Below are positions 1 through 64,000 of a stretch of DNA of 64,000 nt, in pieces. Source of the stretch: Trichormus variabilis 0441 (GTDB taxonomy: Bacteria > Cyanobacteriota > Cyanobacteriia > Cyanobacteriales > Nostocaceae); NCBI RefSeq assembly GCF_009856605.1, contig NZ_CP047242.1, positions 62,001 through 126,000 on the forward strand, in the 5' to 3' direction. The notes under the pieces are model-generated. The model made no database searches. It worked only from the letters and a program-made list of their open reading frames with translations, and was not told where the DNA came from. Each line of letters begins with the position of its first letter. Positions within the stretch are counted from its first letter, which is position 1. Position numbers and translations under genes: made by a program.

Positions 1-1
1 T

Positions 2-889
2 ACAGCCGGAACTTATCCATGTTGCGATCGCTTTGCCTCTATCACCCCTATTCCTAGATATCTGAGTCAGCAAAATACATCTGGCTATCTTGCAGATTTA
101 ATGATGACTTGTGCGCTTCAGCTTCATGTAGGAATGCCATCGGGTGATGTAGCTATAGATATTATGGGCAGACTTAAACCATATCTCCCCATTTTGTTGG
201 CTCTGTCTGCTAGTTCACCCTTTTGGTGGGGTCACGATACTAGCTTTGCTTCCTTTCGTCAACGGTTTTTATCATCGATGAGAACTTATGGTATTTGCCC
301 CACTTTTAAAAATTGGCAGGATTTTACTAATTTCTTTGCCACTGCTCAAAATGCAGGGATGTTTGAGATTATCCGCGATATCCATTGGGATTTGCGTCCC
401 CAACCTGATTTCGGAACTCTTGAGGTGAGGGTAATGGATGCTCAACCAACGATCAAAGAATCGATGATGCTGGCGGCTTTTATCCATTCTTTAATTGTGG
501 ATATGTATCATCACAGTCAAGGAAAGCAAACAGAATTTTTGCTAACTCCCCTTCCTTGGTTGATTGAAAGAGAAAACTACTTTCGCGCCTCTCGTTGGGG
601 TTTAGATGCTAATTATATTGAAGATGAACAAGGCAATAGCAGACCTATCAGGAATATAGTTAAAGATATCTTGAATGTACTAGCAGAAACTGCCGATACT
701 TTGGGAAATAGTTCATATCTATTCCAATTAGAAAAAAGATTAGACCAAGGAGCAAGTTATATTCGACAACGGCGAGTGTTTGAAAGTACAGGTTCTGTAA
801 AAGCGGTGGTTGCTTCTTTGGTGAGTGAGTTGGAAGCTGAATTAGCTATTAAGAGCAGACAGGAGGCTGTAGCCTACGGCTGGCTGTAA
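2..889 (+). CDS. Carboxylate-amine ligase, GCS2/YbdK family (5' end outside window)
   Basis: The reading frame is open from base 2, so the N-terminal part lies left of the window; 295 residues are visible. The region CALQLHVGMPSGD, the run LALSASSPFWWGHDT and the stretch WDLRPQPDFGTLEVRVMDAQPT match the conserved core of the GCS2/YbdK ATP-dependent carboxylate-amine ligases, cytosolic enzymes that join glutamate to cysteine or a similar amine. The exact substrate cannot be read from sequence; bacterial YbdK members are weak gamma-glutamyl-cysteine ligases. The last residues (QEAVAYGWL) are encoded by GGCTGTAGCCTACGGC, which looks like a short dispersed cyanobacterial repeat, so the C-terminus may have been changed by repeat insertion. 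No partner gene follows it. Confidence 0.85.
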   Translation, partial: TAGTYPCCDRFASITPIPRYLSQQNTSGYLADLMMTCALQLHVGMPSGDVAIDIMGRLKPYLPILLALSASSPFWWGHDTSFASFRQRFLSSMRTYGICPTFKNWQDFTNFFATAQNAGMFEIIRDIHWDLRPQPDFGTLEVRVMDAQPTIKESMMLAAFIHSLIVDMYHHSQGKQTEFLLTPLPWLIERENYFRASRWGLDANYIEDEQGNSRPIRNIVKDILNVLAETADTLGNSSYLFQLEKRLDQGASYIRQRRVFESTGSVKAVVASLVSELEAELAIKSRQEAVAYGWL

Positions 890-904
890 GGCTCACCAGA
901 AGGT

Positions 905-966
905 CAAGTCGCTTCTCTACGAGACGCTACGCGAACGCTCCAATTCAAAATTCAAAATTCAAAATT
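905..966. repeat. Short dispersed repeats, including a CAAAATT heptamer run
   Basis: Just downstream of the ligase gene lies a short GC-rich, partly self-complementary sequence (CTCTACGAGACGCTACGCG core, 914-932). It is followed by three tandem copies of the heptamer CAAAATT within 942-966. Both types resemble the short repeats scattered through Nostoc-type genomes. No coding signal is seen. Confidence 0.6.
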
Positions 967-1023
967 AAAGACCCCACGGATAAATCCGGGGGCTTGAATT
1001 AATGTTGTTTCACTTCTTTTTTT

Positions 1024-1150
1024 GGCGTTGCTGATTAGTGGGATGATTTTTGTCGGGCTACGCCCCGCTAACGCTAACACGCAAAGGCGCAAAAAATCAA
1101 TATTTTGCTGTGTATAAAAGTCCCAATTCATCCCGCATTTATGCAACGCC
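1024..1150. mobile_element. MITE copy 1 (127 bp, 8-bp target duplication)
   Basis: The element begins GGCGTTGC and ends GCAACGCC. The inverted ends continue after 8 mismatched bases with a second shared block (GGGATGA / TCATCCC). It is flanked on both sides by the identical 8-mer CTTTTTTT (1016-1023 and 1151-1158). The same element occurs inverted at 7492-7641, also with its own 8-bp duplication. It has no transposase, so it is a non-autonomous element moved in trans. An apparent minus-strand reading frame across 952-1257 is this element translated, not a gene. Confidence 0.9.
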
Positions 1151-1178
1151 CTTTTTTTCGCCATAAATAAATTTAGCG

Positions 1179-1216
1179 CGAAGTCAGAGCGCCGGTCTCC
1201 GGCGCTCTGAACTTCG
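1179..1216. repeat. GC-rich palindromic hairpin
   Basis: An 11-bp perfect stem (CAGAGCGCCGG / CCGGCGCTCTG) with loop TCT is extended by CGAAGT / ACTTCG with a one-base bulge. It has the same architecture as the hairpin inside the MITE at 44172-44211 (arms containing AAGT..TGAGCG..GG, small loop TTT), so both probably belong to one family of dispersed palindromes. It sits about 180 bp before the next gene and could also be transcribed as a structured leader. Confidence 0.7.
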
Positions 1217-1396
1217 TAAGAGAGGGGCTTGTATCCTCTTTGTGTTCTGTAAGCCACGCAAGATCATTAACTGGCACAATTATGCCTGACGGTACTATCC
1301 ATCAAGACTTCTAAAAGATATTGTTGGAAGAAAATCTGACAATCGGCGATCTGCGGATAGTCAGTTTTGGGAAAATATTCTTTAGGGAGGTAGAAG

Positions 1397-3022
1397 ATGC
1401 CTCAACTAGCACCGCATATATTTGATATTTTATACCAAAAAGGTGTAGAACACGCATTTGGTATACCTGGGGATTTTGCCTTAACACTATTCGATGCACT
1501 AGCAGACAGCAAGATTGCACCTATTGTCATGACGCACGAACCCTGCGTAGGCTTTGCGGCTGATGCTTACTCCCGAATGCGGGGTTTGGGTTTAGCGGTT
1601 GTTACCTATAGCGTTGGCGGCTTAAATATGGTGAATGCTGTAGCTGGTGCTTATGCCGAGAAGTCTCCGTTGGTCATTTTAAGCGGCGGGCCAGGTGTGC
1701 GAGAACAAAAGGAGCATGACTTGTTACATCATAAGGTGAAAACTTTTGACACACAACGGCGTGTTTATGAAGAAGTCACCCTTTACGCTACAAAGCTAAC
1801 CGATCCAAAAACAGCCGATGCTAAAATTCATCATGCTCTTGACTATGCAACGACATTCAAGCGTCCTGTTTATTTGGAAATTCCCCGTGATCTAGTTTAT
1901 GCGGAGATTACAGAGTCAGAACACTTGCCACCACCAATCAAGCGCACTGATCCAGATACTTTAACGGAAGCCATTGCAGAAACTCTGGAGATGCTCAAGC
2001 GATCGCACTCACCAGTCATTCTTGCTTGTGTTGAAGTTCATCGCTTTGGCTTGCAGGAACAACTTCTAGCTTTGGCAGAAAAACTTGGTGTACCAGTCTG
2101 CTCAACAATGTTAGGAAAATCTGTTTTTCCCGAAAGACATCCGCAATACATCGGTATCTACAATGGTGAGGCTGGGGATTTAAATGTGCAGAAAATCGTT
2201 GAAGAATCAGACTGTGTGCTGATGTTGGGAGTGTTTATGACTGATATCAACCTGGGGATGTTTACCGCTCATCTCAACCCAGGTTTTACAGTGTATGCAA
2301 CTTCAGAACGCCTCGCCATTAAGCATCACGAATACCCCAATGTGAGGTTTGAAGATTACATCACCACCTTGCTTGATAGTCCAGATTTGCCTCATTGGGA
2401 TTCATCCGGCATCTATACTATGAAACCGCGTGTTACGCCATCTGTGGGTAAAATTTCCATGAGTGGACTACTTTATGAACTCAATCAGTTCATTGACAGT
2501 AACACTCTACTAGTGACGGATGTTGGAGATGCCCTATTTGCAGCAGATGATATCCAGACACAGCAAGGCACATCATTCTTATGTCCCGCCTTCTACGCCA
2601 GTATGGGGTTTGGCGTTCCTGGGGTGATTGGCGCACAATTAGCCGACCCATCCCGACGAGCGATCGCTTTGGTTGGCGATGGGGCGTTTCACATGACAGG
2701 AATGGAATTGCTCACAGCGCAACGCTTAAGACTAAACCCGATTGTCATAGTCATTAACAATGGCTCATTTGCTAGCCTCCAGGCAATGGGACATCAAGAA
2801 GCGGCTTTTGTCCAAATACCCACAATGGACTATGCCCAGTTAGCTAACGTTCTTGGTGGTCATGGCTTTGTGATCCACACTAGTACACAGCTACAACAAG
2901 CCTTACAGACAGCGCAAAATAGTAAGACTTTCAGTATTCTTGATGTTCATCTCTCACCTGACGATGTTTCGCCTGCCTTACAAAGATTGAGCGCACTATT
3001 TACCAAATCCCTCAAAGGATAA
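1397..3022 (+). CDS. ThDP-dependent 2-oxo-acid (indolepyruvate/phenylpyruvate-type) decarboxylase
   Basis: This is a 541-residue enzyme with the three-domain pyruvate decarboxylase layout. The activating Glu is E48 (HEPCVGFAADAY), the double histidine that marks decarboxylases is H111-H112 (LLHHK), and the ThDP/Mg motif runs from GDGAFHM (427) to NN (454-455) with the canonical 24-residue spacing. Family knowledge: such enzymes decarboxylate pyruvate, indolepyruvate or phenylpyruvate to the aldehyde. ATG is preceded by a strong AGGGAGG ribosome site. The next gene, 57 bp downstream on the same strand, is a Leu/Phe-type amino-acid dehydrogenase, so the inferred pathway is amino acid to 2-oxo acid to aldehyde, or the reverse supply. 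It resembles the ScyA/ScyB pairing of scytonemin synthesis in gene order, but the HH motif and length favour a decarboxylase over ScyA. Substrate is not determinable here. Confidence 0.85.
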   Translation: MPQLAPHIFDILYQKGVEHAFGIPGDFALTLFDALADSKIAPIVMTHEPCVGFAADAYSRMRGLGLAVVTYSVGGLNMVNAVAGAYAEKSPLVILSGGPGVREQKEHDLLHHKVKTFDTQRRVYEEVTLYATKLTDPKTADAKIHHALDYATTFKRPVYLEIPRDLVYAEITESEHLPPPIKRTDPDTLTEAIAETLEMLKRSHSPVILACVEVHRFGLQEQLLALAEKLGVPVCSTMLGKSVFPERHPQYIGIYNGEAGDLNVQKIVEESDCVLMLGVFMTDINLGMFTAHLNPGFTVYATSERLAIKHHEYPNVRFEDYITTLLDSPDLPHWDSSGIYTMKPRVTPSVGKISMSGLLYELNQFIDSNTLLVTDVGDALFAADDIQTQQGTSFLCPAFYASMGFGVPGVIGAQLADPSRRAIALVGDGAFHMTGMELLTAQRLRLNPIVIVINNGSFASLQAMGHQEAAFVQIPTMDYAQLANVLGGHGFVIHTSTQLQQALQTAQNSKTFSILDVHLSPDDVSPALQRLSALFTKSLKG

Positions 3023-3079
3023 GTAATACCAATTCGTAATTCGAGTTTTGCAGTCTCCAGTCTCCAATCCCTAACCCCA

Positions 3080-4177
3080 ATGGATAATATTTTTCGCTTT
3101 GCTGATGAGCTAGGCCCAGCCAAGATTATTCATATCTACGAAAGAGAAGCTGATCTAAAAGCCATTGTTGTGGTTGATAACATTGATTGTGGCCCTGCGA
3201 TCGGTGGAGTACGTATGGCTACAGATGTGACTACAGAAGAAGTTTTTCGATTGGCACGAGCTATGACTTTAAAAAATGCTGCTGCTGACTTACCCCACGG
3301 CGGCGGTAAATCTGCAATCTTAGCCGACCCGAAACAACCTTTAGCAGATAAGGAACGCTTGGTACGTACCTTTGCTCGTGCTATCAGGGATGTGACTGAG
3401 TATATCCCTGGCCCCGATATGGGAACAGATGAACAGTGTATGGCTTGGATCAAAGAAGAGATTGGTCGTGCTGTAGGACTACCAAAAGCAATAGGGGGTA
3501 TCCCCTTGGATGAAATTGGTGCTACTGGTTTTGGCCTAAGTATCTGTGCAGAGATAGCTAGCAAGTTTTGTCACCTCAATTTAGAAGGCGCACGTATTGT
3601 CATTCAAGGTTTCGGTTCTGTTGGGAAAAACGCTGCTCGCTTTTTAACGGCTAAAGGAGCGTTACTTATAGGAGCCGCAGATTCTCAAGGAACTCTCTTT
3701 AATCCTCTGGGAATCGATGTTAAGCAGTTAATCAAACTAAAAAATTCTGGTAAGAGTGTGATTAGTTATCCACAGGGAGACAAACTAGATCGGGACGCAG
3801 TTATTGACATCGAGTGCGATATTTGGATACCAGCAGCCAGACCCGATATTATCCATGCTGATAATGTTGACCGCCTGAAAACTCAGCTTGTGATCTCAGG
3901 TGCTAATATCCCGTTTACCGAAGCAGCAGAAAGGATATGTCATGAACGAAATATTATTGTAGTACCTGATTTCATCGCCAATGCAGGTGGTGTAATCTGC
4001 GCTGCGGTTGAGTATGATGGCGGAAATCAGACCACAGCCTTTGAAACTATTGCAAAGAAAATTCGCTACAATACGACGCTAGTTTTAGAACAAGTTGCCA
4101 AAACAGGTAAGCTACCACGACAGGCTGCTGTGGAACTTGCCCAGAGACGGATATGTCTTGCTAGACAAGATATTTAA
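3080..4177 (+). CDS. Leu/Phe/Val-type amino-acid dehydrogenase (ScyB-like)
   Basis: This 365-residue enzyme belongs to the Glu/Leu/Phe/Val dehydrogenase family, which performs NAD(P)-dependent oxidative deamination of amino acids. Visible are the catalytic lysine K77 in PHGGGKSAI, the second active-site lysine K65 (MTLKNA), the catalytic Asp D113 (GPDMGTDE), the Rossmann motif GFGSVG (177-182) and the conserved PDFIANAGGVI near the C-terminus. Length is typical of leucine dehydrogenases. The cyanobacterial relative ScyB acts on tryptophan in scytonemin synthesis. Here the partner upstream is a ThDP decarboxylase, so an aromatic or branched amino acid is the likely substrate. No good Shine-Dalgarno is seen before the ATG. 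Confidence 0.88.
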   Translation: MDNIFRFADELGPAKIIHIYEREADLKAIVVVDNIDCGPAIGGVRMATDVTTEEVFRLARAMTLKNAAADLPHGGGKSAILADPKQPLADKERLVRTFARAIRDVTEYIPGPDMGTDEQCMAWIKEEIGRAVGLPKAIGGIPLDEIGATGFGLSICAEIASKFCHLNLEGARIVIQGFGSVGKNAARFLTAKGALLIGAADSQGTLFNPLGIDVKQLIKLKNSGKSVISYPQGDKLDRDAVIDIECDIWIPAARPDIIHADNVDRLKTQLVISGANIPFTEAAERICHERNIIVVPDFIANAGGVICAAVEYDGGNQTTAFETIAKKIRYNTTLVLEQVAKTGKLPRQAAVELAQRRICLARQDI

Positions 4178-4275
4178 AATATAGCTAAACAGTGCTACTT
4201 GATGTGCTTTTTTATAAGATTGATCAGATTCTCTATCCCTTTGTAACCTGTTTCTATACAAGCGTTTGTCAACTC

Positions 4276-4295
4276 TCCTCACATTTTGTTGATAA
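4276..4295. repeat. 20-bp sequence shared with 9529-9548
   Basis: TCCTCACATTTTGTTGATAA is identical to a copy ahead of the PRC-barrel gene. Here it lies between the dehydrogenase and a decayed peptidase gene. It may be a promoter or regulator site, or a residue of duplicated upstream DNA. Function is unknown. Confidence 0.5.
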
Positions 4296-4398
4296 TCTGA
4301 ATAAAAAGGATAATCTTGCTATTGCAGAATCCCTAGCTGTGGCACTACGCCAAAATAAAAAATAGTTTTTCCTTCCCCTTTCACTCTGGTTTTCAGGT

Positions 4399-4726
4399 GT
4401 GATGCTAATAATATGCGACACAGTTTGGCCTCTAGGAACTCTGGAAAAAATGCCCCTCACCCAAAGACAGATGAAGATGTACGGCCCTGGTATCTACGAT
4501 ATGAAGGCTGGATCGGTGTTGAGTATTTTTGCAATTGAGGCAATTCTAGCTCACGAACTCACGCCGCAAGTTGCACCAATTATCTTGATTAATTCTGATG
4601 AAGAAATTGGTAGCTATGAATCCACACCCCACATTCGCCGCCTAGCAAAGCAATCACGTTTTTGTGATCGAACCTTCTTTAGAAAACCAGGGAAAACTCA
4701 AAACCGTGCGTAAGGGCGTGGGTTAA
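4399..4726 (+). pseudogene. Remnant of an M20-family (carboxypeptidase G2-like) metallopeptidase
   Basis: The first frame reads CDTVWPLGTLEK, then YGPGIYDMKAGSV and INSDEEIGSYES, the hallmark run of M20 glutamate carboxypeptidases (metal-binding Asp, the GPG-hinge region and the catalytic DEE). After AKQSR a frameshift occurs. The continuation VFVIEPSLENQGKLKTVRKGVG is in another frame and stops at 4724-4726. The N-terminus and the histidine of the HCDT motif are missing, and everything after about one third of the enzyme is gone. It is therefore a decayed, non-functional fragment. Confidence 0.75.
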
Positions 4727-4748
4727 TGCACCTCATTTGATTAAAAAG

Positions 4749-5153
4749 CTATAACAAAGCTTCAAAATCATTGAGTAGGCTTGGAATGCCAGCAATACCT
4801 AAACTTGCAGCATTTAAAATGCTACCGAAGAAACTAACTATCTTGGTAAAAAAATTGATAGATTCATTAATATCATTAATCTTATTAATAGCATTTTCAA
4901 GTTTTTGTGTAACTCTCTTAATTCGAGTTTGATGTGATGTAAGTGCTTGTGTAATTCCTTGAAAAACTTTAATAGTTAAATCATTAAAGTTTCTCCGAAG
5001 TGGCTCTTCAAATTGTTGACCTATTTTTATATATTCATCTTCAGTTATTTTACCTGCTACCAACAATTTATTGCGTTTTGTTAAAGACAAAAAAACAATT
5101 TCATTTATCAATGTTCGACATAGCTCAAAATCAGTAACATCTGGCTTAGACAT
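4749..5153 (-). CDS. Hypothetical helical protein, paralogue of the upstream gene
   Basis: The 134-residue product is not recognised. It is mainly charged helix, with a coiled-coil-like stretch around residues 75-95 and a hydrophobic C-terminal third (FFTKIVSFFGSILNAASLG). It aligns end to end with the 142-residue product at 5269-5697: both start with an Asp-Phe, then L..E...L...R.KLL, a short acidic turn (ITEDEY / IPEEEF), E.PL.R, and end with NFFTKIVSFFGSI / TTFFDTIV. The two genes and the lipoprotein gene upstream lie on the same strand and may form one transcription unit, with gaps of 115 and 186 bp. An RBS-like AAGGAAGGAAT lies 9-10 bases before ATG. Confidence 0.7.
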   Translation of the reverse strand: MSKPDVTDFELCRTLINEIVFLSLTKRNKLLVAGKITEDEYIKIGQQFEEPLRRNFNDLTIKVFQGITQALTSHQTRIKRVTQKLENAINKINDINESINFFTKIVSFFGSILNAASLGIAGIPSLLNDFEALL

Positions 5154-5268
5154 CTTTTATTCCTTCCTTTGCAAGAAACTAACATTATCTATCCAATAAC
5201 TAAATTTTTCTGCTAATTGCAAAAATAATTTTCATGCTATTGATTTCATTTCTCTCCAAATTGACAAG

Positions 5269-5697
5269 TTAATATTGATTGCAGATATATTTTATATCGC
5301 TAAGTATTGTACTTGTATCTGGATAGATATTTTGGTTACATACAATAGTATCAAAAAAAGTTGTTAAATTATTGAGTTTACTAATTAAAATATGAGGATT
5401 TTCATGATTTTGTAGAGCAGATTTAAGTTCATTACATACTGACTCAAATTCTTGCTGACAACTTGTTACTGGAGTCAATAGTTCTTGATTGATTATAATT
5501 GCCATTTTATCAGCAATTCTACAAAGTGGAATTTCAACTTCCTCAAAAATTTTATTAAATTCTTCTTCTGGAATTATTTCTTGATATAAAAGTTTTTCCC
5601 TTGTTGTTCTAGCAATAGTAATAACTTCAATTATTAAATTACGAGCAACTTTTAAATTAATGAAATCTTGGTTTCTCATTGTTAAATTCTTGTCCAT
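5269..5697 (-). CDS. Hypothetical helical protein, paralogue of the downstream gene
   Basis: A 142-residue product with no recognised domain, predicted to be almost wholly helical and AT-rich in codon use. It lacks a signal peptide or clear membrane span. It is the paralogue of the product at 4749-5153 (shared pattern described there), which points to an old tandem duplication. A nearby in-frame ATG at residue 7 (MRNQDF) is a possible alternative start. The upstream neighbour is a lipoprotein on the same strand, so an envelope-related role is possible but only inferred. Confidence 0.65.
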   Translation of the reverse strand: MDKNLTMRNQDFINLKVARNLIIEVITIARTTREKLLYQEIIPEEEFNKIFEEVEIPLCRIADKMAIIINQELLTPVTSCQQEFESVCNELKSALQNHENPHILISKLNNLTTFFDTIVCNQNIYPDTSTILSDIKYICNQY

Positions 5698-5883
5698 ATA
5701 TTGAGTGGATAAAATCTGTTCGTTTCTACCGATCTATTTAGATAAAATCGGGTTAAAAATTATTAAAATGTTTACCATGCAAGCATTTTAGCAAATTTAA
5801 TTTTGATAAATTTTTACTTATAAGGCTTTCACCTAATTGAGTTTTAATTACCATAAGAGAATCGCTAGAGCCAGTTGTTTTTA

Positions 5884-6957
5884 CTAATCGAGTTCTTGAA
5901 GCAATGGTTCTATAACTTTCATTTTTTTTACGATAATTGCTTGAACTCTTTGCATGGTTTCGGGTTTAATTTCTTGTATTTGTATTTTCTCTAGTGTTTT
6001 AGATTCAGATGGTTTGAATAAGTTTTGACAATACTTATCAAATTTTTTACCATCTAAAGGGGTATCTCCATCCTTGGCAAACTCTGTTTTTAGGGATGCG
6101 TGTAAAGATGCTAAATTCCTTAAGATTTCGGTGTATATTTCAGCTTTTTGCCTGTGTTTGCGTACCGAATCCATAGCAATGTTATACTTTTCCTCTAAAT
6201 CTATAAAATCTAGAGGGTTTTTTCTCAAATCGTTCCCCAGTAATGCTATGTATTGACTAAAGTAAATACGAATACTTGTTTCTTCTGAAACTAGTAAACC
6301 ATTGATATAAACTTTATTGGCGATTCCAATTAGTCCACCGGGTTCAGGTTGTCCCTCGACCGCACCTTCACCCCTGATATAAGTCTGGATATCGTTATTT
6401 GTACATAAAATCGCTTGCTTCAAATTATCTCGGCGAATTTTCTTGGTAAATAAGTTAGTAAAAAATTTAGCGATCGAAACTCCTGCTTTCACCTCTGCTT
6501 CTTTGAATAAGGGTTGCGATGCTTCTGTAGAAGATGATGAAATTTTAAGATTGATGAGTGAATTTTCTAGATTATTATAACTTTCATCAAATGAAATAGG
6601 AGTTCCCTTCTTCTGTTCTCCTTTAGCAATAAGAACAAGAGAATTCATATAATTAATCAAAACTTCATTTGCATCTCCTGTTATTGAAGATATTTTCAGG
6701 TAATTATCATCACAATACTTTTCTTCTGATTGTCGTTGAGTAAATAAATTAGGAGAAGCAGGTGTTCCAAAGAATTGGGTAGCTCTAACACATGAGCCAT
6801 ACATATCTTGTGAGATATCACTAGCAGTAATACTTAATTTGTCAACTGCATCTTCCACTTTTTGTAAAGATGGTATGTCACGTCCGCAACTAGATATCAA
6901 AATCCCAACGGATATCAAAGCCAGAGTTTTTTGTAAATTACACAAACATTGTTTCAA
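5884..6957 (-). CDS. Hypothetical lipoprotein with a helical periplasmic domain
   Basis: A 357-residue protein. The N-terminus has positive charges, a hydrophobic stretch and the lipobox ISSC, with the lipidation cysteine at residue 24, so export and anchoring in an envelope membrane are likely. The mature part is helix-rich and charged, with segments such as VEDAVDKLSITASDISQDM and AEIYTEILRNLASLHASLKTE. No known family was recognised. It is the first gene of a possible three-gene minus-strand group with two paralogous small helical proteins. The set has no recognisable enzyme, which makes it a candidate unknown envelope system. Confidence 0.75.
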   Translation of the reverse strand: MKQCLCNLQKTLALISVGILISSCGRDIPSLQKVEDAVDKLSITASDISQDMYGSCVRATQFFGTPASPNLFTQRQSEEKYCDDNYLKISSITGDANEVLINYMNSLVLIAKGEQKKGTPISFDESYNNLENSLINLKISSSSTEASQPLFKEAEVKAGVSIAKFFTNLFTKKIRRDNLKQAILCTNNDIQTYIRGEGAVEGQPEPGGLIGIANKVYINGLLVSEETSIRIYFSQYIALLGNDLRKNPLDFIDLEEKYNIAMDSVRKHRQKAEIYTEILRNLASLHASLKTEFAKDGDTPLDGKKFDKYCQNLFKPSESKTLEKIQIQEIKPETMQRVQAIIVKKMKVIEPLLQELD

Positions 6958-7396
6958 TTAATAACCTCCCCACAGGTTAATCAAAGAGGATGCTTGAACA
7001 CCAGCTTGAACTGGCTTGCTAAACTTTCTACGATTTCTATATATGCTCAATAGTCTTATCTGCTGATTTTTAGCTATTTATGCAGATTTTAGATAAATCA
7101 TCGCTTTTAAGTAATCTGACAGAAATATTTATACATTGGATTTTAGGCTGGATAAGGGTTTCAGGTCGAAATTTGTGTAATTAGTTTAGTCTTACTACTT
7201 ATCTATATCAATCCCTAATTAGCAAAACGTCTTTTACTCTGCCTGTGTTTGGCAACATAATGCGCTTACTTACGTTCAAGGGGCGATTCAAACATTGCCT
7301 ATTTGGGTTCATTTTAGGCAATGTTATGAGCGCAACTGAGCGGAAGAATAGTGCATGAGAGTTTCTATCTCACACGGCTCCTCAGTTGATTGATAC
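6958..7396. other. Intergenic region, one hairpin
   Basis: AT-rich DNA upstream of the lipoprotein gene. The only structure noted is a 9-bp stem CATTGCCTA / TAGGCAATG around 7291-7323 with a 13-base loop. No gene was recognised. Confidence 0.5.
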
Positions 7397-7866
7397 TTGT
7401 CATGTATATCTGATGTAGTTGTAGCTGGCGCTTCACCCTCTGAACCATACAACGGTTCTGTGGTTCTCGAAGAAATTAAACAACAAATTCGGGCGTTGCA
7501 TAAATGCGGGATGAATTGGGACTTTTGTACACAGCAAAATATTGATTCTTTGCGCCTACCCTTCAAGTTCCGCTTGCGGTATGCGTGTTAGCGTTAGCGG
7601 GGCGTAGCCCGACAAAAATCATCCCACGAATCAGCAACGCCCAAATTCGCTGTATCGTCTTGTGTGCATCTGACCCTTACGCAGTGGTGGGAGTCAGTCA
7701 AAGTTTTGGCGTGACTCCGGATTTAATCAGTGGGATAGCTACTAGTACAACTGCGGGTGTAGAACTGGTAGAAAAGCTCACAGGTGTTGTGGCTTTAACT
7801 CTACCAGATCACCAATCTCTACCCAAACTGATGCAGATATTAAAAGCCAAGTTAGCCTTTAACTAA
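7397..7866 (+). pseudogene. Unrecognised gene fragment interrupted by MITE copy 2
   Basis: The coding frame runs ISDVVVAGASPSEPYNG to EIKQQIR, is broken by the MITE at 7492-7641, and resumes as CIVLCASDPYAVVGVSQSFG to the stop at 7864-7866. Removing the MITE and one copy of its 8-bp target duplication restores a single continuous frame across the junction (EIKQQIR-CIVLCASD). There is no proper start: a stop lies just upstream of the TTG at 7397, so the N-terminus was already lost or the gene is truncated. The product family is not recognised. Its end overlaps the convergent psbA stop by 8 bp. Confidence 0.7.
7492..7641. mobile_element. MITE copy 2 (150 bp, 8-bp target duplication)
   Basis: Same element as 1024-1150 but in the opposite orientation, with identical GGCGTTGC / GCAACGCC termini. 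The flanking 8-mer CAAATTCG is present on both sides (7484-7491 and 7642-7649). It carries a 23-bp net internal insertion (around 7557-7580) absent from copy 1. It interrupts a coding frame, and precise excision would restore that frame, so this insertion is comparatively recent. Confidence 0.92.
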
Positions 7867-8929
7867 CTGGAATAGGTTGACCGCTAGACAGCACCAATGG
7901 AAAATTATGGACATTAGGAGCGTGCATGACACTGAGACCAATATTGGCACGGTTTAAGATATCAGCGTCGCTTCTAATTACATTACCCCGACTATCTAAG
8001 ATGGAATGATTAAAGTTCAAGCCATTGAGATTAAATGCCATTGAACATACACCCATCGCCGCAAACCAAATACCTATTGTTGGTAATGCTGCTAATAAGA
8101 AATGGAAAGCACGATGATTTCTGCTAGCAAAGGTAGGAATCAACAAGCGTCCCAAGAAGCTATTGTGTCCTGCCAAGTATTTGTATGTTACTTGCTGCTG
8201 ACCCAGCTTATATCCACCATTGATGGATTCATTTTCATCGGTATTGCGAATTAGCGTTGAAGCCACTAAAGAACCATGCAAAGAACTCAACAGTGCGCCA
8301 CCAAATACACCTGCTACACCCAACATATGGAACGGGTGCATCAGGATATTATGATCGCCTTGGAAAGCCAACATAAAGTGGAAAGTTCCAGCAATTCCCA
8401 AAGGTAAACCATCAGAAAAACTACCTTGACCAATAGGATAAACTAACAAAACGGAAGTAGCAGCAATCACAGGTGCAGAATAGGCAACTGCTATCCAAGG
8501 TCGCATTCCTAAACGATAACTAAGTTCCCAAAATCGCCCTAGTAAGCACCAAATACCAATCAGAAAATGCAGCACAATCAACTGATATGGCCCGCCATTG
8601 TAAAGCCATTCATCCATTGATGCCGCTTCCCAGATAGGATAAAAGTGCAAACCAATCGCAGCAGAAGTCGGCACTACTGCGGCTGTAATTAAATTATTAC
8701 CGTCCATTAGTGAACCCATAATTGGCTCACGTATACCATCCATATCTACGCTAGGCGCAGCAATAAAAGCCAAAACAAAACAGGTGGTAGCAGCTAGCAA
8801 GGTAGGAATCGACAAGACACCAAACCAGCCGATATAAATCCGATTTTCTGTGCTGGTAATCCACGCACAAAAACTATCCCATAAATCAAAAAAATTAAAT
8901 TCCTTTTGACGTTGAACAATGGTACTCAT
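7859..8929 (-). CDS. psbA: Atypical photosystem II D1 protein (rogue/sentinel-type PsbA)
   Basis: A 356-residue D1 homologue with the five-helix core. Conserved are YZ (Y164, canonical 161), D173 (170), H193 (190), the P680 ligand H201 (198) and the iron ligands H218 and H276 (215, 272). The manganese-cluster ligands are degraded: E189 is Asp (D192), E333 is Ala (A337), D342 is Val (V346) and A344 is Ser (S348), while H332 and H337 persist (H336, H341). The loop near canonical S264/F265 is also changed. This fits the non-oxygen-evolving rogue or sentinel D1 group of diazotrophic cyanobacteria. It is not chlorophyll f synthase, because the positions of that enzyme's QD motif are F133-W134. ATG is preceded by GGAGC. 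The gene stands alone. Confidence 0.92.
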
Positions 8930-9528
8930 GGTTTTTAGCTCCTAAGTAATTCCAAGTTCAAAATTTTTCTACTACTTTTAGCAGATGCCTATCTCTTAGG
9001 TTTGACCTACCGTTGTATGTTCAGCAACTCCGATAGTTTCCAGAGAGTAGATTTGCCAGTAATCAATTAGTTAAATATCTCTGTTTTAAAGTTAGAAAAA
9101 GAATTTGAGGAACTTGTGAGGAAACACGGCACTTATGAAAACTTAAATTTTGTCATAATTTAGATTAACAAAATATTCAACGCATCTTAAAAGTAAGTAA
9201 ACCAAAGATTTCCCAGCCAAAGTGATAATATATTGGTTTCATAGCAAATATTGGCTGATTTTTTCTTTTCAAGGTTTAAATCACAGGTTATTTGATTCCA
9301 ATAATCATACTTCACTAAAACTGTGGTTAAAAGAATGAGATTTAAATTAACTTATTTTTTGCCAACAAATAAACCATTAAGTAAATATCAAAGCCAATAA
9401 AATGTATACTTTCATAAAATTTTTAGATTAAGATAAGAATATTTTTTTATTTCTAAAGGCAGATGAAAACCTTAATCACAAGATAAACATATCTGAAAAG
9501 CTTAAGTCCCAAATAATTCCTCACGCTT
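8930..9528. other. Long AT-rich intergenic region between divergent psbA and PRC-barrel genes
   Basis: About 600 bp without a credible gene. It must hold the promoters of psbA (leftward) and of the PRC-barrel operon (rightward). No clear -10/-35 pair or operator was identified by eye. Confidence 0.5.
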
Positions 9529-9548
9529 TCCTCACATTTTGTTGATAA
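9529..9548. repeat. 20-bp sequence shared with 4276-4295
   Basis: TCCTCACATTTTGTTGATAA, identical to the copy at 4276-4295. It lies about 100 bp ahead of the PRC-barrel start codon, where a promoter or regulator site would be expected. Confidence 0.5.
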
Positions 9549-9650
9549 CCTCAAAGTAGAGTCCACATTTCAAGTAGCAAAGTGGCAAAAAATGAGCCAC
9601 TGTATATATTCATCAAACTCCAAGAGAATCAAGAGTATTGGAGGAAAAGT

Positions 9651-10433
9651 ATGCTCAATGTTGTGCGTCGCAGCCAAATTATCGGGTGGATAGCAATAGA
9701 TAGTTCAACTGCTAATAGTTTGGGTGAGTTAGAAGAAGTTTGGTTAGATGATTCTGGACGTATTGCCTATTTTTCAGGTGGAGAAACCTATTTACCAGTA
9801 GAAGGAATTGCTGGGGTAGGTATGGGTGCGATTTCTGTCTATTATCCGCCAGTTGAAGACACGCCAGAAAATCTTCGCCGCTTGCATGAAATTACTGTTG
9901 AATCTACACTAGGTGAGCCTCTTGGCTGGGTGGAAGATTTTTTATTTGATTGGCAAACGGGAGAAATTGCCGCTTACATTGTGGCGGGAGAAATTGCTGC
10001 TGCTTTTGGTGGACGCGCAGTATTGTATCCCGAAGATGTTGAGGAAATTGCCATCAATAAAGTAATTATCCGTGAAGATGTTAAACATCAACTTGAGGCT
10101 GAGTCAGAGGGATTGCAGGGTTTCTTGAGTGAGAAATCACAACAGGTACAACATTTAGTACATATCATAGGCGTTGGCGTAGCCCGCCGAAGGCATCGCC
10201 TGCATCATGTGATTTCTCCTAGCGATAAACCAGAAGTTGTTCGCGTCAAAATCAAGGAAGTTAGCGATGAAGTAGCAGCTTCTACTAATCATCCACATCA
10301 CGCTTTGCAAGAAGCTACGGAGTTTTTGCAAGAGCAATGGCATAGCTTACAACAAAGTATTGCCCGTGCAGGAGAGCGCGCAAAATCATCTCTAGATGCG
10401 GCCTGGAAGCAAATCCACCAAACAAAGTCTTGA
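9651..10433 (+). CDS. PRC-barrel domain protein
   Basis: A 260-residue protein. Two PRC-barrel-like units are visible: residues 1-70 (RRSQIIGWIAID, LGELEEVWLDDSGRIAYF) and 75-150 (ITVESTLGEPLGWVEDFLFDWQTGEIAAYIV). A charged helical C-terminal tail follows. PRC barrels occur in the H subunit of photosynthetic reaction centres and in RNA-metabolism or stress proteins; the role here is unknown. I chose the ATG at 9651 because GGAGG lies 8 bases before it; a GTG at 9582 would add 23 residues without ribosome-site support. Residues about 173-183 (GVGVARRRHRL) are encoded by a dispersed repeat inserted in frame. The stop is 2 bp before the PRPP synthetase ATG, so they are co-transcribed. Confidence 0.85.
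   Translation: MLNVVRRSQIIGWIAIDSSTANSLGELEEVWLDDSGRIAYFSGGETYLPVEGIAGVGMGAISVYYPPVEDTPENLRRLHEITVESTLGEPLGWVEDFLFDWQTGEIAAYIVAGEIAAAFGGRAVLYPEDVEEIAINKVIIREDVKHQLEAESEGLQGFLSEKSQQVQHLVHIIGVGVARRRHRLHHVISPSDKPEVVRVKIKEVSDEVAASTNHPHHALQEATEFLQEQWHSLQQSIARAGERAKSSLDAAWKQIHQTKS
10170..10200. repeat. Dispersed GC-rich repeat inserted in frame within a coding sequence
   Basis: The 31-base sequence runs from GGCGTTGGCGTAGCCC to CCGAAGGCATCGCC, with complementary ends GGCG / CGCC. It is of the type repeated many times in Nostocales genomes. Here it adds the basic stretch GVGVARRRHRL to the PRC-barrel protein without breaking the frame. Confidence 0.65.
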
Positions 10434-10435
10434 TT

Positions 10436-11368
10436 ATGGACAATTTCATCCTCTTTGCTGGTACAGCTAATCCTGATTTAGCTGGCACAGTTGCCCAAAA
10501 ACTCGACATTCCTTTGGGTAAATCTGCGGTTGAACGCTTTCCAGATGGTGAGGTAAATGTGCGACTACTGGAATCGGTACGCCAAAAGTCTGTGTTTATC
10601 CTCCAGTCCACTGCACCACCTGTTAATGATCATCTAGTAGAACTTTTAGCCTTTGCAGATGCTTGTCGTCGGGCGGCGGCTAGTCGCATTACGGCGATTA
10701 TTCCTTACTTTGGCTACGCCCGTGCTGATAAACGTCACGGTAGGCGCGAACCAATTACCGCCAGTATGGTAGCTGAAGTGTTACAGGCTGTTGGGGTAAA
10801 TCATGTTGTCACACTAGATTTACACACACTGCAAATTGAAGGTTTCTTTCGCATTCCTGTAGACAGTCTGACGGCTGTACCCATTTTTTGCGAAGCTATA
10901 CGCCATTACTTACCGCCTAATTTCGTAGTTGTATCGCCAGACACGGGGCGGGTACAGATGGCAACCCAGTATGCCCAAAAGCTCGATAGTTCGGTAGTCG
11001 TGCTACACAAACATCGCACCAGTGGCACAGAAACAGAGGTAACTCGTGTTGTGGGTGATGTAAAGGGTTATGCCTGCTTAATTATCGATGACATGATTTC
11101 TACTGGCGGTACTCTTGCTAAGAGTATTGAAGCCTTACTCAAAGCTGAAGCACGCCCAGAAATAATTATTGCTGCTACTCATGGGTTGTTTGTTAAGGAA
11201 GCACGGGCTAAGTTAAGTCATCCCAGTGTGAAGGCGATTTTTGTTACTGACAGTGTAACTTCCAAAGAAACCGACTGGCAGCAATTGAAAATTGTCTCGA
11301 TCGCACCTTTAGTTGCTACGACTATTCAACGATTTAAAACTGATGGTTCAATTAGTGATTTATTTTAG
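10436..11368 (+). CDS. prs: Ribose-phosphate pyrophosphokinase (PRPP synthetase) paralogue
   Basis: A 310-residue cytosolic enzyme making PRPP from ribose 5-phosphate and ATP. Clear family signatures are FPDGEVNVRL near residue 35, the ATP-site run YFGYARADKRHGRREPITA, DLHTLQIEGFF, and the PRPP loop IIDDMISTGGT. Several positions differ from housekeeping Prs (DLHTLQIEGFF instead of DLHAGQIQGFF, SPDTGRVQMA instead of SPDVGGVVRA), so it is a divergent second copy and may respond differently to allosteric control. It lies between a PRC-barrel gene (2-bp gap) and a phosphoribosyltransferase (12-bp gap), an operon that would make and use PRPP. ATG 10436 is preferred over TTG 10430, which would overlap the preceding stop. 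Confidence 0.92.
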   Translation: MDNFILFAGTANPDLAGTVAQKLDIPLGKSAVERFPDGEVNVRLLESVRQKSVFILQSTAPPVNDHLVELLAFADACRRAAASRITAIIPYFGYARADKRHGRREPITASMVAEVLQAVGVNHVVTLDLHTLQIEGFFRIPVDSLTAVPIFCEAIRHYLPPNFVVVSPDTGRVQMATQYAQKLDSSVVVLHKHRTSGTETEVTRVVGDVKGYACLIIDDMISTGGTLAKSIEALLKAEARPEIIIAATHGLFVKEARAKLSHPSVKAIFVTDSVTSKETDWQQLKIVSIAPLVATTIQRFKTDGSISDLF

Positions 11369-11380
11369 AGGTATAAAAAT

Positions 11381-12043
11381 ATGTGGCAGAAATTTTATAA
11401 TCGAACGGAAGCTGGGAAACTATTAGCTGCTCGGTTAACAGAGTATGCTAATCGTCCAGATGTTTTAGTATTGGGACTTCCCCGTGGCGGTGTGCCTGTA
11501 GCATTTGAAGTAGCTAAGGCACTTGATGCACCATTAGATGTTTGCTTGGTGCGGAAACTTGGTGTACCAGGACATAAGGAACTGGCGATGGGTGCAATTG
11601 CTACCGGAGGAGTCCGTGTATTAAATGAAAATGTTGTAGATTGGTTGCGGATTCCCCAAGCAACCATTGATCAAGTAGCAGCAATTGAAATGCGGGAATT
11701 AGAGCGTCGGAACATAGCCTATCGGGGTAATCGTCCGCTACCAAAAGTCAAAAATCATACGATTATTCTTGTAGATGATGGTATTGCTACGGGTGCAACC
11801 ATCCGCGCAGCGATCGCAACCTTAAAACAGCAACAACCCCGCGAACTGGTAGTTGCAGTTCCAGTGGCGGCGGCTTCTACTTGTGAAGAACTACAAGCAG
11901 AAGTGGACAAAATTGTCTGCGTAATGATGCCAGAAGATTTATATGCGATCGGTATTTGGTACGAGAATTTTGGGCAAACAACCGACGCAGAGGTATGTGA
12001 ACTTTTGACAAGACAAAAATTACTGGTAGCTAATGATTTGTAA
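11381..12043 (+). CDS. Type I phosphoribosyltransferase domain protein
   Basis: A 220-residue protein. The PRPP-binding loop is ILVDDGIATGATIRAA near residue 127-142, and the N-terminal region LVLGLPRGGVPVAFEVAKAL with VRKLGVPGHKELAMGAI is typical of the stand-alone PRTase domain that is often fused to erythromycin-esterase or dienelactone-hydrolase domains elsewhere. The nucleobase or other acceptor is unknown. It is translationally close to the upstream PRPP synthetase (GAGG ribosome site, 12-bp gap), so it probably consumes PRPP made by that enzyme. The gene ends only about 15 bp before a transposon right end. Confidence 0.85.
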   Translation: MWQKFYNRTEAGKLLAARLTEYANRPDVLVLGLPRGGVPVAFEVAKALDAPLDVCLVRKLGVPGHKELAMGAIATGGVRVLNENVVDWLRIPQATIDQVAAIEMRELERRNIAYRGNRPLPKVKNHTIILVDDGIATGATIRAAIATLKQQQPRELVVAVPVAAASTCEELQAEVDKIVCVMMPEDLYAIGIWYENFGQTTDAEVCELLTRQKLLVANDL

Positions 12044-12065
12044 ATAGAGGTTCGTTGACACTCCA

Positions 12066-12082
12066 TCGCCGTAGAACGGCGA
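12066..12082. other. Right-end hairpin of the TnpB element
   Basis: A perfect 7-bp stem TCGCCGT / ACGGCGA with loop AGA lies just beyond the tnpB stop codon. In IS605-type elements this position holds the subterminal hairpin and the end of the guide (omega) RNA scaffold. That role here is inferred from position. Confidence 0.6.
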
Positions 12083-12928
12083 GGATTCTTGGTTCACAGT
12101 CCAATCTTAACCTCGCAGGATTGCTCCAACGAAGCCAGAGGATCAAACTCCCCAAGCGTATAAGCTCCCGTGTGTCCCACGGTACTTAGTCCCTTTTGCA
12201 AGATGTTAATCGCGGCATTAATATCTCTATCTTCAGTAAATCCACAATGATGACAAATGTGAGTCCTAGTTGATAGAGACTTCTGCACTCTTTGTCCACA
12301 GTTAGAACAATTTTGACTAGTATTGTGGGGAGCGACTGCAATAGTTATCTTCCCGTACTTATAACCAAAATAGTCTAACCACTGGCGAAACTTTGACCAT
12401 CCTGCATCACTTATCGACTTAGCTAGATGTCGATTTTTCACCATGCCTTTAACATTTAAGTCTTCATAGGCTACTAAGTCGTTAGACTTGATTAAGCGGA
12501 GTGCCACTCTCTTGACAAACTCTTCTCGCTGCCTACTTACTTTTAAATGTTTACGGGCATATCTATTTCTAGCTTTGTGATAATTTTGAGACTGCGGCTG
12601 ACCCTTTTTGTACTTCTTAGATTTTTGACGATTGAGAAGGTTTAGTTGCTTCTCTCCTTTGCGGTAGAACTGTGGATTGGGTTCAATATTTCCTTGACTG
12701 TCTGCCAAGAAATACTTGATACCCACATCAATACCGACCGCTTTTTGACTAGGAGTTATTGGCTTAACCGTATATTTGTGGTCTAATTGTACCGAGAATT
12801 GTATATAGTACCCATCGGCACGACGCACAATTCTGACTCGCTTAATTTGCTCTAATTGGTAGAAGTTTAAATCCCTAGTCCCTATCAACTTAAGATTGCC
12901 TATTCCTTTTTTGTCTGTAAAAGTAATA

Positions 12929-14475
12929 GTAAGGATTCAGGTAACAGAGTATTGACAAAGGGGACAGTAGAGGTGGAGTATCAAAAATATGAACCAAAAC
13001 TTGCCTCAAGATTTAGACAGAGAAAGTTTGAGCCAGTTATCTAAAGAAGAACTGGTGGACATCATCATTGAGCAGAGCAAGGTAATACGTGAGCTACAAA
13101 AGATAATATTAGAACTACAGCAAGAAATAGAGCGTTTAAAAGTCAGCAGAGATTTAGATAGTTCTAATTCATCAAAACCTCCATCACAAGACATTCACAA
13201 AAAAAGCGAAAAAGAAAAAGTGCCTCACCTTGAGGAATCAAACCCACCGAAAAAGAAACCAGGTGGGCAACCAGGACATCAAGGTAAAACTCGAAAGGGT
13301 TTTGGCAGAGTAGATCGCTATGAAATTTTACGTCCAACGGATTGCATTTACTGTGGTCAAAAAGCATTTGCACCCCTAGCAGTAAAAGTAGAAAAACACG
13401 CGGTAGCGCAACTAGTAGAATGTCCCATAGAAATAGTTGAGTATCAACGCCATACGTGCGTGTGTGAATGCTGTGGAAATATACAAACAGCAGCCTGGCC
13501 CCAAGAAATTATTCCAGGACAAGATTTAGGAACGTCGTTACAAGCATTTTTAGGGTGGACAAATAACTATGCACATATGCCCTACGAAAAACAGCAGGAA
13601 ATGCTTTGGGAACTTGGTGAGATTGAAATTGGATTGGGAACTTTAGTCGCCACCAATGAACGAATACAACAAGCAATTGAACCGAGTATTCATGAGTTAA
13701 GTAATTGGGTAAAACAGACACAACCTAACATCCATGTAGATGAAACACCTTGGTCAGTTAAAGGGGTTAAAGAATGGTTGTGGGTAGTGGCTAATTCTGA
13801 ATTCTGCCTGTTTACTGCGGCTGATACTCGTTCTAGAGCCGAACTAGAAGCAATTTTAGGGACTGAGTATACAGGTGTACTCAGCAGCGATGATTTTAGT
13901 GTTTATAATGGCTATCAAGCTGTTGCCCAACAGAAATGTTTGGCTCATCTACGTCGTCACTTCAAAAAATTGATTCAACTTCCCGGTCTTCACAACAAAG
14001 CTATCGGCGAAACCTTTGTCAATTTAATTGATGAAGCCTTCAGAAGTTATGCTCAATGGTTTGAAACTCTTGACTCAAACAGTTATAACGATTGGATAAA
14101 TCAATTCAAATTCAAGTTGCAATTTTCTGTTGATCAATGGATTAACTTGGCAGGAGCTACGGCTGGAAACCTTTTACGTTCTTTGCGCGATAAAGCAAGC
14201 CAATGGTGGTATTTCCTTGACCATCCTGAAGTTCCTCCTGATAATAATCTCGCTGAACGCTCGCTGCGTTTAGCTGTGACAAAACGTAAGGTTAGTGGTG
14301 GTTCACGCTCGATGAAGCGGTTTCAACATACTGCCAATTTGTTGACGGTAGTGCAGACTTGTCGCCGTCAAGGTAGGTCTGTTATTGATTTTTTTGTGCA
14401 AGCTCTAATTGCTGATTCTAATAATTCTCACTCTCGCCCCTCTTTACTTCCGCAATATTAGACCTGAATCCTTAC
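12929..14475 (+). mobile_element. IS66-family insertion sequence (1547 bp)
   Basis: The ends are imperfect inverted repeats with 14 matching terminal bases, GTAAGGATTCAGGT at the left and its complement at the right; the GTAA terminus is typical of IS66. The 8-bp target duplication AAGTAATA is readable on both sides (12921-12928 and 14476-14483), as expected for this family. It carries a single transposase gene without the tnpA/tnpB accessory genes, i.e. the single-gene type of IS66 element. Insertion is inside a tnpB gene. Confidence 0.95.
12989..14461 (+). CDS. tnpC: IS66-family transposase
   Basis: A 490-residue DDE transposase. An N-terminal helical/coiled-coil region (residues 15-55, ELVDIIIEQSKVIRELQ) is followed by the Pro/Lys-rich PPKKKPGGQPGHQGKTRKGF and a zinc-binding segment (CIYCG, CVCECCGN). 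The catalytic core includes HVDETPW (first Asp), VLSSDDFSVYNG (second Asp) with the CLAHLRRHFKKL run, and PPDNNLAERSLR (Glu). All parts appear intact, so the element could still be active. It is expressed in the direction opposite to the host tnpB. Confidence 0.95.
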   Translation: MNQNLPQDLDRESLSQLSKEELVDIIIEQSKVIRELQKIILELQQEIERLKVSRDLDSSNSSKPPSQDIHKKSEKEKVPHLEESNPPKKKPGGQPGHQGKTRKGFGRVDRYEILRPTDCIYCGQKAFAPLAVKVEKHAVAQLVECPIEIVEYQRHTCVCECCGNIQTAAWPQEIIPGQDLGTSLQAFLGWTNNYAHMPYEKQQEMLWELGEIEIGLGTLVATNERIQQAIEPSIHELSNWVKQTQPNIHVDETPWSVKGVKEWLWVVANSEFCLFTAADTRSRAELEAILGTEYTGVLSSDDFSVYNGYQAVAQQKCLAHLRRHFKKLIQLPGLHNKAIGETFVNLIDEAFRSYAQWFETLDSNSYNDWINQFKFKLQFSVDQWINLAGATAGNLLRSLRDKASQWWYFLDHPEVPPDNNLAERSLRLAVTKRKVSGGSRSMKRFQHTANLLTVVQTCRRQGRSVIDFFVQALIADSNNSHSRPSLLPQY

Positions 14476-14880
14476 AAGTAATATGCTTTCGGTCTGATGA
14501 TAGTTTCCATCCAGAGACTTTGTACTCAACCGAGCGAGTGTTTTTCTTGAATTTGGGATACCCTTTCTTACCTGAAATCCCACGCTTGCAGTTGTCGTAA
14601 AAACGGTTAACCGCTTTCAAGACTCGCTCAACAGCAGTTTGGCAGGCATGAGAATTTAAATCCTCTACAAACTTAAATTCTTTCCTCAGTAAGGTGTTGT
14701 ATCTAAACATTTCCGTCTTGCCAACACCACGGTTATCCATCCAATAACGCAGCACTTTATTTCGGACAAATTGTGATGTCCTGATTGCTTCATTGATAGC
14801 AGATATTTGTTGTGGTTTTGGGTTGACTTTGTACTCGTAGACAAACACGTTTGATACTGATTTGTTTGGTATCAAATAAT

Positions 14881-14925
14881 ATAATAGCATAAAGCCGCCC
14901 TTCTAGGGCGGCTTTATGCTATTAT
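14881..14925. repeat. Perfect 20-bp-arm hairpin at the TnpB element left end
   Basis: ATAATAGCATAAAGCCGCCC is followed by loop TTCTA and the exact complement. It lies immediately upstream of tnpB (minus strand), the place of the left-end hairpin recognised by TnpA in IS605-type elements. It would also act as a strong bidirectional transcription barrier. Confidence 0.7.
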
Positions 14926-14967
14926 TTTCGGTCATCTGAGCGATCGCGCTGATGAATTTTTGCAGGG

Positions 14968-15180
14968 TTGTCACATCATGGCGCAAGCATACCAGAAACG
15001 CCTCAGCGCCCAATGTGGCTTCGCTTTACGAATCAACTCACCCACTTTATGGCTCTATGCACCTTGGCAATGGTTGCTGTTGCTAGTATGTCCGCTAATT
15101 ATTTTAGGCGCAGAAGAACTAAGAAAAGCTGCTTGGCGCAGAAATCTTAGACATAGACGATCAGGTCATCTACTGAAATT
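14968..15180 (+). pseudogene. P-type cation ATPase remnant with large internal deletion
   Basis: One frame (from 14968) reads PETPQRPMWLRFTNQLTHFMAL, which resembles the segment before the first membrane helix of cation-pumping P-type ATPases. In the adjacent frame the DNA then continues LWLYAPWQWLLLLVCPLIILGAEELRKAAWRR, which resembles the extreme C-terminus of the same family. The two meet around 15052-15070, so several hundred codons including the DKTGT site are missing. This would be an ancient deletion scar beside the transposon. The family assignment rests on memory of conserved ends and is moderate. Confidence 0.45.
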
Positions 15181-15207
15181 TCTCAGCAAATACTTTGCGT
15201 GCCTGTT

Positions 15208-15300
15208 GATAAAGAACCATGAGTCATTTTCGCAGAATAATACAGTAGTGACTCTACACCACCTAAAATTTCTGCTAGCAAATATAACTTGAGCCGAGAT
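15208..15300 (-). pseudogene. Fragment of a cystathionine gamma-synthase/lyase-like gene
   Basis: Read on the minus strand this stretch encodes RLKLYLLAEILGGVESLLYY followed by SAKMTHGSL. It matches RLQLFLLAESLGGVESLLCY then PAKMTHGSL of the complete enzyme encoded at 54997-56133 (DNA match to 55111-55196). Only about 30 codons survive. It is a decayed duplicate or a fragment brought in with mobile DNA. Confidence 0.85.
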
Positions 15301-15533
15301 ATTTTCTAATTTTACCTCTCATTAAATTTGACTTAAACTTATACCCTCAAGATAGTTCAGTTACAAATAATCGGGCAGCTATTTTCTGATTTCCAAAGGA
15401 ATATCATCACTTCTGGTTATCACTGATTTTATCGGTGATTAACTCCTGTTTGTCAGTCAAAAGGAGTTAAAAAGTACAAGAAAAAAGATTGCAATTTGCA
15501 CAGTATTAAAAGTTCATAGTGAGGAAAACAGAG

Positions 15534-16061
15534 ATGAAATTTGGTTCACAACTAGTCCTTACTGCTGTTAGTTTGGTTTTGGGGTTGGCAAGCGTGGAAG
15601 TAAAGCCAGCATCGGCGGCTCTTGTTAATTATGCTTTTACGGTTAATAGTCCTACAAAAACAGGTAGTGGACTATTTAGATTTGATGACTCAACTTTGGT
15701 TAACGGCGAGGCAATAGTTCAGTCTCTTTCGTTTCAATTTGCAGGTGAGTCTACTATTTACACCGAACAAGATGATCCTGAATACCCAGGGTTTCCTATT
15801 GTTTTCCTTAACAATTTTTCTACAGGTCAAATATCTTTCGCCTTAGATTATCAATTTGACGATCAGGCTAATCCTGGTAGTTTTATCAGATATGAAATTG
15901 CTGGTGAAGATTTTACAATCTACTCTGTAAATGATCCAAATGCCGAATTAATATCGGGTACAGTTTCTTACACTAAGGTTCCCGAACCTGCTATGTTAGG
16001 AGGTCTTGTTTTAGTGGGTACTGTCACTTTCATGAAGAAGAAAAAACTCGTTATGAGATAA
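15534..16061 (+). CDS. Secreted PEP-CTERM protein
   Basis: A 175-residue protein with an N-terminal signal peptide (LVLTAVSLVLGLASVEVKPASA, cleavage near residue 29) and a C-terminal sorting signal VPEPAMLGGLVLVGTVTFMKKKK (PEP motif, hydrophobic helix, basic tail). Such proteins are cut and exported or anchored by exosortase, which is not in this window. The mature part is a small beta-rich domain of unknown function. I chose the ATG at 15534; the GTG 15 bases earlier overlaps the GTGAGG that likely serves as ribosome site. Confidence 0.8.
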   Translation: MKFGSQLVLTAVSLVLGLASVEVKPASAALVNYAFTVNSPTKTGSGLFRFDDSTLVNGEAIVQSLSFQFAGESTIYTEQDDPEYPGFPIVFLNNFSTGQISFALDYQFDDQANPGSFIRYEIAGEDFTIYSVNDPNAELISGTVSYTKVPEPAMLGGLVLVGTVTFMKKKKLVMR

Positions 16062-16484
16062 AAGCATGAGTTTCGCTCATTAATTTTTACTCCTCATCAC
16101 TTTTCAAACACACTCTTAGGATAATGGAGAATGAGTAATGGATAATTCATTCTTCATTTTTATGTATCTGATATCCAAGTATCAATTGGAAAATATTTTT
16201 TAAGTTTATATTAACCTTATCTTTGTCAATAATTAATGTGCAACTAGTAATTTATGACGTGCAAACACAACAACTAACACATTAATAACAGTTATGCTAA
16301 CTAAAACCTTACTGGGGTAAGTAAGTAATACCAATTATCTTAAATTCAGTTATGGATTCAAGTCAACGTACGACCGTAAAATCTAACTGGCTGAATTTAA
16401 AAATCTCAACTGGTATGACAAGTAACGTGTTTTTTGTGTTAGCTGTCGCAATGCTACAAACTATTTGTTAGTCAGGAGTAGAGA
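16062..16484. other. Intergenic region upstream of phoD
   Basis: About 420 bp without a gene. It holds the inverted repeat at 16328-16416 and an ATTAACCTTATC segment near 16210 that loosely resembles half of a cyanobacterial Pho box. This is too weak to call, although the downstream gene is a phosphatase. Confidence 0.4.
16328..16416. repeat. Imperfect inverted repeat (ATACCAATT...AACTGGTAT)
   Basis: The left arm ATACCAATTAT..TTAAATTCAG and the right arm CTGAATTTAA..AACTGGTAT are complementary with a few mismatches and one short gap, enclosing about 40 bp. The ATACCAATT end also occurs once at 3028. It is probably a small dispersed element or a long hairpin in the phoD leader. Confidence 0.5.
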
Positions 16485-18077
16485 ATGGTAGATTACCATA
16501 ATGTTCAGAAGTTCCTGCAAAGTCGGATCAAGCGACGCAACTTAATCATTGGTGGGGGAGCATTCACTGGTTTAGCTATTGCCAGCCAATTTTCTCATCA
16601 AAGAGCGATCGCTAGAGGCAGATTTTCCGATTATCCCTTTAAACTGGGTGTGGCATCAGGCGAACCCTACGACACTAGCGTTGTCATCTGGACTCGTTTA
16701 GCGCCTGAACCTTTAAATGGCGGTGGAATGCCACCTGTGAATGTGCCGATTCGCTGGGAAGTAGCCACTGACTCTAACATGAAGCGCATTATCTCCAGGG
16801 GAACTGTACTGGCAACTCCTGAACTAGCTCACTCTGTAAGAGTAGTAGTAGAAGGACTCTCACCCCATACTTGGTATTGGTATCGCTTTAACGTTGGTAA
16901 CGAAGCTAGTCCTATTGGCCGGACTCGCACTGCACCCGCGTCCGGTAGTTTTTCCAATCAATTGAAATTTGCGTTAGTATCCTGTCAACATTATGAGCAA
17001 GGTTATTACACAGCTTATAAATATATTGCACAGGATGACCTGGATTTAGTTGTCCATGTTGGCGATTACATCTACGAAGGTGGGATCAATCTGACTCGAC
17101 CAAGACAACACAATAGTTCTGAAATTTTCACCTTAGAAGACTATCGCAATCGTCACGCCTTATATAAAACTGATGTCAATCTGCAAGCTACCCATGCAGC
17201 TTTCCCTTGGATTGTCACTTGGGATGACCATGAGGTGGAAAACAACTACGCCAACTTGATCTCAGAAATTGACACTGAAGCAGACCAAGATCCAGCTATC
17301 TTTGCACAACGGCGAGCCATTGCCTATCAGGCTTATTATGAACATATGCCTCTGCGTCCCTTCTCTCGACCAGTCGGCCCTGATATGCAGCTTTACCGCC
17401 GATTAAACTTTGGCAACTTAGCCACATTCCATGTTTTAGACACTCGTCAGTATCGCACCGATCAACCCTGTGGTGATGGTACGAGAACAGGTTGTTTAGA
17501 TGCGCTTAATCCCAATGCCACTATTACAGGTAAAGCTCAAGAAGATTGGCTATTTGATGGACTAGATAAATCTTCTGCTAGGTGGAATGTGTTAGCACAG
17601 CAAGTTCCCATTGCTCAGAGAGACTTTACACCAGGAGAGGGTCAATCTTTCAGCATGGATAAATGGGATGGATATGTGGCTTCCCGCGATCGCTTGATGG
17701 CTTTTATTGCACAGCGTCAACCATCTAACCCTATATCCCTAGCAGGTGATGTGCATTCTCACTGGGCAATGGATCTCAAGGCCAATTTCAATAACCCAGA
17801 ATCTGCTACATTGGGTAGTGAGTTTGTCTGTACTTCTATTAGCTCTGGTGGGGATGGTGCAGATACTAGTCCCGCAGTGCAAGCGTATTTACCAGATAAT
17901 CCCCACATTAAGTTCTACAACGGTCAACGGGGATATGTGCGTTGTACCGTCAGTCCTACCACTTGGCGATCAGACTATCTGGTAATGTCAAATGTCTTAA
18001 CTCCATCTGGAACAATTAGCAATCGAGCTTCATTTGTAGTTGACAATGGTCTCCCTGGAATACGACAAGTAGTTTAG
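16485..18077 (+). CDS. phoD: PhoD-type alkaline phosphatase/phosphodiesterase, Tat-exported
   Basis: A 530-residue enzyme. The Tat signal has twin arginines at residues 17-18 (SRIKRRNLIIGGGAF), so it is exported folded. The N-terminal Fn3-like PhoD_N domain (LGVASGEPYDTSVVIWTRLAP) precedes the metallophosphatase core. Metal and active-site motifs include SCQHYEQGYY (conserved Cys), HVGDYIYEG, WDDHEVENNY, DTRQYR and LAGDVHSHW. Family knowledge: PhoD hydrolyses phosphate mono- and diesters with Fe/Ca cofactors, releasing phosphate outside the cytoplasm. AGGAG lies about 6-10 bases before ATG. It is monocistronic, followed by a hairpin at 18140-18174. Confidence 0.92.
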   Translation: MVDYHNVQKFLQSRIKRRNLIIGGGAFTGLAIASQFSHQRAIARGRFSDYPFKLGVASGEPYDTSVVIWTRLAPEPLNGGGMPPVNVPIRWEVATDSNMKRIISRGTVLATPELAHSVRVVVEGLSPHTWYWYRFNVGNEASPIGRTRTAPASGSFSNQLKFALVSCQHYEQGYYTAYKYIAQDDLDLVVHVGDYIYEGGINLTRPRQHNSSEIFTLEDYRNRHALYKTDVNLQATHAAFPWIVTWDDHEVENNYANLISEIDTEADQDPAIFAQRRAIAYQAYYEHMPLRPFSRPVGPDMQLYRRLNFGNLATFHVLDTRQYRTDQPCGDGTRTGCLDALNPNATITGKAQEDWLFDGLDKSSARWNVLAQQVPIAQRDFTPGEGQSFSMDKWDGYVASRDRLMAFIAQRQPSNPISLAGDVHSHWAMDLKANFNNPESATLGSEFVCTSISSGGDGADTSPAVQAYLPDNPHIKFYNGQRGYVRCTVSPTTWRSDYLVMSNVLTPSGTISNRASFVVDNGLPGIRQVV

Positions 18078-18139
18078 GAATTTCTACATCACTTGCAAGT
18101 TAAGCTAATGCGCGCCTAAATTGCATAACTACTAATAAG

Positions 18140-18174
18140 GGCTGTTAACTGTTGAATGTCAACGGTCAACAGCC
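18140..18174. terminator. Hairpin between convergent phoD and haemagglutinin genes
   Basis: A 16-bp stem GGCTGTTAACTGTTGA / TCAACGGTCAACAGCC with two G-T-type mismatches and loop ATG, about 60 bp after the phoD stop. There is no T-tract, so it may be a weak or bidirectional terminator. Confidence 0.6.
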
Positions 18175-18251
18175 ATCAAGATTGGATTATGTAGCAAACT
18201 CGTAAAGACTTTGAAAGTACTAAACATAGCTGTAGCCAAATAGATAAAATC

Positions 18252-20798
18252 TTAGGGTTTAACATCACATGAAGGTGATACTTGCCACGGAGTGAGAGGC
18301 GTTACCTGTGGGATGGATGCTAGTAGCTGCATTGTACCATCTGCACCAACAATTAATCCTTGAGCCTCAACAATTGGTTCTTGATTATTAACAGTTTGAT
18401 AGTTACTGCCTGCTGTTGAGTTAGCTACTTCATTGGATAAATCACGGACATCATACCAAACTATCTCACCTCTGAGGGTATCGGTAGGGTTGGTGGGTAA
18501 GCCACCACGGTTACTAACAACGAAACGATTCTTTTGCGTCACACTACAACCACTAGCTATCTGCTGTGAGCGATCGCTAAAGTTAGTCGGTAGCTTCACT
18601 AATCCGCTAGTAGGATCAACATCTAGTGTATTCAGTTCTACAGTACCATTAAACTCCGCACCCAAATCAGAAGAAGCCGTCAGGTCACTGTCTGGAGTCG
18701 GTTGGGGACGGAATTGAATCCCAAAAACTGCTTTGGCATTGACAACTACCCTACCACCAAAACCTTTTTGAGCATTAGCACTAATATCACTATTTTCGTA
18801 AGCAACTAAAGTATTGGTAGTAATATTAATATTTCCCCCAACTGCACTATTGCGCGCATTGGTGCTAATTTGACTACCACGTAGTATTTGCAGGGTGTCC
18901 GATTGAATCGTAATATTGCCTTTATCCCCGGCATTAGTATCAGCAGTAATGATCCCTTGATTTGCTAGTAAAATATCAGCAGAATTGAGATTTATATTTC
19001 CCGCCGCCCCTTTTCCAGCTAAACCCCGCAGATTTCCTGGGTCTCTACTAAGGAAACTACTGACATTAATAGTTGCACCATCACGAACAACTAAGCGATC
19101 GCTACTGATATTAACATCGCCACCTTGACCTTTACCAACAATAGCATTAGCGAATAAACCACTACGACCAAATTGATTAGTACCTGCTAATTCTACTGAG
19201 TTAGCATTAATTGTCATGTTACCAGCCGAGCCATTCCCAGAGGTGCTAACAGCAATCTGACCCCCGTCAGTAACTCGTAAATTGCTGGTTTCAATGATTA
19301 AATTACCAGCATTACCAAAACCAGCGCCTAAAAAAGTTGCAGCTGGCTCTGGAATACTCAATATCTTTTGGACTGTGGCTGCAATGGTACTAGGCCCAAA
19401 TTCTGTCCCACCACTGACCTCTACATCTTGAGCGAGAATTTTCAAGTCACCAGCTTTACCAAAGCCCAAGGTATTAGTAAATATCTGTCCACCATCAGTA
19501 ACTTGTAATTTATTAGTTTCAACTGTTAAGTTTCCCCCGTTTCCTCTTGCGCCAGGAGCAACAGGAGCAAATAAACCACTAGGCCCAAAGAGAGAAATAC
19601 CACGTATCTGCACATCCTGAGCTGTAACGTTCAATTCTCCAGCATTTCCAGTGCCAAAAGTACCACTGGAAATTTGACCCCCATTGCTCACTTGCAAAGT
19701 TTTTGTAGTAACTGTGACTTTACCTCCTTCTCCACTTGCACCTGAAGCAACATCAGCTGATATACCGCTAGATATCTGGTTATTAGGGTTCAAAACAAAG
19801 CCTTTAACAGTCAATACCTCTGATGCAGATATATTCAATATCCCTCCAGAACCGCTACCTGTGGTATCTGTAACTATGACTGAACCGTTGTCGAGAGTCA
19901 CATTTTGCCCTCGCACCTCGATAGAACCACCACTATTACCACTAGCATCTACAGAAGCAGCATTTACAAGGTCAACATTACCGTAACTAATTCCTGGTGT
20001 GGGTTGTAGTTGCAGATGTCCACTAGGATTGGTGATTGTCACCTCACCTCTATTCACAGACCATAATTCAATTCTTCCCTGGGGTACAGTAATATTTCCT
20101 CCAGCTAATTCCACCTTGCCTGCAACTAGTGCTAAAGTCTGAGCATTTGGGGTTTGATAGCTCAATCCTGATGGACGGTTACTGTTATCAACAGATAAAT
20201 CAGGATTGAGTTGGAAATTGTTGCCTGAACCTTGTACTTGAATGGTGCTGGTGGGGTGAGAACCAAATTGTAAACCGATAGGTACATTAACAGTCAAAAT
20301 CGGGTTAACTGTAGGGTTGATAGCACTAAATTCTTTCCCATCATTGAATTTGATACTATCTGCTGTAGTCCCAATAAATGAGCCGCCTATATCTAATTTG
20401 GCATTTGCACCAAAGATAATTCCATGTGGATTAATCAGAAATAAATTGGCATTACCTATATTATTAGTACCATTGAGAAGTGTTTGAATAGTCCCGTTAA
20501 TTTGGGAAGGTGACCCTCCCGTAATCCGTGTGATGATATTGCTAATTCCTGTATCGTAAATAAATCTAGCAGTATCTCCTGATTGAATTGAAAAATCTTG
20601 GAAACTGTGAAAAAGATTAGCACCATTATTCGGTCTATTGCCGCCAGTAATATCGTACACACCACCAATACTATTGACATTAGTGGGTAGAGTATGATCA
20701 GGGTTCAGTTGAGTTTGTGCTAATCCTTTTAAAGGTGTTTCTAGCACTAGACACAATGTAAAAAAAAATAAAATTTTTGTTGTTTGTAAGTTGAACAT
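18252..20798 (-). CDS. Filamentous-haemagglutinin-type exoprotein (two-partner secretion TpsA)
   Basis: An 848-residue protein with a signal peptide (LFFFTLCLVLETPLKGLAQT). A TPS/haemagglutination domain follows (residues about 30-280), including ITRITGGSPSQINGTI and NLFLINPHGIIFGANAKLDIGGSF, the NPNG-type secretion motif. After it come parallel beta-helix repeats with recurrent GNGGNLTVET / LQVTDGGQI and LRVTDGGQIAVSTSGNGSAGN units. The C-terminal cysteine-containing tail (SGCSVTQKNRFVVSNRGGLPTNP) is typical of cyanobacterial members. It should be carried through the outer membrane by a TpsB (ShlB/FhaC) porin, which is not present here. Its likely role is adhesion or a matrix function. It lies beside two secreted proteases and a CHASE2/CHAT module. 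Confidence 0.88.
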   Translation of the reverse strand: MFNLQTTKILFFFTLCLVLETPLKGLAQTQLNPDHTLPTNVNSIGGVYDITGGNRPNNGANLFHSFQDFSIQSGDTARFIYDTGISNIITRITGGSPSQINGTIQTLLNGTNNIGNANLFLINPHGIIFGANAKLDIGGSFIGTTADSIKFNDGKEFSAINPTVNPILTVNVPIGLQFGSHPTSTIQVQGSGNNFQLNPDLSVDNSNRPSGLSYQTPNAQTLALVAGKVELAGGNITVPQGRIELWSVNRGEVTITNPSGHLQLQPTPGISYGNVDLVNAASVDASGNSGGSIEVRGQNVTLDNGSVIVTDTTGSGSGGILNISASEVLTVKGFVLNPNNQISSGISADVASGASGEGGKVTVTTKTLQVSNGGQISSGTFGTGNAGELNVTAQDVQIRGISLFGPSGLFAPVAPGARGNGGNLTVETNKLQVTDGGQIFTNTLGFGKAGDLKILAQDVEVSGGTEFGPSTIAATVQKILSIPEPAATFLGAGFGNAGNLIIETSNLRVTDGGQIAVSTSGNGSAGNMTINANSVELAGTNQFGRSGLFANAIVGKGQGGDVNISSDRLVVRDGATINVSSFLSRDPGNLRGLAGKGAAGNINLNSADILLANQGIITADTNAGDKGNITIQSDTLQILRGSQISTNARNSAVGGNINITTNTLVAYENSDISANAQKGFGGRVVVNAKAVFGIQFRPQPTPDSDLTASSDLGAEFNGTVELNTLDVDPTSGLVKLPTNFSDRSQQIASGCSVTQKNRFVVSNRGGLPTNPTDTLRGEIVWYDVRDLSNEVANSTAGSNYQTVNNQEPIVEAQGLIVGADGTMQLLASIPQVTPLTPWQVSPSCDVKP

Positions 20799-21000
20799 TT
20801 TAGGCTTTATAAATTTCTTGCTCAGTTATGTAATATAAAATCCCCTTGCAAACATCAATTCGACTGTTAGCAAGTGGGACAAATGAGATTGATTAAAATT
20901 AATAGAGGTGATGTTTGTGGATGGGATATTGTCTTTCTTGGTAACTAAGGTATAATTCCCCAAAAAATTATGAAACTAACAATATAACTCTTCCACCTTG

Positions 21001-22551
21001 CTAATTTTCACAACGGCGCTTGAGTTTGGGAGCAATGCCAAGTACAGCCATTCCTAATAATCCAAAGATAGTAGTGGGTTCTGGTACAGATTGCGCTTGA
21101 GAAGACCCACTCAAATGGTCAGAGTTGCCATCATCAAATTCGTCTAATGTTTCCCAGGCGAAATTTTGCCAAAAGCCATCCGTAGCTAAATTATCTGTAT
21201 TTTGCCAATAGCCACTCCAACCCCACCAATAGCCACTCCAGCCCCACCAATAGCCACTCCAGCCCCAATTATAAGTACCACTGCTAGTGATCATTTTATT
21301 GAGGGCTTCACCGCGATCGTCATAGCTATTGTTATTGGCATCGATATATTGTGGTGTCAGAAGTGAAGCAGCTTGATTGGTATTAGCATCGATCCAACTA
21401 GTAGTGACTCCCATCTTAGTGGCAAGTCCAGATTTGGCACTATTGAAGATAGTGAGTAGGTCTTGATTATTCTGTTGGAGATTCCACCCCAAGATATCTA
21501 AAGTAGTCAGATCGTTATTGGTGACGAGTTTTCTTGTACCGCCTGCACGCAGAGCAGCTTCCATAATGCCATCATAGATACCATCTTTTTTCCAGTGACT
21601 GCCTTGATTACCGTCTCCTCGCAATTTGGTAGTTCCAGAAGACAAATTACCTAACTTGGTCATACCACCATCAATAGATAATACTGTATCCACACCAACG
21701 GATATATCAGGCCTATTCCAAAAGCGGCTATCTTGAGATAAACGAAACATATCCATCAAGTAGCCATATTTAGACATATCACTATCAGTGAACCATAACT
21801 TTTTTGTCAATAAATCTGCGTATTCAGGTGAGTCTATACCACTGACAAAGCCGAGGGTGTGAGTTAATTCATGTACGGCTACACTAAAAAAATCTACAGT
21901 GGCAGTAGGAATAGTGTTACTAGCGTTGGTGGCAGAAAAATAATTCCATGAGAGAGGCCGAGTAATATTGCCTAAGTTACTCACGAGAATATAACCATCG
22001 TAACCAGGATCATTAGCACTAATAATTCCTAAAGCTTTGGCATTAGCACGGGTGAGATTAATATTTCTCACATCGGACTGAAACTCTAAGTCAGCTAGTC
22101 CATATTTATAGGTATTGGTTAAAGATTTATATCCTGTGCATTGATTTTGCCATGATCCATTGCTGAATGTAAGGCTGATATTACATTGGTTATATATAGT
22201 ATTTAAAGCTGTGCGATCGCTAGATGAGGTGATATCTGCTTGTAGTCTTCTCACCACATTATTATAACTTTGTGAAGTTACCCCCGGTATCGCCCCACCA
22301 ATCACATTAGTAGGTAATATATTGGTCGATTCAATAAAAATATTGACGGTGACATCATCAGCCAAATAATTTGACCAATATCTACCAGCCATCTCATAAC
22401 CAAGCATTTGGTCAAGGGTTGTCCCTGGTGCATAAGTGAAATTAAACTGTAAGGCTTGGGCTGGAGTGTCACTTACAGCCATTGAAGCAGCTAAGGTTAG
22501 GGGTGTGAGTAATCCCAACAAAGGCGGAGATTTCCAACGATTTGGAGGCAT
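21001..22551 (-). CDS. Secreted NF038122-type zinc metalloprotease with PEP-CTERM signal
   Basis: A 516-residue protein. The signal peptide ends near AQA (residue 33). The zinc motif is HELTHTLGF (H227, E228, H231) in a domain beginning FNFTYAPGTTLDQMLGYEMAGRYWSNYL. Near the C-terminus YNWGWSGYW is followed by two further copies of the heptad WGWSGYW, encoded by 21-bp tandem repeats (21205-21267). The protein ends with VPEPTTIFGLLGMAVLGIAPKLKRR, a PEP-CTERM sorting signal. It is thus a surface-anchored or exosortase-processed protease. The neighbour at 22634-23854 is its paralogue, in tandem on the same strand (82-bp gap). Substrate unknown; the adjacent haemagglutinin is one candidate. Confidence 0.85.
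   Translation of the reverse strand: MPPNRWKSPPLLGLLTPLTLAASMAVSDTPAQALQFNFTYAPGTTLDQMLGYEMAGRYWSNYLADDVTVNIFIESTNILPTNVIGGAIPGVTSQSYNNVVRRLQADITSSSDRTALNTIYNQCNISLTFSNGSWQNQCTGYKSLTNTYKYGLADLEFQSDVRNINLTRANAKALGIISANDPGYDGYILVSNLGNITRPLSWNYFSATNASNTIPTATVDFFSVAVHELTHTLGFVSGIDSPEYADLLTKKLWFTDSDMSKYGYLMDMFRLSQDSRFWNRPDISVGVDTVLSIDGGMTKLGNLSSGTTKLRGDGNQGSHWKKDGIYDGIMEAALRAGGTRKLVTNNDLTTLDILGWNLQQNNQDLLTIFNSAKSGLATKMGVTTSWIDANTNQAASLLTPQYIDANNNSYDDRGEALNKMITSSGTYNWGWSGYWWGWSGYWWGWSGYWQNTDNLATDGFWQNFAWETLDEFDDGNSDHLSGSSQAQSVPEPTTIFGLLGMAVLGIAPKLKRRCEN
21205..21267. repeat. Three 21-bp tandem repeats encoding WGWSGYW
   Basis: Three contiguous units (21205-21225, 21226-21246, 21247-21267), differing only at one base in the first. 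They give three Trp/Gly/Tyr heptads in the protease. The paralogous gene next door has a single unit, so this is a recent in-frame expansion. Confidence 0.9.
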
Positions 22552-22633
22552 ATTAGTTATCCTTAATACTAAGAATTGATTGTGACGCTTGCGTAAGTGC
22601 TGTTTTCGTTTCAGTACTCATACTGATTGGTAG

Positions 22634-23854
22634 CTATGGTGCAGGATGAGCTGTTTGCCAATAACCACTCCAACCCCAGTTATAAATGCCACTTTTTTGG
22701 ATCATTTGCTGCACATCAGAAGAGCGATCGCGGATGGCATCGTTATTTGTATTACTATCGAATTGTGAATCCCAAATTTTTTGTGCTTTGGTTTGGGCAT
22801 TTGTGGATAGGACGGACAAATTGATGATTGGGAAATAATCAACCTGCCAACCAATGTAATCGAGGACGGTGAGATCGAGTCTGGAAATTTTTTTAATTCC
22901 TCCCATGCTGATGGTTGAGGACATAATCCCTAAATAGGTTTGGCTGTCTATTTTCCAGTGACTAGCCTGCTCCCCATCGCCTCCCAAGAGAGTGTTTTCG
23001 CCACTGGAAAATATTGCTTGGTATACAGTTGGTGTGCTTCCTTCCATTTGAGTAAAGTTAAATGGATTTTGTCCTCCGTTGATTGAGAAGTATTTAGTTC
23101 CACCCACTGTGTAATCAATTGCTCTTTGTTTGGTACTCTCAGTTGAGTAGCGAAACATATCAACAGCCGTAGGTAAAGCTAAACCACTCAAAGCATCAAG
23201 ACCACTAATAAATCCCAAGCTATGCCCAATTTCGTGGACAGCTACACTAACAAAATCATATTGGTTCTGTTCAATTTTGCCCCCAGCGTACCTATAACTC
23301 CAATTAGTCGATTTTTCCAGTTGAATATAGGCATCTAATTCAGAAGCATCTCCACTCAAGTCATTACCGAGGGCTTTATTATTGGCTGTAGTTGTCAGCA
23401 GTTCATAGTTACTGTTATTGATGATGCCGCCTGCTAGTCTAGTTCTATATTTATCAGTGCTGTAGATAGATGTTGGCAACTGATAGATATTAGCCGTACC
23501 ATCTGCACCCAAACCCTCTTTGAACTTGTCATAGTTGATTTTTTTAATTGCTGGGGTTGTACCGCCCAATTTACCCTCAGCTAAAACCCCTTCAGTCATC
23601 TCGACATGGATGTTGACCACAACATCTATATCTTGTAAGTAAGCAGACCAAATATTTCCTGCTAACTCAACTGCTGCAATCTGTTCCTGTGTGATTCCAG
23701 GCTGATAGGTAAAGTTAAATGTAATGGCTTGGGCTGGTACATCAGCTACTATCAATGTGGCTAAAGCTAAGAGTGGTTTTGCCGTATGCAGAGCAATTTG
23801 AGTGGTTTGATGAGATATGCTTGTATGTATTTTCTTGTACTGTTTGCAGATCAT
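22634..23854 (-). CDS. Secreted NF038122-type zinc metalloprotease lacking PEP-CTERM
   Basis: A 406-residue paralogue of the preceding protease. The signal peptide ends AQA near residue 43, followed by FNFTYQPGITQEQIAAVELAGNIWSAYL. The zinc motif is HEIGHSLGF (H207, E208, H211). It ends YNWGWSGYWQTAHPAP, i.e. one copy of the Trp-rich heptad and then a stop, with no PEP motif or membrane anchor. It is therefore likely released instead of sorted. The same-strand tandem arrangement with 21001-22551 indicates a duplication with divergent localisation. The peptide substrate is unknown. Confidence 0.82.
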   Translation of the reverse strand: MICKQYKKIHTSISHQTTQIALHTAKPLLALATLIVADVPAQAITFNFTYQPGITQEQIAAVELAGNIWSAYLQDIDVVVNIHVEMTEGVLAEGKLGGTTPAIKKINYDKFKEGLGADGTANIYQLPTSIYSTDKYRTRLAGGIINNSNYELLTTTANNKALGNDLSGDASELDAYIQLEKSTNWSYRYAGGKIEQNQYDFVSVAVHEIGHSLGFISGLDALSGLALPTAVDMFRYSTESTKQRAIDYTVGGTKYFSINGGQNPFNFTQMEGSTPTVYQAIFSSGENTLLGGDGEQASHWKIDSQTYLGIMSSTISMGGIKKISRLDLTVLDYIGWQVDYFPIINLSVLSTNAQTKAQKIWDSQFDSNTNNDAIRDRSSDVQQMIQKSGIYNWGWSGYWQTAHPAP

Positions 23855-24428
23855 ATCAGTAATTTATCAGTAATCAATATATCAATTGCTAATATAGAAA
23901 CTATTGTGATGTTTCGATATGAAATATTTGTAAAAACAAAAAATTTTTTTATATAGAAGTCAGTAATCAATCTTCTTGAGTATGTTGTTTTCTTAAAGTT
24001 AAATACTAGTAATGTATTTTTAATTTATTTCACATAAAATATTAGACTTCTAGTTAAAATTTTTATCGATTAATCTTAAGTATTTTCAATTAAGTATTGG
24101 AGATTGCGCATATTCATGAATCATGAAAGTGAAAATGCCTATAAAAACCAGAATATCAGCTTTTCTACTCAGTAATCACTCAAGCTTTACTTTAAATTAT
24201 TATTGGACTTCATGAATTTCTTTTATACAAACAAATAAGTTTTCATGAAATTCTCATATGAGGACATCAAGAGATTTCTGATTAAATCCTTACTATTTAT
24301 TAAAAACATGGTGATAGTAATTATACTGATGCAATATAATAAATAATAACATTGAATAATAGTAAGTAATATAATCCTTAAAAATAGGATATCCGCACTA
24401 AATTACTTTGAGAAAGTCTTCAAAATTT
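23855..24428. other. AT-rich divergent intergenic region
   Basis: About 570 bp separating the minus-strand protease genes from the plus-strand DUF928 gene. It is very AT-rich with no recognised coding frame. It must carry promoters in both directions, but none was identified with confidence. Confidence 0.5.
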
Positions 24429-25148
24429 ATGGCAAGAGAAAATAAATATCTTTTCCAACCAAAATTATTGGTAATTTTGTGGTTAATTTCTTTATCCTCG
24501 ATTCCCATAGGAATGACACCCAGTATGGGTCAGGTAACGTTCAGACCACCTAAAGCACAAGCTCCAAAAAAATCAATTGGAGGAGCATCTCGTGATGCTT
24601 CTAGTTGCGGTGCTGATGTGAGTGCAACTATTCAAGCCTCAGTTACACCATTGTTACCAAAAACTAACATCGGTTTGACAGTAGCGGAACGTCCGACAAT
24701 ATTTGTTTATGTTCCTCAAACGAATGCTAAAACAGCACTTTTTGCTCTGCAAGATGAACGAGGAAAACAATCTTACCAGAGAATCTTACACTTATCTAAG
24801 AAACCTGGGGTGATAGAAATTAAACTTCCTAGTTCAGTGTCAGCGCTAAAAATAGGTCAGAATTATCAATGGTCTTTAGTGATGATTTGTACTGAAGAAT
24901 TAGAGCCAGATAGTCCTTGGGTCAGTGGATGGATTCGTCGAGTTGAATCTCATCGTAATTTGAGTCATCAACCTACTGTACAATTAGCATCCAAGCTAGC
25001 TAATATGGGCATCTGGTATGATTCGCTGGCTACTCTGGCCGAATTAAAGAGAAAACAACCAAATAATCCAACTGTAACTACTTCTTGGCAAGAATTATTA
25101 AGGTCTGTTGATTTGAGTGCGATCGCTGAAGTACCTCTTGCCAATTAA
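24429..25148 (+). CDS. DUF928 family exported protein
   Basis: A 239-residue protein with a signal-anchor-like N-terminus (LLVILWLISLSSIPIGMTPSMGQ). The body carries the DUF928 pattern: ERPTIFVYVPQTNAKTALFALQDE, then GVIEIKLPSSVSALKIGQNYQWSLVMIC, and a C-terminal GIWYDSLATLAEL helix region. The biochemical role is unknown. In cyanobacteria DUF928 genes commonly sit beside CHASE2, CHAT and TPS-haemagglutinin genes, exactly the neighbours here, so a shared envelope function is inferred. ATG 24429 is preferred over a TTG seven codons earlier. Confidence 0.8.
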   Translation: MARENKYLFQPKLLVILWLISLSSIPIGMTPSMGQVTFRPPKAQAPKKSIGGASRDASSCGADVSATIQASVTPLLPKTNIGLTVAERPTIFVYVPQTNAKTALFALQDERGKQSYQRILHLSKKPGVIEIKLPSSVSALKIGQNYQWSLVMICTEELEPDSPWVSGWIRRVESHRNLSHQPTVQLASKLANMGIWYDSLATLAELKRKQPNNPTVTTSWQELLRSVDLSAIAEVPLAN

Positions 25149-25263
25149 GCAAAACTAGACAAAATAAGAGCATGAGAATAATTTTCACTCGTGCTTCTTC
25201 TCTAGAAATTAATATTTATCTTTCTTGAATTGCAAAACTTTTCATCTTGAATACAAACACCTA

Positions 25264-28032
25264 ATGAGGTCATCTGCAAAAACAATTATCGGCTATATAC
25301 ACAAGGTATGTTTCCAAGATTGGCGCAGTATATTCATGACAGCACCAGTCGTGGCAATATGCGTCATGACTGGAGGAATGGCGGGGTTATTTCAACTGCT
25401 GGAATGGAACATGATGGAGCAATATTATGCTCTACGTCCTGTTGAATCAATAGACAAACGGATTTTAATTGTTACTATTGATGAACAAGACATCACTCAA
25501 ATTGGCAAATGGCCTATTCCTGACCTGATTTTAGCCAAGCTAATTGTTAAACTCAAAGCACAAAAACCAGCAACTATAGGCTTGGATATCTATCGAGATT
25601 TGCCAGTAGAACCAGGTCATCAAGAATTGGTGGGAGTGATTAAATCTACGCCTAACTTAATTGGAATCAAAAAATTAGTAGGGGATCAAGTTGCTCCATC
25701 ACCTACTTTATCTGAACTAGGTCAAATTGCACTTGCTGATTTAGTCGCAGATACAGATGGTAAAGTCAGGCGCGGTTTATTATCTGCTGGTGATAGTGAG
25801 GAGAAAATTTTTTTAGGATTAGCACCTCGCTTAAGTCTGATGTATCTTCAAAGTAAAGGTATTGCTTTAGAGGAACTAAATCCAACTGGCACTTCTTTAC
25901 GGTTAGGGAAAGCAGTATTTACACCTTTGACTGGCGAAGAATTTAGTTATCGAGGTACAGATGTTGGAGGATACCAAATTATGTTGAATTACCGTGGTTT
26001 TCAAGGTAATTTTGACACTGTGAAAATGCGGGATATCCTCAATGATTCTATATCATCAGAATTAATACGCGATCGCATTATTTTGATTGGAACTACGGCT
26101 AAGAGTATTAATGATTTTGTTAACGTTGGTTACAGTCACAATGTGCAGGATGACGAGAAACGCATGGCTGGGGTAGTAGTTCATGCCAATTTAGTCAGCC
26201 AAATTTTAAGTGCTGCTCTTGATGGTAGACCATTGTTGCGAGTTTGTTCTGAGCAAGCAGAGTGGCTATTGATATTTTTTTGGTCTTTTATCAATAGTGT
26301 TGTTACTTGGTATGGGTTGCAAGTCAACTCTCAGCGCAAACAGTCTTTACCAGGATGGCCGATTCTGGTGATTTTATTGAGTACAAGTATAATCTTCGGT
26401 AGTAGCTATACTGCATTTATGATTGGTTGGTGGATTCCTGTAATGTCACCACTGTTGACAACTTTTCTGTCTATAATTGTTACTACTAATCTGTATAAAC
26501 AATTACAACTAGAAAAAGCTAACCAGCAACTCCAAGATTATTCTCGCACATTGGAAGAAAAAGTGCGCGATCGCACCCAAGAGTTAGAAACCGCCAAAAT
26601 TGCTGCTGATGTTGCCAATCAAGCTAAAAGTGAATTTTTAGCAAGCATGAGTCATGAGTTGCGTACACCCCTCAATGGGATTTTAGGATACGCACAAATC
26701 CTAGAACGCTCTGAAAACATAGCGCCGACAGTATTAGAAGGCATTAACATTATTCATCAGTGTGGTTCTCACTTGCTTACTCTCATCAACGATATTTTAG
26801 ACTTGTCCAAAATCGAGGCGGGAAAACTGGAATTACACAATACGGATTTTGATTTTTCCTACTTCCTTACAGGAGTAGTAGAAATGTGCCGTATTCGTGC
26901 TTTACAAAAAGGTATCTCTTTTCATTATTTACCAGATCCCCATCTCCCTCAAGCAATTAATGCTGATGAAAAACGTTTACGACAAATAATAATTAATTTA
27001 CTTGGTAATGCCATTAAGTTTACTGAGACAGGTGGAGTCAATTTCACAATACAAGTCCTAGAAGTAGGAGCCAATTTCCACAAAATCAGATTTCAAGTGG
27101 AAGATACAGGAGTGGGAATGACTCCTGAACAATTGACAAAGATTTTTTTACCTTTTGAGCAAGTAGGAGATAAAAGTAAACAAGTAGAAGGTACCGGATT
27201 AGGTCTAGCTATTAGTTGTAAAATGGCTGAATTAATGGGTGGTCAAATTCAAGTAGATAGCATTTTGGGAACTGGTAGCAAATTTTGGCTAGATTTAAAT
27301 TTAAATATTATCAGTCACTGGTTACAAACATCTAGTATATTTCATAAGAAAAAAATTATCGGTATTCAAGGCAAACAACCAAGAATTCTCGTTGTAGATG
27401 ACAAATGGGAAAACCGTTCTATAATTTGTAATTTCTTACGATCAATTGGTTTTGAATGCCTTGAAGCCACCAATGGACAAGAAGGATTAAATATAGCAGT
27501 AACAAATCAGCCTGATTTGATTATTACTGACTTAGCTATGCCAGTTATAGATGGCTTTGAAATGATCCAAACCTTAAGAAGTCTACCTCAAACATCCAAC
27601 GTCACCATTTTAGTATCTTCTGCCAGTGTGTTTGAAAGTGATAGAAAAAAAAGCTTGCAAATAGGAGGAAATGAATTTTTACCAAAACCTTTAGAAATTG
27701 ATAAATTACTCCAGTATTTACAAGATTATTTACAACTTGATTGGATTTATATAGAAGATAGCAAACAAACAAAAGTTTCTGAAAATCAACCGTCTCAGTT
27801 TAATAAACATCAATTGATAGTTACGCCGCCAATTTCAGCGCTTGATAAGCTATTGGATTTGTCTATGAGAGGCAACATCAAAGGAATACAAATAATATTG
27901 AATGAAATAGAGGAATTAGATGCCACTGGTAATCTTACCGGCTTTGTGACACAAGTTAGACAATTATGCGATAGCTTTCAAATTAAACAAATCCGCGAAT
28001 TAATAAAATATTTAAAAACTGGCACATCATGA
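25264..28032 (+). CDS. CHASE2-domain hybrid histidine kinase
   Basis: A 922-residue membrane sensor. The layout is an N-terminal membrane helix (about 25-45), an extracytoplasmic CHASE2 domain (about 50-310, with [12 protein letters not shown] and [10 protein letters not shown]), further membrane helices at 330-410, a short coiled coil, and HisKA with H464 ([12 protein letters not shown]). The ATPase follows (N box [14 protein letters not shown]1 DTGVGM, G2 GTGLGLA), then a receiver with D756 ([14 protein letters not shown]), and a short helical tail. The signal sensed is unknown. The stop overlaps the next kinase start by 4 bp (ATGA), so both are translated together and may form a phosphorelay. 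ATG 25264 is chosen; the frame extends upstream only to a TTG. Confidence 0.9.
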
Positions 28033-29351
28033 AAATTTTTAACATCTTTGAAAAAGCAACAATACTAATTGTAGATGATAATCCCACAAATTTAAAAGTT
28101 TTATCAGATGCTATCTCTTCTTTGGGATGGGAAGCTTTAATAGCAACTGATGGTGAAAGCGCTATTGAGGAAGCTGAATATGCCCAACCAGATATAATTT
28201 TGTTAGATGTGATGATGCCGGGAATAGATGGGTTCCAAACCTGTACAGAACTCAAGAAAAAATCGTCTACTAAACATATACCAGTTATTTTTTTGACGGC
28301 TCTTACAGATCAATTTGATAAGGTATTAGGTCTTGTCACAGGTGGAGTAGACTATATAACCAAACCTTTTAACTTAGATGAGGTTTTAGCAAGAATCCAA
28401 GTACATTTAAAATTGAGCTTCTTAACTAAAGAACTGCAAATAAAAAACCAAGAACTGGATAAATTAGTAGAAGAACGTACACAACAACTCTCTCTAACTT
28501 TGCATAAACTCCAGGAATCTCAATTACACTTAGTCCAAAGTGGCAAATTATCCACTTTGGGAGAGTTAGTTGCTGGAGTTACCCATGAAATTAATAATCC
28601 TCTGAACTTCGTGATGGGTAATTTAGGATTTCTTCGTAATTATATAAATGCTTTAACTAAGCATTTACAGCTTTATCATCAATATTACCCGCATCCAGTT
28701 ATAGATATTACTCAAAACGCCAACATAATAGAATTAGATAAAATATTAATAGATATACCAAAGCTCATGTCTGCAATTGATACAGGATTAGAGAGAATTA
28801 ATAATATTAGCGATAGTTTACGCAATTTTTCCCGTTCAGATATATCTAAGAAAGTTTTTTTTGATATCCGTGAAGGTATCAACAGCACTTTAATAATTTT
28901 ATCGCATCGCTTAAAAGGTAATAAACTACGTGCAGACATAGAAATAATCAAAGACTATGGTGATATCCCAGTATGTGAATGTTATCCTGAGCAAATAAAT
29001 CAAGTTTTTATGAATATGATTGCTAATGCTATTGATGCTATTGATGAGTTATGTCAAAAAACAGCAGATATGCAAAACAATCAAAATCATAAAATCATCA
29101 TCAAAACTGTATGGAAGCAGGAAGAAGAATTATTAATAGTTACCTTCAAAGATAGTGGTGTGGGTATGTCAGCAGAAACACAAAAACAGATATTTGAACA
29201 GTTTTTTACCACTAAACCAAGCGGTAAAGGTATGGGCTTGGGTTTATCTATTAGCCGCCAAATTATTGAAGAGCAACATAATGGCAGATTAAGATGTTGT
29301 TCTGTGTTAGGTGAAGGAACAGAATTTTTAATGGAAATTCCAGTCAGGTAA
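28029..29351 (+). CDS. Receiver-linked sensor histidine kinase (REC-HK)
   Basis: A 440-residue cytosolic protein. An N-terminal receiver has D60 ([15 protein letters not shown]) and the TKPF lysine near 112. A coiled coil (about 130-170) leads to a HisKA-type dimerisation domain with H186 ([15 protein letters not shown]) and an ATPase domain with N box [16 protein letters not shown] and GMGLGLSIS. It has no membrane span, so it most likely takes phosphate or signal from the CHASE2 kinase with which it overlaps by 4 bp. No DNA-binding output domain exists in either protein, so the final target is elsewhere, possibly through the following CHAT protein. Confidence 0.9.
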
Positions 29352-29420
29352 CTTACTGATAAATTCTCTACTCAAGCAAGATTACTAGTAGATATCAAAT
29401 TTATACACATAAACCAATAT

Positions 29421-32027
29421 ATGCTGAATTTCACTAAATATGCGGTCTCTTTGGGAGGACTAACTTGCTTTTTAATAACCACGAATCTTACAGTATCGGC
29501 ACAGACTAATCAGCAACTAGTCCAAATATCAAAATTAAATCTGGAAGTAGACTCAAGTTTACGGCAATCCTCCATTATTGACTCTTCCAATCCCAAATAT
29601 CGACTACATCAGGGTAGAAGTTCATTTGAGTCTGGACGCTTTGCTGAAGCTGTGAAATTTTGGGAAGCTGCATATATTGGCTTTAAAAACCAAGGTGATA
29701 TTCTCAATGAAGCTTGGAGTTTAAGTTACCTGTCCTTGGCTTATCAGAATTTAGGGGATTGGCCAAATGCAGAAGTTTCTATTACTCATAGCTTAAACAT
29801 ATTAAAACATCTCAATGTCCAGAAACAAGGAAACTCTGCTATCTTAGCAGTAGCTCTGAATACTCTAGGTAATCTCAAACTCTCAACAGGACAGGCACAA
29901 GCAGCTTTAAAAGCTTGGCAAGATGCGGAAAGTGCATATGCAGTAGCTGGTGATGAAGTGGGAAAGCTAGGTAGCCAAATTAACCAAGCCCAAGCAATGC
30001 GAGCTTTAGGATTATATCGCAGAGGGCAGCAGTTGTTAGTTAATTTGCATCAAAAGCTGCAAAATCAGCCAGATTCTATCATTAAAGCCAAAGCATTACA
30101 AAGTTTAGGAATTGCTTTCCAATTAGTAGGAGATGTGCAACAATCTCAAGAAATTTTACAGCAGAGTTTAAAGATTAGTAAAGACTTAAATTCCGCTACA
30201 GACATTAGCAATATTCTGTTTAACCTGGGAAATACGGCTAGAGATTTACAACAAATAGAGGTAGCTTTTGACTATTATCAACAAGTTGTAGCTCAGACAA
30301 GTAATTCTCAATTACGCGTCGATGCACAGTTGAATCAAATTAGTCTCTATTTACAAACTAGACGCAACAAACCCTCTGAGGCTTTATTGTCAGAAATTAA
30401 GTGGCAATTGGAGAAACTGCCTGCTAGTCGGATGTCTATTTATGCAGCAATTAATTTTGTTCGTAATTTGACTAAATGGTCAAAGCTAGATGGTAATGAG
30501 TCCATATCATATCGAGAATCAGCGCAAATTTTAGCCCGTGCATCACTACAGGCTCAAATGCTGGGTGATTTGCGCGCTCAAGCTTATGCTTTAAATGAGT
30601 TAGGAAAATTGTACTTTGAGAAGCAGCAGTTAGGTGACGCTTTAAAACTGAGCCAACAAGCACTACAAATTACTCAAGAGATTAACGCTACTGATATTAG
30701 TTATCAAGCGGCTTGGCAAGTTGGGCGTATTTTGAAAAAACAAGGTGACCATCAGGGTGCGATCGCAGCTTACGATAATTCTGTGAAAACTCTCAAGTCT
30801 CTGCGTAGTGACTTAGTAGCGATTAATCGTGATGTTCAGTTTTCTTTTCAGGAGAGTGTGGAACCAATTTATCGGGAGTTGGTGGATATACTACTAGAAT
30901 CGCCCCAACCCAGTCAAGGAAACTTAAAATTAGCACGAGAGACAATCGAAGCATTGCAATTAGCAGAGTTAGATAATTTCTTTCGGGAAGCTTGTTTAAA
31001 CGCTAAACCAGAGCAAATCGATCAAATCGACAAACAAGCAGCCGTCATCTATCCAATTATTTTAGGCGATCGCTTAGAAGTAATTTTATCTATTCCTGGC
31101 AAACCCCTCTCTAGTTATCGAACAGTCCTATCTTCCAGGGAAATGGAAGACATAATTAAACAAACACGCCAATCTCTCAACCCAATTTTCTCAAATGAGG
31201 AAAGGTTAAATGTTTCTCAAAAACTTTATGATTGGCTCATACGTCCTCTGGAATCTGAGTTAAGCAAAAGTGGAGTCAAAACACTAGCTTTTGTGTTAGA
31301 TGGTTCTTTACGTAATATCCCAATGGCAGTTTTACATGATGGCAAACAGTATTTGCTAGAGAAATACAGTTTAGCACTATCTCCAGGGATGCAGTTGATG
31401 CCAGCGCGATCGCTCAAACGTGAAAATCTCAAATTGATGACAGCTGCCCTGAGTGAATCACGGCAAGGCTTTAAAGCTTTACCAGCAGTTAAATCGGAGG
31501 TAACAGAAATTTCTGAGGAAGTTTCTTCAAAACTACTTTTAAATGAAAATTTTACCGACACCAACCTTAAGCAAGCTATAGAATCAACACCATTTTCGGT
31601 GTTACATCTAGCCACTCATGGTCAGTTTAGTAGCCAGTCTGATGACACTTTTATTCTCAGTTGGAATGAGAAGATTAATGTTAAACAATTGAGCGAATTT
31701 CTGCAAGCCAGAAACGAATCACAATCTACACCTGTAGAATTAATGGTTCTCAGTGCCTGCCAAACAGCAAAAGGAGACAATCGAGCTATATTAGGCTTGG
31801 CTGGGGTAGCAGTACGTTCTGGTGCGCGCAGCACTCTAGCTACTCTTTGGTCAGTAAAAGATGAGTCTACTGCTAAATTTATGGTGGAATTTTATAAACA
31901 CCTCAGACAACCGGGTATCAGCAAAGCAGAAGCATTACGACAAACTCAACTAACTTTTTTGCAAAATGCTGATTTTCAACATCCTTTTTATTGGTCAGCA
32001 TTTGTATTGGTGGGTAATTGGCTTTAG
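29421..32027 (+). CDS. Exported TPR-CHAT protein (caspase-like peptidase fold)
   Basis: An 868-residue protein with a signal peptide (VSLGGLTCFLITTNLTVSAQ). Tetratricopeptide repeats fill roughly residues 50-450 (for example ALNTLGNLKLSTGQAQAALKAWQ, ALNELGKLYFEKQQLGDALKLSQQAL). A C-terminal CHAT domain (about 560-868) contains the caspase-like dyad H733 (VLHLATHGQF) and C780 (MVLSACQTAKGD), both intact. Family knowledge: CHAT domains are clan CD peptidase relatives, some of which cleave partners after a trigger. It lies 69 bp after the REC-HK gene, in an apparent DUF928 - CHASE2-HK - REC-HK - CHAT run. The substrate could be the nearby haemagglutinin, but that is conjecture. Confidence 0.9.
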   Translation: MLNFTKYAVSLGGLTCFLITTNLTVSAQTNQQLVQISKLNLEVDSSLRQSSIIDSSNPKYRLHQGRSSFESGRFAEAVKFWEAAYIGFKNQGDILNEAWSLSYLSLAYQNLGDWPNAEVSITHSLNILKHLNVQKQGNSAILAVALNTLGNLKLSTGQAQAALKAWQDAESAYAVAGDEVGKLGSQINQAQAMRALGLYRRGQQLLVNLHQKLQNQPDSIIKAKALQSLGIAFQLVGDVQQSQEILQQSLKISKDLNSATDISNILFNLGNTARDLQQIEVAFDYYQQVVAQTSNSQLRVDAQLNQISLYLQTRRNKPSEALLSEIKWQLEKLPASRMSIYAAINFVRNLTKWSKLDGNESISYRESAQILARASLQAQMLGDLRAQAYALNELGKLYFEKQQLGDALKLSQQALQITQEINATDISYQAAWQVGRILKKQGDHQGAIAAYDNSVKTLKSLRSDLVAINRDVQFSFQESVEPIYRELVDILLESPQPSQGNLKLARETIEALQLAELDNFFREACLNAKPEQIDQIDKQAAVIYPIILGDRLEVILSIPGKPLSSYRTVLSSREMEDIIKQTRQSLNPIFSNEERLNVSQKLYDWLIRPLESELSKSGVKTLAFVLDGSLRNIPMAVLHDGKQYLLEKYSLALSPGMQLMPARSLKRENLKLMTAALSESRQGFKALPAVKSEVTEISEEVSSKLLLNENFTDTNLKQAIESTPFSVLHLATHGQFSSQSDDTFILSWNEKINVKQLSEFLQARNESQSTPVELMVLSACQTAKGDNRAILGLAGVAVRSGARSTLATLWSVKDESTAKFMVEFYKHLRQPGISKAEALRQTQLTFLQNADFQHPFYWSAFVLVGNWL

Positions 32028-32138
32028 AGCTTGGTTGTGCAGAATCAAGTCAACACTGCCTGATTAATAGATTGCAACAGTTATAGTTTAAGAGCTACTT
32101 GAGTATTTCTGCCAAAAGTCATGCTCCCAATATAACTA

Positions 32139-32906
32139 TTAATGACTCATCTGCAATAATTGATTTTTATTATTACTTTCATTATTCATAACCTGCTCTA
32201 GTACAGCTTCTCTAATATTGATAAATAGTTCACTAGCCCTATCTCGTGGGCGTGGCAATCTTACGGGTAAATCCAACATAATCCGTCCTTCTTCAATTAC
32301 TATGACTCTATCTGCCAACGCCACAGCTTCTTCTACATCATGGGTGACTAAAAATGCCGTAAAGCCTCGCTCTCGCCACAAATCTTCGATGAGATATTGC
32401 ATTTCTAGACGAGTTAACGCATCTAATGCACCCAGAGGCTCATCCAGTAGTAGTAAATGTGGTTGACTCACCAATGCTCTGGCTAATGCTACCCGTTGTC
32501 GTTGTCCTCCAGATAATACATGAGGCCATTCACCGGCTCTATCTTTAAGTCCTACTTGTTCTAATACCCATGTAGCTTTTGATTGCCAATTTTCTTGTAA
32601 TCCTAGACCCACATTATCAATCACTCGTTTCCAAGGTAATAAACGCGGTTCTTGAAACATCACTCTAACAGAATGACTAAGTTTACGGAGTGGTTCCCCA
32701 TCTAGCAAAATACCGCCTGTAGTGGGTTTATCTAACCCTGATACAAGGCGCAATAAAGTACTTTTACCACAACCACTACGCCCCACAATAGCAATAAACT
32801 CTCCAGGCGCTACTTCTAGATTTAATGAATTTAAAACGGTTTTATGACCAAAAGCCTTAGTTAGATCCAAAATATTGATTCGTGAACCTTTTAAATTTGC
32901 AACCAT
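32139..32906 (-). CDS. ssuB: Aliphatic sulfonate-type ABC transporter ATPase
   Basis: A 255-residue ABC ATPase of the nitrate/sulfonate/taurine class. Walker A is GRSGCGKST (42-50), the signature is [15 protein letters not shown], Walker B is [12 protein letters not shown], and the switch His lies in [12 protein letters not shown]. It powers import of sulfonates or similar organosulfur compounds together with the permease SsuC encoded just upstream (103-bp gap, same strand). SsuA-like binding proteins are encoded at 43013 and 53366. Alternatives within the class are taurine or nitrate transport. Confidence 0.9.
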
Positions 32907-33009
32907 CTGTGTTTCTCCTTTTTTATGGATAATCGAGTTATAGCAATCTTGATAATTTGATGCTTAGGCAACACTAAACTCAAGGAATTCACAATTTATT
33001 TCTTAGTTT

Positions 33010-33837
33010 TTACCCAGCAGGTTTGTAATTGGGATTCCATGCTAAGAATTTATTTTCTAGAGCTTTGGCTATAGAATTTGCTAGTTTACCTAGTAGTGCA
33101 TAAATGACAATACTTAATACCACAACATCAGTTTGCATAAACTCACGGGCATTCATTGCCATATAGCCAATACCGGAATCTGCGGCAATTTGTTCAGCTA
33201 CAATTAATGAAAGCCACATAATACCCAAGGAAAACCGGACACCAATTAATATTGAAGCTAAAGCCCCAGGAAATACGATTTGCCACAAGAGTTGGGGTGT
33301 TTTTAAGCCGTAGACTCTGCCCATTTCAATCAGACCAGGATCTACACTCCGAATTCCATGATAGGTATTAAGATAAATCGGAAAAAATACACCTATAGAA
33401 ACAAGAAATAATCTGGCTTGATCACCAATTCCAAACCATAAAATTACTAGGGGAATTAATGCCAAGTTGGGAATAGTACGCAACATTTGTAGAGAACTAT
33501 CTAACAATTGTTCTGAAAGCCTAGAAAACCCAGTAAGTAATCCTAAAACAAAGCCAATTCCGCCGCCGACTATAAAACCAGATATAGCTCGTGCAGCACT
33601 AATTCCCATGTGTTGGAAAAGCTCTCCAGTTGAAGCTAACTTAAATGCTGTAAAAACTACACTGCTGGGTGCTGGTAAAATTCTGCTAGAGAGTAAACCA
33701 GTTCTGGAAGAAATCTCCCAAAGTAACAGCACTATAAAAGGTACTATCCAAGGGATGATTTTATTTGCGTATTTGTTGTTGAATAATACTTCCAGTGATT
33801 TTTCGTGGCTTTTAGTATTGTTCAGAGTAATAGTCAT
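33010..33837 (-). CDS. ssuC: Aliphatic sulfonate-type ABC transporter permease
   Basis: A 275-residue inner-membrane protein with about six hydrophobic segments (IIPWIVPFIVLLLWEISSRTG at 28-48; the permease core at 80-260). The EAA loop is readable in the stretch GALASILIGVRFSLGIMWLSL followed by IVAEQIAADSGIG, the pattern of SsuC/TauC permeases. It is the first gene of the ssuC-ssuB pair. The missing local ssuA is presumably supplied by one of two SsuA genes 10-20 kb away. The intergenic DNA upstream may hold the promoter, but no operator was recognised. Confidence 0.9.
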   Translation of the reverse strand: MTITLNNTKSHEKSLEVLFNNKYANKIIPWIVPFIVLLLWEISSRTGLLSSRILPAPSSVVFTAFKLASTGELFQHMGISAARAISGFIVGGGIGFVLGLLTGFSRLSEQLLDSSLQMLRTIPNLALIPLVILWFGIGDQARLFLVSIGVFFPIYLNTYHGIRSVDPGLIEMGRVYGLKTPQLLWQIVFPGALASILIGVRFSLGIMWLSLIVAEQIAADSGIGYMAMNAREFMQTDVVVLSIVIYALLGKLANSIAKALENKFLAWNPNYKPAG

Positions 33838-34175
33838 AAGGTCTAAGTTAGTTGTTTTACAAGGTTCTCATTGACAGCTATTTCGTCAATAGCACTGAGA
33901 CGTGTGATGTTAGCTTTGCTCAGACAGGGGCAGAAAACAACGGATAATCAACAAAAAAATTACCTTGTCGTTAGGGTGTCACCTTTGCAAAATACTGTAT
34001 GTCGAGAGAATTACCGTAGATTAAAACTAATCTTACACGAAATCTAGTAAAAATCAACCCCAAAAAAGCTTTTGTCACGAATTTCCTATGTTTAAGGGGA
34101 TTCCTATTAGAAAACCATTTCCAGGGTTCCTGAGGATGATAGATGATTCATGACCTACTATCCAGCCCAGAACAA

Positions 34176-34208
34176 TAGTGGGTTTCGCTGTTGCTAACCC
34201 ACCCTACT
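34176..34208. repeat. Dispersed palindromic repeat (GTGGGTT...AACCCAC)
   Basis: A 7-bp stem GTGGGTT / AACCCAC encloses TCGCTGTTGCT, followed by CCTACT. The type (GTAGGGTGGGTTAGC...AACCCAC) is familiar as a repeated intergenic sequence in cyanobacteria. Confidence 0.6.
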
Positions 34209-34312
34209 GGACTGACACAGCTAAAGTAGTGGATTAGAGGTAGTAGCGCGGCAAAGCTAAAATGTTCCATTCATTATAGTTCTCTTGTGGAATGGGCTTC
34301 TAGCTCTTCCAG

Positions 34313-34331
34313 TGTAGGCAAGATGCCTACA
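34313..34331. terminator. Small hairpin after the porin gene
   Basis: A perfect 8-bp stem TGTAGGCA / TGCCTACA with loop AGA, about 50 bp beyond the porin stop (minus strand). A short A-run on the plus strand lies near by. It could be a terminator or another dispersed repeat. Confidence 0.5.
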
Positions 34332-34384
34332 GTAAAGAAACTTTTTTTTATGCACTATTTAAGGCTTGCCACGCTAATACGTAC

Positions 34385-36187
34385 CTAAAACCTATAGGTA
34401 GTACGAATCCAAGCATATACACTATCAGGATTGTTGGCATTGGAATCTGGCGCTGTAACCCAAATAAAACCTGGTGTAATGTCGATTTTATCGTTAATTT
34501 TGTATTGGTAGAATCCTTCAATATGTAGGGAAAGGTCTTTGTCTGCTTGTCCTAAGCCTGCTCCCAAATTCACATTTTTGCCAAGACTGATCAGTGTTGG
34601 AGCCATACCCACAAACAATCCCCCTAGACTTCCCTTTTTTCCAAGATCCGGGAACGACATTCCTACAGCCCAATCCATAGCTCGGCCATCACCGCGTCCT
34701 AAATAGCGGTGTGCGCCATAACTTACCCAACCATTCATAGCAAACTTGGGACTAAATTGATAAAAAGCTTGTACGCCGTAAAGATTTGCTACTGTCCCCG
34801 TTCCTGCTACGGTGCTATTGACCAAGTTACTTCCTGCTGCTGGGCCAAAGTTTGTTCCACTTAAACCTTGGGCGTTTGGTGGACTATAAGTATTAACGTA
34901 AGTTAGAGCCGCCCGAAAATTCCTCTGAGGACTGGTGTATAGTATCTGTCCTAAAGCTAAATATCGGCCTGTGAAGAAGCCGGTATTGGGGCCAGGGTTA
35001 TTGGCGTTAGGTGCGCTATAAGCTACTCCCAATTGGAACTGTTGATTTAATCTGTGGAGTACTGCTATTCCACCGCCAGCATCTCCATATTGATAGACTA
35101 AAGCTCGTCGTGAGAATCGGGAAATCCCATTAGAACCAGTTGCTAGACTACTTTCAAAGTATGGATTAATCGGAACGGTAAAACCTAGCTCATTAGCTCC
35201 ATCGGATAAAGCATAAATGTTGACTTGGGTATTTGAACCAAAAGGAAACCGATAACGTACACCACTAACAGAAATATCATTGGGTGGTCTGGTAATACTG
35301 GAGTTATCAGCAGTTCTGCCATCAAAAGTGCCTAATAATCCAGCTCTTGTTTGTCCTAATGATTGAATATTTCCTCCCCCCAGCGTTATACCCAGTGAAT
35401 CTTTACCTGTAAAGCTGGCATTTAATCGCAAAGACACTGATCCTTGCTGTGTTACTACGCGGGGTGCTGGCCGCCCAGTGATAACGTTATTACCAGCAAA
35501 AAGTGAGCCAATAACTATCTGCGCTCGACCTGTGAGTTTAACTGTAGTAGAAAATTGTTGTTTCTCGATGGTTTCTAACTTTGCATCTACTGTATCAAGT
35601 CTTCCTCGCAGTGCAGCCAATTCCGTAGAAAATTCTTCTCTTAACTTCTTGATTGTGTCTAAGTCTTCTTGTCTAACTAAGTCTGCTGTAGAATTGGCAA
35701 TGATTTGATTGAACCGGTCTAAAGCAGTATTTAGACCAGCCGCAAATTCATAGCGGGTAAGAGCGCGATCGCCTTTGAATGTACCATCTGTATAACCTGC
35801 GATCGCTCCATAGCGTTCCACCAGGGATTGTAAAGCTTGAAATGCCCAATCTGTAGGCTGAATATCAGATAACTGAGAAACAGATGTAACTTGTTCTATG
35901 GGGTTTTCTTCATCTGTGATATCTTCTTGAGAAAATAGATTTTCTGTTTGAGATAGTAAGTAATCAGGCGCGCCAATTACCTCTACATTGGCAATCTGAT
36001 TTGATTCAGCCTGAGTTACACTATTTGACGAAGTTTCCTCAATCCCTGATTTTGATTCAGATAGATTCAGTGTTTCCGGTGCGATCGCCTGCGGTGGGGC
36101 TTCTGCCATTGCACCTGAAGAAAGAATGAAAAGCACATTAAAAAGGGCTGGGACAACTAGCCCACAATTCCATAAAATTTTAAACAT
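34385..36187 (-). CDS. SLH-domain outer-membrane porin (OprB/iron-uptake porin type)
   Basis: A 600-residue protein. A signal peptide (VVPALFNVLFILSSGAMAEA) is followed by a Ser/Glu-rich linker, an SLH domain (about 105-165, LSDIQPTDWAFQALQSLVERY, GYTDGTFKGDRALTRYEFAAGL), a coiled coil (about 175-215) and a C-terminal OprB-like beta-barrel ending in a terminal Phe (IRTTYRF). This is the standard cyanobacterial major porin architecture: SLH binds the cell wall and the barrel passes small solutes. Lying between ssuBC and the catabolic genes, it may pass the organosulfur substrate, but this porin class is often general or iron-linked. ATG 36187 is preferred over a GTG seven codons upstream. Confidence 0.88.
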   Translation of the reverse strand: MFKILWNCGLVVPALFNVLFILSSGAMAEAPPQAIAPETLNLSESKSGIEETSSNSVTQAESNQIANVEVIGAPDYLLSQTENLFSQEDITDEENPIEQVTSVSQLSDIQPTDWAFQALQSLVERYGAIAGYTDGTFKGDRALTRYEFAAGLNTALDRFNQIIANSTADLVRQEDLDTIKKLREEFSTELAALRGRLDTVDAKLETIEKQQFSTTVKLTGRAQIVIGSLFAGNNVITGRPAPRVVTQQGSVSLRLNASFTGKDSLGITLGGGNIQSLGQTRAGLLGTFDGRTADNSSITRPPNDISVSGVRYRFPFGSNTQVNIYALSDGANELGFTVPINPYFESSLATGSNGISRFSRRALVYQYGDAGGGIAVLHRLNQQFQLGVAYSAPNANNPGPNTGFFTGRYLALGQILYTSPQRNFRAALTYVNTYSPPNAQGLSGTNFGPAAGSNLVNSTVAGTGTVANLYGVQAFYQFSPKFAMNGWVSYGAHRYLGRGDGRAMDWAVGMSFPDLGKKGSLGGLFVGMAPTLISLGKNVNLGAGLGQADKDLSLHIEGFYQYKINDKIDITPGFIWVTAPDSNANNPDSVYAWIRTTYRF

Positions 36188-36195
36188 CGCTTCTT

Positions 36196-36405
36196 TTGAG
36201 TTACGCACTGAAAATTGACAAATCTTTACTTGCTAATACCTCACAGGATATTGACATCCCAATCACATATCCTTCTGAGGACAAATCTTCTTCAGATGAT
36301 TGCCTTACAAAATTTTGGCAAAGACTAAACGGTGTTGAGGATTACAAACCAGGCAAGAAACGTAGCAAGTGGGATGTTCCATTGAGGAGTAAGAAGTTGA
36401 ATTAG
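36196..36405 (+). CDS. Possible small hypothetical protein
   Basis: A 69-codon frame starting with TTG, divergent from the porin gene (8-bp gap). The product is polar with a basic C-terminus (DYKPGKKRSKWDVPLRSKK) and no recognised domain. There is no convincing ribosome site. It could be a genuine small protein or chance. Confidence 0.25.
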   Translation: MSYALKIDKSLLANTSQDIDIPITYPSEDKSSSDDCLTKFWQRLNGVEDYKPGKKRSKWDVPLRSKKLN

Positions 36406-36902
36406 CCTAAAATTTTAACCGTAACTAAACTACTAAAAATCTATCTGGTTTTAGTAATTTAACTATTAATTTTGGATATTTGCATAAAATAATAAAAAAA
36501 ACAAGCCCCTAAAGATATATTTTTATAAGAGAAAAACATTAGCAAACTTGTGTGAAGTAACACTTGCATTTTTATCGTAAGTATGGAAAACTCTGTAACA
36601 GAATAAAATACTGTAAATCAGTCGGTTTATAGTAGTTTGATGTAAATAAACTACGGTATTTAATTTGCCGACTGAAGTACTTAAATATTTTTCAGGCAAA
36701 AATTAATTGTGTACCTGATGCCAGTAGTAGTGAAACGCCCTATCCATCTTCCAAGTGATACAAAAAGCTTGGTAAGGATTTCGGCCTTTACTTAGTACAA
36801 TTTCTAATTTCTAGATTTGTCTTACCATCACAGACTTAAGAAATATTCTGAATAATTTCCCCAATACCTCAATAGAGTATTGATTCACCCAAAAATCAAC
36901 TT
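36406..36902. other. AT-rich intergenic region
   Basis: About 500 bp ahead of the methyltransferase gene. No gene, strong hairpin or known operator was recognised. Confidence 0.5.
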
Positions 36903-37724
36903 ATGACCCAACTGAAAACACTTCCCATATACGACCCAACATTATTTGAGGGTGCTGCTGAAGTTTATGCTCAATACAGAACTAAGTACCCGCCTGCCGT
37001 ATTTGACAAGCTAACGGAAATATTTAATTTGAATGGTCAAGGAAGACTACTAGACTTGGGTACTGGCCCAGGTTTAATTGCCATTCCTCTCAGCACCAAA
37101 TTCCAAGAAGTAGTGGCGATCGATCCCGATCCGGAGATGCTCAAAGAGGCGCAACGCCAAGCAGCAACGGCAGGAGCAAATAATATTACTTGGCTAGAAC
37201 AAGGAGCAGAACTGATTAACCCTAGTCTTGGGGTATTTAAACTAGCTACCATTGGCAGAGCCTTTCATTGGATGGAACGCCAACTTGTACTAGAGCGCCT
37301 TTATGAATTGCTGGCAGATGATGGTGCGATCGCACTCCTGAATACAGGTGATGATCCTTGGAAAAGCCCTCTACCTTGGAAACAGGCTGCAATTGGAGTG
37401 GTGAAAAAATGGTTAGGTGAAGAGCGACGAACTGGACAACGAGGGCAAGGGATTCGTAAACCAGTTGATCCTCCCCACGAAGTCGTAATTGCCAATTCAA
37501 AATTTGCTCGCCAGGAAGTGCATGAAGTCACATTTGAGAAATCTTGGACAGTCTCTAGCTATCTTGGCTACTTATACACTACAGCTTTCTCGCTGAAAAT
37601 TTTCTATGGTGACAAAGCTGAAGAATTTGAAGCAGATATCAAAGACGCATTACTAGCGGTTGAGCCTTCTGGACACTTTACAGAAGAACTCAAAGCCACA
37701 ATTCAAGTTGTTTGGAAGCATTAA
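36903..37724 (+). CDS. Class I SAM-dependent methyltransferase
   Basis: A 273-residue cytosolic enzyme. SAM motif I is LLDLGTGPGLIAIPL (about 49-63), the acidic loop is VVAIDPDPEM, and the post-motif region IGRAFHWMERQLVLERLYELLADDGAIALL is typical of the UbiE/ArsM-like methyltransferase fold. The substrate is unknown. It precedes the flavin monooxygenase gene on the same strand (125-bp gap containing a GCAGAGG-type dispersed repeat), so a link to the sulfur cluster is possible but not shown. Confidence 0.82.
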   Translation: MTQLKTLPIYDPTLFEGAAEVYAQYRTKYPPAVFDKLTEIFNLNGQGRLLDLGTGPGLIAIPLSTKFQEVVAIDPDPEMLKEAQRQAATAGANNITWLEQGAELINPSLGVFKLATIGRAFHWMERQLVLERLYELLADDGAIALLNTGDDPWKSPLPWKQAAIGVVKKWLGEERRTGQRGQGIRKPVDPPHEVVIANSKFARQEVHEVTFEKSWTVSSYLGYLYTTAFSLKIFYGDKAEEFEADIKDALLAVEPSGHFTEELKATIQVVWKH

Positions 37725-37849
37725 CTTGATTTTTTAACGCAAAGTATCGCAGAGGTACTCGCAGAGGGGAAATGAGAGTTATTTACTCTTGATTTGTTTG
37801 GTACTTGAGAGTGAATTAATTTAACTATCTAAAATAAAGAGGAAAGCCG

Positions 37850-39214
37850 ATGAGCAAAAAACGCCAGTTTCGTTTAGGAGCATTTATTCAAGCTACTGGA
37901 CATCATATTTCGGCTTGGCGACATCCTGATGCACAAATAGATGCAGGGTCAAATTTTGACCATTACAAAGAAATTACCCAAACTGCTGAACGTGGGTTAT
38001 TTGATGCAGTTTTTTTGGCGGACAGCCCAGGAGTTTGGGGTGGTGAACCAGAGACACAAAAACGCAATGGGAAACTTGCTCATTTTGAGCCAGTCACCCT
38101 CTTTTCAGCGCTGTCCTCTGTCACCCAAAACATTGGTTTTATTTCCACTGCCTCGACTACTTATGAACATCCTTACACCCTGGCGCGTAAGTTTGCTTCG
38201 CTAGATCATTTGAGTAAAGGCCGGGCGGGGTGGAATGTAGTTACCACAGGTAACGAGAGTGCCGCAGGTAATTTCGGTCTTGAGCATCACCCAGAACATA
38301 GCCAACGTTATGAACGCGCAGAAGAGTTTGTACAAGTGGTTAAAGGGTTGTGGGATAGCTGGGAAGACGATGCTTTCATCCGTGATAGAGAATCTGGTAT
38401 TTATTTCGATACGGATAAACTACACGTACTAAACCACAAAGGTAAATATTTTTCCGTCAAAGGCCCGTTGAATGTTGCTCGTCCGCCTCAGGGTTATCCG
38501 GTGATTGTCCAGGCTGGGGCATCGGAAGCTGGAAGAGAATTAGCTGCGCGTACTGCTGAGGTGATTTTCACTGCTAATCAAACCCTAGCTGATGCCCAAG
38601 AATTTTACGCTGACGTAAAAGGCCGATTGGCAAAATATGGACGCTCTCCAGATGACCTAAAAATCATGCCTGGGGCCTTCCCAATTATTGGCCGGACTGA
38701 GGAAGAAGCTCAAGAGAAATACGAATTTTTGCAATCATTAATCCATCCCGATGTCGCTTGGGGCATTTTAAAGAGATACTACAAAGGTTTGGATCTGTCG
38801 AAATATTCTTTAGATGATATTGCTCCAGAACTACCTGGCGACACCAACAATAATAAGAGTCGTCTAAAATTAGTCAAAGATTTAGCGACTCGTGGGAGTC
38901 TGACGTTACGACAGTTATATCTGGCTCTTGCCACTGCCAGAGGTCATCGCACAATCCTTGGTACTCCCGAAAGTATTGCTGATCAGTTAGAGGAATGGTT
39001 TAACAATAGTGCAGCAGATGGTTTTAATATCATGCCACCAATCCTACCTACAGGCTTAGATGAGTTCGTGAACCTAGTCGTTCCCATTCTTCAGAAACGG
39101 GGATTGTTCCGTACTGAATATGAAGGTACTACCTTGCGGGAAAACCTGGGGCTACGTCGTCCTGAGAATCAATTTGCTGTCAAACAAGTGAATGAAAGAT
39201 TGGTTTTGGCGTAA
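37850..39214 (+). CDS. LLM-class FMN-dependent monooxygenase (NtaA/SnaA/DszA family)
   Basis: A 454-residue TIM-barrel enzyme. The stretches LGAFIQATGHHISAWRHP, GLFDAVFLADSPGVWGGE, FISTASTTYEHPYTLARKFASLDHLS, GRAGWNVVTTGNESAAGNFG and VIVQAGASEAGRELAARTAEVIF are diagnostic of the nitrilotriacetate/DszA group. These use FMNH2 from a separate reductase and O2 to hydroxylate substrates, often cleaving C-S or C-N bonds. The clustering with SsuA/SsuBC and hydrolases supports an organosulfur substrate (inference). The nitroreductase at 52521 might supply reduced flavin. ATG follows AGAGGAAAG. A MITE and a 460-bp gap separate it from the amidohydrolase. Confidence 0.88.
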   Translation: MSKKRQFRLGAFIQATGHHISAWRHPDAQIDAGSNFDHYKEITQTAERGLFDAVFLADSPGVWGGEPETQKRNGKLAHFEPVTLFSALSSVTQNIGFISTASTTYEHPYTLARKFASLDHLSKGRAGWNVVTTGNESAAGNFGLEHHPEHSQRYERAEEFVQVVKGLWDSWEDDAFIRDRESGIYFDTDKLHVLNHKGKYFSVKGPLNVARPPQGYPVIVQAGASEAGRELAARTAEVIFTANQTLADAQEFYADVKGRLAKYGRSPDDLKIMPGAFPIIGRTEEEAQEKYEFLQSLIHPDVAWGILKRYYKGLDLSKYSLDDIAPELPGDTNNNKSRLKLVKDLATRGSLTLRQLYLALATARGHRTILGTPESIADQLEEWFNNSAADGFNIMPPILPTGLDEFVNLVVPILQKRGLFRTEYEGTTLRENLGLRRPENQFAVKQVNERLVLA

Positions 39215-39244
39215 ATAAATAGGGCTTAGTAGTCTGACAAGTTA

Positions 39245-39453
39245 GAGGTTGTTTGAAAAGAGATTGGCTGTGATTTTAAGCACTTGTTGATCCCCCCCTA
39301 ACCCCCCTTAAAAAGGGGGGAAAATGAATTAAAGTCCACGCCACTTGCTACAAGTCGGCAGAGCCGCCCAACACAGTGGCTCCCCTTTTTAAGGGGGATT
39401 TAGGGGGATCTAAAATGTTTTGCTACTAAGCATAGGACTTTTCAAACATCCTC
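39245..39453. mobile_element. MITE-like element with TGTTTGAAAAG ends (copy A)
   Basis: The terminal inverted repeats GAGGTTGTTTGAAAAG / CTTTTCAAACATCCTC match at 15 of 16 positions. TTA flanks both sides (39242-39244, 39454-39456), compatible with a short TA-containing duplication. The interior is itself a large palindrome built of GATCCCCC..TAAAAAGGGG arms, a sequence widely repeated in Nostoc-type genomes. A second element with the same ends lies at 54674-54905. No coding capacity. Confidence 0.75.
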
Positions 39454-39674
39454 TTAACTTGAAGATCCAAAATCAGGACTACAGTCCTGACTACAAACAA
39501 AGGAGTAATGAGTTTCGAGTGCTGTAGACACTCCCTCGTTGAGCCAGTATGTTATGAGTTCTTTTTGTCATCAATATCACCCATGCTTTGTTGTACTCGG
39601 CACTCATAACTCATTTCTCAGCACTGTTTCTGTAATTTTTTATTTACGTAACTTGCTGTAGGCAAGGAAAAAAT

Positions 39675-41204
39675 ATGACTGAATATAGCAGACTAAAAAG
39701 TTCTCGTTCCGCCGCTATCAAAGCGAAACTCAATTATCCAATCATCGACACTGACGTTCATACTAACGATTTCACCCCAGCCCTTGAGGACTACATTGCT
39801 CAATATGGTGGCTCGAAACTGGTAGATGAACTGCGCAAGGCAGAATCTTCTCGTCTTAACTCCAAGAGCAACGGTAAAGACTGGTATCAACAAACTCCCG
39901 AAGAACGTCAATATAACCGGACAATTCGCTCTCCTTGGTGGGCGAGAGTTACCCGTAACACATTGGATTTAGCTACTTACACTCTTCCTGAGCTATTCTA
40001 TGAGCGTCAGGCAGAGCAAGGGTCAGATTATTCGGTGCTGTTTCCGAATAATGTTTTAGCACCGGCTGGAGCTAGCAAAGAGAACCGTCAAGCATTGCAA
40101 CGGGCTGTAAATCACTATCATGCTGATTTGTATCGCAAATATAGCGATCGCTTGACTGTAGTTGCTGGTATCCCAATGGGTACTCCTGAAGAAGCTGTTG
40201 AAGAATTAGAATTTGCAGTAAAAACACTAGGACTAAAAGTAGCAAATATTCCTGGTGGCGTGAAGCGTCCAATTAAAGCGATCGCTGATAAGTACCCAGC
40301 AGATCAATACCCAGAAGTTGCTAAGTATGCTTCATACATTGACTTCTACGGATTGGATAGTGAATATGATTACGATCCATTCTGGGCAAAGGCAGTTGAG
40401 TTGGGTGTACCTATTACTACCCATTATGGTAGCCAAGGTTGGACTGGACGCTCTTCCATCAGCAACTACATGAACAACCACATCGGTCACTTTGCCGATG
40501 GTTCACAAGCATTTGCGAAGGCGTTGTTCTTTGGTGGTGTTACCAAGCGTTTCCCACAGTTGCGCGTAGCGATGTTGGAAGGTGGTGCTGATTGGGGCGC
40601 ACACGTTTACATCCATTTGGTAGACAGATTCTCCAAACGGAGTCTCAAAGGTCTGCAAAACTACAACCCAGACCTGACCAATTTTGATGAATTGTACGCG
40701 TTGTTTGAGCGTTTTGGTAGTGAATTCTTGCAAGCACACCCCCTCAGCAAAGAAGAACTGAAAAAGACTGTACTAGGTTCTTCCTTCAACCGTCATAGTC
40801 GCTCGCCCATTGGTAGCGAACTAGAAGACTTTGCGGCGGCTGGGATTGAAACCATTGAAGATATCCGCGATCGCTGGGTAAATAGCTTCTTCTTTGGTTC
40901 TGAGTCTGACGATCGCACCATTGCAGCTGCATTCAACGACAAAGCCAATCCCCTGGGTGTGAAAATCAACGCCATCTATTCCTCAGATGTTGGTCACTGG
41001 GATGTACCCGACCTCACAGATCCTCTAGCAGAAAGTTGGGATTTGGTACAAGAAGGTGTGATTTCCGAAGCTGACTTTAAAGCTTATGTCTTCGCTAATC
41101 CCTACAAGTTCTACACCCAAGCTAACCCCGACTTCTTCAAGGGTACAGCAGTTGAATCTAAAGTACCTGCTCCACAAGTAGATAAGAGCCTTGTAGTAGC
41201 TTAA
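39675..41204 (+). CDS. Amidohydrolase-2 family metal-dependent hydrolase/decarboxylase
   Basis: A 509-residue protein of the PF04909-type TIM-barrel amidohydrolases (relatives of ACMSD and LigW). Visible are the N-terminal strand PIIDTDVHTND, HYHADLYRKYSDRLTVVAGIPM, LGVPITTHYGSQGW (barrel His), FPQLRVAMLEGGADWGAHV, and the late strand INAIYSSDVGHWDVPD with the conserved Asp. The usual N-terminal HxH is replaced by DVH, so the metal site may differ. Within the cluster it could act on the monooxygenase product, either hydrolysing or decarboxylating it. The next gene (alpha/beta hydrolase) follows after 81 bp. Confidence 0.82.
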   Translation: MTEYSRLKSSRSAAIKAKLNYPIIDTDVHTNDFTPALEDYIAQYGGSKLVDELRKAESSRLNSKSNGKDWYQQTPEERQYNRTIRSPWWARVTRNTLDLATYTLPELFYERQAEQGSDYSVLFPNNVLAPAGASKENRQALQRAVNHYHADLYRKYSDRLTVVAGIPMGTPEEAVEELEFAVKTLGLKVANIPGGVKRPIKAIADKYPADQYPEVAKYASYIDFYGLDSEYDYDPFWAKAVELGVPITTHYGSQGWTGRSSISNYMNNHIGHFADGSQAFAKALFFGGVTKRFPQLRVAMLEGGADWGAHVYIHLVDRFSKRSLKGLQNYNPDLTNFDELYALFERFGSEFLQAHPLSKEELKKTVLGSSFNRHSRSPIGSELEDFAAAGIETIEDIRDRWVNSFFFGSESDDRTIAAAFNDKANPLGVKINAIYSSDVGHWDVPDLTDPLAESWDLVQEGVISEADFKAYVFANPYKFYTQANPDFFKGTAVESKVPAPQVDKSLVVA

Positions 41205-41285
41205 ATCAGATAGTTGACAAGATCCCTGACTTCTTGAAGAAGTTGGGGATCTGACCACCACACAAAAACTTGAGGAATTATAGCT

Positions 41286-41939
41286 ATGTCTATCGAACGC
41301 CGTTCTGGTTTATTGCCTTATCTATTCTCCCGCGCCGCAGAAGAGACCAACAAACCCGCACCCCTCGTATTGTTTCTACATGGGGCGCGCGATCGCGGTA
41401 CAGATATAAATGTATTACTAAAATGGGGTCTGCCTCGTTTTGTTGATGAATCCAGCCCCTTACCCTACTTTTTTGTCGCGCCCCAACTTCCTGAAGGCCA
41501 GACTTGGGTAGACCGAGAAGCAGATGTTATTGCTTTGTTGGATAATCTGATCGTTTCTCAATCAATAGATCCTTCCCGTGTCATCCTATCAGGATTCAGC
41601 TTAGGTACTGCGGGAGCATGGCATATTGCTGCTGCTCATCCTGGTCGTTTCGCTGGTTTAGTAGCGGTTTCCGGTCGTGTACCTAAAACCCTAGAAGCAA
41701 ACCAACTAGCTGCACTCAAAGAAATTCCCATCCAAATATTTCAAGGTGCAAAAGACGAAAAACTGTCAGTTGAAGATACACAGCAGATTGTTGATACCTT
41801 ACATGGTCTGGGGGGAACAGTAGATTTTACTGTCATACCTGAAGGGGATCATTTTATTGCTGATGAAGTGTACACCGACTCAAAATTGCAACAATGGCTG
41901 ATTTCACAGAGCCGTCGTCCTGCTTCTGTAGTCGCCTAA
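41286..41939 (+). CDS. Alpha/beta-hydrolase (phospholipase/carboxylesterase family)
   Basis: A 217-residue protein of the PldB/carboxylesterase type. Seen are the oxyanion strand LVLFLHGARDRG, the nucleophile elbow GFSLGTAG (Ser), the acid in FQGAKDEKLS and the catalytic His in VIPEGDHFIA, a complete catalytic triad. No signal peptide, so it is cytosolic. It lies between the amidohydrolase and aldo/keto reductase genes (22-bp gap to the latter) and is probably in the same operon. It may hydrolyse an ester or thioester formed in the pathway; the substrate is unknown. Confidence 0.87.
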   Translation: MSIERRSGLLPYLFSRAAEETNKPAPLVLFLHGARDRGTDINVLLKWGLPRFVDESSPLPYFFVAPQLPEGQTWVDREADVIALLDNLIVSQSIDPSRVILSGFSLGTAGAWHIAAAHPGRFAGLVAVSGRVPKTLEANQLAALKEIPIQIFQGAKDEKLSVEDTQQIVDTLHGLGGTVDFTVIPEGDHFIADEVYTDSKLQQWLISQSRRPASVVA

Positions 41940-41960
41940 GAGTAGAATTCTTTTTCTAAC

Positions 41961-42959
41961 ATGACATTACCCACAACTAAACTTGGCCAAACTGGATTGA
42001 CCGTTTCTCGTCTGTGTCTCGGTACAATGACCTTCGGATTACAGACAGATGAAGAAACTTCCAGGCAGATTCTCGACACCGCCGCCGATGCAGGCATTAA
42101 CTTTCTGGATACAGCCGATGTTTATCCTTTGGGTGGTGGACTAGCTACGGCTGGAAGTACGGAAGAAATCATTGGACGTTGGCTAAAAGGCAAACGAGAC
42201 AATTTTATCCTTGCTACAAAATGTGTGGGACGAGTCGGGACTGCGCCTTGGGATCAAGGTGCTTCACGTAAACATATTCTCGATGCCATCGATGCTTCCT
42301 TAAGAAGATTGGGAACTGATTATGTTGACTTGTACCAATTGCACTCTGATGATGCTTCAACTCCTCTCGATGAAACCCTAGAAGCATTAGATACAGTAGT
42401 ACGTGCTGGTAAAGTACGCTACATCGGAGTTTCCAACTTCTTAGCTTACCGACTCGCCCGCGCCTTGGGACGCGCCGATGTACGAAATCTGACTCGCTTT
42501 GTCTCAATTCAACCCCGCTACAATTTGTTATTCCGCGAGATTGAGAGAGAACTTTTGCCCCTAGCAAAAGAAGAAAGTCTGGGTGTAATTCCTTACAACC
42601 CCTTGGCTGGTGGTTTACTAACTGGTAAACACAGCCTGACTCAAGGCCCAACAGCAGGGACTCGTTTTACTTTGGGTACAGCCGCAGAACGTTATCAAGA
42701 AAGGTATTGGCGCGATCGCGAGTTTAATACTGTGGAAGAATTACGCACAGTAGCAGACTTCGCAGGCCTATCACTCACCACCCTAGCTGTGGCGTGGGTG
42801 TTGGCTAATCCGATTATTACTGCCCCCATTATTGGTGCTAGTCGTCCAGAACAGCTTGCTGACACCCTAAAAGCCCTGGAACTTAAGCTCGATGACAATT
42901 TGAAGCAAAAATTAGATGACATCACCGCCGAATATCGCAGAGGTGATTCTCTACGCTAG
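41961..42959 (+). CDS. Aldo/keto reductase
   Basis: A 332-residue NADPH-dependent reductase. Start motif TKLGQTGLTVSRLCLGTMTFG. The catalytic tetrad is visible as Asp and Tyr in FLDTADVYPLGG, Lys in FILATKCVG and His in LYQLHSDD. The cofactor region is IIGASRPEQLADTL. It would reduce or oxidise an aldehyde or ketone, such as the carbonyl left after C-S bond cleavage by a flavin monooxygenase. It sits in the putative operon LLM oxygenase - amidohydrolase - hydrolase - AKR - SsuA; the gaps here are 21 and 53 bp. Confidence 0.9.
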   Translation: MTLPTTKLGQTGLTVSRLCLGTMTFGLQTDEETSRQILDTAADAGINFLDTADVYPLGGGLATAGSTEEIIGRWLKGKRDNFILATKCVGRVGTAPWDQGASRKHILDAIDASLRRLGTDYVDLYQLHSDDASTPLDETLEALDTVVRAGKVRYIGVSNFLAYRLARALGRADVRNLTRFVSIQPRYNLLFREIERELLPLAKEESLGVIPYNPLAGGLLTGKHSLTQGPTAGTRFTLGTAAERYQERYWRDREFNTVEELRTVADFAGLSLTTLAVAWVLANPIITAPIIGASRPEQLADTLKALELKLDDNLKQKLDDITAEYRRGDSLR

Positions 42960-43012
42960 TTTTGCAAATTTGAACTCTTTCCAATCCAAAATATTTTATC
43001 TATCAAACACCT

Positions 43013-44053
43013 ATGATTAAACGCCGTCGTTTTCTAAATGTCGCTACATCTAGTCTGGGCGGTTTTTCTATGGCCTATTTGTTGGGAAGTTGTAGCCAAC
43101 AAAGCCAAAAGAATGTAGCAAATAGTAGCAGTTCTCTGGCGATAAAAACGAAGGTTCTCCGCATGGGGTATCAAAGTGCAGGGGATCTTGTCCGTAATCG
43201 GCAAGTTTTAGAAAAACGCTTAGATCCTCTGGGAATTAAAGTAGAATGGCTGCAATTTGCCCAAGGGCCGCAGCTGATGGAAGGGATGGCTGCCCGTAGG
43301 GTTGATATAGGCTCAGTGGGAGAAACCCCACCAATTTTTGCCCAAGTGGCTGGATCAGACATTGTTTATGTCGTGGGTACACAAAGAAACGCAGGAACCG
43401 GCAGAAGTAGCGTGATTGCAGTGCCGCCAGAGTCTCCACTCACCAAGTTTGAGGAGATTAAGGGGCAAGAAGTTTATTTTCAAAAAGGCTCGGCATCACA
43501 TTATTTTATGCTCAGGGCTTTACAGTCGATTGGTTTGACCATCAAAGATATCAAAATCAAAAGTATGGCAACTATCGAGGCGCGGGCTGCTTTTCTGGAG
43601 GGAAAAATCCCTGTTTGGATGACAGGAGATCCCCACTATGCGATCGCTGAAAAAATGAATCGCATTCGTGTTCTCAGAGATTCTGTTGGCTTGGATTCTC
43701 CTGGCGGCTACTACATTGCTGATAGAAAATTTGCTCAAGAAAATCCTGGTGTTCTGAAAATTCTGATTGAGGAACTTCATGCGCTTGATAAATGGGCAGA
43801 AGTGAATCGAGATGAAGTCAAAAAATTGATGATTACCCAACAAAAGCTGGATGAAGATGTAGCCGAAAGGGTAATGTCTCGTCGCACTTTTGCCGGACGC
43901 AGAGGTTTAAGTCCGGCACTAATAGCGGAACAACAGCGTGTAGCAGATTTATTCTTTAAAGAAGGTGTAATCCCCAAGAAAATCAACATCAGTGATGCCT
44001 TACTCCCATCTGATTTGTATGCTGCAATCACACCGCCAGAAATTATGGTTTAA
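43013..44053 (+). CDS. ssuA: SsuA-like sulfonate-binding lipoprotein with Tat signal
   Basis: A 346-residue periplasmic binding protein. The N-terminus MIKRRRFLNVATSSLGGF is a twin-arginine signal, followed by the lipobox YLLGSC, so it is probably a Tat-exported lipoprotein. The SsuA pattern is clear: LRMGYQSAGDLVRNRQVLEKRL, EWLQFAQGPQLMEGMAARRVDIGSVGETPPIFAQ and GQEVYFQKGSASHYFMLRAL. It should deliver an aliphatic or related sulfonate to SsuBC (32-34 kb). It has a full-length paralogue at 53366. A 210-bp MITE has inserted inside its stop codon, changing TAG to TAA while keeping the protein unchanged. Confidence 0.9.
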   Translation: MIKRRRFLNVATSSLGGFSMAYLLGSCSQQSQKNVANSSSSLAIKTKVLRMGYQSAGDLVRNRQVLEKRLDPLGIKVEWLQFAQGPQLMEGMAARRVDIGSVGETPPIFAQVAGSDIVYVVGTQRNAGTGRSSVIAVPPESPLTKFEEIKGQEVYFQKGSASHYFMLRALQSIGLTIKDIKIKSMATIEARAAFLEGKIPVWMTGDPHYAIAEKMNRIRVLRDSVGLDSPGGYYIADRKFAQENPGVLKILIEELHALDKWAEVNRDEVKKLMITQQKLDEDVAERVMSRRTFAGRRGLSPALIAEQQRVADLFFKEGVIPKKINISDALLPSDLYAAITPPEIMV

Positions 44054-44262
44054 CGTGAGTTCGACGAATACAAAAACCCCTCTCCAAACCTCTCCCCTGC
44101 AAGGAGAGAGGCTTTAAAACCCTATTTTTTTGTTGATATTTTAGCGCTTTACTCCCCTCTCCGCGTCGGAGCGAAAAGTCTGAGCGGAGGTTTCCTCCGA
44201 TCAGAACTTTTCAAGAGAGAGGGGCTGGGGGAGAGGTCGAAAAAGACTTGTCGAACTCACGT
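44053..44262. mobile_element. MITE (210 bp) inserted in the ssuA stop codon
   Basis: Perfect 13-bp terminal inverted repeats ACGTGAGTTCGAC / GTCGAACTCACGT, with 7-bp target duplications TGGTTTA at 44046-44052 and 44263-44269. The interior is rich in CCCCTCTCC / GGAGAGG arms and holds a nested hairpin at 44172-44211 (GAAAAGT..GCGGAGG, loop TTT). There is no coding capacity. The reconstructed empty site reads ATG GTT TAG. Confidence 0.92.
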
Positions 44263-44642
44263 TGGTTTAGAGACGAATGTCGCGCTTGTGAGTGGGTGTA
44301 GGGGTTTAGGAGAAGAACATTATTTATGAGGTGTCTTGATTTAACTATTTGTTGTTTCCCTCACACCCTTATATCCCAAGAGCCTTATTAGTCAAAATCA
44401 CGGTTTTTGGACTGTGGACTATTGACTATTGACCACCCTCAGAAGGGTTTTTTGCTTCAGTGCGTAAGTTTTAACTAACAACAGTTAGTTTAACGCCACC
44501 GGGCGGCTGAGTAGCCGTCCATTTTTATTTTACAGAACAGTCCCGATGAAAAAATTTCACAGTCATAGATGAAAGATATCTTTCCCCTATACCCCTACAC
44601 CCTCTTTCAAGTTAGATAAAAGTTACTACGATAACGAATTTC
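44263..44642. other. Intergenic region upstream of the ABC exporter
   Basis: About 380 bp. It contains the MITE's second target copy and the GTTAAACTAACT-type dyad at 44468-44494. No gene is seen. Confidence 0.5.
44468..44494. promoter_or_regulatory. Putative operator: inverted GTTTTAACTAAC / GTTAGTTTAAC
   Basis: Two opposed half-sites separated by four or five bases. The reverse complement contains GTTAAACTAACT, identical to 12 bases upstream of the DrrA gene (51422-51433), and it is closely related to TTAGTTAACTAA at 46779-46790. It lies about 150 bp ahead of the ABC exporter start. Confidence 0.55.
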
Positions 44643-46544
44643 ATGATCAAAAAGACGAGACTTTCTAAATCTTTTCAACGTGCTGCTAATGCGCCAAAAT
44701 TACCCAATACCACCTTCAGGTTCATTTGCTATTTTGTGAACCAGTTTCGTTGGTGGTATGTGGCAATGGTAATTGCGGAAGTGATTCATGCAACTTGTGG
44801 CATTATGTTGCCCTATGCTATTGGCGAGATTATTCGCAGCGTAACGCGATCGCCAGGGGACAGCAAGTCCATTTTTGATGCGGTGAGCCAACCCCTGATG
44901 CTGTTCTCCGCTTTGAGTGTAGGTGAAGTTGTCTTTGGACGCACAGCCGGACTCTTGCAAACCATTCTTCATCCCATCCACCGACAGCACATCGTCCGTT
45001 CTCTATATGCCTACTTGCAGCATCATTCCCATCGCTACCTGAGTAGCAGTTTTGCCGGGTCATTAGCACATCGCATTGGCGAAACTTCTTTGGGTGTGAC
45101 TCAGACAATGCAAATGCTGATTACTGAATTTATGTCAGTAATTATTGTCTATATTGTCTCCACAATTTTACTGTATCGCGCCTATCCTCCCCTGGCTGCA
45201 TTCGTGGGTACGTGGGCTGTTTTGTTCATCAGTATTTCCTTTTGGTTGGCAACTCGCTGCCGAATTTATTCCCGCAAAGCCGCAGCCGCCAGAAGTGAGA
45301 CAACTGGCATCATTGTAGATGCGGTCACAAATCTCAGCAGTAGCCGACTGTTTGCACGCTTGGGTTTTGAACGCAGCTATTTAAATGAGCAATTAAGGCG
45401 CGAACTCAAACAGGTGAGAAAGTCTAACTGGTATTCAGAGCGAATTCGCTGGTTTCAATTTATCTCATCTGCCATTTTGAAAATTGGCACTTTATATTAT
45501 TCGCTCTCACTGTGGAGCCGTGGACAAATTGCTACTGCTGACTTTGTAGTTGCTACCAGTTTGTCACTGTTAATCATTAGTGAAGCCAGAAATTTAAGTA
45601 AACGCTTTCTAGAATTTTTTGAACATATCGGTAATATAGCTAATGGAGTCTACACCATTGTTCAACCCCATGAACTGGTTGACCGAGATCAGGCGATCGC
45701 CCACTCTATCACCCAAGGTAAAATTGAGTTTCGGCAAGTCAACTTTAGCTATACAGATGGGAAGAAAGTATTTGAAAATCTTTCTATCACCATCCAACCA
45801 AGCCAGCGAGTGGGACTGGTTGGCTTTTCCGGCTCTGGAAAATCTACCTTTGTTAATCTCATCTTGCGTCTATTCGATCCCCAATCGGGGCAGATTCTCA
45901 TTGATGGAGTCGATATTCGAGACATGACCCAGGATGCTCTCCACTCGCAGATCAGCTTGATTCCTCAAGACCCGTCCCTATTCCATCGCACATTAATGGA
46001 AAATATTCGTTATGGGCGACTGGATGCAACCGATGAGGAAGTGAGCGAGGCGGCGCGTCAAGCTCATGCTCATGATTTCATCGTACCAATGCAGGAGGGA
46101 TATGATTCTCTAGTGGGGGAACGCGGCGTTAAATTATCGGGTGGGCAGAGACAACGGATTGCGATCGCGCGAGTAATTCTCAAAAATGCACCAATACTGA
46201 TTTTAGATGAAGCTACCTCTAGCCTTGATTCCATCACTGAAAAAGCGATTCAAGATACCCTCGATTTAGCCATGAATGAGAAAACGGTGATTGTGGTGGC
46301 TCATCGTCTGTCTACTATTGCCCATTTAGACCGTATTTTAGTATTTGATCAAGGTCGCATTGTCGAAGATGGTACTCACACAAAATTATTGGCGCGTCGT
46401 GGCGCTTACTATAAATTATGGAAAATGCAGGCGGGTGGATTCTTACCTATAGAAGCGGAACAAGGAGAGGACAAGAAATTGATCAAACAACTTGATTCCA
46501 ACCAAGCCAGTACTTCTGATCTGAACGTCACTAAGAATAGGTAA
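44643..46544 (+). CDS. ABC exporter, fused permease-ATPase (ABCB type)
   Basis: A 633-residue half-transporter that should work as a homodimer in the inner membrane. About six membrane helices occupy residues 30-320 (WWYVAMVIAEVIHATCGIMLPYAIGEII; IIVYIVSTILLYRAYPPLAAF). The ATPase (about 370-610) has Walker A GFSGSGKST, Q-loop SLIPQDPSLF, signature [16 protein letters not shown], Walker B ILILDEATSSLDS and VVAHRLSTI. The substrate is unknown; lipid, peptide or drug export are all possible. A palindrome like those before the DrrAB and binding-protein/GGDEF genes lies in its upstream region. Confidence 0.9.
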   Translation: MIKKTRLSKSFQRAANAPKLPNTTFRFICYFVNQFRWWYVAMVIAEVIHATCGIMLPYAIGEIIRSVTRSPGDSKSIFDAVSQPLMLFSALSVGEVVFGRTAGLLQTILHPIHRQHIVRSLYAYLQHHSHRYLSSSFAGSLAHRIGETSLGVTQTMQMLITEFMSVIIVYIVSTILLYRAYPPLAAFVGTWAVLFISISFWLATRCRIYSRKAAAARSETTGIIVDAVTNLSSSRLFARLGFERSYLNEQLRRELKQVRKSNWYSERIRWFQFISSAILKIGTLYYSLSLWSRGQIATADFVVATSLSLLIISEARNLSKRFLEFFEHIGNIANGVYTIVQPHELVDRDQAIAHSITQGKIEFRQVNFSYTDGKKVFENLSITIQPSQRVGLVGFSGSGKSTFVNLILRLFDPQSGQILIDGVDIRDMTQDALHSQISLIPQDPSLFHRTLMENIRYGRLDATDEEVSEAARQAHAHDFIVPMQEGYDSLVGERGVKLSGGQRQRIAIARVILKNAPILILDEATSSLDSITEKAIQDTLDLAMNEKTVIVVAHRLSTIAHLDRILVFDQGRIVEDGTHTKLLARRGAYYKLWKMQAGGFLPIEAEQGEDKKLIKQLDSNQASTSDLNVTKNR

Positions 46545-46644
46545 GCTGTAACGCTTTTAAATTACCTGTCAACCCGAAAAGATCGATAAATTTTCCTACC
46601 TACCTACCTACTTAGTTCAAATGTACTAAAATAAAATAGAACCA

Positions 46645-46688
46645 TCAAAATGGAGTAGCTTTGCGATCGCAAGGCTACTCCATTTTGA
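46645..46688. terminator. 44-bp palindrome centred on a HIP1 octamer
   Basis: The arms TCAAAATGGAGTAGC and GCTACTCCATTTTGA flank TTGCGATCGCAA. Only one T-G wobble breaks 22-bp complementarity. It lies 100 bp after the ABC exporter stop and is a likely terminator. The HIP1 core at the dyad is unusual. Confidence 0.6.
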
Positions 46689-46778
46689 GTTAAAAATGAC
46701 TTTGAACCATAATTGCCACAACATTTTTGATTTTTGCAGCTAAAAGCATGAACTTTTGTTGAGGTTACGGTTCATATT

Positions 46779-46790
46779 TTAGTTAACTAA
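46779..46790. promoter_or_regulatory. Putative operator TTAGTTAACTAA
   Basis: A perfect 12-bp palindrome 64 bp before the start of the binding-protein gene. It is almost the same as TTAGTTAAACTAA upstream of the DrrA gene and the dyad upstream of the ABC exporter. Confidence 0.55.
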
Positions 46791-46854
46791 TGGGTAAAAG
46801 CACACCCATCTCTCGTGAAAAAAGCGCTCTCAATCTTTGAGATAAAAACAGTCT

Positions 46855-47835
46855 ATGTTCAAACTACTGAGATATATAAAAATTTTTCTCATTACCGGGT
46901 GTTTGCTATTTGCTTGTCATGCTTCAACACCGACTGAATTCAAACGCCCTTCCTTGAAAGTACTATTTGGATCTTTTGTTGGGGAGTATCCAGGTATTAT
47001 TGCTCAAGAAAAAGGATTCTTCAAAGCCCAAGGGGTAGACGTAGAACTAATTCATAAACGATATATCCAATTGGAACAAGCCAATTTCAGTGCAGGTAAG
47101 TATGATGGGATGACATCTTCTTTAGGAAATCTTATTATCTTGAGTGCAATAAATCTAGATATACAAGGTGTGATTGTTATAGATGAATCGACAGGTGCAG
47201 ATGTAGTAGTCGCCCAACCACAAATTAAAACCGTTGCTGACTTGAAAGGGAAAAAGCTGGGTGCAAATCTAGGCGGTTTTAGTGAATTGTTCATCACCGA
47301 GATGTTGAAAACTAACAACTTAAACAGTAATGATGTGAATTTGGTTAGATTAGAGGCATTAAAAATTCCTCAAAACTTGAAAAAAAATTTTATTCAAGCC
47401 GGACACACTTGGGAACCCTATCTTTCCGAAGCTATGAAAATAGGAGGAAATATCTTATTTACTAGCAAACAAACCCCTGGCTTGATTTTAGATTTGATGA
47501 TCTTTCGCGGTGATGTAATCCGCGATCGCCCTGGAGACATTCGTGCATTTGTGCAGGGATGGTTGCAAGCTTCGGAATATTGGAAAGAAAATGTTCAAGA
47601 AGGAAACACTATCATCAGCAAAGCTTTAAAAATTCCTAGCAATACAATTTCTCTAGAGGGAATAAGTCTGACTAGTTTAGATGAAAATCAAAATTTATTT
47701 CAATTTAGTAACCCTAACTCCATCGACAAAATAGCCAAAGTATATGCAGATTTTTTTATTCGTGCTGGAAATTTGACGCGAATTCCTGAGCTAAAAAGTT
47801 TATTTAATTCTTCCTTCTTGAACCCTGCTTCCTAG
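46855..47835 (+). CDS. NMT1/SsuA-like periplasmic binding lipoprotein linked to a GGDEF protein
   Basis: A 326-residue protein. The N-terminal hydrophobic segment FLITGCLLFAC gives a lipobox with Cys21, so it is a lipoprotein. The binding-protein fold is seen in LKVLFGSFVGEYPGIIAQEKGFFKAQGVDVELI, GKYDGMTSSLGNLI, and VADLKGKKLGANLGGFSELFITEMLK, typical of NMT1/THI5/SsuA substrate-binding proteins. No permease gene accompanies it. Only 9 bp downstream begins a Cache-type diguanylate cyclase, so the pair likely forms a sensor in which the loaded binding protein touches the sensor's periplasmic domain (inference). The ligand is unknown. Confidence 0.85.
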   Translation: MFKLLRYIKIFLITGCLLFACHASTPTEFKRPSLKVLFGSFVGEYPGIIAQEKGFFKAQGVDVELIHKRYIQLEQANFSAGKYDGMTSSLGNLIILSAINLDIQGVIVIDESTGADVVVAQPQIKTVADLKGKKLGANLGGFSELFITEMLKTNNLNSNDVNLVRLEALKIPQNLKKNFIQAGHTWEPYLSEAMKIGGNILFTSKQTPGLILDLMIFRGDVIRDRPGDIRAFVQGWLQASEYWKENVQEGNTIISKALKIPSNTISLEGISLTSLDENQNLFQFSNPNSIDKIAKVYADFFIRAGNLTRIPELKSLFNSSFLNPAS

Positions 47836-47844
47836 TTTAAAGCC

Positions 47845-49620
47845 ATGCAGCATGATCTTTTGGGTAGCATCCGGACAAAATTGATCGCCTCGTTTCTCGT
47901 TGTTGCTTTGATTCCGTTACTGTTATTGGCATCTATTAACAAACAGACAACGGAAACAGCATTAACTGACAACGCTCGGCAAGCTTTATCTGCTGCGGCT
48001 AACCAAACCAGTAACAGAATAGATGCTTTTATTGATAGAAATCTTAATGCTGTGCGCGTAGAGGCGCTTTTACCAGGCTTGGCAGGCTACCTCAGCCTAA
48101 CTCCAAAAGCGCGAGATGATAGCCCCGAAATGCAATTGGCAACGGAAACATTAAATCGGCTCAGTCGCAAAGATATGGTTCATATTATCTCCTATGGGTT
48201 GCTCGACTTAAAAGGGAAGAATGTATTGGATACATATACATATACATCAGACATTAGCGAAGATGAATCAGATCAAGATTATTTTCAAAAACCACTGCAA
48301 ACTGGATTATCCTTTGCTTCTAGTATGAAGCGATCGCCGATAATTCCTGAGCTTATTACTATCTTTTTTAGCAGTCCCGTTCGTAATGCCCAAGGAGATA
48401 TATTAGGTGTCTTGCGTGTTTCATACAATGCTACTGTGATTCAGCAGTTAGTAAATAGAGAAACTGAACTGGCTGGAGCTAAATCCTTTGCTATTCTTTT
48501 AGATGAAAATCATATTTATCTGGCACATAGTCATGCACCGCAACTACTTTTTAAATCAATTGTGCCTCTACCTTTCGATATTATAACTCAACTACAAAGG
48601 GAAGGGCGCTTGTCTAATGACCCTATCAGAGAATTAGCAACTAATGAGTTGAAACTTAAACAAGCATTGAATAATAAAAAGTTACATTTAACTACTACTT
48701 TGTCAACAACAGGTAATCAGGTTAATTTGATAGCGATCGCCAGTTTAAAATATAAACCTTGGTCTGTTTTGTTCGCACAGCCTCTAGTTGTTGCCCTTGC
48801 ACCTGTAGAAAAGCAAATTCATGACGCAATGTTTCTATTTGTATTGATCGCTTCAGTCGTGACAATTATCGCTTTTGCTATTGGGCAACTGCTAACAAGA
48901 CCAATAATTTACCTGACCAATATAGTTTTTCAGTTTACAACAGGTAACTTAAATATCCGCGCCAAAATTAGCTCAACAGATGAAATAGGTCAACTGGCGA
49001 AATCGTTTAATAATATGGCATTTCAGTTACAAACGTCTTTTGAAACCTTAGAACAACGGGTACAAGAAAGAACAGCAGAGTTAGTAATTGCCAATCAGAA
49101 ACTAGAACAACTGGTAAATCTAGATGGTTTGACTCAGGTGGCTAACCGTCGTTGCTTCGATGAACGACTAAAAGCAGAATGGAAACGCCTGGCGCGAGAA
49201 CAACAACCCCTGTCACTGATTTTATTCGATGTTGATAAATTCAAATCTTACAACGACTACTATGGCCATCTTGGAGGCGATGATTGTCTAATCACCATAG
49301 CGCAAGCTGTGCAACAGAAGCTTCATCGTCCTGCTGACTTACTAGCGCGTTACGGAGGAGAAGAATTCTCGATACTCCTCCCCAATACTGACTTACTAGG
49401 AGCGATCAAAGTAGCACAAATTATTCAACAAGCAATTTACGATCAAGCCATTCCCCATGCACAGTCTGATATAAAGGATATCGTTACACTTAGTTTGGGT
49501 ATTACTTCTATTATACCTGCTGGAGATATTAATCCTGATACACTCATCGCTTCAGCCGATAAAGCACTGTACAATGCCAAACAACAGGGGCGCGATCGCT
49601 ATTGTACTCATGAGACATAG
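47845..49620 (+). CDS. Membrane diguanylate cyclase (Cache-HAMP-GGDEF)
   Basis: A 591-residue protein. The first membrane helix (LIASFLVVALIPLLLLASI, about 13-32) is followed by a periplasmic dCache-like domain (about 35-310), a second helix (AMFLFVLIASVVTIIAFAIG, about 333-352), HAMP, and a coiled coil (ETLEQRVQERTAELVIANQKLEQL). The GGDEF domain (about 430-588) has FDVDKFKSYND and the active-site loop GGEEF. The product-inhibition I-site RPAD is present, exactly five residues before GGEEF. It should make c-di-GMP in response to a periplasmic signal, probably through the binding protein encoded 9 bp upstream. In cyanobacteria c-di-GMP controls motility and aggregation. Confidence 0.92.
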   Translation: MQHDLLGSIRTKLIASFLVVALIPLLLLASINKQTTETALTDNARQALSAAANQTSNRIDAFIDRNLNAVRVEALLPGLAGYLSLTPKARDDSPEMQLATETLNRLSRKDMVHIISYGLLDLKGKNVLDTYTYTSDISEDESDQDYFQKPLQTGLSFASSMKRSPIIPELITIFFSSPVRNAQGDILGVLRVSYNATVIQQLVNRETELAGAKSFAILLDENHIYLAHSHAPQLLFKSIVPLPFDIITQLQREGRLSNDPIRELATNELKLKQALNNKKLHLTTTLSTTGNQVNLIAIASLKYKPWSVLFAQPLVVALAPVEKQIHDAMFLFVLIASVVTIIAFAIGQLLTRPIIYLTNIVFQFTTGNLNIRAKISSTDEIGQLAKSFNNMAFQLQTSFETLEQRVQERTAELVIANQKLEQLVNLDGLTQVANRRCFDERLKAEWKRLAREQQPLSLILFDVDKFKSYNDYYGHLGGDDCLITIAQAVQQKLHRPADLLARYGGEEFSILLPNTDLLGAIKVAQIIQQAIYDQAIPHAQSDIKDIVTLSLGITSIIPAGDINPDTLIASADKALYNAKQQGRDRYCTHET

Positions 49621-49676
49621 CACTAAATTATCAGTATATGAACAGGGACAGATGGGTTGTTAAGCGATCGCACTTT

Positions 49677-49701
49677 CCACAAAGTTTCTATCCCTTTGTG
49701 G
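49677..49701. terminator. Hairpin between convergent genes
   Basis: A stem CCACAAAG / CTTTGTGG with a 9-base loop lies in the 109-bp gap between the cyclase stop and the permease stop. There is no T-tract. Confidence 0.5.
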
Positions 49702-49729
49702 GTGGATATTTGAGCTATTCAAAGGCTAA

Positions 49730-50584
49730 TTACATTGCCACCCGTGGATAAAGTCGTCCACAAATGAGGGTTAAGCCTATTAGTGTTAACAAGAGAATTG
49801 CACAGTCCCAACCAAAGCCATAGATACTCGTTCCATTCGCTAACATCGTGCCACGTAGTCCATCCACTTGGTAAGTTAAGGGATTAACGCGAGACAAAAA
49901 CTTTAACCAGTCAGGCATCATGGAAATGGGATAAATGGCATTACTCGCAAAAAATAAAGGCATAGTTAACAACTGTCCAATTCCTGTCATCCGTTCTCTC
50001 GTTTTTACCAAACAGCCGATGATTAAGGAAAAAGTACAGAAACAACCTGCTCCCAACATGACAACGAATAGCACTTGGATAAAAGCTAAGGGATGCAGAT
50101 TGAGATTAACACCTAATATCAATGCTAATACGTAAATTACCAATACTTGTGATAAACATCGGACTCCACAAGCTAAAGACTTACCTAACACCATTGCCAC
50201 TCTAGGTGTCGGGCTAGCTAAGAATTTATGCACAACTCCTAAATCTCGCTCCCAGATCAGCGTCATTCCACCTGTAAAAATGGCGACAAATAACACACTC
50301 TGCGCCAGAATCCCCGCCGTCATAAAGTCTAGGTAAGGTAATTCGCCTGTAGGAATTGCCCGAATGCGGGAGAATACTTGCCCAAAGATGAGCAGCCACA
50401 GTGATGGTTGCACGGCTCGGACTATTAAATCCGTAGGGTCGTGTCGGAGTTTCCGCACTTCCATCTCGGCAATCACAAAGGTTTTTGTAAATATCTGAAT
50501 AATTGTAGAAATCACATTGGCGCGATGGGTAGCTTTTGGCTTAACCCAACCGTTGAGATGTACGTCTGGTTCTGGCTGTATCAC
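49730..50584 (-). CDS. ABC-2 type exporter permease (DrrB-like)
   Basis: A 284-residue inner-membrane protein with about six hydrophobic segments after a cytosolic N-terminus (EMEVRKLRHDPTDLIVRAVQPSLWLLIFGQVF). The family signature lies near the C-terminus (MPLFFASNAIYPISMMPDWL, RVNPLTYQVDGLRG). It pairs with the ATPase encoded upstream to export a hydrophobic compound or a cell-envelope precursor. The GTG start (AGGAG 9 bases before) overlaps the ATPase gene by 44 bp, which suggests translational coupling. Confidence 0.88.
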   Translation of the reverse strand: MIQPEPDVHLNGWVKPKATHRANVISTIIQIFTKTFVIAEMEVRKLRHDPTDLIVRAVQPSLWLLIFGQVFSRIRAIPTGELPYLDFMTAGILAQSVLFVAIFTGGMTLIWERDLGVVHKFLASPTPRVAMVLGKSLACGVRCLSQVLVIYVLALILGVNLNLHPLAFIQVLFVVMLGAGCFCTFSLIIGCLVKTRERMTGIGQLLTMPLFFASNAIYPISMMPDWLKFLSRVNPLTYQVDGLRGTMLANGTSIYGFGWDCAILLLTLIGLTLICGRLYPRVAM

Positions 50585-51395
50585 GATAGTTCACTCCTGA
50601 TGTTAGTTGATCCCCTGTGTAATGAATAAAGACATCATCTAAGGTTGCATTGGGCTTACCTAAAGAAGCTTTTAAATCACTGGGTTCCCCTGTGATCACA
50701 ACTTGACCTTGCTGCATAATCGTCACTCGGCTACACAGACTATCAGCTTCTTCTAAAAAGTGGGTGGTTAAAAATATGGTTGTGCCGTAATCTGCTCGCA
50801 GTTGTTGCACAAGTTGCCATACCTGAGTGCGGGCTATGGGATCTAGTCCTACAGTCGGTTCATCAAGAAACAAAATCTTGGGTTGGTGCATGATAGATTG
50901 GGCAATTTCTAGCTTGCGAATCATGCCACCGGAGTAGTTACGTACTAAACGATGGGCTGCGGCTTGCAAACCCATGAAATCCAGCACTTCCCGAATACGC
51001 CTTTGCCTGTGCTTGACAGGAATATCGTATAGCTTGGCAAAAATTAAGAGGTTTTCGTAACCTGTGAGACTACCATCAGCAGAAAGGGCTTGAGGTACAT
51101 AGCCAAATAGCCGTCTAACAGCCGCCGCCTGGTGAGTTACGTCATAACCAGCTATAGTTGCTCTCCCTGCACTTAGGGGCAATAGAGTAGTCAACATCTT
51201 CATTGCTGTACTTTTACCTGCGCCGTTAGGGCCAAGTAAGCCAAAGACCTCACCTTGTTGGACTGTGATACTTAAATCTTTGACAGCAACCGCTTTACCA
51301 AAGTAACGCGTCAGTCCTTGGGTTTCTAAAATCACTGCGTTAGGGCTACTGGCAAGTGATTTTGACAAATCAGTGTTTCCCGTAAGTCTTGTCAC
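50541..51395 (-). CDS. ABC exporter ATPase (DrrA-like)
   Basis: A 284-residue ATPase. Walker A GPNGAGKSTAMKML, the signature NYSGGMIRKLEIAQSIM, Walker B ILFLDEPTVGLDP and the switch region IFLTTHFLEEADSLCSR match daunorubicin-resistance type DrrA. The C-terminal VEXP-like regulatory tail typical of DrrA is present only in part (the last 44 bp overlap the permease gene). A perfect 13-bp palindrome, TTAGTTAAACTAA, lies 24 bp before the start codon, positioned to block or direct transcription of both genes. Confidence 0.9.
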   Translation of the reverse strand: MTRLTGNTDLSKSLASSPNAVILETQGLTRYFGKAVAVKDLSITVQQGEVFGLLGPNGAGKSTAMKMLTTLLPLSAGRATIAGYDVTHQAAAVRRLFGYVPQALSADGSLTGYENLLIFAKLYDIPVKHRQRRIREVLDFMGLQAAAHRLVRNYSGGMIRKLEIAQSIMHQPKILFLDEPTVGLDPIARTQVWQLVQQLRADYGTTIFLTTHFLEEADSLCSRVTIMQQGQVVITGEPSDLKASLGKPNATLDDVFIHYTGDQLTSGVNYRDTARTRRTSQRLG

Positions 51396-51418
51396 GAGTT
51401 TGATGCACTTTTAAATAT

Positions 51419-51431
51419 TTAGTTAAACTAA
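51419..51431. promoter_or_regulatory. Putative operator TTAGTTAAACTAA
   Basis: A perfect 13-bp dyad (6-bp arms around A) just upstream of the drrA-like gene. It shares GTTAAACTAACT with the exporter site at 44468-44494 and nearly the whole palindrome with 46779-46790. Confidence 0.6.
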
Positions 51432-51494
51432 CTATTAGCTTCGCATATTTTACGGGAAAGTCAAGAGTATATTTTGTGGTGGGGGAATTTTGCT

Positions 51495-51656
51495 ATGCTC
51501 ATTGCCGTAGTGCCTGTTTTTCAATATGTCTTTCTAGCAGGAATTGTCGGAGATGTGATCGACCTGTCTGGGATCTTGGTAACAGTACTTGTCTTTCCTG
51601 CTTACTTGTGGAATGATGCTTTTATGAAATACGGTAGCTTGATGTGTTTGCCGTAG
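51495..51656 (+). CDS. Possible small membrane protein
   Basis: A 53-codon frame from an ATG, hydrophobic throughout (LIAVVPVFQYVFLAGIVGDVI then ILVTVLVFPAYLWN), enough for one or two membrane helices. No family was recognised and there is no strong ribosome site. It could be a small membrane protein divergent from the exporter operon or the end of a lost gene. Confidence 0.3.
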   Translation: MLIAVVPVFQYVFLAGIVGDVIDLSGILVTVLVFPAYLWNDAFMKYGSLMCLP

Positions 51657-51685
51657 TTTGACGAGATTTTAAGCTAAATACTCAA

Positions 51686-52441
51686 ATGACAAGTACAGGA
51701 ATTCGCACAACTCAAGTTAAAGTCCCAAACGGTGATTTGCAAATAGATGCTTATCTCGCTGAACCGACAAAAGAGGGAACTTTCCCTGCCGTGATTGTGA
51801 TTCAGGAAATATTTGGGGTAAATATTCATATTCGGGAAGTTGCTGAGAAGTTTGCCCACGAGGGGTATGTAGCTGTTGCTCCTGCACTTTATCAACGAAC
51901 TGCTCCCGGTTTCGAGGCTAAATATACCCAGGAAGATATCCAACGTGGTAGAGGCTATAAAGATCAGACTAAAGCAGAGGAAATATTGAGTGATATTCAA
52001 AGTGCGATCGCCTATTTGAGAACTTTACCAAATGTCCAAAAAGGGGCGATCGGTTCAATTGGCTTCTGTTTTGGTGGTCATGTTGTTTACTTAGCTGCCA
52101 CATTACCAGACATTAAAGTGACAGCATCCTTCTACGGTGGAGGGATTATCAACTCTACACCTGGTGGTGGTGAACCTACTATTACCCATACCTCAAAGAT
52201 TAAAGCCCCCATTTATGCCTTCTTCGGCACTGAAGATCAAGGCATCCCGCTAGAACACACAGAACAAATTGAAGCCGAATTAAAGAAACATCAAATTCCT
52301 CATAAAATCTTTCGCTATGAAGGCGCAGGGCATGGCTTTTTCTGCAACCATCGCGCCAGCTATAATCCCGAAGCTGCCGCCGACGCTTGGCAACAAGTCT
52401 TAGAATTATTCCAAAAAAACCTCCAACTGCAAACAGTTTAA
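51686..52441 (+). CDS. Dienelactone hydrolase family protein
   Basis: A 251-residue cytosolic alpha/beta hydrolase. The features are AVIVIQEIFGVNIHIREVAEKFA, the cysteine nucleophile in SIGFCFGGHVVY, the acid in FFGTEDQGIP and the catalytic His in YEGAGHGFFC, i.e. the Cys-Asp-His triad of dienelactone hydrolases. Members open lactones or hydrolyse esters in aromatic degradation, but many are of unknown role. It faces a convergent nitroreductase, with a strong palindromic terminator between them. Confidence 0.9.
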   Translation: MTSTGIRTTQVKVPNGDLQIDAYLAEPTKEGTFPAVIVIQEIFGVNIHIREVAEKFAHEGYVAVAPALYQRTAPGFEAKYTQEDIQRGRGYKDQTKAEEILSDIQSAIAYLRTLPNVQKGAIGSIGFCFGGHVVYLAATLPDIKVTASFYGGGIINSTPGGGEPTITHTSKIKAPIYAFFGTEDQGIPLEHTEQIEAELKKHQIPHKIFRYEGAGHGFFCNHRASYNPEAAADAWQQVLELFQKNLQLQTV

Positions 52442-52487
52442 ATCTCAAATAGTCTCGGCTTTATCGGGACTGCTTCTTTGTCTTGGT

Positions 52488-52517
52488 AGTAGAAACGCGA
52501 TTAATCGCGTTTCTACT
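52488..52517. terminator. 30-bp perfect palindrome, bidirectional terminator
   Basis: AGTAGAAACGCGATT followed by its exact complement, then a T-run (CTTTTTT) on the plus strand. It lies in the 79-bp gap between the convergent hydrolase and nitroreductase stops. Confidence 0.85.
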
Positions 52518-52520
52518 TTT

Positions 52521-53342
52521 TTAGCGCAACTTAAAACCTAAATTTTTCAAAGCTTCCTGCAAGCGATCGCGTCCTGATAAAGATTCAGCAAACGCTACTC
52601 GTTTAGCTGAGTGTTCCGACCAATCACCAGCAACATTCATCTGTTGGGAATTGTAGAATGCTTTCATGATTTGGTTGTAAAGAGCAATTTCCTGGTCTTG
52701 TTTCTCCAATTGATAAGTCTCCCGATGCAATACTGCTGCTTGAGGTAAACGCGGTTTAACTTCCACATTTACAGATGAATCTGCGTAACCGACGCACAAC
52801 CCAAAAACTGCAAAGACATGAGGCGGTAAATTTAAAACCTCTGCCACTTCTTCTGGACGGTTACGCAATGCACCTATATAAACTGTTCCCAAACCCAGAG
52901 ATTCGGCAGCAACAACGGCATTTTGTGCCGCCAATGTCGCATCTATAGCCGCCATCAGAAACATTTCTAGATAATCTAAAGCATCATGGGATAATCCTTG
53001 ACTCTCAGCAACGTATGTTAGTCTTGCCAAATCTGCTAACCACACCAGAAATAAAGGACACTGGCGAATATGCGCTTGGTTATTCGCTAACTGCGATAAC
53101 TTCTCCTTACGTTGTGCATCTTGGACAGCAACTACACTCCATGTCTGGAGATTTGAGGAAGTCGATGCAGATTGGGCTGCTGCTACCAAAGTTTCTAGAG
53201 TGTTTGATGGTAGGGAATCACTAAGGTAAGAACGAATCGAACGGTGAGACAGTAAAGTTGATAATGTCTCGTTCCAAGAAATATCTGCATTGAATGCGTC
53301 TACGCCGTAACGACGATGTAATAACTCAGTAGGATTGGTCAT
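52521..53342 (-). CDS. Nitroreductase family flavin oxidoreductase (NfsA/FRP type)
   Basis: A 273-residue FMN enzyme. The first motif HRSIRSYLSDSLP (FMN phosphate binding), QSASTSSNLQTWSVVAV, AAIDATLAAQNAVVAAESLGLGTVYIGALRN and VFAVFGLCVGY are typical of NfsA/Frp NADPH oxidoreductases. It lies 23 bp after the downstream end of the SsuA gene on the same strand, and the two are probably co-transcribed (ssuA first). In this context it may act as the flavin reductase feeding FMNH2 to the LLM monooxygenase at 37850, the role SsuE plays for SsuD (inference). Confidence 0.87.
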   Translation of the reverse strand: MTNPTELLHRRYGVDAFNADISWNETLSTLLSHRSIRSYLSDSLPSNTLETLVAAAQSASTSSNLQTWSVVAVQDAQRKEKLSQLANNQAHIRQCPLFLVWLADLARLTYVAESQGLSHDALDYLEMFLMAAIDATLAAQNAVVAAESLGLGTVYIGALRNRPEEVAEVLNLPPHVFAVFGLCVGYADSSVNVEVKPRLPQAAVLHRETYQLEKQDQEIALYNQIMKAFYNSQQMNVAGDWSEHSAKRVAFAESLSGRDRLQEALKNLGFKLR

Positions 53343-53365
53343 AAGAACGAAATGTGAATTACAGA

Positions 53366-54469
53366 TTATGGATTCTTGGGTGCAAAAGCTGCATATTGCG
53401 CTGGTGTAAGCATTGCTTCTTTGACATCAATTGCTTTGGGAATTAATTTTAGTTCATAGAATTTATCTGCAACTTCCTGCTGGAGAGTAATTAATTCTGG
53501 AGTGATTGGTCTGATGCCAAATTTTCTTCTGTTAGTACTTCTTTGCATCGTTTCCAAATCGATGCCCAAGATAGGAGAAAGAGTTGCTGCTACTTCATTG
53601 CGATTTTTATCAGACCATTGTTCAGTATTTTGAATTTCTTCTAGTATTGCTTTAATAATTTCTGGTTGCTGGTTAGCAAATTTGCGGCTAGCAAGGTAAT
53701 ATCCTCCCTGCTTATTAATTCCTGTGCCATCAATTAACACACGAGCATCGGCAGATTTTTCGGCTGCTGCATAAAAGGGGTCCCAAATTGACCAAGCATC
53801 AATGCTACCTTTGACAAAGGCGGCACGAGCATCGGCTGGGGGTAGATATATGGGTTGAATATCGCTGTACTTCAGTCCGTTTTTTTCTAAAATTTGCACT
53901 AGCAGATAATGGGCGCTAGAACCTTTTTGGAAAGCGATTTTTTTCCCTTTAAGATCATTGACTGTTTTGATATCGGAATTTTTGGGAACAAGAATTGCTG
54001 AATTAGCTGGACTGGGTATAATTCCCGCAATATATGTGATTGCAGCATCGGCTGCTTGAGCAAAAATTGGTGGTGATTCTCCAGTATGCCCGAAGTCAAT
54101 ACTACCGACATTCATCGCTTCTAAAAGCTGCGGACCGGCAGGAAATTCATTCCATTCAACAGATACTCCTTCAGGTTGCAAGCGCTTTTCTAAAAGCCCT
54201 TTACTTTTTAAGAGAATTGCTGATTTTTGATAGCCTATTCTGACTACAGATGCTTTACTCTGAGTTGAATTATTAGCAGACACAGTAGTGATATTACTAG
54301 CATTATTAGCTGTGCAGGCAGCAAATAAAAGACTGAGGCATAAGCCAGTAATAAATGTCCCAGTAAATTTTATAGGAACGATAGATATTGAGCGACTCTG
54401 ATTAGCAAATTTGAAAATAAACAATTTTTGCCAATAGGTTATTATGCGCTGGAATAGAAAATTCAACAT
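53366..54469 (-). CDS. ssuA: SsuA-like sulfonate-binding lipoprotein (second copy)
   Basis: A 367-residue binding protein. A long N-terminal extension leads to the lipobox LLFAAC. The core repeats the SsuA pattern of the copy at 43013: VRIGYQKSAILLKSKGLLEKRL, EWNEFPAGPQLLEAMNVGSIDFGHTGESPPIFAQ and GKKIAFQKGSSAHYLLVQIL. It should present a sulfonate to SsuBC or another permease. It has an ordinary lipoprotein signal instead of the twin-arginine one of the other copy, so the two differ in export route. The nitroreductase gene follows on the same strand. Confidence 0.9.
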   Translation of the reverse strand: MLNFLFQRIITYWQKLFIFKFANQSRSISIVPIKFTGTFITGLCLSLLFAACTANNASNITTVSANNSTQSKASVVRIGYQKSAILLKSKGLLEKRLQPEGVSVEWNEFPAGPQLLEAMNVGSIDFGHTGESPPIFAQAADAAITYIAGIIPSPANSAILVPKNSDIKTVNDLKGKKIAFQKGSSAHYLLVQILEKNGLKYSDIQPIYLPPADARAAFVKGSIDAWSIWDPFYAAAEKSADARVLIDGTGINKQGGYYLASRKFANQQPEIIKAILEEIQNTEQWSDKNRNEVAATLSPILGIDLETMQRSTNRRKFGIRPITPELITLQQEVADKFYELKLIPKAIDVKEAMLTPAQYAAFAPKNP

Positions 54470-54673
54470 CAAGTCTTACCTTGTTTCGAGTGAAAGATGA
54501 AGCTGTTTGACTGACAGTACTGTGAGAAAAATTAATCATGATTAGATCAGCTAAAGTTATGTTTTACCATAAAATACAGTAACTCGGTCAGATTAGAGTA
54601 TTATATTTTTGCAGAATCATAGTATTTCGTAAAGACTTTCATAAATTTTGTAATAGCTGTAACTAAATCCTTA

Positions 54674-54905
54674 GGGAATGTTTGAAAAGTTATGAAGGAT
54701 ACTAAAGACCCCTCTCCATAGCGCGGAGCGCTTCTCGTAGAGTACCTCTACCCGTTAGCGTTAACCTGCCATTAGGCAAGCGGAGAGATGCTTTGAAACC
54801 CTCATTTCCTATCTTTGCTACGCAACGCGAACGTGGGGAAAGAGGGCTAGGGGAGTTAGGTTCTGAAGATTTTGATGTTTGAAATAATACTTTTCAAACA
54901 ACCTC
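54674..54905. mobile_element. MITE-like element with TGTTTGAAAAG ends (copy B)
   Basis: The ends GGGAATGTTTGAAAAG and CTTTTCAAACAACCTC share TGTTTGAAAAG with the element at 39245-39453. Both flanks carry TA (TTA left, CTA right). The interior (about 230 bp) has CCCCTCTCC..GGGGAGTT arms and a cluster of small GC-rich repeats (GAGCGCTTCTCGTAGAG, CGTTAGCGTTAACC) different from copy A. No coding capacity. Confidence 0.65.
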
Positions 54906-54996
54906 CTAGATACATCACAATTTTTTAGTAGGGAATGAGTTACCGACAACTTCCCCAACAAAAAATGAGAATCTCTTTTCCCTAAACTCCAAATTT

Positions 54997-56133
54997 TCAA
55001 CTTAAAGCATTCTCCAAATCAGCTTGCAAGTCTAATACATTCTCAATTCCTACAGAAAGACGGACTAAATTATCATTAATTCCCCGTTTATATCTTTCTT
55101 CTTGTGGTAGAGAACCATGAGTCATTTTTGCAGGGTAGCAAAGCAATGATTCTACACCGCCTAAGCTTTCTGCTAACAAAAATAACTGGAGACGAGAAGC
55201 AAATTTTTCTACATCAGCAAAATCGCCTTTTAATTCCAAGCTAATCATCCCGCCAAAACCAGACATTTGTGATTTAGCCAATTGATGTTGTTCATGGCTA
55301 GGTAAACCTGGGTAATAAACGCGTTCGACTTTGGGATGCTGTTCTAAAAATTGAGCCAATAACAAAGCATTTTTTTCATGTTCTCGCATTCTGACAGCTA
55401 ATGTTTTAATTCCTCGTAGCACTAACCAACTATCAAAGGGACTGGGAACAGCCCCAATTGCGTTTTGATAAAATTTCAATTCAGTATATAGTTGCTCATT
55501 GGATGTCACCACTGCGCCGCCAATAATATCGCTGTGTCCTCCTAAATATTTGGTGGTACTGTGAACTACAATATCAGCACCATTATCTAACGGTCTTTGA
55601 AAGTAAGGACTAGCAAATGTGTTATCAACTACTAGAATAAGATTATTTTGCTCAGCAATATTTGCTAGTGCGGCAATATCAATGATTTTTAATAAGGGAT
55701 TAGTAGGAGTTTCTACCCAAATCAGTTTAGTGTTGGGTTGAATAGCTTTAGCAAAATTAGAAATATCATCAATATCTACATAGGTGGTGGTTACACCCCA
55801 ATTTTTTACCACCCTTTCTAATAAACGATAAGTACCACCATACAAATCATCGCCAGCCACAATATGATCGCAGCTTTTAAGTAGACTTAGGACAGTGGTA
55901 GTAGCCGCTAAACCAGAAGCAAATGCTAAACCATATTCACCATTTTCAATCGCTGCTAAAGCCTCTTCTAAAGCATTACGCGTGGGGTTTCCAGTGCGAG
56001 AATATTCATACCCTTTGTGCTGACCTATGGCTTCTTGTTGATATGTAGAAGTTAAATAAATTGGCACAATCACCGCACCAGTTTGTGGATCTGATTGTTG
56101 ACCTTCATGAATTGCTTTAGTTTCAAATTCCAT
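54997..56133 (-). CDS. Cystathionine gamma-lyase/gamma-synthase (PLP, Cys/Met metabolism)
   Basis: A 378-residue PLP enzyme. It shows YLTSTYQQ, YEYSRTGNPTRNALEEALA, FASGLAATTTVL, VETPTNPLLKIIDI and the PLP lysine K195 in VVHSTTKYLGGHSD. The family includes gamma-lyase and gamma-synthase; the adjacent cystathionine beta-synthase (overlapping by 11 bp) argues for gamma-lyase in reverse transsulfuration, homocysteine to cysteine. Located at the end of the sulfur region, the pair may rescue sulfur into cysteine. A fragment of a related gene persists at 15208-15300. Confidence 0.92.
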   Translation of the reverse strand: MEFETKAIHEGQQSDPQTGAVIVPIYLTSTYQQEAIGQHKGYEYSRTGNPTRNALEEALAAIENGEYGLAFASGLAATTTVLSLLKSCDHIVAGDDLYGGTYRLLERVVKNWGVTTTYVDIDDISNFAKAIQPNTKLIWVETPTNPLLKIIDIAALANIAEQNNLILVVDNTFASPYFQRPLDNGADIVVHSTTKYLGGHSDIIGGAVVTSNEQLYTELKFYQNAIGAVPSPFDSWLVLRGIKTLAVRMREHEKNALLLAQFLEQHPKVERVYYPGLPSHEQHQLAKSQMSGFGGMISLELKGDFADVEKFASRLQLFLLAESLGGVESLLCYPAKMTHGSLPQEERYKRGINDNLVRLSVGIENVLDLQADLENALS

Positions 56134-57508
56134 TGTTTACCTTTGATTTTTCTTGGTTTTGACTAATCCAATATCTAATTAAATCGGCTCTGGTAATTAA
56201 TCCTGCGGGAATATTATTACGAGTAATAATAATCCCTGTTGTTCCTGATAAAAGAACTCGGTAAGCTTCAGAAACATCTACATTTTCATCGAGAATTGGA
56301 AGTGGTTTACCCATCACAGCTAAAACTTGCTGATTAGAGAAATTAATCCCGTCATAGAGAAATTTCATCAAAGATGCTTCATTGAGGCTACCTACTACAT
56401 GATGATTATCAATTACAGGCAACTGAGAGATATTGAGTTTCTGTAGTAAGTTTGTCGCCTGGCTTAAAGTATCACTAGGACTAACAGCAACTAAAGAAGG
56501 AAAATCAGTTTTTTGTTGCAGAATTTCCCCAACTTTTATAGTTTTAACTGTTTTACCTTCCCAAAAACCATTCTCTTGCATCCAGACATCAGAGTAAATT
56601 TTATTAATGTAGTTTCTCCCTGTATCTGGTAACAAAACTACGATATATTTTGGCTGTGATAATCGTGCTGCATACTTGAGGGCTGCGGCTACTACTGTAC
56701 CACAAGAACCTCCCACTAATAAGCCTTCTTCTCTAGCTAGACGACGCGCCATATTAAAAGATTCTTTATCGCTGACGCGAATCATTTCATCAACTAATTG
56801 ACGATTAAAAGTTTTCGGAATAAAGTCTTCACCAATTCCTTCAACTTTATAAGATTTAGGGCTATCTCCTGAGAGGATAGAACCTTCTGGATCTGCACCA
56901 ACAATAATAATATTTGGGTTTTGTTCTTTGAGATATTTAGCAACTCCAGAAATTGTCCCACCAGTACCCATACCAGCGACAAAAACATCAATTTTACCTT
57001 GACTATCTGCCCAGATTTCTGGCCCAGTTGTTAAATAATGAGCTAAAGGATTATTCGGGTTTTCAAATTGATTTGGTCTATATGCACCGGGAATTTCTTT
57101 AGCTAGTCTTTCCGCGACACCGTTATAACTTTCTGGAGAGTCAGGCGGTACAGAGGTAGGAGTAACAACAACTTCTGCACCATAAGCTTTGAGCAGGTTA
57201 ATTTTATCCTGACTCATTTTATCAGGCATGACAAAAATACAGCGATATTTTTTAACTGCGGCAATGAGTGCTAATCCCACACCGGTATTACCTGCGGTGG
57301 CCTCAATAATAGTTCCTCCTGGTTGTATTTGACCTGTTTTTTCGGCATTTTCAATCATGGACAGGGCAATTCTATCTTTGGTACTGCCACCAGGATTAAG
57401 ATACTCTACTTTTGCATAAATAGGAGATTGAACATTGGCAGTAACTCGATTTAATCTCACTAAAGGAGTCTGACCAATTGCTTGTAAAATATTTTCATAA
57501 GTAGCCAT
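56123..57508 (-). CDS. cbs: Cystathionine beta-synthase (PLP domain plus two CBS motifs)
   Basis: A 461-residue enzyme. The PLP domain has the lysine K44 in NPGGSTKDRIAL, the phosphate-binding and substrate motif EATAGNTGVGLAL, and GMGTGGTISGVAKYL. It is followed by a C-terminal pair of CBS motifs (about 335-450, VAVSPSDTLSQATNLL; GTTGIIITRNNIPAGLITRADL) that in relatives bind adenosyl ligands and regulate activity. It condenses serine with homocysteine to cystathionine. Gene order is CBS then gamma-lyase with overlap, and the broken aminotransferase lies just upstream on the same strand. Confidence 0.92.
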   Translation of the reverse strand: MATYENILQAIGQTPLVRLNRVTANVQSPIYAKVEYLNPGGSTKDRIALSMIENAEKTGQIQPGGTIIEATAGNTGVGLALIAAVKKYRCIFVMPDKMSQDKINLLKAYGAEVVVTPTSVPPDSPESYNGVAERLAKEIPGAYRPNQFENPNNPLAHYLTTGPEIWADSQGKIDVFVAGMGTGGTISGVAKYLKEQNPNIIIVGADPEGSILSGDSPKSYKVEGIGEDFIPKTFNRQLVDEMIRVSDKESFNMARRLAREEGLLVGGSCGTVVAAALKYAARLSQPKYIVVLLPDTGRNYINKIYSDVWMQENGFWEGKTVKTIKVGEILQQKTDFPSLVAVSPSDTLSQATNLLQKLNISQLPVIDNHHVVGSLNEASLMKFLYDGINFSNQQVLAVMGKPLPILDENVDVSEAYRVLLSGTTGIIITRNNIPAGLITRADLIRYWISQNQEKSKVNNGI

Positions 57509-57559
57509 ATTTACCCCTACTCATTTATGAAAAATTTGATAAATCTGTTATTTAATTTT

Positions 57560-58416
57560 TCAATTTGGCTGCGAATTCAGCCATCTTTCGCCTGTTGATT
57601 GTAGTGTTTCTGGTTTTGTACTAAAGCAAAACCGGATGAATGAATTTCCTTTTTCTGGTTGACTAAAAAATCTCGAACTGGGAACTACGGCTACACCAAT
57701 GTCTTTAATTAGATAGTTAGTGAATTCTAGAGCATTTTCGTAGCGAAATTTGGCAATATTGGCAAAGACATAGTAAGCTCCTTTGGGGACAAAATAAGGA
57801 ATACTTACCTGATCTAAAATCTCTAAAATGCTGTCTCTTTTTTGACGATAAAGTCTGGCTAATTCTTCATAGTAAGATGGTGGTAGTTGCATTGCGGCTA
57901 CTCCGGCTCTTTGCAACGGCGCAGGCGCAGCAACTGTGAGAAAGTCGTGGACTTTTCTAATCGCTCCTGTTAATTCAGGTGTTGCCAAAATATAGCCGAC
58001 TCGCCAACCATTAACACTGTAGGTTTTGGAAAGACCGTTGATAGTAATAGTGCGCTCTTCCATCCCTGGAAGGGTTGCTAGGGATATGTGTTGAGTTCCA
58101 TCATAGAGAATGTGTTCATAGATTTCATCGGTGAAGGCTAAAACATCCGACTTTTGGCATAGTTCAGCAATCAAATTAAGTTCCTCGCGTGTAAAGGTCG
58201 TGAGTCTTAGGAATCTCCCGTAATACCCCTTGCGGTTAGCGGCGAGAGGATGTCAAAAGCTGCTTGTTTCAATTCCGGCGGACAAGGAAAATCAGGAAAC
58301 ACCTGAGCTAGATTCATTGCACTGTGCGGCCCTGCTATTCTCGTCATTTTCCGAATCACCGATTCGGTCAACTGCTTCGCCTTCGTTGATATTTTGGGAC
58401 GCTGAATCTCTCTCAC
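57560..58416 (-). pseudogene. Class I/II aminotransferase with internal deletion
   Basis: The N-terminal piece (from a GTG at 58416) reads QRPKISTKAKQLTESVIRKM, HSAMNLAQVFPDFPCPPELK, then ends in SPLTARGITGDS with a stop. The C-terminal piece resumes with TFTREELNLIAELCQKSDV and contains the PLP lysine (INGLSKTYSVNGWRVGY) and the tail FIRFCFSTKPETL. Roughly 110 codons of the middle, including the substrate region and YENYGP-type motif, are gone. The junction contains CGCCGCTAACCGCAAGGGG, which looks like a dispersed repeat. The original enzyme was a KAT/YbdL-type methionine or aromatic aminotransferase. It stands in line with CBS and gamma-lyase. Confidence 0.85.
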
Positions 58417-58770
58417 TTGGCGACTCCGGCTGTATCTAAATTCCTGTAGGAATAATTAAATCACATAAGCTTATTGATTTACCGTAGTATACCTAAATCC
58501 CCTGCATCAGAAGAAATTTGACACTGAGAATATAAATAAAGTGTAAACAACGGTAAGTCTATCGAAAATAAGTATTTTGTTTTCGTAAATACATTAACTC
58601 TGTATACAAACCGTATATTATGAGCAAATCAAAATAAATGCCTAGCAGATTTAGCAGTAATCACGTAATATCTGCGACTGTTGGGCAAATTTTAGCCTGT
58701 TTATCTATTTAGCTACACGAAGCTAGCTCAAACAGCTTTTTAAGACACAAAAGATTGAGAAGGAGCGAAT
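58417..58770. other. Intergenic region
   Basis: About 350 bp between the divergent aminotransferase remnant and the DUF442 gene. It is AT-rich; no gene or clear signal was recognised apart from the ribosome site of the next gene. Confidence 0.5.
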
Positions 58771-59244
58771 GTGAACAATAGTATACGGATTAACGAAAAT
58801 TTAACGACGACAGGACAAGTCATACCAGAACAGCTGGAGCAAGCTAGCCAAGAAGGTTTTAAGTCAGTGTTGAATTTGCGATCGCCAGATGAACTAGGAT
58901 TTTCCCACAATGAGCAACAAGTGGCGGAAGCATTAGGGCTGAAATACGTAAATGTACCTTTGAAGCTAGAAGACTTGAATGAAGAATTAATTACCGAAGT
59001 TCTCAAAGCATTAAAAACACTTCCAAAACCCACTTTAGTGCATTGTGCAGCAGCAATGCGTTCCACGGGAATTGCACTATTAAGTATTGCGGTTGAAGAA
59101 GGATTGACACCAGAGCAAACCCTAGCCAAAGCTCGGAATTTAGGCTTTAGTGTATTTGAACATTCTTTTGTTAGTCAGCGACTGAAAAATTTGTTAGTAG
59201 ACTATCTAAATAAACACTCTAAAGTCGCCGTAGGAACCATCTGA
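58771..59244 (+). CDS. DUF442 (beta-lactamase hydrolase-like) phosphatase-fold protein
   Basis: A 157-residue cytosolic protein. The tyrosine-phosphatase-like fold of DUF442 is recognised from INENLTTTGQVIPEQLEQAS, GFKSVLNLRSPDE and the active-site-like loop VHCAAAMRSTG (His-Cys with Arg five residues on; DUF442 members usually have CRSGTRS). The glycine of that motif is replaced by Ala-Met, so activity is uncertain. In other bacteria DUF442 proteins are linked to sulfide and persulfide metabolism, which fits the nearby transsulfuration genes but is only suggestive. The GTG start is preceded by AAGGAG. Confidence 0.78.
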   Translation: MNNSIRINENLTTTGQVIPEQLEQASQEGFKSVLNLRSPDELGFSHNEQQVAEALGLKYVNVPLKLEDLNEELITEVLKALKTLPKPTLVHCAAAMRSTGIALLSIAVEEGLTPEQTLAKARNLGFSVFEHSFVSQRLKNLLVDYLNKHSKVAVGTI

Positions 59245-59797
59245 TAATCGGGAAATTACGGATAAAGCTTGATTGAATAGTACTTTTAGCTATTTTATGT
59301 TTTGTAATGTTTGTGAAGAAATTCGCCTTTTAGAAGAACGCTAATCCCCTCCGTTTCTGCCAAGTTGAGAAATTCCTTTTCCATGATTTCCTTTGGCACA
59401 ATTATCTTGCTGGGAGCAATATTGTAGTAAATGGGTAGTGTAGTCAAAGTGCTTTACTGAAGCTTTTGAGGATTCAAAAAGAAAAATCGTCAAAAATGCT
59501 ATATCGTGGATTTCTCCATCGAGTTCAGCACTTTAATGCAATTTGTAGTATTTTATCAAACCTGCATTAATTACCGTAAAGTGACAGAAGAGGGGTAAGT
59601 AGGTAGACACAAAGAAACCTAACTATGTAACAAAATTTAAAAGGCTTAAAAACCTTGCAATTGCTACCATGCGGGAAAACTGCGCGAACACTTTGCTTAG
59701 TTCCATTCGCAATGACATAGTTATAAATTTTCCAGCCTACCTACTTAACGTCGGCATTACCGATTCCAGTTTACCTAATCAATGACACGTCCTATTG
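59245..59797. other. Intergenic region with a possible small element
   Basis: About 550 bp between convergent genes with no gene seen. It contains the inverted repeat pair listed at 59596-59747. Confidence 0.5.
59596..59747. repeat. Inverted repeats TAAGTAGGTAG / CTACCTACTTA, 152 bp apart end to end
   Basis: A perfect 11-bp inverted pair encloses non-coding DNA. Ends beginning with TA fit a TA-target element. A similar end (TTTTCCTACC..CTACTTAG) stands alone at 46588-46613. It could be a small MITE; no second full copy is in the window. Confidence 0.45.
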
Positions 59798-60736
59798 TTA
59801 TGAAGTAACCGATTTTCTGTTACCGATTTTGAATAAAACTAAGACACTGATGCACAGTAGTCCTAATGTTGAGGAACGTTCAGGAATTTGGACGCTAAAA
59901 CCGTGAGAGATGCTGTTGATATCTAAGTAGCTACCAACAACACGATTGCGATCGCTAATGTCGAAAGCTGAGATAGAAACTGCATCAGCTATACTAATCG
60001 GTATAAATGATTTACCAGATGCGTAAAATGCCTGATTTCCTATATCATTGGCGAAATTACCCACTATTGTGTCTTGGTTGTTAATCCCGAATACTGTTGT
60101 ATAAAATGCCCCAGGAGCCTGAATAGTGGTGAATTTAGCCCCATCTAGCAGAAAACCGCTTACTAAGCCTGTGGAATCTGCGAAGAAGCCGACCATTTTC
60201 CCCGCATCATTAATATCGGTAACAAAAGTTACTAGAGCATCAGGAGCATTAATGGTAGTGAAATTACCGCCATTGAGCAGGAAACCTCGACTCACACCAC
60301 TACTATCAACATAAGAACCGACAATGTGACCAAAGTTGTTAATGCCAAATACTGTAGTAACAATCGCATCAGGTACATCAATCGTCGTCAAATTACTGCC
60401 ATCAAATAAAAAACCCGAATTTCTCGTACCATCGCTGAATAATCCGACAATTTGACCGGAATCGTTGATGTCAAAGGCAGTAGTGCTGATGGCATTGGGA
60501 ACTTCTATATTACTGAATTTTTTATCGTTTAAGAGAAAACTACGAACAGTCGTTTCATCAGCAAAACTACCGACAACGTGATGATAATTATTAATTCCGA
60601 AGGCATTTGTGGCCAGTGCATTCGGGACATCAATGGGGTTAGGAGGCAAAGCACTCAAGGAAGCAGCTTGCACCGTGGGAGCAATTGTCAGTGAGAGGCT
60701 AAATGTAGTCAAATAAACTGCTAGAGAGCGTTGCAT
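59798..60736 (-). CDS. Secreted HAF-repeat protein with PEP-CTERM-like tail
   Basis: A 312-residue protein. A signal peptide (LAVYLTTFSLSLTIAPTVQAA) is followed by about five HAF-type repeats of about 45 residues, each with the pattern PDAIVTTVFGINNFGHIVGSY then SRGFLLNGGNFTTI. The C-terminus IPERSSTLGLLCISVLVLFKIGNRK looks like a diverged PEP-CTERM signal (PER instead of PEP). It is probably a beta-propeller-like surface protein of unknown function. The gene lies 52 bp downstream of a giant repeat protein on the same strand, so both may be expressed together. Confidence 0.82.
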   Translation of the reverse strand: MQRSLAVYLTTFSLSLTIAPTVQAASLSALPPNPIDVPNALATNAFGINNYHHVVGSFADETTVRSFLLNDKKFSNIEVPNAISTTAFDINDSGQIVGLFSDGTRNSGFLFDGSNLTTIDVPDAIVTTVFGINNFGHIVGSYVDSSGVSRGFLLNGGNFTTINAPDALVTFVTDINDAGKMVGFFADSTGLVSGFLLDGAKFTTIQAPGAFYTTVFGINNQDTIVGNFANDIGNQAFYASGKSFIPISIADAVSISAFDISDRNRVVGSYLDINSISHGFSVQIPERSSTLGLLCISVLVLFKIGNRKSVTS

Positions 60737-60788
60737 TTTTCCTCAAAGTAATTTCAACAGAATCAATTTCACGGATTGTGAACAACTG

Positions 60789-63700
60789 TTAGGCATTGCG
60801 GACGATTGCTGAGAAGGTGAAATCAAAGATCAAGTCAATTCCAGGACCGCCATCAACTAGGATGCTACTACCTGGTATTTTGCTGTTGATAGTGAAAATA
60901 TCATTACCAGAACCGAGTAAAATATTGGTCGCTTCTAAGAGTGTGTAGCTGATGCCATTACTCATACCTAAGCCTGTGATAGTGTTGGCGGTCATTGTGC
61001 CGTTGTTAGGCGCGCCATCACCTCTATCATCTACGTTTAAAGTATCACCACCAGCACCGCCATCGACGAAGAGTAGAGCTAAAATTTCGTTAACTATACC
61101 TCCGCCGTTTGGTGCAGAAGTGCTGACATTGATGGTATCGTTGCCACCGGCAGCAAATATGTTGGTACTGCTACGGATAGAGCGCACATTAAAGGTTTCT
61201 GCTCCTACATTACCATAAATCGAGGTTGTAGTACGAGGAAATGTACTGGCAATAGTAAAGTTGTTGTTACCACTACCTAATCTGATACTTAAATTGGTGA
61301 TTTCTCGATAAGTGATTCCACCTGTCATACCTAATCCTGTCAACTGAGTATCAGTTAATGTACCTGTATTAGCTGTGGTATCACCGCTATCCCTAACTTC
61401 GAGGCTATTGTTCTCTGGCCCACCATTGATGGTTAAAGCAGCTGCTATGCCATTGACTGTCGGTGTTCCAGCACTCGCAACATTAATGACATTATTACCT
61501 GTACCTGCATTCAGGGTTGTGGCATTAGTGATTGCTTGTACATTCAGAGTATCCGCACCGTCACCTGCATTAATGGTAGTCGTTGCACTGGTACTGCTGA
61601 CAGTAAAGGTATCTGCACCCCTACCCAACTCAATGTTGAGAGTTTCTACTGTGCCGTAGGTGATGGTAGTGGGACTTAAACCAGTAATTGTAGTGGCGGT
61701 TAATGTGCCTGTATTGTTTGTATTGTCGTCTGTGTCATTAATCCTTACGGTGTCAGTATCAGCACCACCATTGATGGTTAAAGCGGCTGCTATGTCATTG
61801 ACTGTTCTTAGTCCGCGATTACCAACATTAATCTCATCATTACCTGCACCTGTATTCAGGGTTGTGGCATGACTGATCGCTTCTACATTCACAGTATCAT
61901 TACCACCACCTGTGTTAATTGTGGTTACAGCACCGGTACTGCTGATAGTAAAGCGATCTGCACCTGTACCCAAATTAATGTTGAGAGTTTCTACTGTGCT
62001 GTAATTGATAGGACGACGGAGACCCAAACCATCAATAGTGGTGCTGCTTAATCCGCCTGAATTGTTAGCAGTATTAGCACTATTATTGATGTTGATGGTG
62101 TCAGCATTATCACCACCATTGATGGTTAAATCAGATGCTATGACATTGAGTATTGTTGCTTCAGCACTACCCACATTAATTACATCATTACCTGCATCTG
62201 CATTCAGGGTTGTGGCATTAGCGATCGCTAGTACATTCAGAGTGTCATTACCGCCACCTGCGTTAACCGTGGTTGTGGCACTGGTACTGCTGACAGTCAA
62301 AGTATCTGCACCTGCACCCAGATTAATGTTGAGAGTTTCTACTGTGCCGTAGGTGATGGTAGCGGGACTTAAACCAGTAATTGCAGTGCTGGTTAATGTG
62401 CCTGTATTGGCTGCTGTGTCGCCACTGTCATTGATGTTTACAGTATCAATACCATTACCACCATTGATGGTTAAAGCCGCAGCAATCGTATTGACAGTAT
62501 TTGATGTGCTACTACCAATATTAATTACATCATTACCTGCATCTCCATTAATTGTTGTGCCTGCACCGCTAGTTCCCTGGACGTAAATTAAGTCATTTCC
62601 TCCGCCCGCAGTCACCGTATCTTCACCAGTACCACTGTCGAGGGTATCATTACCTCCACCGCCGGTAATGTTATCGTTACCAGCATTACCATAAATGGCG
62701 ATCGCTTGGTTAATAGCCGAGGCATTAATTGTGTCATTGCCTGATCCACCTGTAATGGTGGTAGCTGCACTAACTCCCTGTACAGTTAAGTTATTTGAGC
62801 CACTACCGAGGTTGATATTTAGAGTTTCTACTGTGCCATAAGTGATGCCATTGCTACCCAAGCCTGTGAGGGCTGTGGCTGTGAGTGTACCTGTATTGTT
62901 AGCAGTGTCGCCACTGTCATTGATGGTGATGGTGTCAGTGTCAGCACCGCCATTGATGGTGAGAGCAGCAGCGATAGCATTGACAGTATTTGGTGTGCCA
63001 CCACCAACATTAATCACATCATCACCTGCATCGGCATTCAGGGTTGTGGCATTAGCGATCGCTTGTACATTGAGAGTATCATTACCGCCATTTGCATTAA
63101 TCGTGGTTGCAGCACCGGTACTGCTGACAGTCAAGGTATCTGCACCTGTACCCAGATTAATGTTGAGAGTTTCTGCTGTGCCGTAAGTGATGGTACCGCT
63201 ACTTAAACCAGTAATTGTGGTGGACGTTAATGTGCCTGTGTTGGCTGCGGTATCACCACTGTCATTGATAGTGATGGTGTCAGTTTCACTACCACCATTG
63301 ATGGTTAAAGCGGCTGCTATGCCATTGGCTGCTAGTGTTCCGGCAGTTCCAACATTAATCACATCATTACCTGCATCGGCATTCAGGGTTGTGGCATTAG
63401 CGATCGCTAGTACATTCAAAGTATCCGCACCGCCACCTGCATTAATCGTGGTTGTTGCACTGCTGCTGCTGACAGTAAAGCTATCTGCACCTGCGCCCAG
63501 ATTAATGTTGAGAGTTTCTACTGTGCCGTAAGTGATAGTGCTGGGACTTAAACCAGTAATTGTGCTGCTGGTTAATGTGCCTGTATTGGCTGCGGTGTCG
63601 CCATTGTCATTGATGTTGACGGTGTCAGTTTCAGTGCCACCATTGATGGTTAAAGCGGCTGCTATGCCGTTGACTGTTGGTGTTGTGGCACTACCCACAT

Positions 63701-64000
63701 TAATCACATCATTACCTGCACCTGCATTCAGGGTGATGGCATTACTGATAGCTTCTACATTCAGAGTATCCGCACCGCCATTTGCATTAATGGTAGTCGT
63801 CACACTGGTGCTGCTGACAGTAAAGGTATCTGCACCTGCACCCAGATTAATGTTGAGAGTTTCTACTGTGCCGTAGGTGATGCTACCGGAACTTAAACCA
63901 GTAATTGTGCTGCTGGTTAATGTGCCTGTATTGGCTGCGGTGTCACCACTGTCATTGATGTTGACGGTGTCGGTTTCAGCACCACCATTGATGGTTAAAG
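60789..64000 (-). CDS. Giant Gly/Asp/Asn-rich repeat protein (5' end outside window)
   Basis: The frame is open through the right edge, so at least 1070 residues are visible and the N-terminus is missing. The protein is built of near-identical units of about 115 residues (345 bp), each like VETLNINLGAGADTFTVSS, TTTINAGGGADTLNV, ATTLNADAGNDVINVGS and AALTINGGADTDTVNINDSG. GGADTL/GNDVI elements resemble RTX calcium-binding repeats; a more typical RTX block (GNDNITGGGGNDTLDSGTGED) is inserted at about 62550-62720. The C-terminal tail is LIFDFTFSAIVRNA. It is likely an extracellular calcium-binding beta-roll or adhesin-like protein. DNA identity between units invites recombination and assembly error. 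Confidence 0.85.
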   Translation of the reverse strand, partial: LTINGGAETDTVNINDSGDTAANTGTLTSSTITGLSSGSITYGTVETLNINLGAGADTFTVSSTSVTTTINANGGADTLNVEAISNAITLNAGAGNDVINVGSATTPTVNGIAAALTINGGTETDTVNINDNGDTAANTGTLTSSTITGLSPSTITYGTVETLNINLGAGADSFTVSSSSATTTINAGGGADTLNVLAIANATTLNADAGNDVINVGTAGTLAANGIAAALTINGGSETDTITINDSGDTAANTGTLTSTTITGLSSGTITYGTAETLNINLGTGADTLTVSSTGAATTINANGGNDTLNVQAIANATTLNADAGDDVINVGGGTPNTVNAIAAALTINGGADTDTITINDSGDTANNTGTLTATALTGLGSNGITYGTVETLNINLGSGSNNLTVQGVSAATTITGGSGNDTINASAINQAIAIYGNAGNDNITGGGGNDTLDSGTGEDTVTAGGGNDLIYVQGTSGAGTTINGDAGNDVINIGSSTSNTVNTIAAALTINGGNGIDTVNINDSGDTAANTGTLTSTAITGLSPATITYGTVETLNINLGAGADTLTVSSTSATTTVNAGGGNDTLNVLAIANATTLNADAGNDVINVGSAEATILNVIASDLTINGGDNADTININNSANTANNSGGLSSTTIDGLGLRRPINYSTVETLNINLGTGADRFTISSTGAVTTINTGGGNDTVNVEAISHATTLNTGAGNDEINVGNRGLRTVNDIAAALTINGGADTDTVRINDTDDNTNNTGTLTATTITGLSPTTITYGTVETLNIELGRGADTFTVSSTSATTTINAGDGADTLNVQAITNATTLNAGTGNNVINVASAGTPTVNGIAAALTINGGPENNSLEVRDSGDTTANTGTLTDTQLTGLGMTGGITYREITNLSIRLGSGNNNFTIASTFPRTTTSIYGNVGAETFNVRSIRSSTNIFAAGGNDTINVSTSAPNGGGIVNEILALLFVDGGAGGDTLNVDDRGDGAPNNGTMTANTITGLGMSNGISYTLLEATNILLGSGNDIFTINSKIPGSSILVDGGPGIDLIFDFTFSAIVRNA

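Follow-up and report, generated by a model that had tools for sequence, protein, structure and literature searches.

What does a cyanobacterium do with a flavin-dependent monooxygenase, an "amidohydrolase" (AH), an alpha/beta hydrolase and an aldo/keto reductase (AKR) encoded beside sulfonate-binding proteins? The locus that raises this question lies within a 64,000-nucleotide stretch of the Trichormus variabilis 0441 genome (the window), and its gene cluster probably serves to obtain sulfur from organosulfur compounds. Gene calls and family profiles place a methyltransferase (MT), the LLM monooxygenase, AH, the alpha/beta hydrolase, AKR and SsuA1 all on one strand (Table 1), in agreement with a sequence-only reading of this DNA that had described an LLM-amidohydrolase-hydrolase-AKR series ending in a Tat-type ssuA. 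The ssuBC genes and porin announced on the left, and the second ssuA, nitroreductase and dienelactone hydrolase announced on the right, were found as well; the MT at the start of the run, the ABC exporter and a third, weaker SsuA-like protein had not been mentioned. The same reading described the locus as lacking SsuD, which is correct for the window but not for the genome, where SsuD is encoded at G000:C1:1231522-1232559 (626.6 bits, cut-off 518.2).

Table 1. Features of the cluster region, in window coordinates.
Feature	Position	Strand	Profile support and occurrence
SsuB-like ABC ATPase	32139..32906	-	NF008420, 353.5 bits (below cut-off 395)
SsuC-like permease	33010..33837	-	NF008470, 342.9 bits (cut-off 347); sole strong SsuC match in genome, next best 100.1 bits
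OprB/SLH outer-membrane porin	34385..36208	-	PF04966 + PF00395
SAM methyltransferase (MT), first gene of run	36903..37724	+	PF13649; occasional member, 16/80 loci
FMNH2-dependent LLM monooxygenase, NtaA/DmoA family	37850..39214	+	TIGR03860, 623.2 bits (cut-off 279.7)
"Amidohydrolase" AH, candidate amidohydrolase-related dinuclear oxygenase	39675..41204	+	PF04909, 50.1 bits (cut-off 26.4)
Alpha/beta hydrolase, carboxylesterase-like	41286..41939	+	PF02230; 56/80 loci
Aldo/keto reductase (AKR)	41961..42959	+	PF00248; 66/80 loci
SsuA1, sulfonate-binding lipoprotein	43013..44053	+	TIGR01728, 172.3 bits (cut-off 163.5)
ABC exporter, membrane and ATPase domains fused	44643..46544	+	PF00664 + PF00005; 64/80 loci
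Third SsuA-like binding protein	46855..47835	+	TIGR01728, 105.9 bits (under cut-off 163.5)
Dienelactone-hydrolase-family protein (DLH)	51686..52441	+	PF01738; homologues in some related islands
Nitroreductase-family flavoprotein, possible flavin reductase	52521..53342	-	PF00881; NF008033, 211.7 bits (cut-off 223)
SsuA3, sulfonate-binding lipoprotein, stronger than SsuA1	53366..54472	-	TIGR01728, 266.9 bits (cut-off 163.5)
Cys/Met-metabolism PLP enzyme	54997..56133	-	PF01053
Cystathionine beta-synthase	56123..57508	-	TIGR01137, 568.1 bits

The gene set from MT to the exporter is a conserved cluster. Among 80 loci from relatives, fetched and kept out of 234, 73 have an LLM gene (identity 60% or more) that precedes AH in the same orientation at a distance of 40-3227 bases. 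The window's own 7.1 Mb genome encodes just three close paralogues (55-70%) of this LLM, and the pairing is more than chance. The LLM was not found in four loci having 8 kb upstream (L030, L064, L080 and L083), and among loci having 8 kb downstream AKR went undetected in 8 and the exporter in 7. The exporter itself belongs to the conserved cluster: matches at E <= 1e-200 occur in 12 of 242 genomes, in every case within 5.1 kb of AH. No common promoter motif upstream of the LLM stood out by eye, without statistics, in the first 30 of the 73 stretches.

By alignment, the metal ligands of AH are D27, H29, H250, E302, D438 and H441, that is, three histidines and three carboxylates in the order of AibH2 and LynB7. 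This six-ligand set is kept in 123/123 AH sequences, and 7 of 30 PF04909 controls carry a different one. An extra Asp, D443, two residues past the last His, is likewise present in 123/123 sequences; an Asp or Glu at this position is reported only in binuclear members (PMC7782822). An AF2 model followed by structural search gave a fold like that of PtmU3, AibH2 and SfbO, with only 16% identity to PtmU3 over 331 aligned residues. AH thus looks like an O2-activating dinuclear oxygenase, toward which the aligned ligands and the predicted fold point, though not decisively, in preference to the hydrolysis step originally assigned to it.

The locus could still be an organosulfur cluster of the kind first proposed, in which the LLM desulfurizes first and AH then works as a true hydrolase or decarboxylase with a mononuclear metal site. 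PF04909 holds many hydrolases and decarboxylases, decarboxylases score highest with the AH-family profile, and the structural ranking of the AH model, after PtmU3 and 4dzi, has oxygenases tied with mononuclear decarboxylases. Searched as a single sequence, AH matches AibH1H2 chain A best (27.2 bits), presumably the mononuclear AibH1 subunit. No Rieske ferredoxin was found near the cluster, the nearest Rieske-domain gene being ~495 kb away. For AibH2-like genes, an adjacent Rieske is reported in 90% (PMC10401708); an adjacent small Rieske protein is a frequent association of these oxygenases and not a defining requirement. A mononuclear AH seems to us unlikely.

The organosulfur assignment itself was strengthened by comparison with other genomes, in which homologues co-occur with ssu genes as the earlier interpretation implied. 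Across 242 genomes of the class, SsuC is present in 18/18 with AH versus 27/224 AH-negative ones (Fisher p 2.6e-15, a significance that kinship inflates) and, in the window's own family, in 6/6 AH genomes versus 0/7 without AH (p 5.8e-4); the match exceeds the NF008470 cut-off in 40 of the 45 genomes having any SsuC match. Inside the fetched loci, SsuB occurs in only 13/80 and SsuC in only 12/80. In distant genera, the cluster stands amid SsuBC, an FMN reductase, TauD, SsuA and a TSUP permease. SsuA1 bears an RRRFL twin-arginine-like signal and a lipobox, both recognized by eye, and its best PDB match is 2x26, a periplasmic aliphatic sulphonates-binding protein. Since the genome encodes six SsuA proteins over the cut-off and one strong SsuC, a multi-receptor design is suggested, with one shared permease served by several SsuA receptors.

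The cluster LLM is an NtaA/DmoA FMN-dependent monooxygenase by TIGR03860 and not SsuD (64.9 bits with TIGR03565, far below the 518.2 cut-off). Its closest solved relatives are YtnJ/MoxC (PDB 1yw1/6ask, 418.9 bits), presumably CmoJ. This kinship, together with the recurrence of GST, MarR, MFS, DrrAB and nitroreductase homologues in related islands, would suit a CmoJ-like detoxification system acting on S-alkylated thiols or other adducts of electrophiles, in which the nitroreductase, GST, MarR/MFS and ABC exporter form a stress module unconnected with sulfur nutrition. However, SsuC accompanies AH in all 18 AH genomes and the run itself contains a sulfonate-binding protein, both of which indicate uptake from outside and argue against detoxification, which we consider quite unlikely. 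Even less probable is a small cluster for biosynthesis or for a signalling metabolite, with the exporter secreting the product and with an ssu association that reflects gene islands and not function. The strict linkage of the exporter to AH and the methyltransferase, GDSL, GNAT and FMO-like genes variably present inside the run in related loci would fit such a cluster, but a Pfam scan of 30 window proteins showed no assembly-line protein, SsuA lies within the run, and in Variovorax, the one proteobacterial context covered, the same AH adjoins uptake transporters. Proteobacterial AH genes show 70-77% identity. Finally, a nitrogen-serving cluster with an NTA/EDTA-type, C-N-cleaving LLM is very improbable given the ssu linkage, the sulfonate-binding SsuA nearest to SsuA1 among solved proteins and the neighboring cystathionine beta-synthase, even though the LLM family also has C-N-cleaving enzymes and its relatives include EDTA monooxygenase as well as one protein that bears the name nitrilotriacetate monooxygenase.

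We therefore favor, with about an even chance of being right, a cluster that scavenges organosulfur compounds by means of two distinct oxygenases, AH as a dinuclear oxygenase and the LLM. SsuA1 (and SsuA3) would bind an anion resembling a sulfonate and pass it to SsuBC, the permease they share. AH, as a dinuclear Fe/Fe or Mn/Fe oxygenase, could then hydroxylate a C-H bond, plausibly beside sulfur or nitrogen, and the LLM, with FMNH2 supplied by a reductase, for example the nitroreductase encoded nearby, might cut the C-S bond to give sulfite (or thiol) and a carbonyl. AKR would reduce this carbonyl, the alpha/beta hydrolase may open an ester bond or one like it, and the exporter would expel a carbon remnant not needed by a photoautotroph. 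More tentatively, and with somewhat less than an even chance, AH (Mn/Fe or Fe/Fe) and the FMNH2-dependent LLM may act one after the other on a single organosulfur compound taken up by the cell, with export of the carbon remnant and no Rieske partner. This would constitute a new oxidative desulfurization route and the first physiological role of this oxygenase type in sulfur scavenging (in Variovorax-like bacteria, perhaps phosphonate scavenging). Since AH resembles recently recognized two-metal oxygen-using enzymes, the route may not yet have been described; the accessible PMC texts on cyanobacterial or sulfonate clusters yielded no description of an LLM-AH-AKR-exporter cluster.

The closest known systems share parts of this arrangement. 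The SsuEADCB alkanesulfonate system likewise has an LLM monooxygenase encoded beside SsuA, SsuB and SsuC, whereas the cluster has an NtaA/DmoA-type LLM in place of SsuD and additionally AH, AKR, the alpha/beta hydrolase and the exporter. Compared by sequence and model, AH shares the predicted fold, six ligands and extra Asp with AibH2, PtmU3, SfbO and LynB7, but differs in its length (~509 residues, ~65 of them extra between the Glu and the last Asp) and in lying in an ssu-linked cluster away from any Rieske partner. CmoO/CmoJ S-alkylcysteine salvage employs an LLM of the same family, and the CmoJ product is an aldehyde (PMC10863075). In contrast to that pathway, the cluster has sulfonate-type uptake, AH and an exporter, and no gene for cysteine N-acetylation or deacetylation was recognized in the window's run by Pfam and family profiles. 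In the sulfoquinovose pathway, SmoC is LLM-like, of a family different from the cluster LLM, and SmoB is an AKR; SmoB was not recognized among the 45 PDB matches listed for the cluster AKR. SmoA/B/C comprise a monooxygenase, a flavin reductase and one more enzyme (PMC12890257), as may the cluster, which differs in having AH and no glycosidase among the genes scanned.

If our interpretation is correct, an enzyme that activates O2 goes under the annotation "amidohydrolase family" in cyanobacteria and proteobacteria, and SsuD and TauD are not the only organosulfur routes open to cyanobacteria. The native substrate of sulfate-binding SfbO could not be inferred by its authors (PMC10811679), and the cluster neighborhood would narrow the search to compounds carried by SsuA. 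To the right, the PLP enzyme and cystathionine beta-synthase belong to sulfur amino-acid metabolism and are tied to the cluster by position only. Between the left run and the right-hand genes sit a dCache-HAMP-GGDEF protein and a DrrAB-like pair.

The window (G000:C1:62001-126000, from a genome of 7.1 Mb in 5 contigs) carries a gene run in which an FMNH2-dependent monooxygenase (LLM) precedes AH, a PF04909 protein with up to 97% identity to the AH of a named Nostoc species. AH, an alpha/beta hydrolase, an aldo/keto reductase (AKR) and the binding lipoprotein SsuA1 follow one another with gaps of 81, 21 and 53 bases, the LLM-AH and SsuA1-exporter gaps being 460 and 589 bases. The ssu operon and its patchy occurrence in Nostocaceae are already in print (PMC4907049, in part), and the class of amidohydrolase-related dinuclear oxygenases is published; no description of the combined LLM-AH-AKR-exporter cluster was found in the literature searched on cyanobacterial and sulfonate clusters.

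Features of the window, in window coordinates
Feature	Position	Strand	Place
IS66-type transposase gene	12989-14461	+	
SsuB, SsuC, porin		-	left of run
Methyltransferase	starts 36903	+	first gene of run
LLM	starts 37850	+	second in run
AH	starts 39675	+	third in run
Alpha/beta hydrolase	starts 41286	+	fourth in run
AKR	starts 41961	+	fifth in run
SsuA1	starts 43013	+	sixth in run
ABC exporter	starts 44643	+	last in run
SsuA-like lipoprotein, dCache-HAMP-GGDEF protein	46855-49620	+	
DrrAB-like ABC export pair	49730-51395	-	
Dienelactone-hydrolase-family protein (DLH)		+	right of run
Nitroreductase		-	right of run
SsuA3		-	right of run
Cys/Met-metabolism PLP enzyme, then cystathionine beta-synthase			beyond SsuA3
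Class I aminotransferase, C-terminal part	57560-58174	-	
Large protein with RTX-repeat match	60789-63803	-	

One scan of 84,980 species genomes yielded 234 AH relatives, and the best 80 loci among them were retained; all are cyanobacterial by record title, and they are not independent, being mostly from Nostoc and kin. Searched by tblastn with a minimum of 40% of the query aligned, 73/80 loci have a same-strand LLM (60% identity or more) upstream of AH (gap 40-3227 bases, median 243). The same search detected AKR in 66/80 loci, the exporter in 64, the alpha/beta hydrolase in 56, a binding protein of the SsuA/TauA type in 45, TauD in 19, SsuB in 13 and SsuC in 12; these counts are lower bounds because 23/80 loci are shorter than 17 kb. 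Seven loci lack LLM, including four that extend 8 kb upstream (L030, L064, L080, L083); among loci having 8 kb downstream, AKR was undetected in eight and the exporter in seven. Variable accessory genes (FMO-like flavoprotein, TauD, GDSL hydrolase, methyltransferase) occupy the interval between AH and AKR, and in some loci GNAT and HAD genes that between AKR and exporter.

When 242 genomes were sampled evenly across the class, 18 had AH (E <= 1e-60). LLM at 85% identity or more occurs in 12/242, all 12 AH-positive and with LLM no more than 6.5 kb from AH, start to start; at 64% or more, 14 of the 18 AH genomes have LLM within that distance, and in a fifteenth, G185, an 86% copy 2.3 kb from AH was seen in the locus and was not listed by the genome search. 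In G197 the LLM listed closest to AH is 14.7 kb from it, and in G145 and G207 none was listed on the contig of the main AH. One LLM copy in G084 carries an internal stop. The exporter (E <= 1e-200, five candidates scored per genome) was found in 12/242 genomes, all 12 AH-positive, within 5.1 kb of AH, and not at that threshold in 6/18 AH genomes. The window's genome holds three additional LLM paralogues (C1:360826, 2846334 and 1432454; 70, 67 and 55%); one adjoins a TauD-like gene, and another has an FMO-like gene (85%) and an SsuD-like gene nearby.

The sequence-only reading had proposed an organosulfur catabolic cluster, which homologues occurring apart from ssu genes would refute. The genome comparison did not refute it: SsuC (E <= 1e-70) is present in 18/18 AH genomes versus 27/224 others (Fisher p 2.6e-15, inflated by kinship), and within the window's own family in 6/6 versus 0/7 (p 5.8e-4). 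Of the 18 genomes, 9 have SsuC no more than 12.5 kb from AH and 12 no more than 26.2 kb; the distance is 52 kb in one, and in five SsuC is on a different contig. SsuD co-occurs less strictly (14/18 versus 30/224; within the family 4/6 versus 1/7, p 0.10); G116, G144, G179 and G212 have AH and SsuC without SsuD at the limit used, and in the window's genome SsuD sits in another island, together with homologues of GST, AKR and SsuA. In G179 and G185, which we take to be Pseudanabaena, one island (L123-L126, genes labelled by best match to a small library) combines nitroreductase, FMN reductase, SsuBC, TSUP permease, GST, LLM, AH, AKR, exporter, SsuA, TauD, a further SsuA and DLH homologues, with a second AKR and other genes interspersed; the annotated Pseudanabaena plasmid ABRG53c has much the same gene content. 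In Variovorax, the neighbours of AH (70%) include phnDCE, another ABC set for uptake and a gene of the TauD family; the 25 kb examined there contain no LLM. Taken together, the SsuC co-occurrence and island contexts support organosulfur scavenging and, in proteobacteria, perhaps organophosphonate scavenging too. In the window's genome, six SsuA proteins exceed the family cut-off and there is one strong SsuC, that of the window; several binding proteins may thus share one permease.

PF04909 covers hydrolases, decarboxylases and amidohydrolase-related dinuclear oxygenases (PMC10811679, in part). Excerpts describe the AibH2 ligands as Asp25, His27, His211, Glu265, Asp337 and His340, conservation of an acidic residue at 342 being restricted to binuclear members (PMC7782822), and the LynB7 residues as D11, H13, H197, E252, D320, H323 and D325 (PMC10127204). 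Their counterparts in the window's AH are D27, H29, H250, E302, D438, H441 and D443 by alignment, with the same local spacing and about 65 additional residues ahead of D438. All 29 of 29 aligned sequences share this set, as do 123/123 in a larger alignment (the window's AH, 119 of 120 homologues listed among 3903 found, the partial P0111 being omitted, and three paralogues). As a control, 32 PF04909 places in 30 related genomes gave 30 loci: 22 carry all seven residues (10 AH or orthologues, a paralogue at 51%, and 11 others not exceeding 26% identity), one lacks the last only and seven have a different set. The motif is therefore the mark of a subclass and not of AH alone. The nearest Rieske gene, sought as a partner for AH, is about 495 kb away; a nitroreductase-family protein is present in the window and several related islands. 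L023, L024 and L026 carry another AH paralogue (roughly 50% identity, identical ligand set) upstream of methyltransferase-LLM-AH; two AH-type proteins in a single run call to mind the AibH1H2 pair.

A FastTree phylogeny of the 123 sequences, with the paralogues as root, groups the 37 cyanobacterial AH into a single clade (support 0.70). Transfer between phyla, in either direction, is likely, because the proteobacterial and other sequences beside this clade are still 68-77% identical.

The best structural-database matches of SsuA1 are solved SsuA proteins. The closest solved relatives of LLM are YtnJ/MoxC, presumably CmoJ. CmoJ is described as cleaving a sulfoxide C-S bond to sulfenic acid and aldehyde (PMC10863075, in part). 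An aldehyde-forming LLM adjoining AKR would parallel SmoC and SmoB in the degradation of sulfoquinovose, a pathway tabulated in PMC12890257. The exporter would discard the carbon remnant.

Elsewhere in the window, an SsuA-like lipoprotein ends 9 bases before a dCache-HAMP-GGDEF protein and is possibly a binding protein feeding this diguanylate-cyclase sensor. In other genera, homologues of the DrrAB-like pair lie near those of MarR and MFS, not far from the cluster. The aminotransferase fragment adjoining cystathionine beta-synthase (profile positions 171-355) is probably a decayed gene; its N-terminal half was sought in frame upstream and is absent. Finally, the strand opposite the RTX-match gene bears three successive 114-aa open frames at a spacing of exactly 345 bases, suggestive of a tandem repeat with a 345-base unit.
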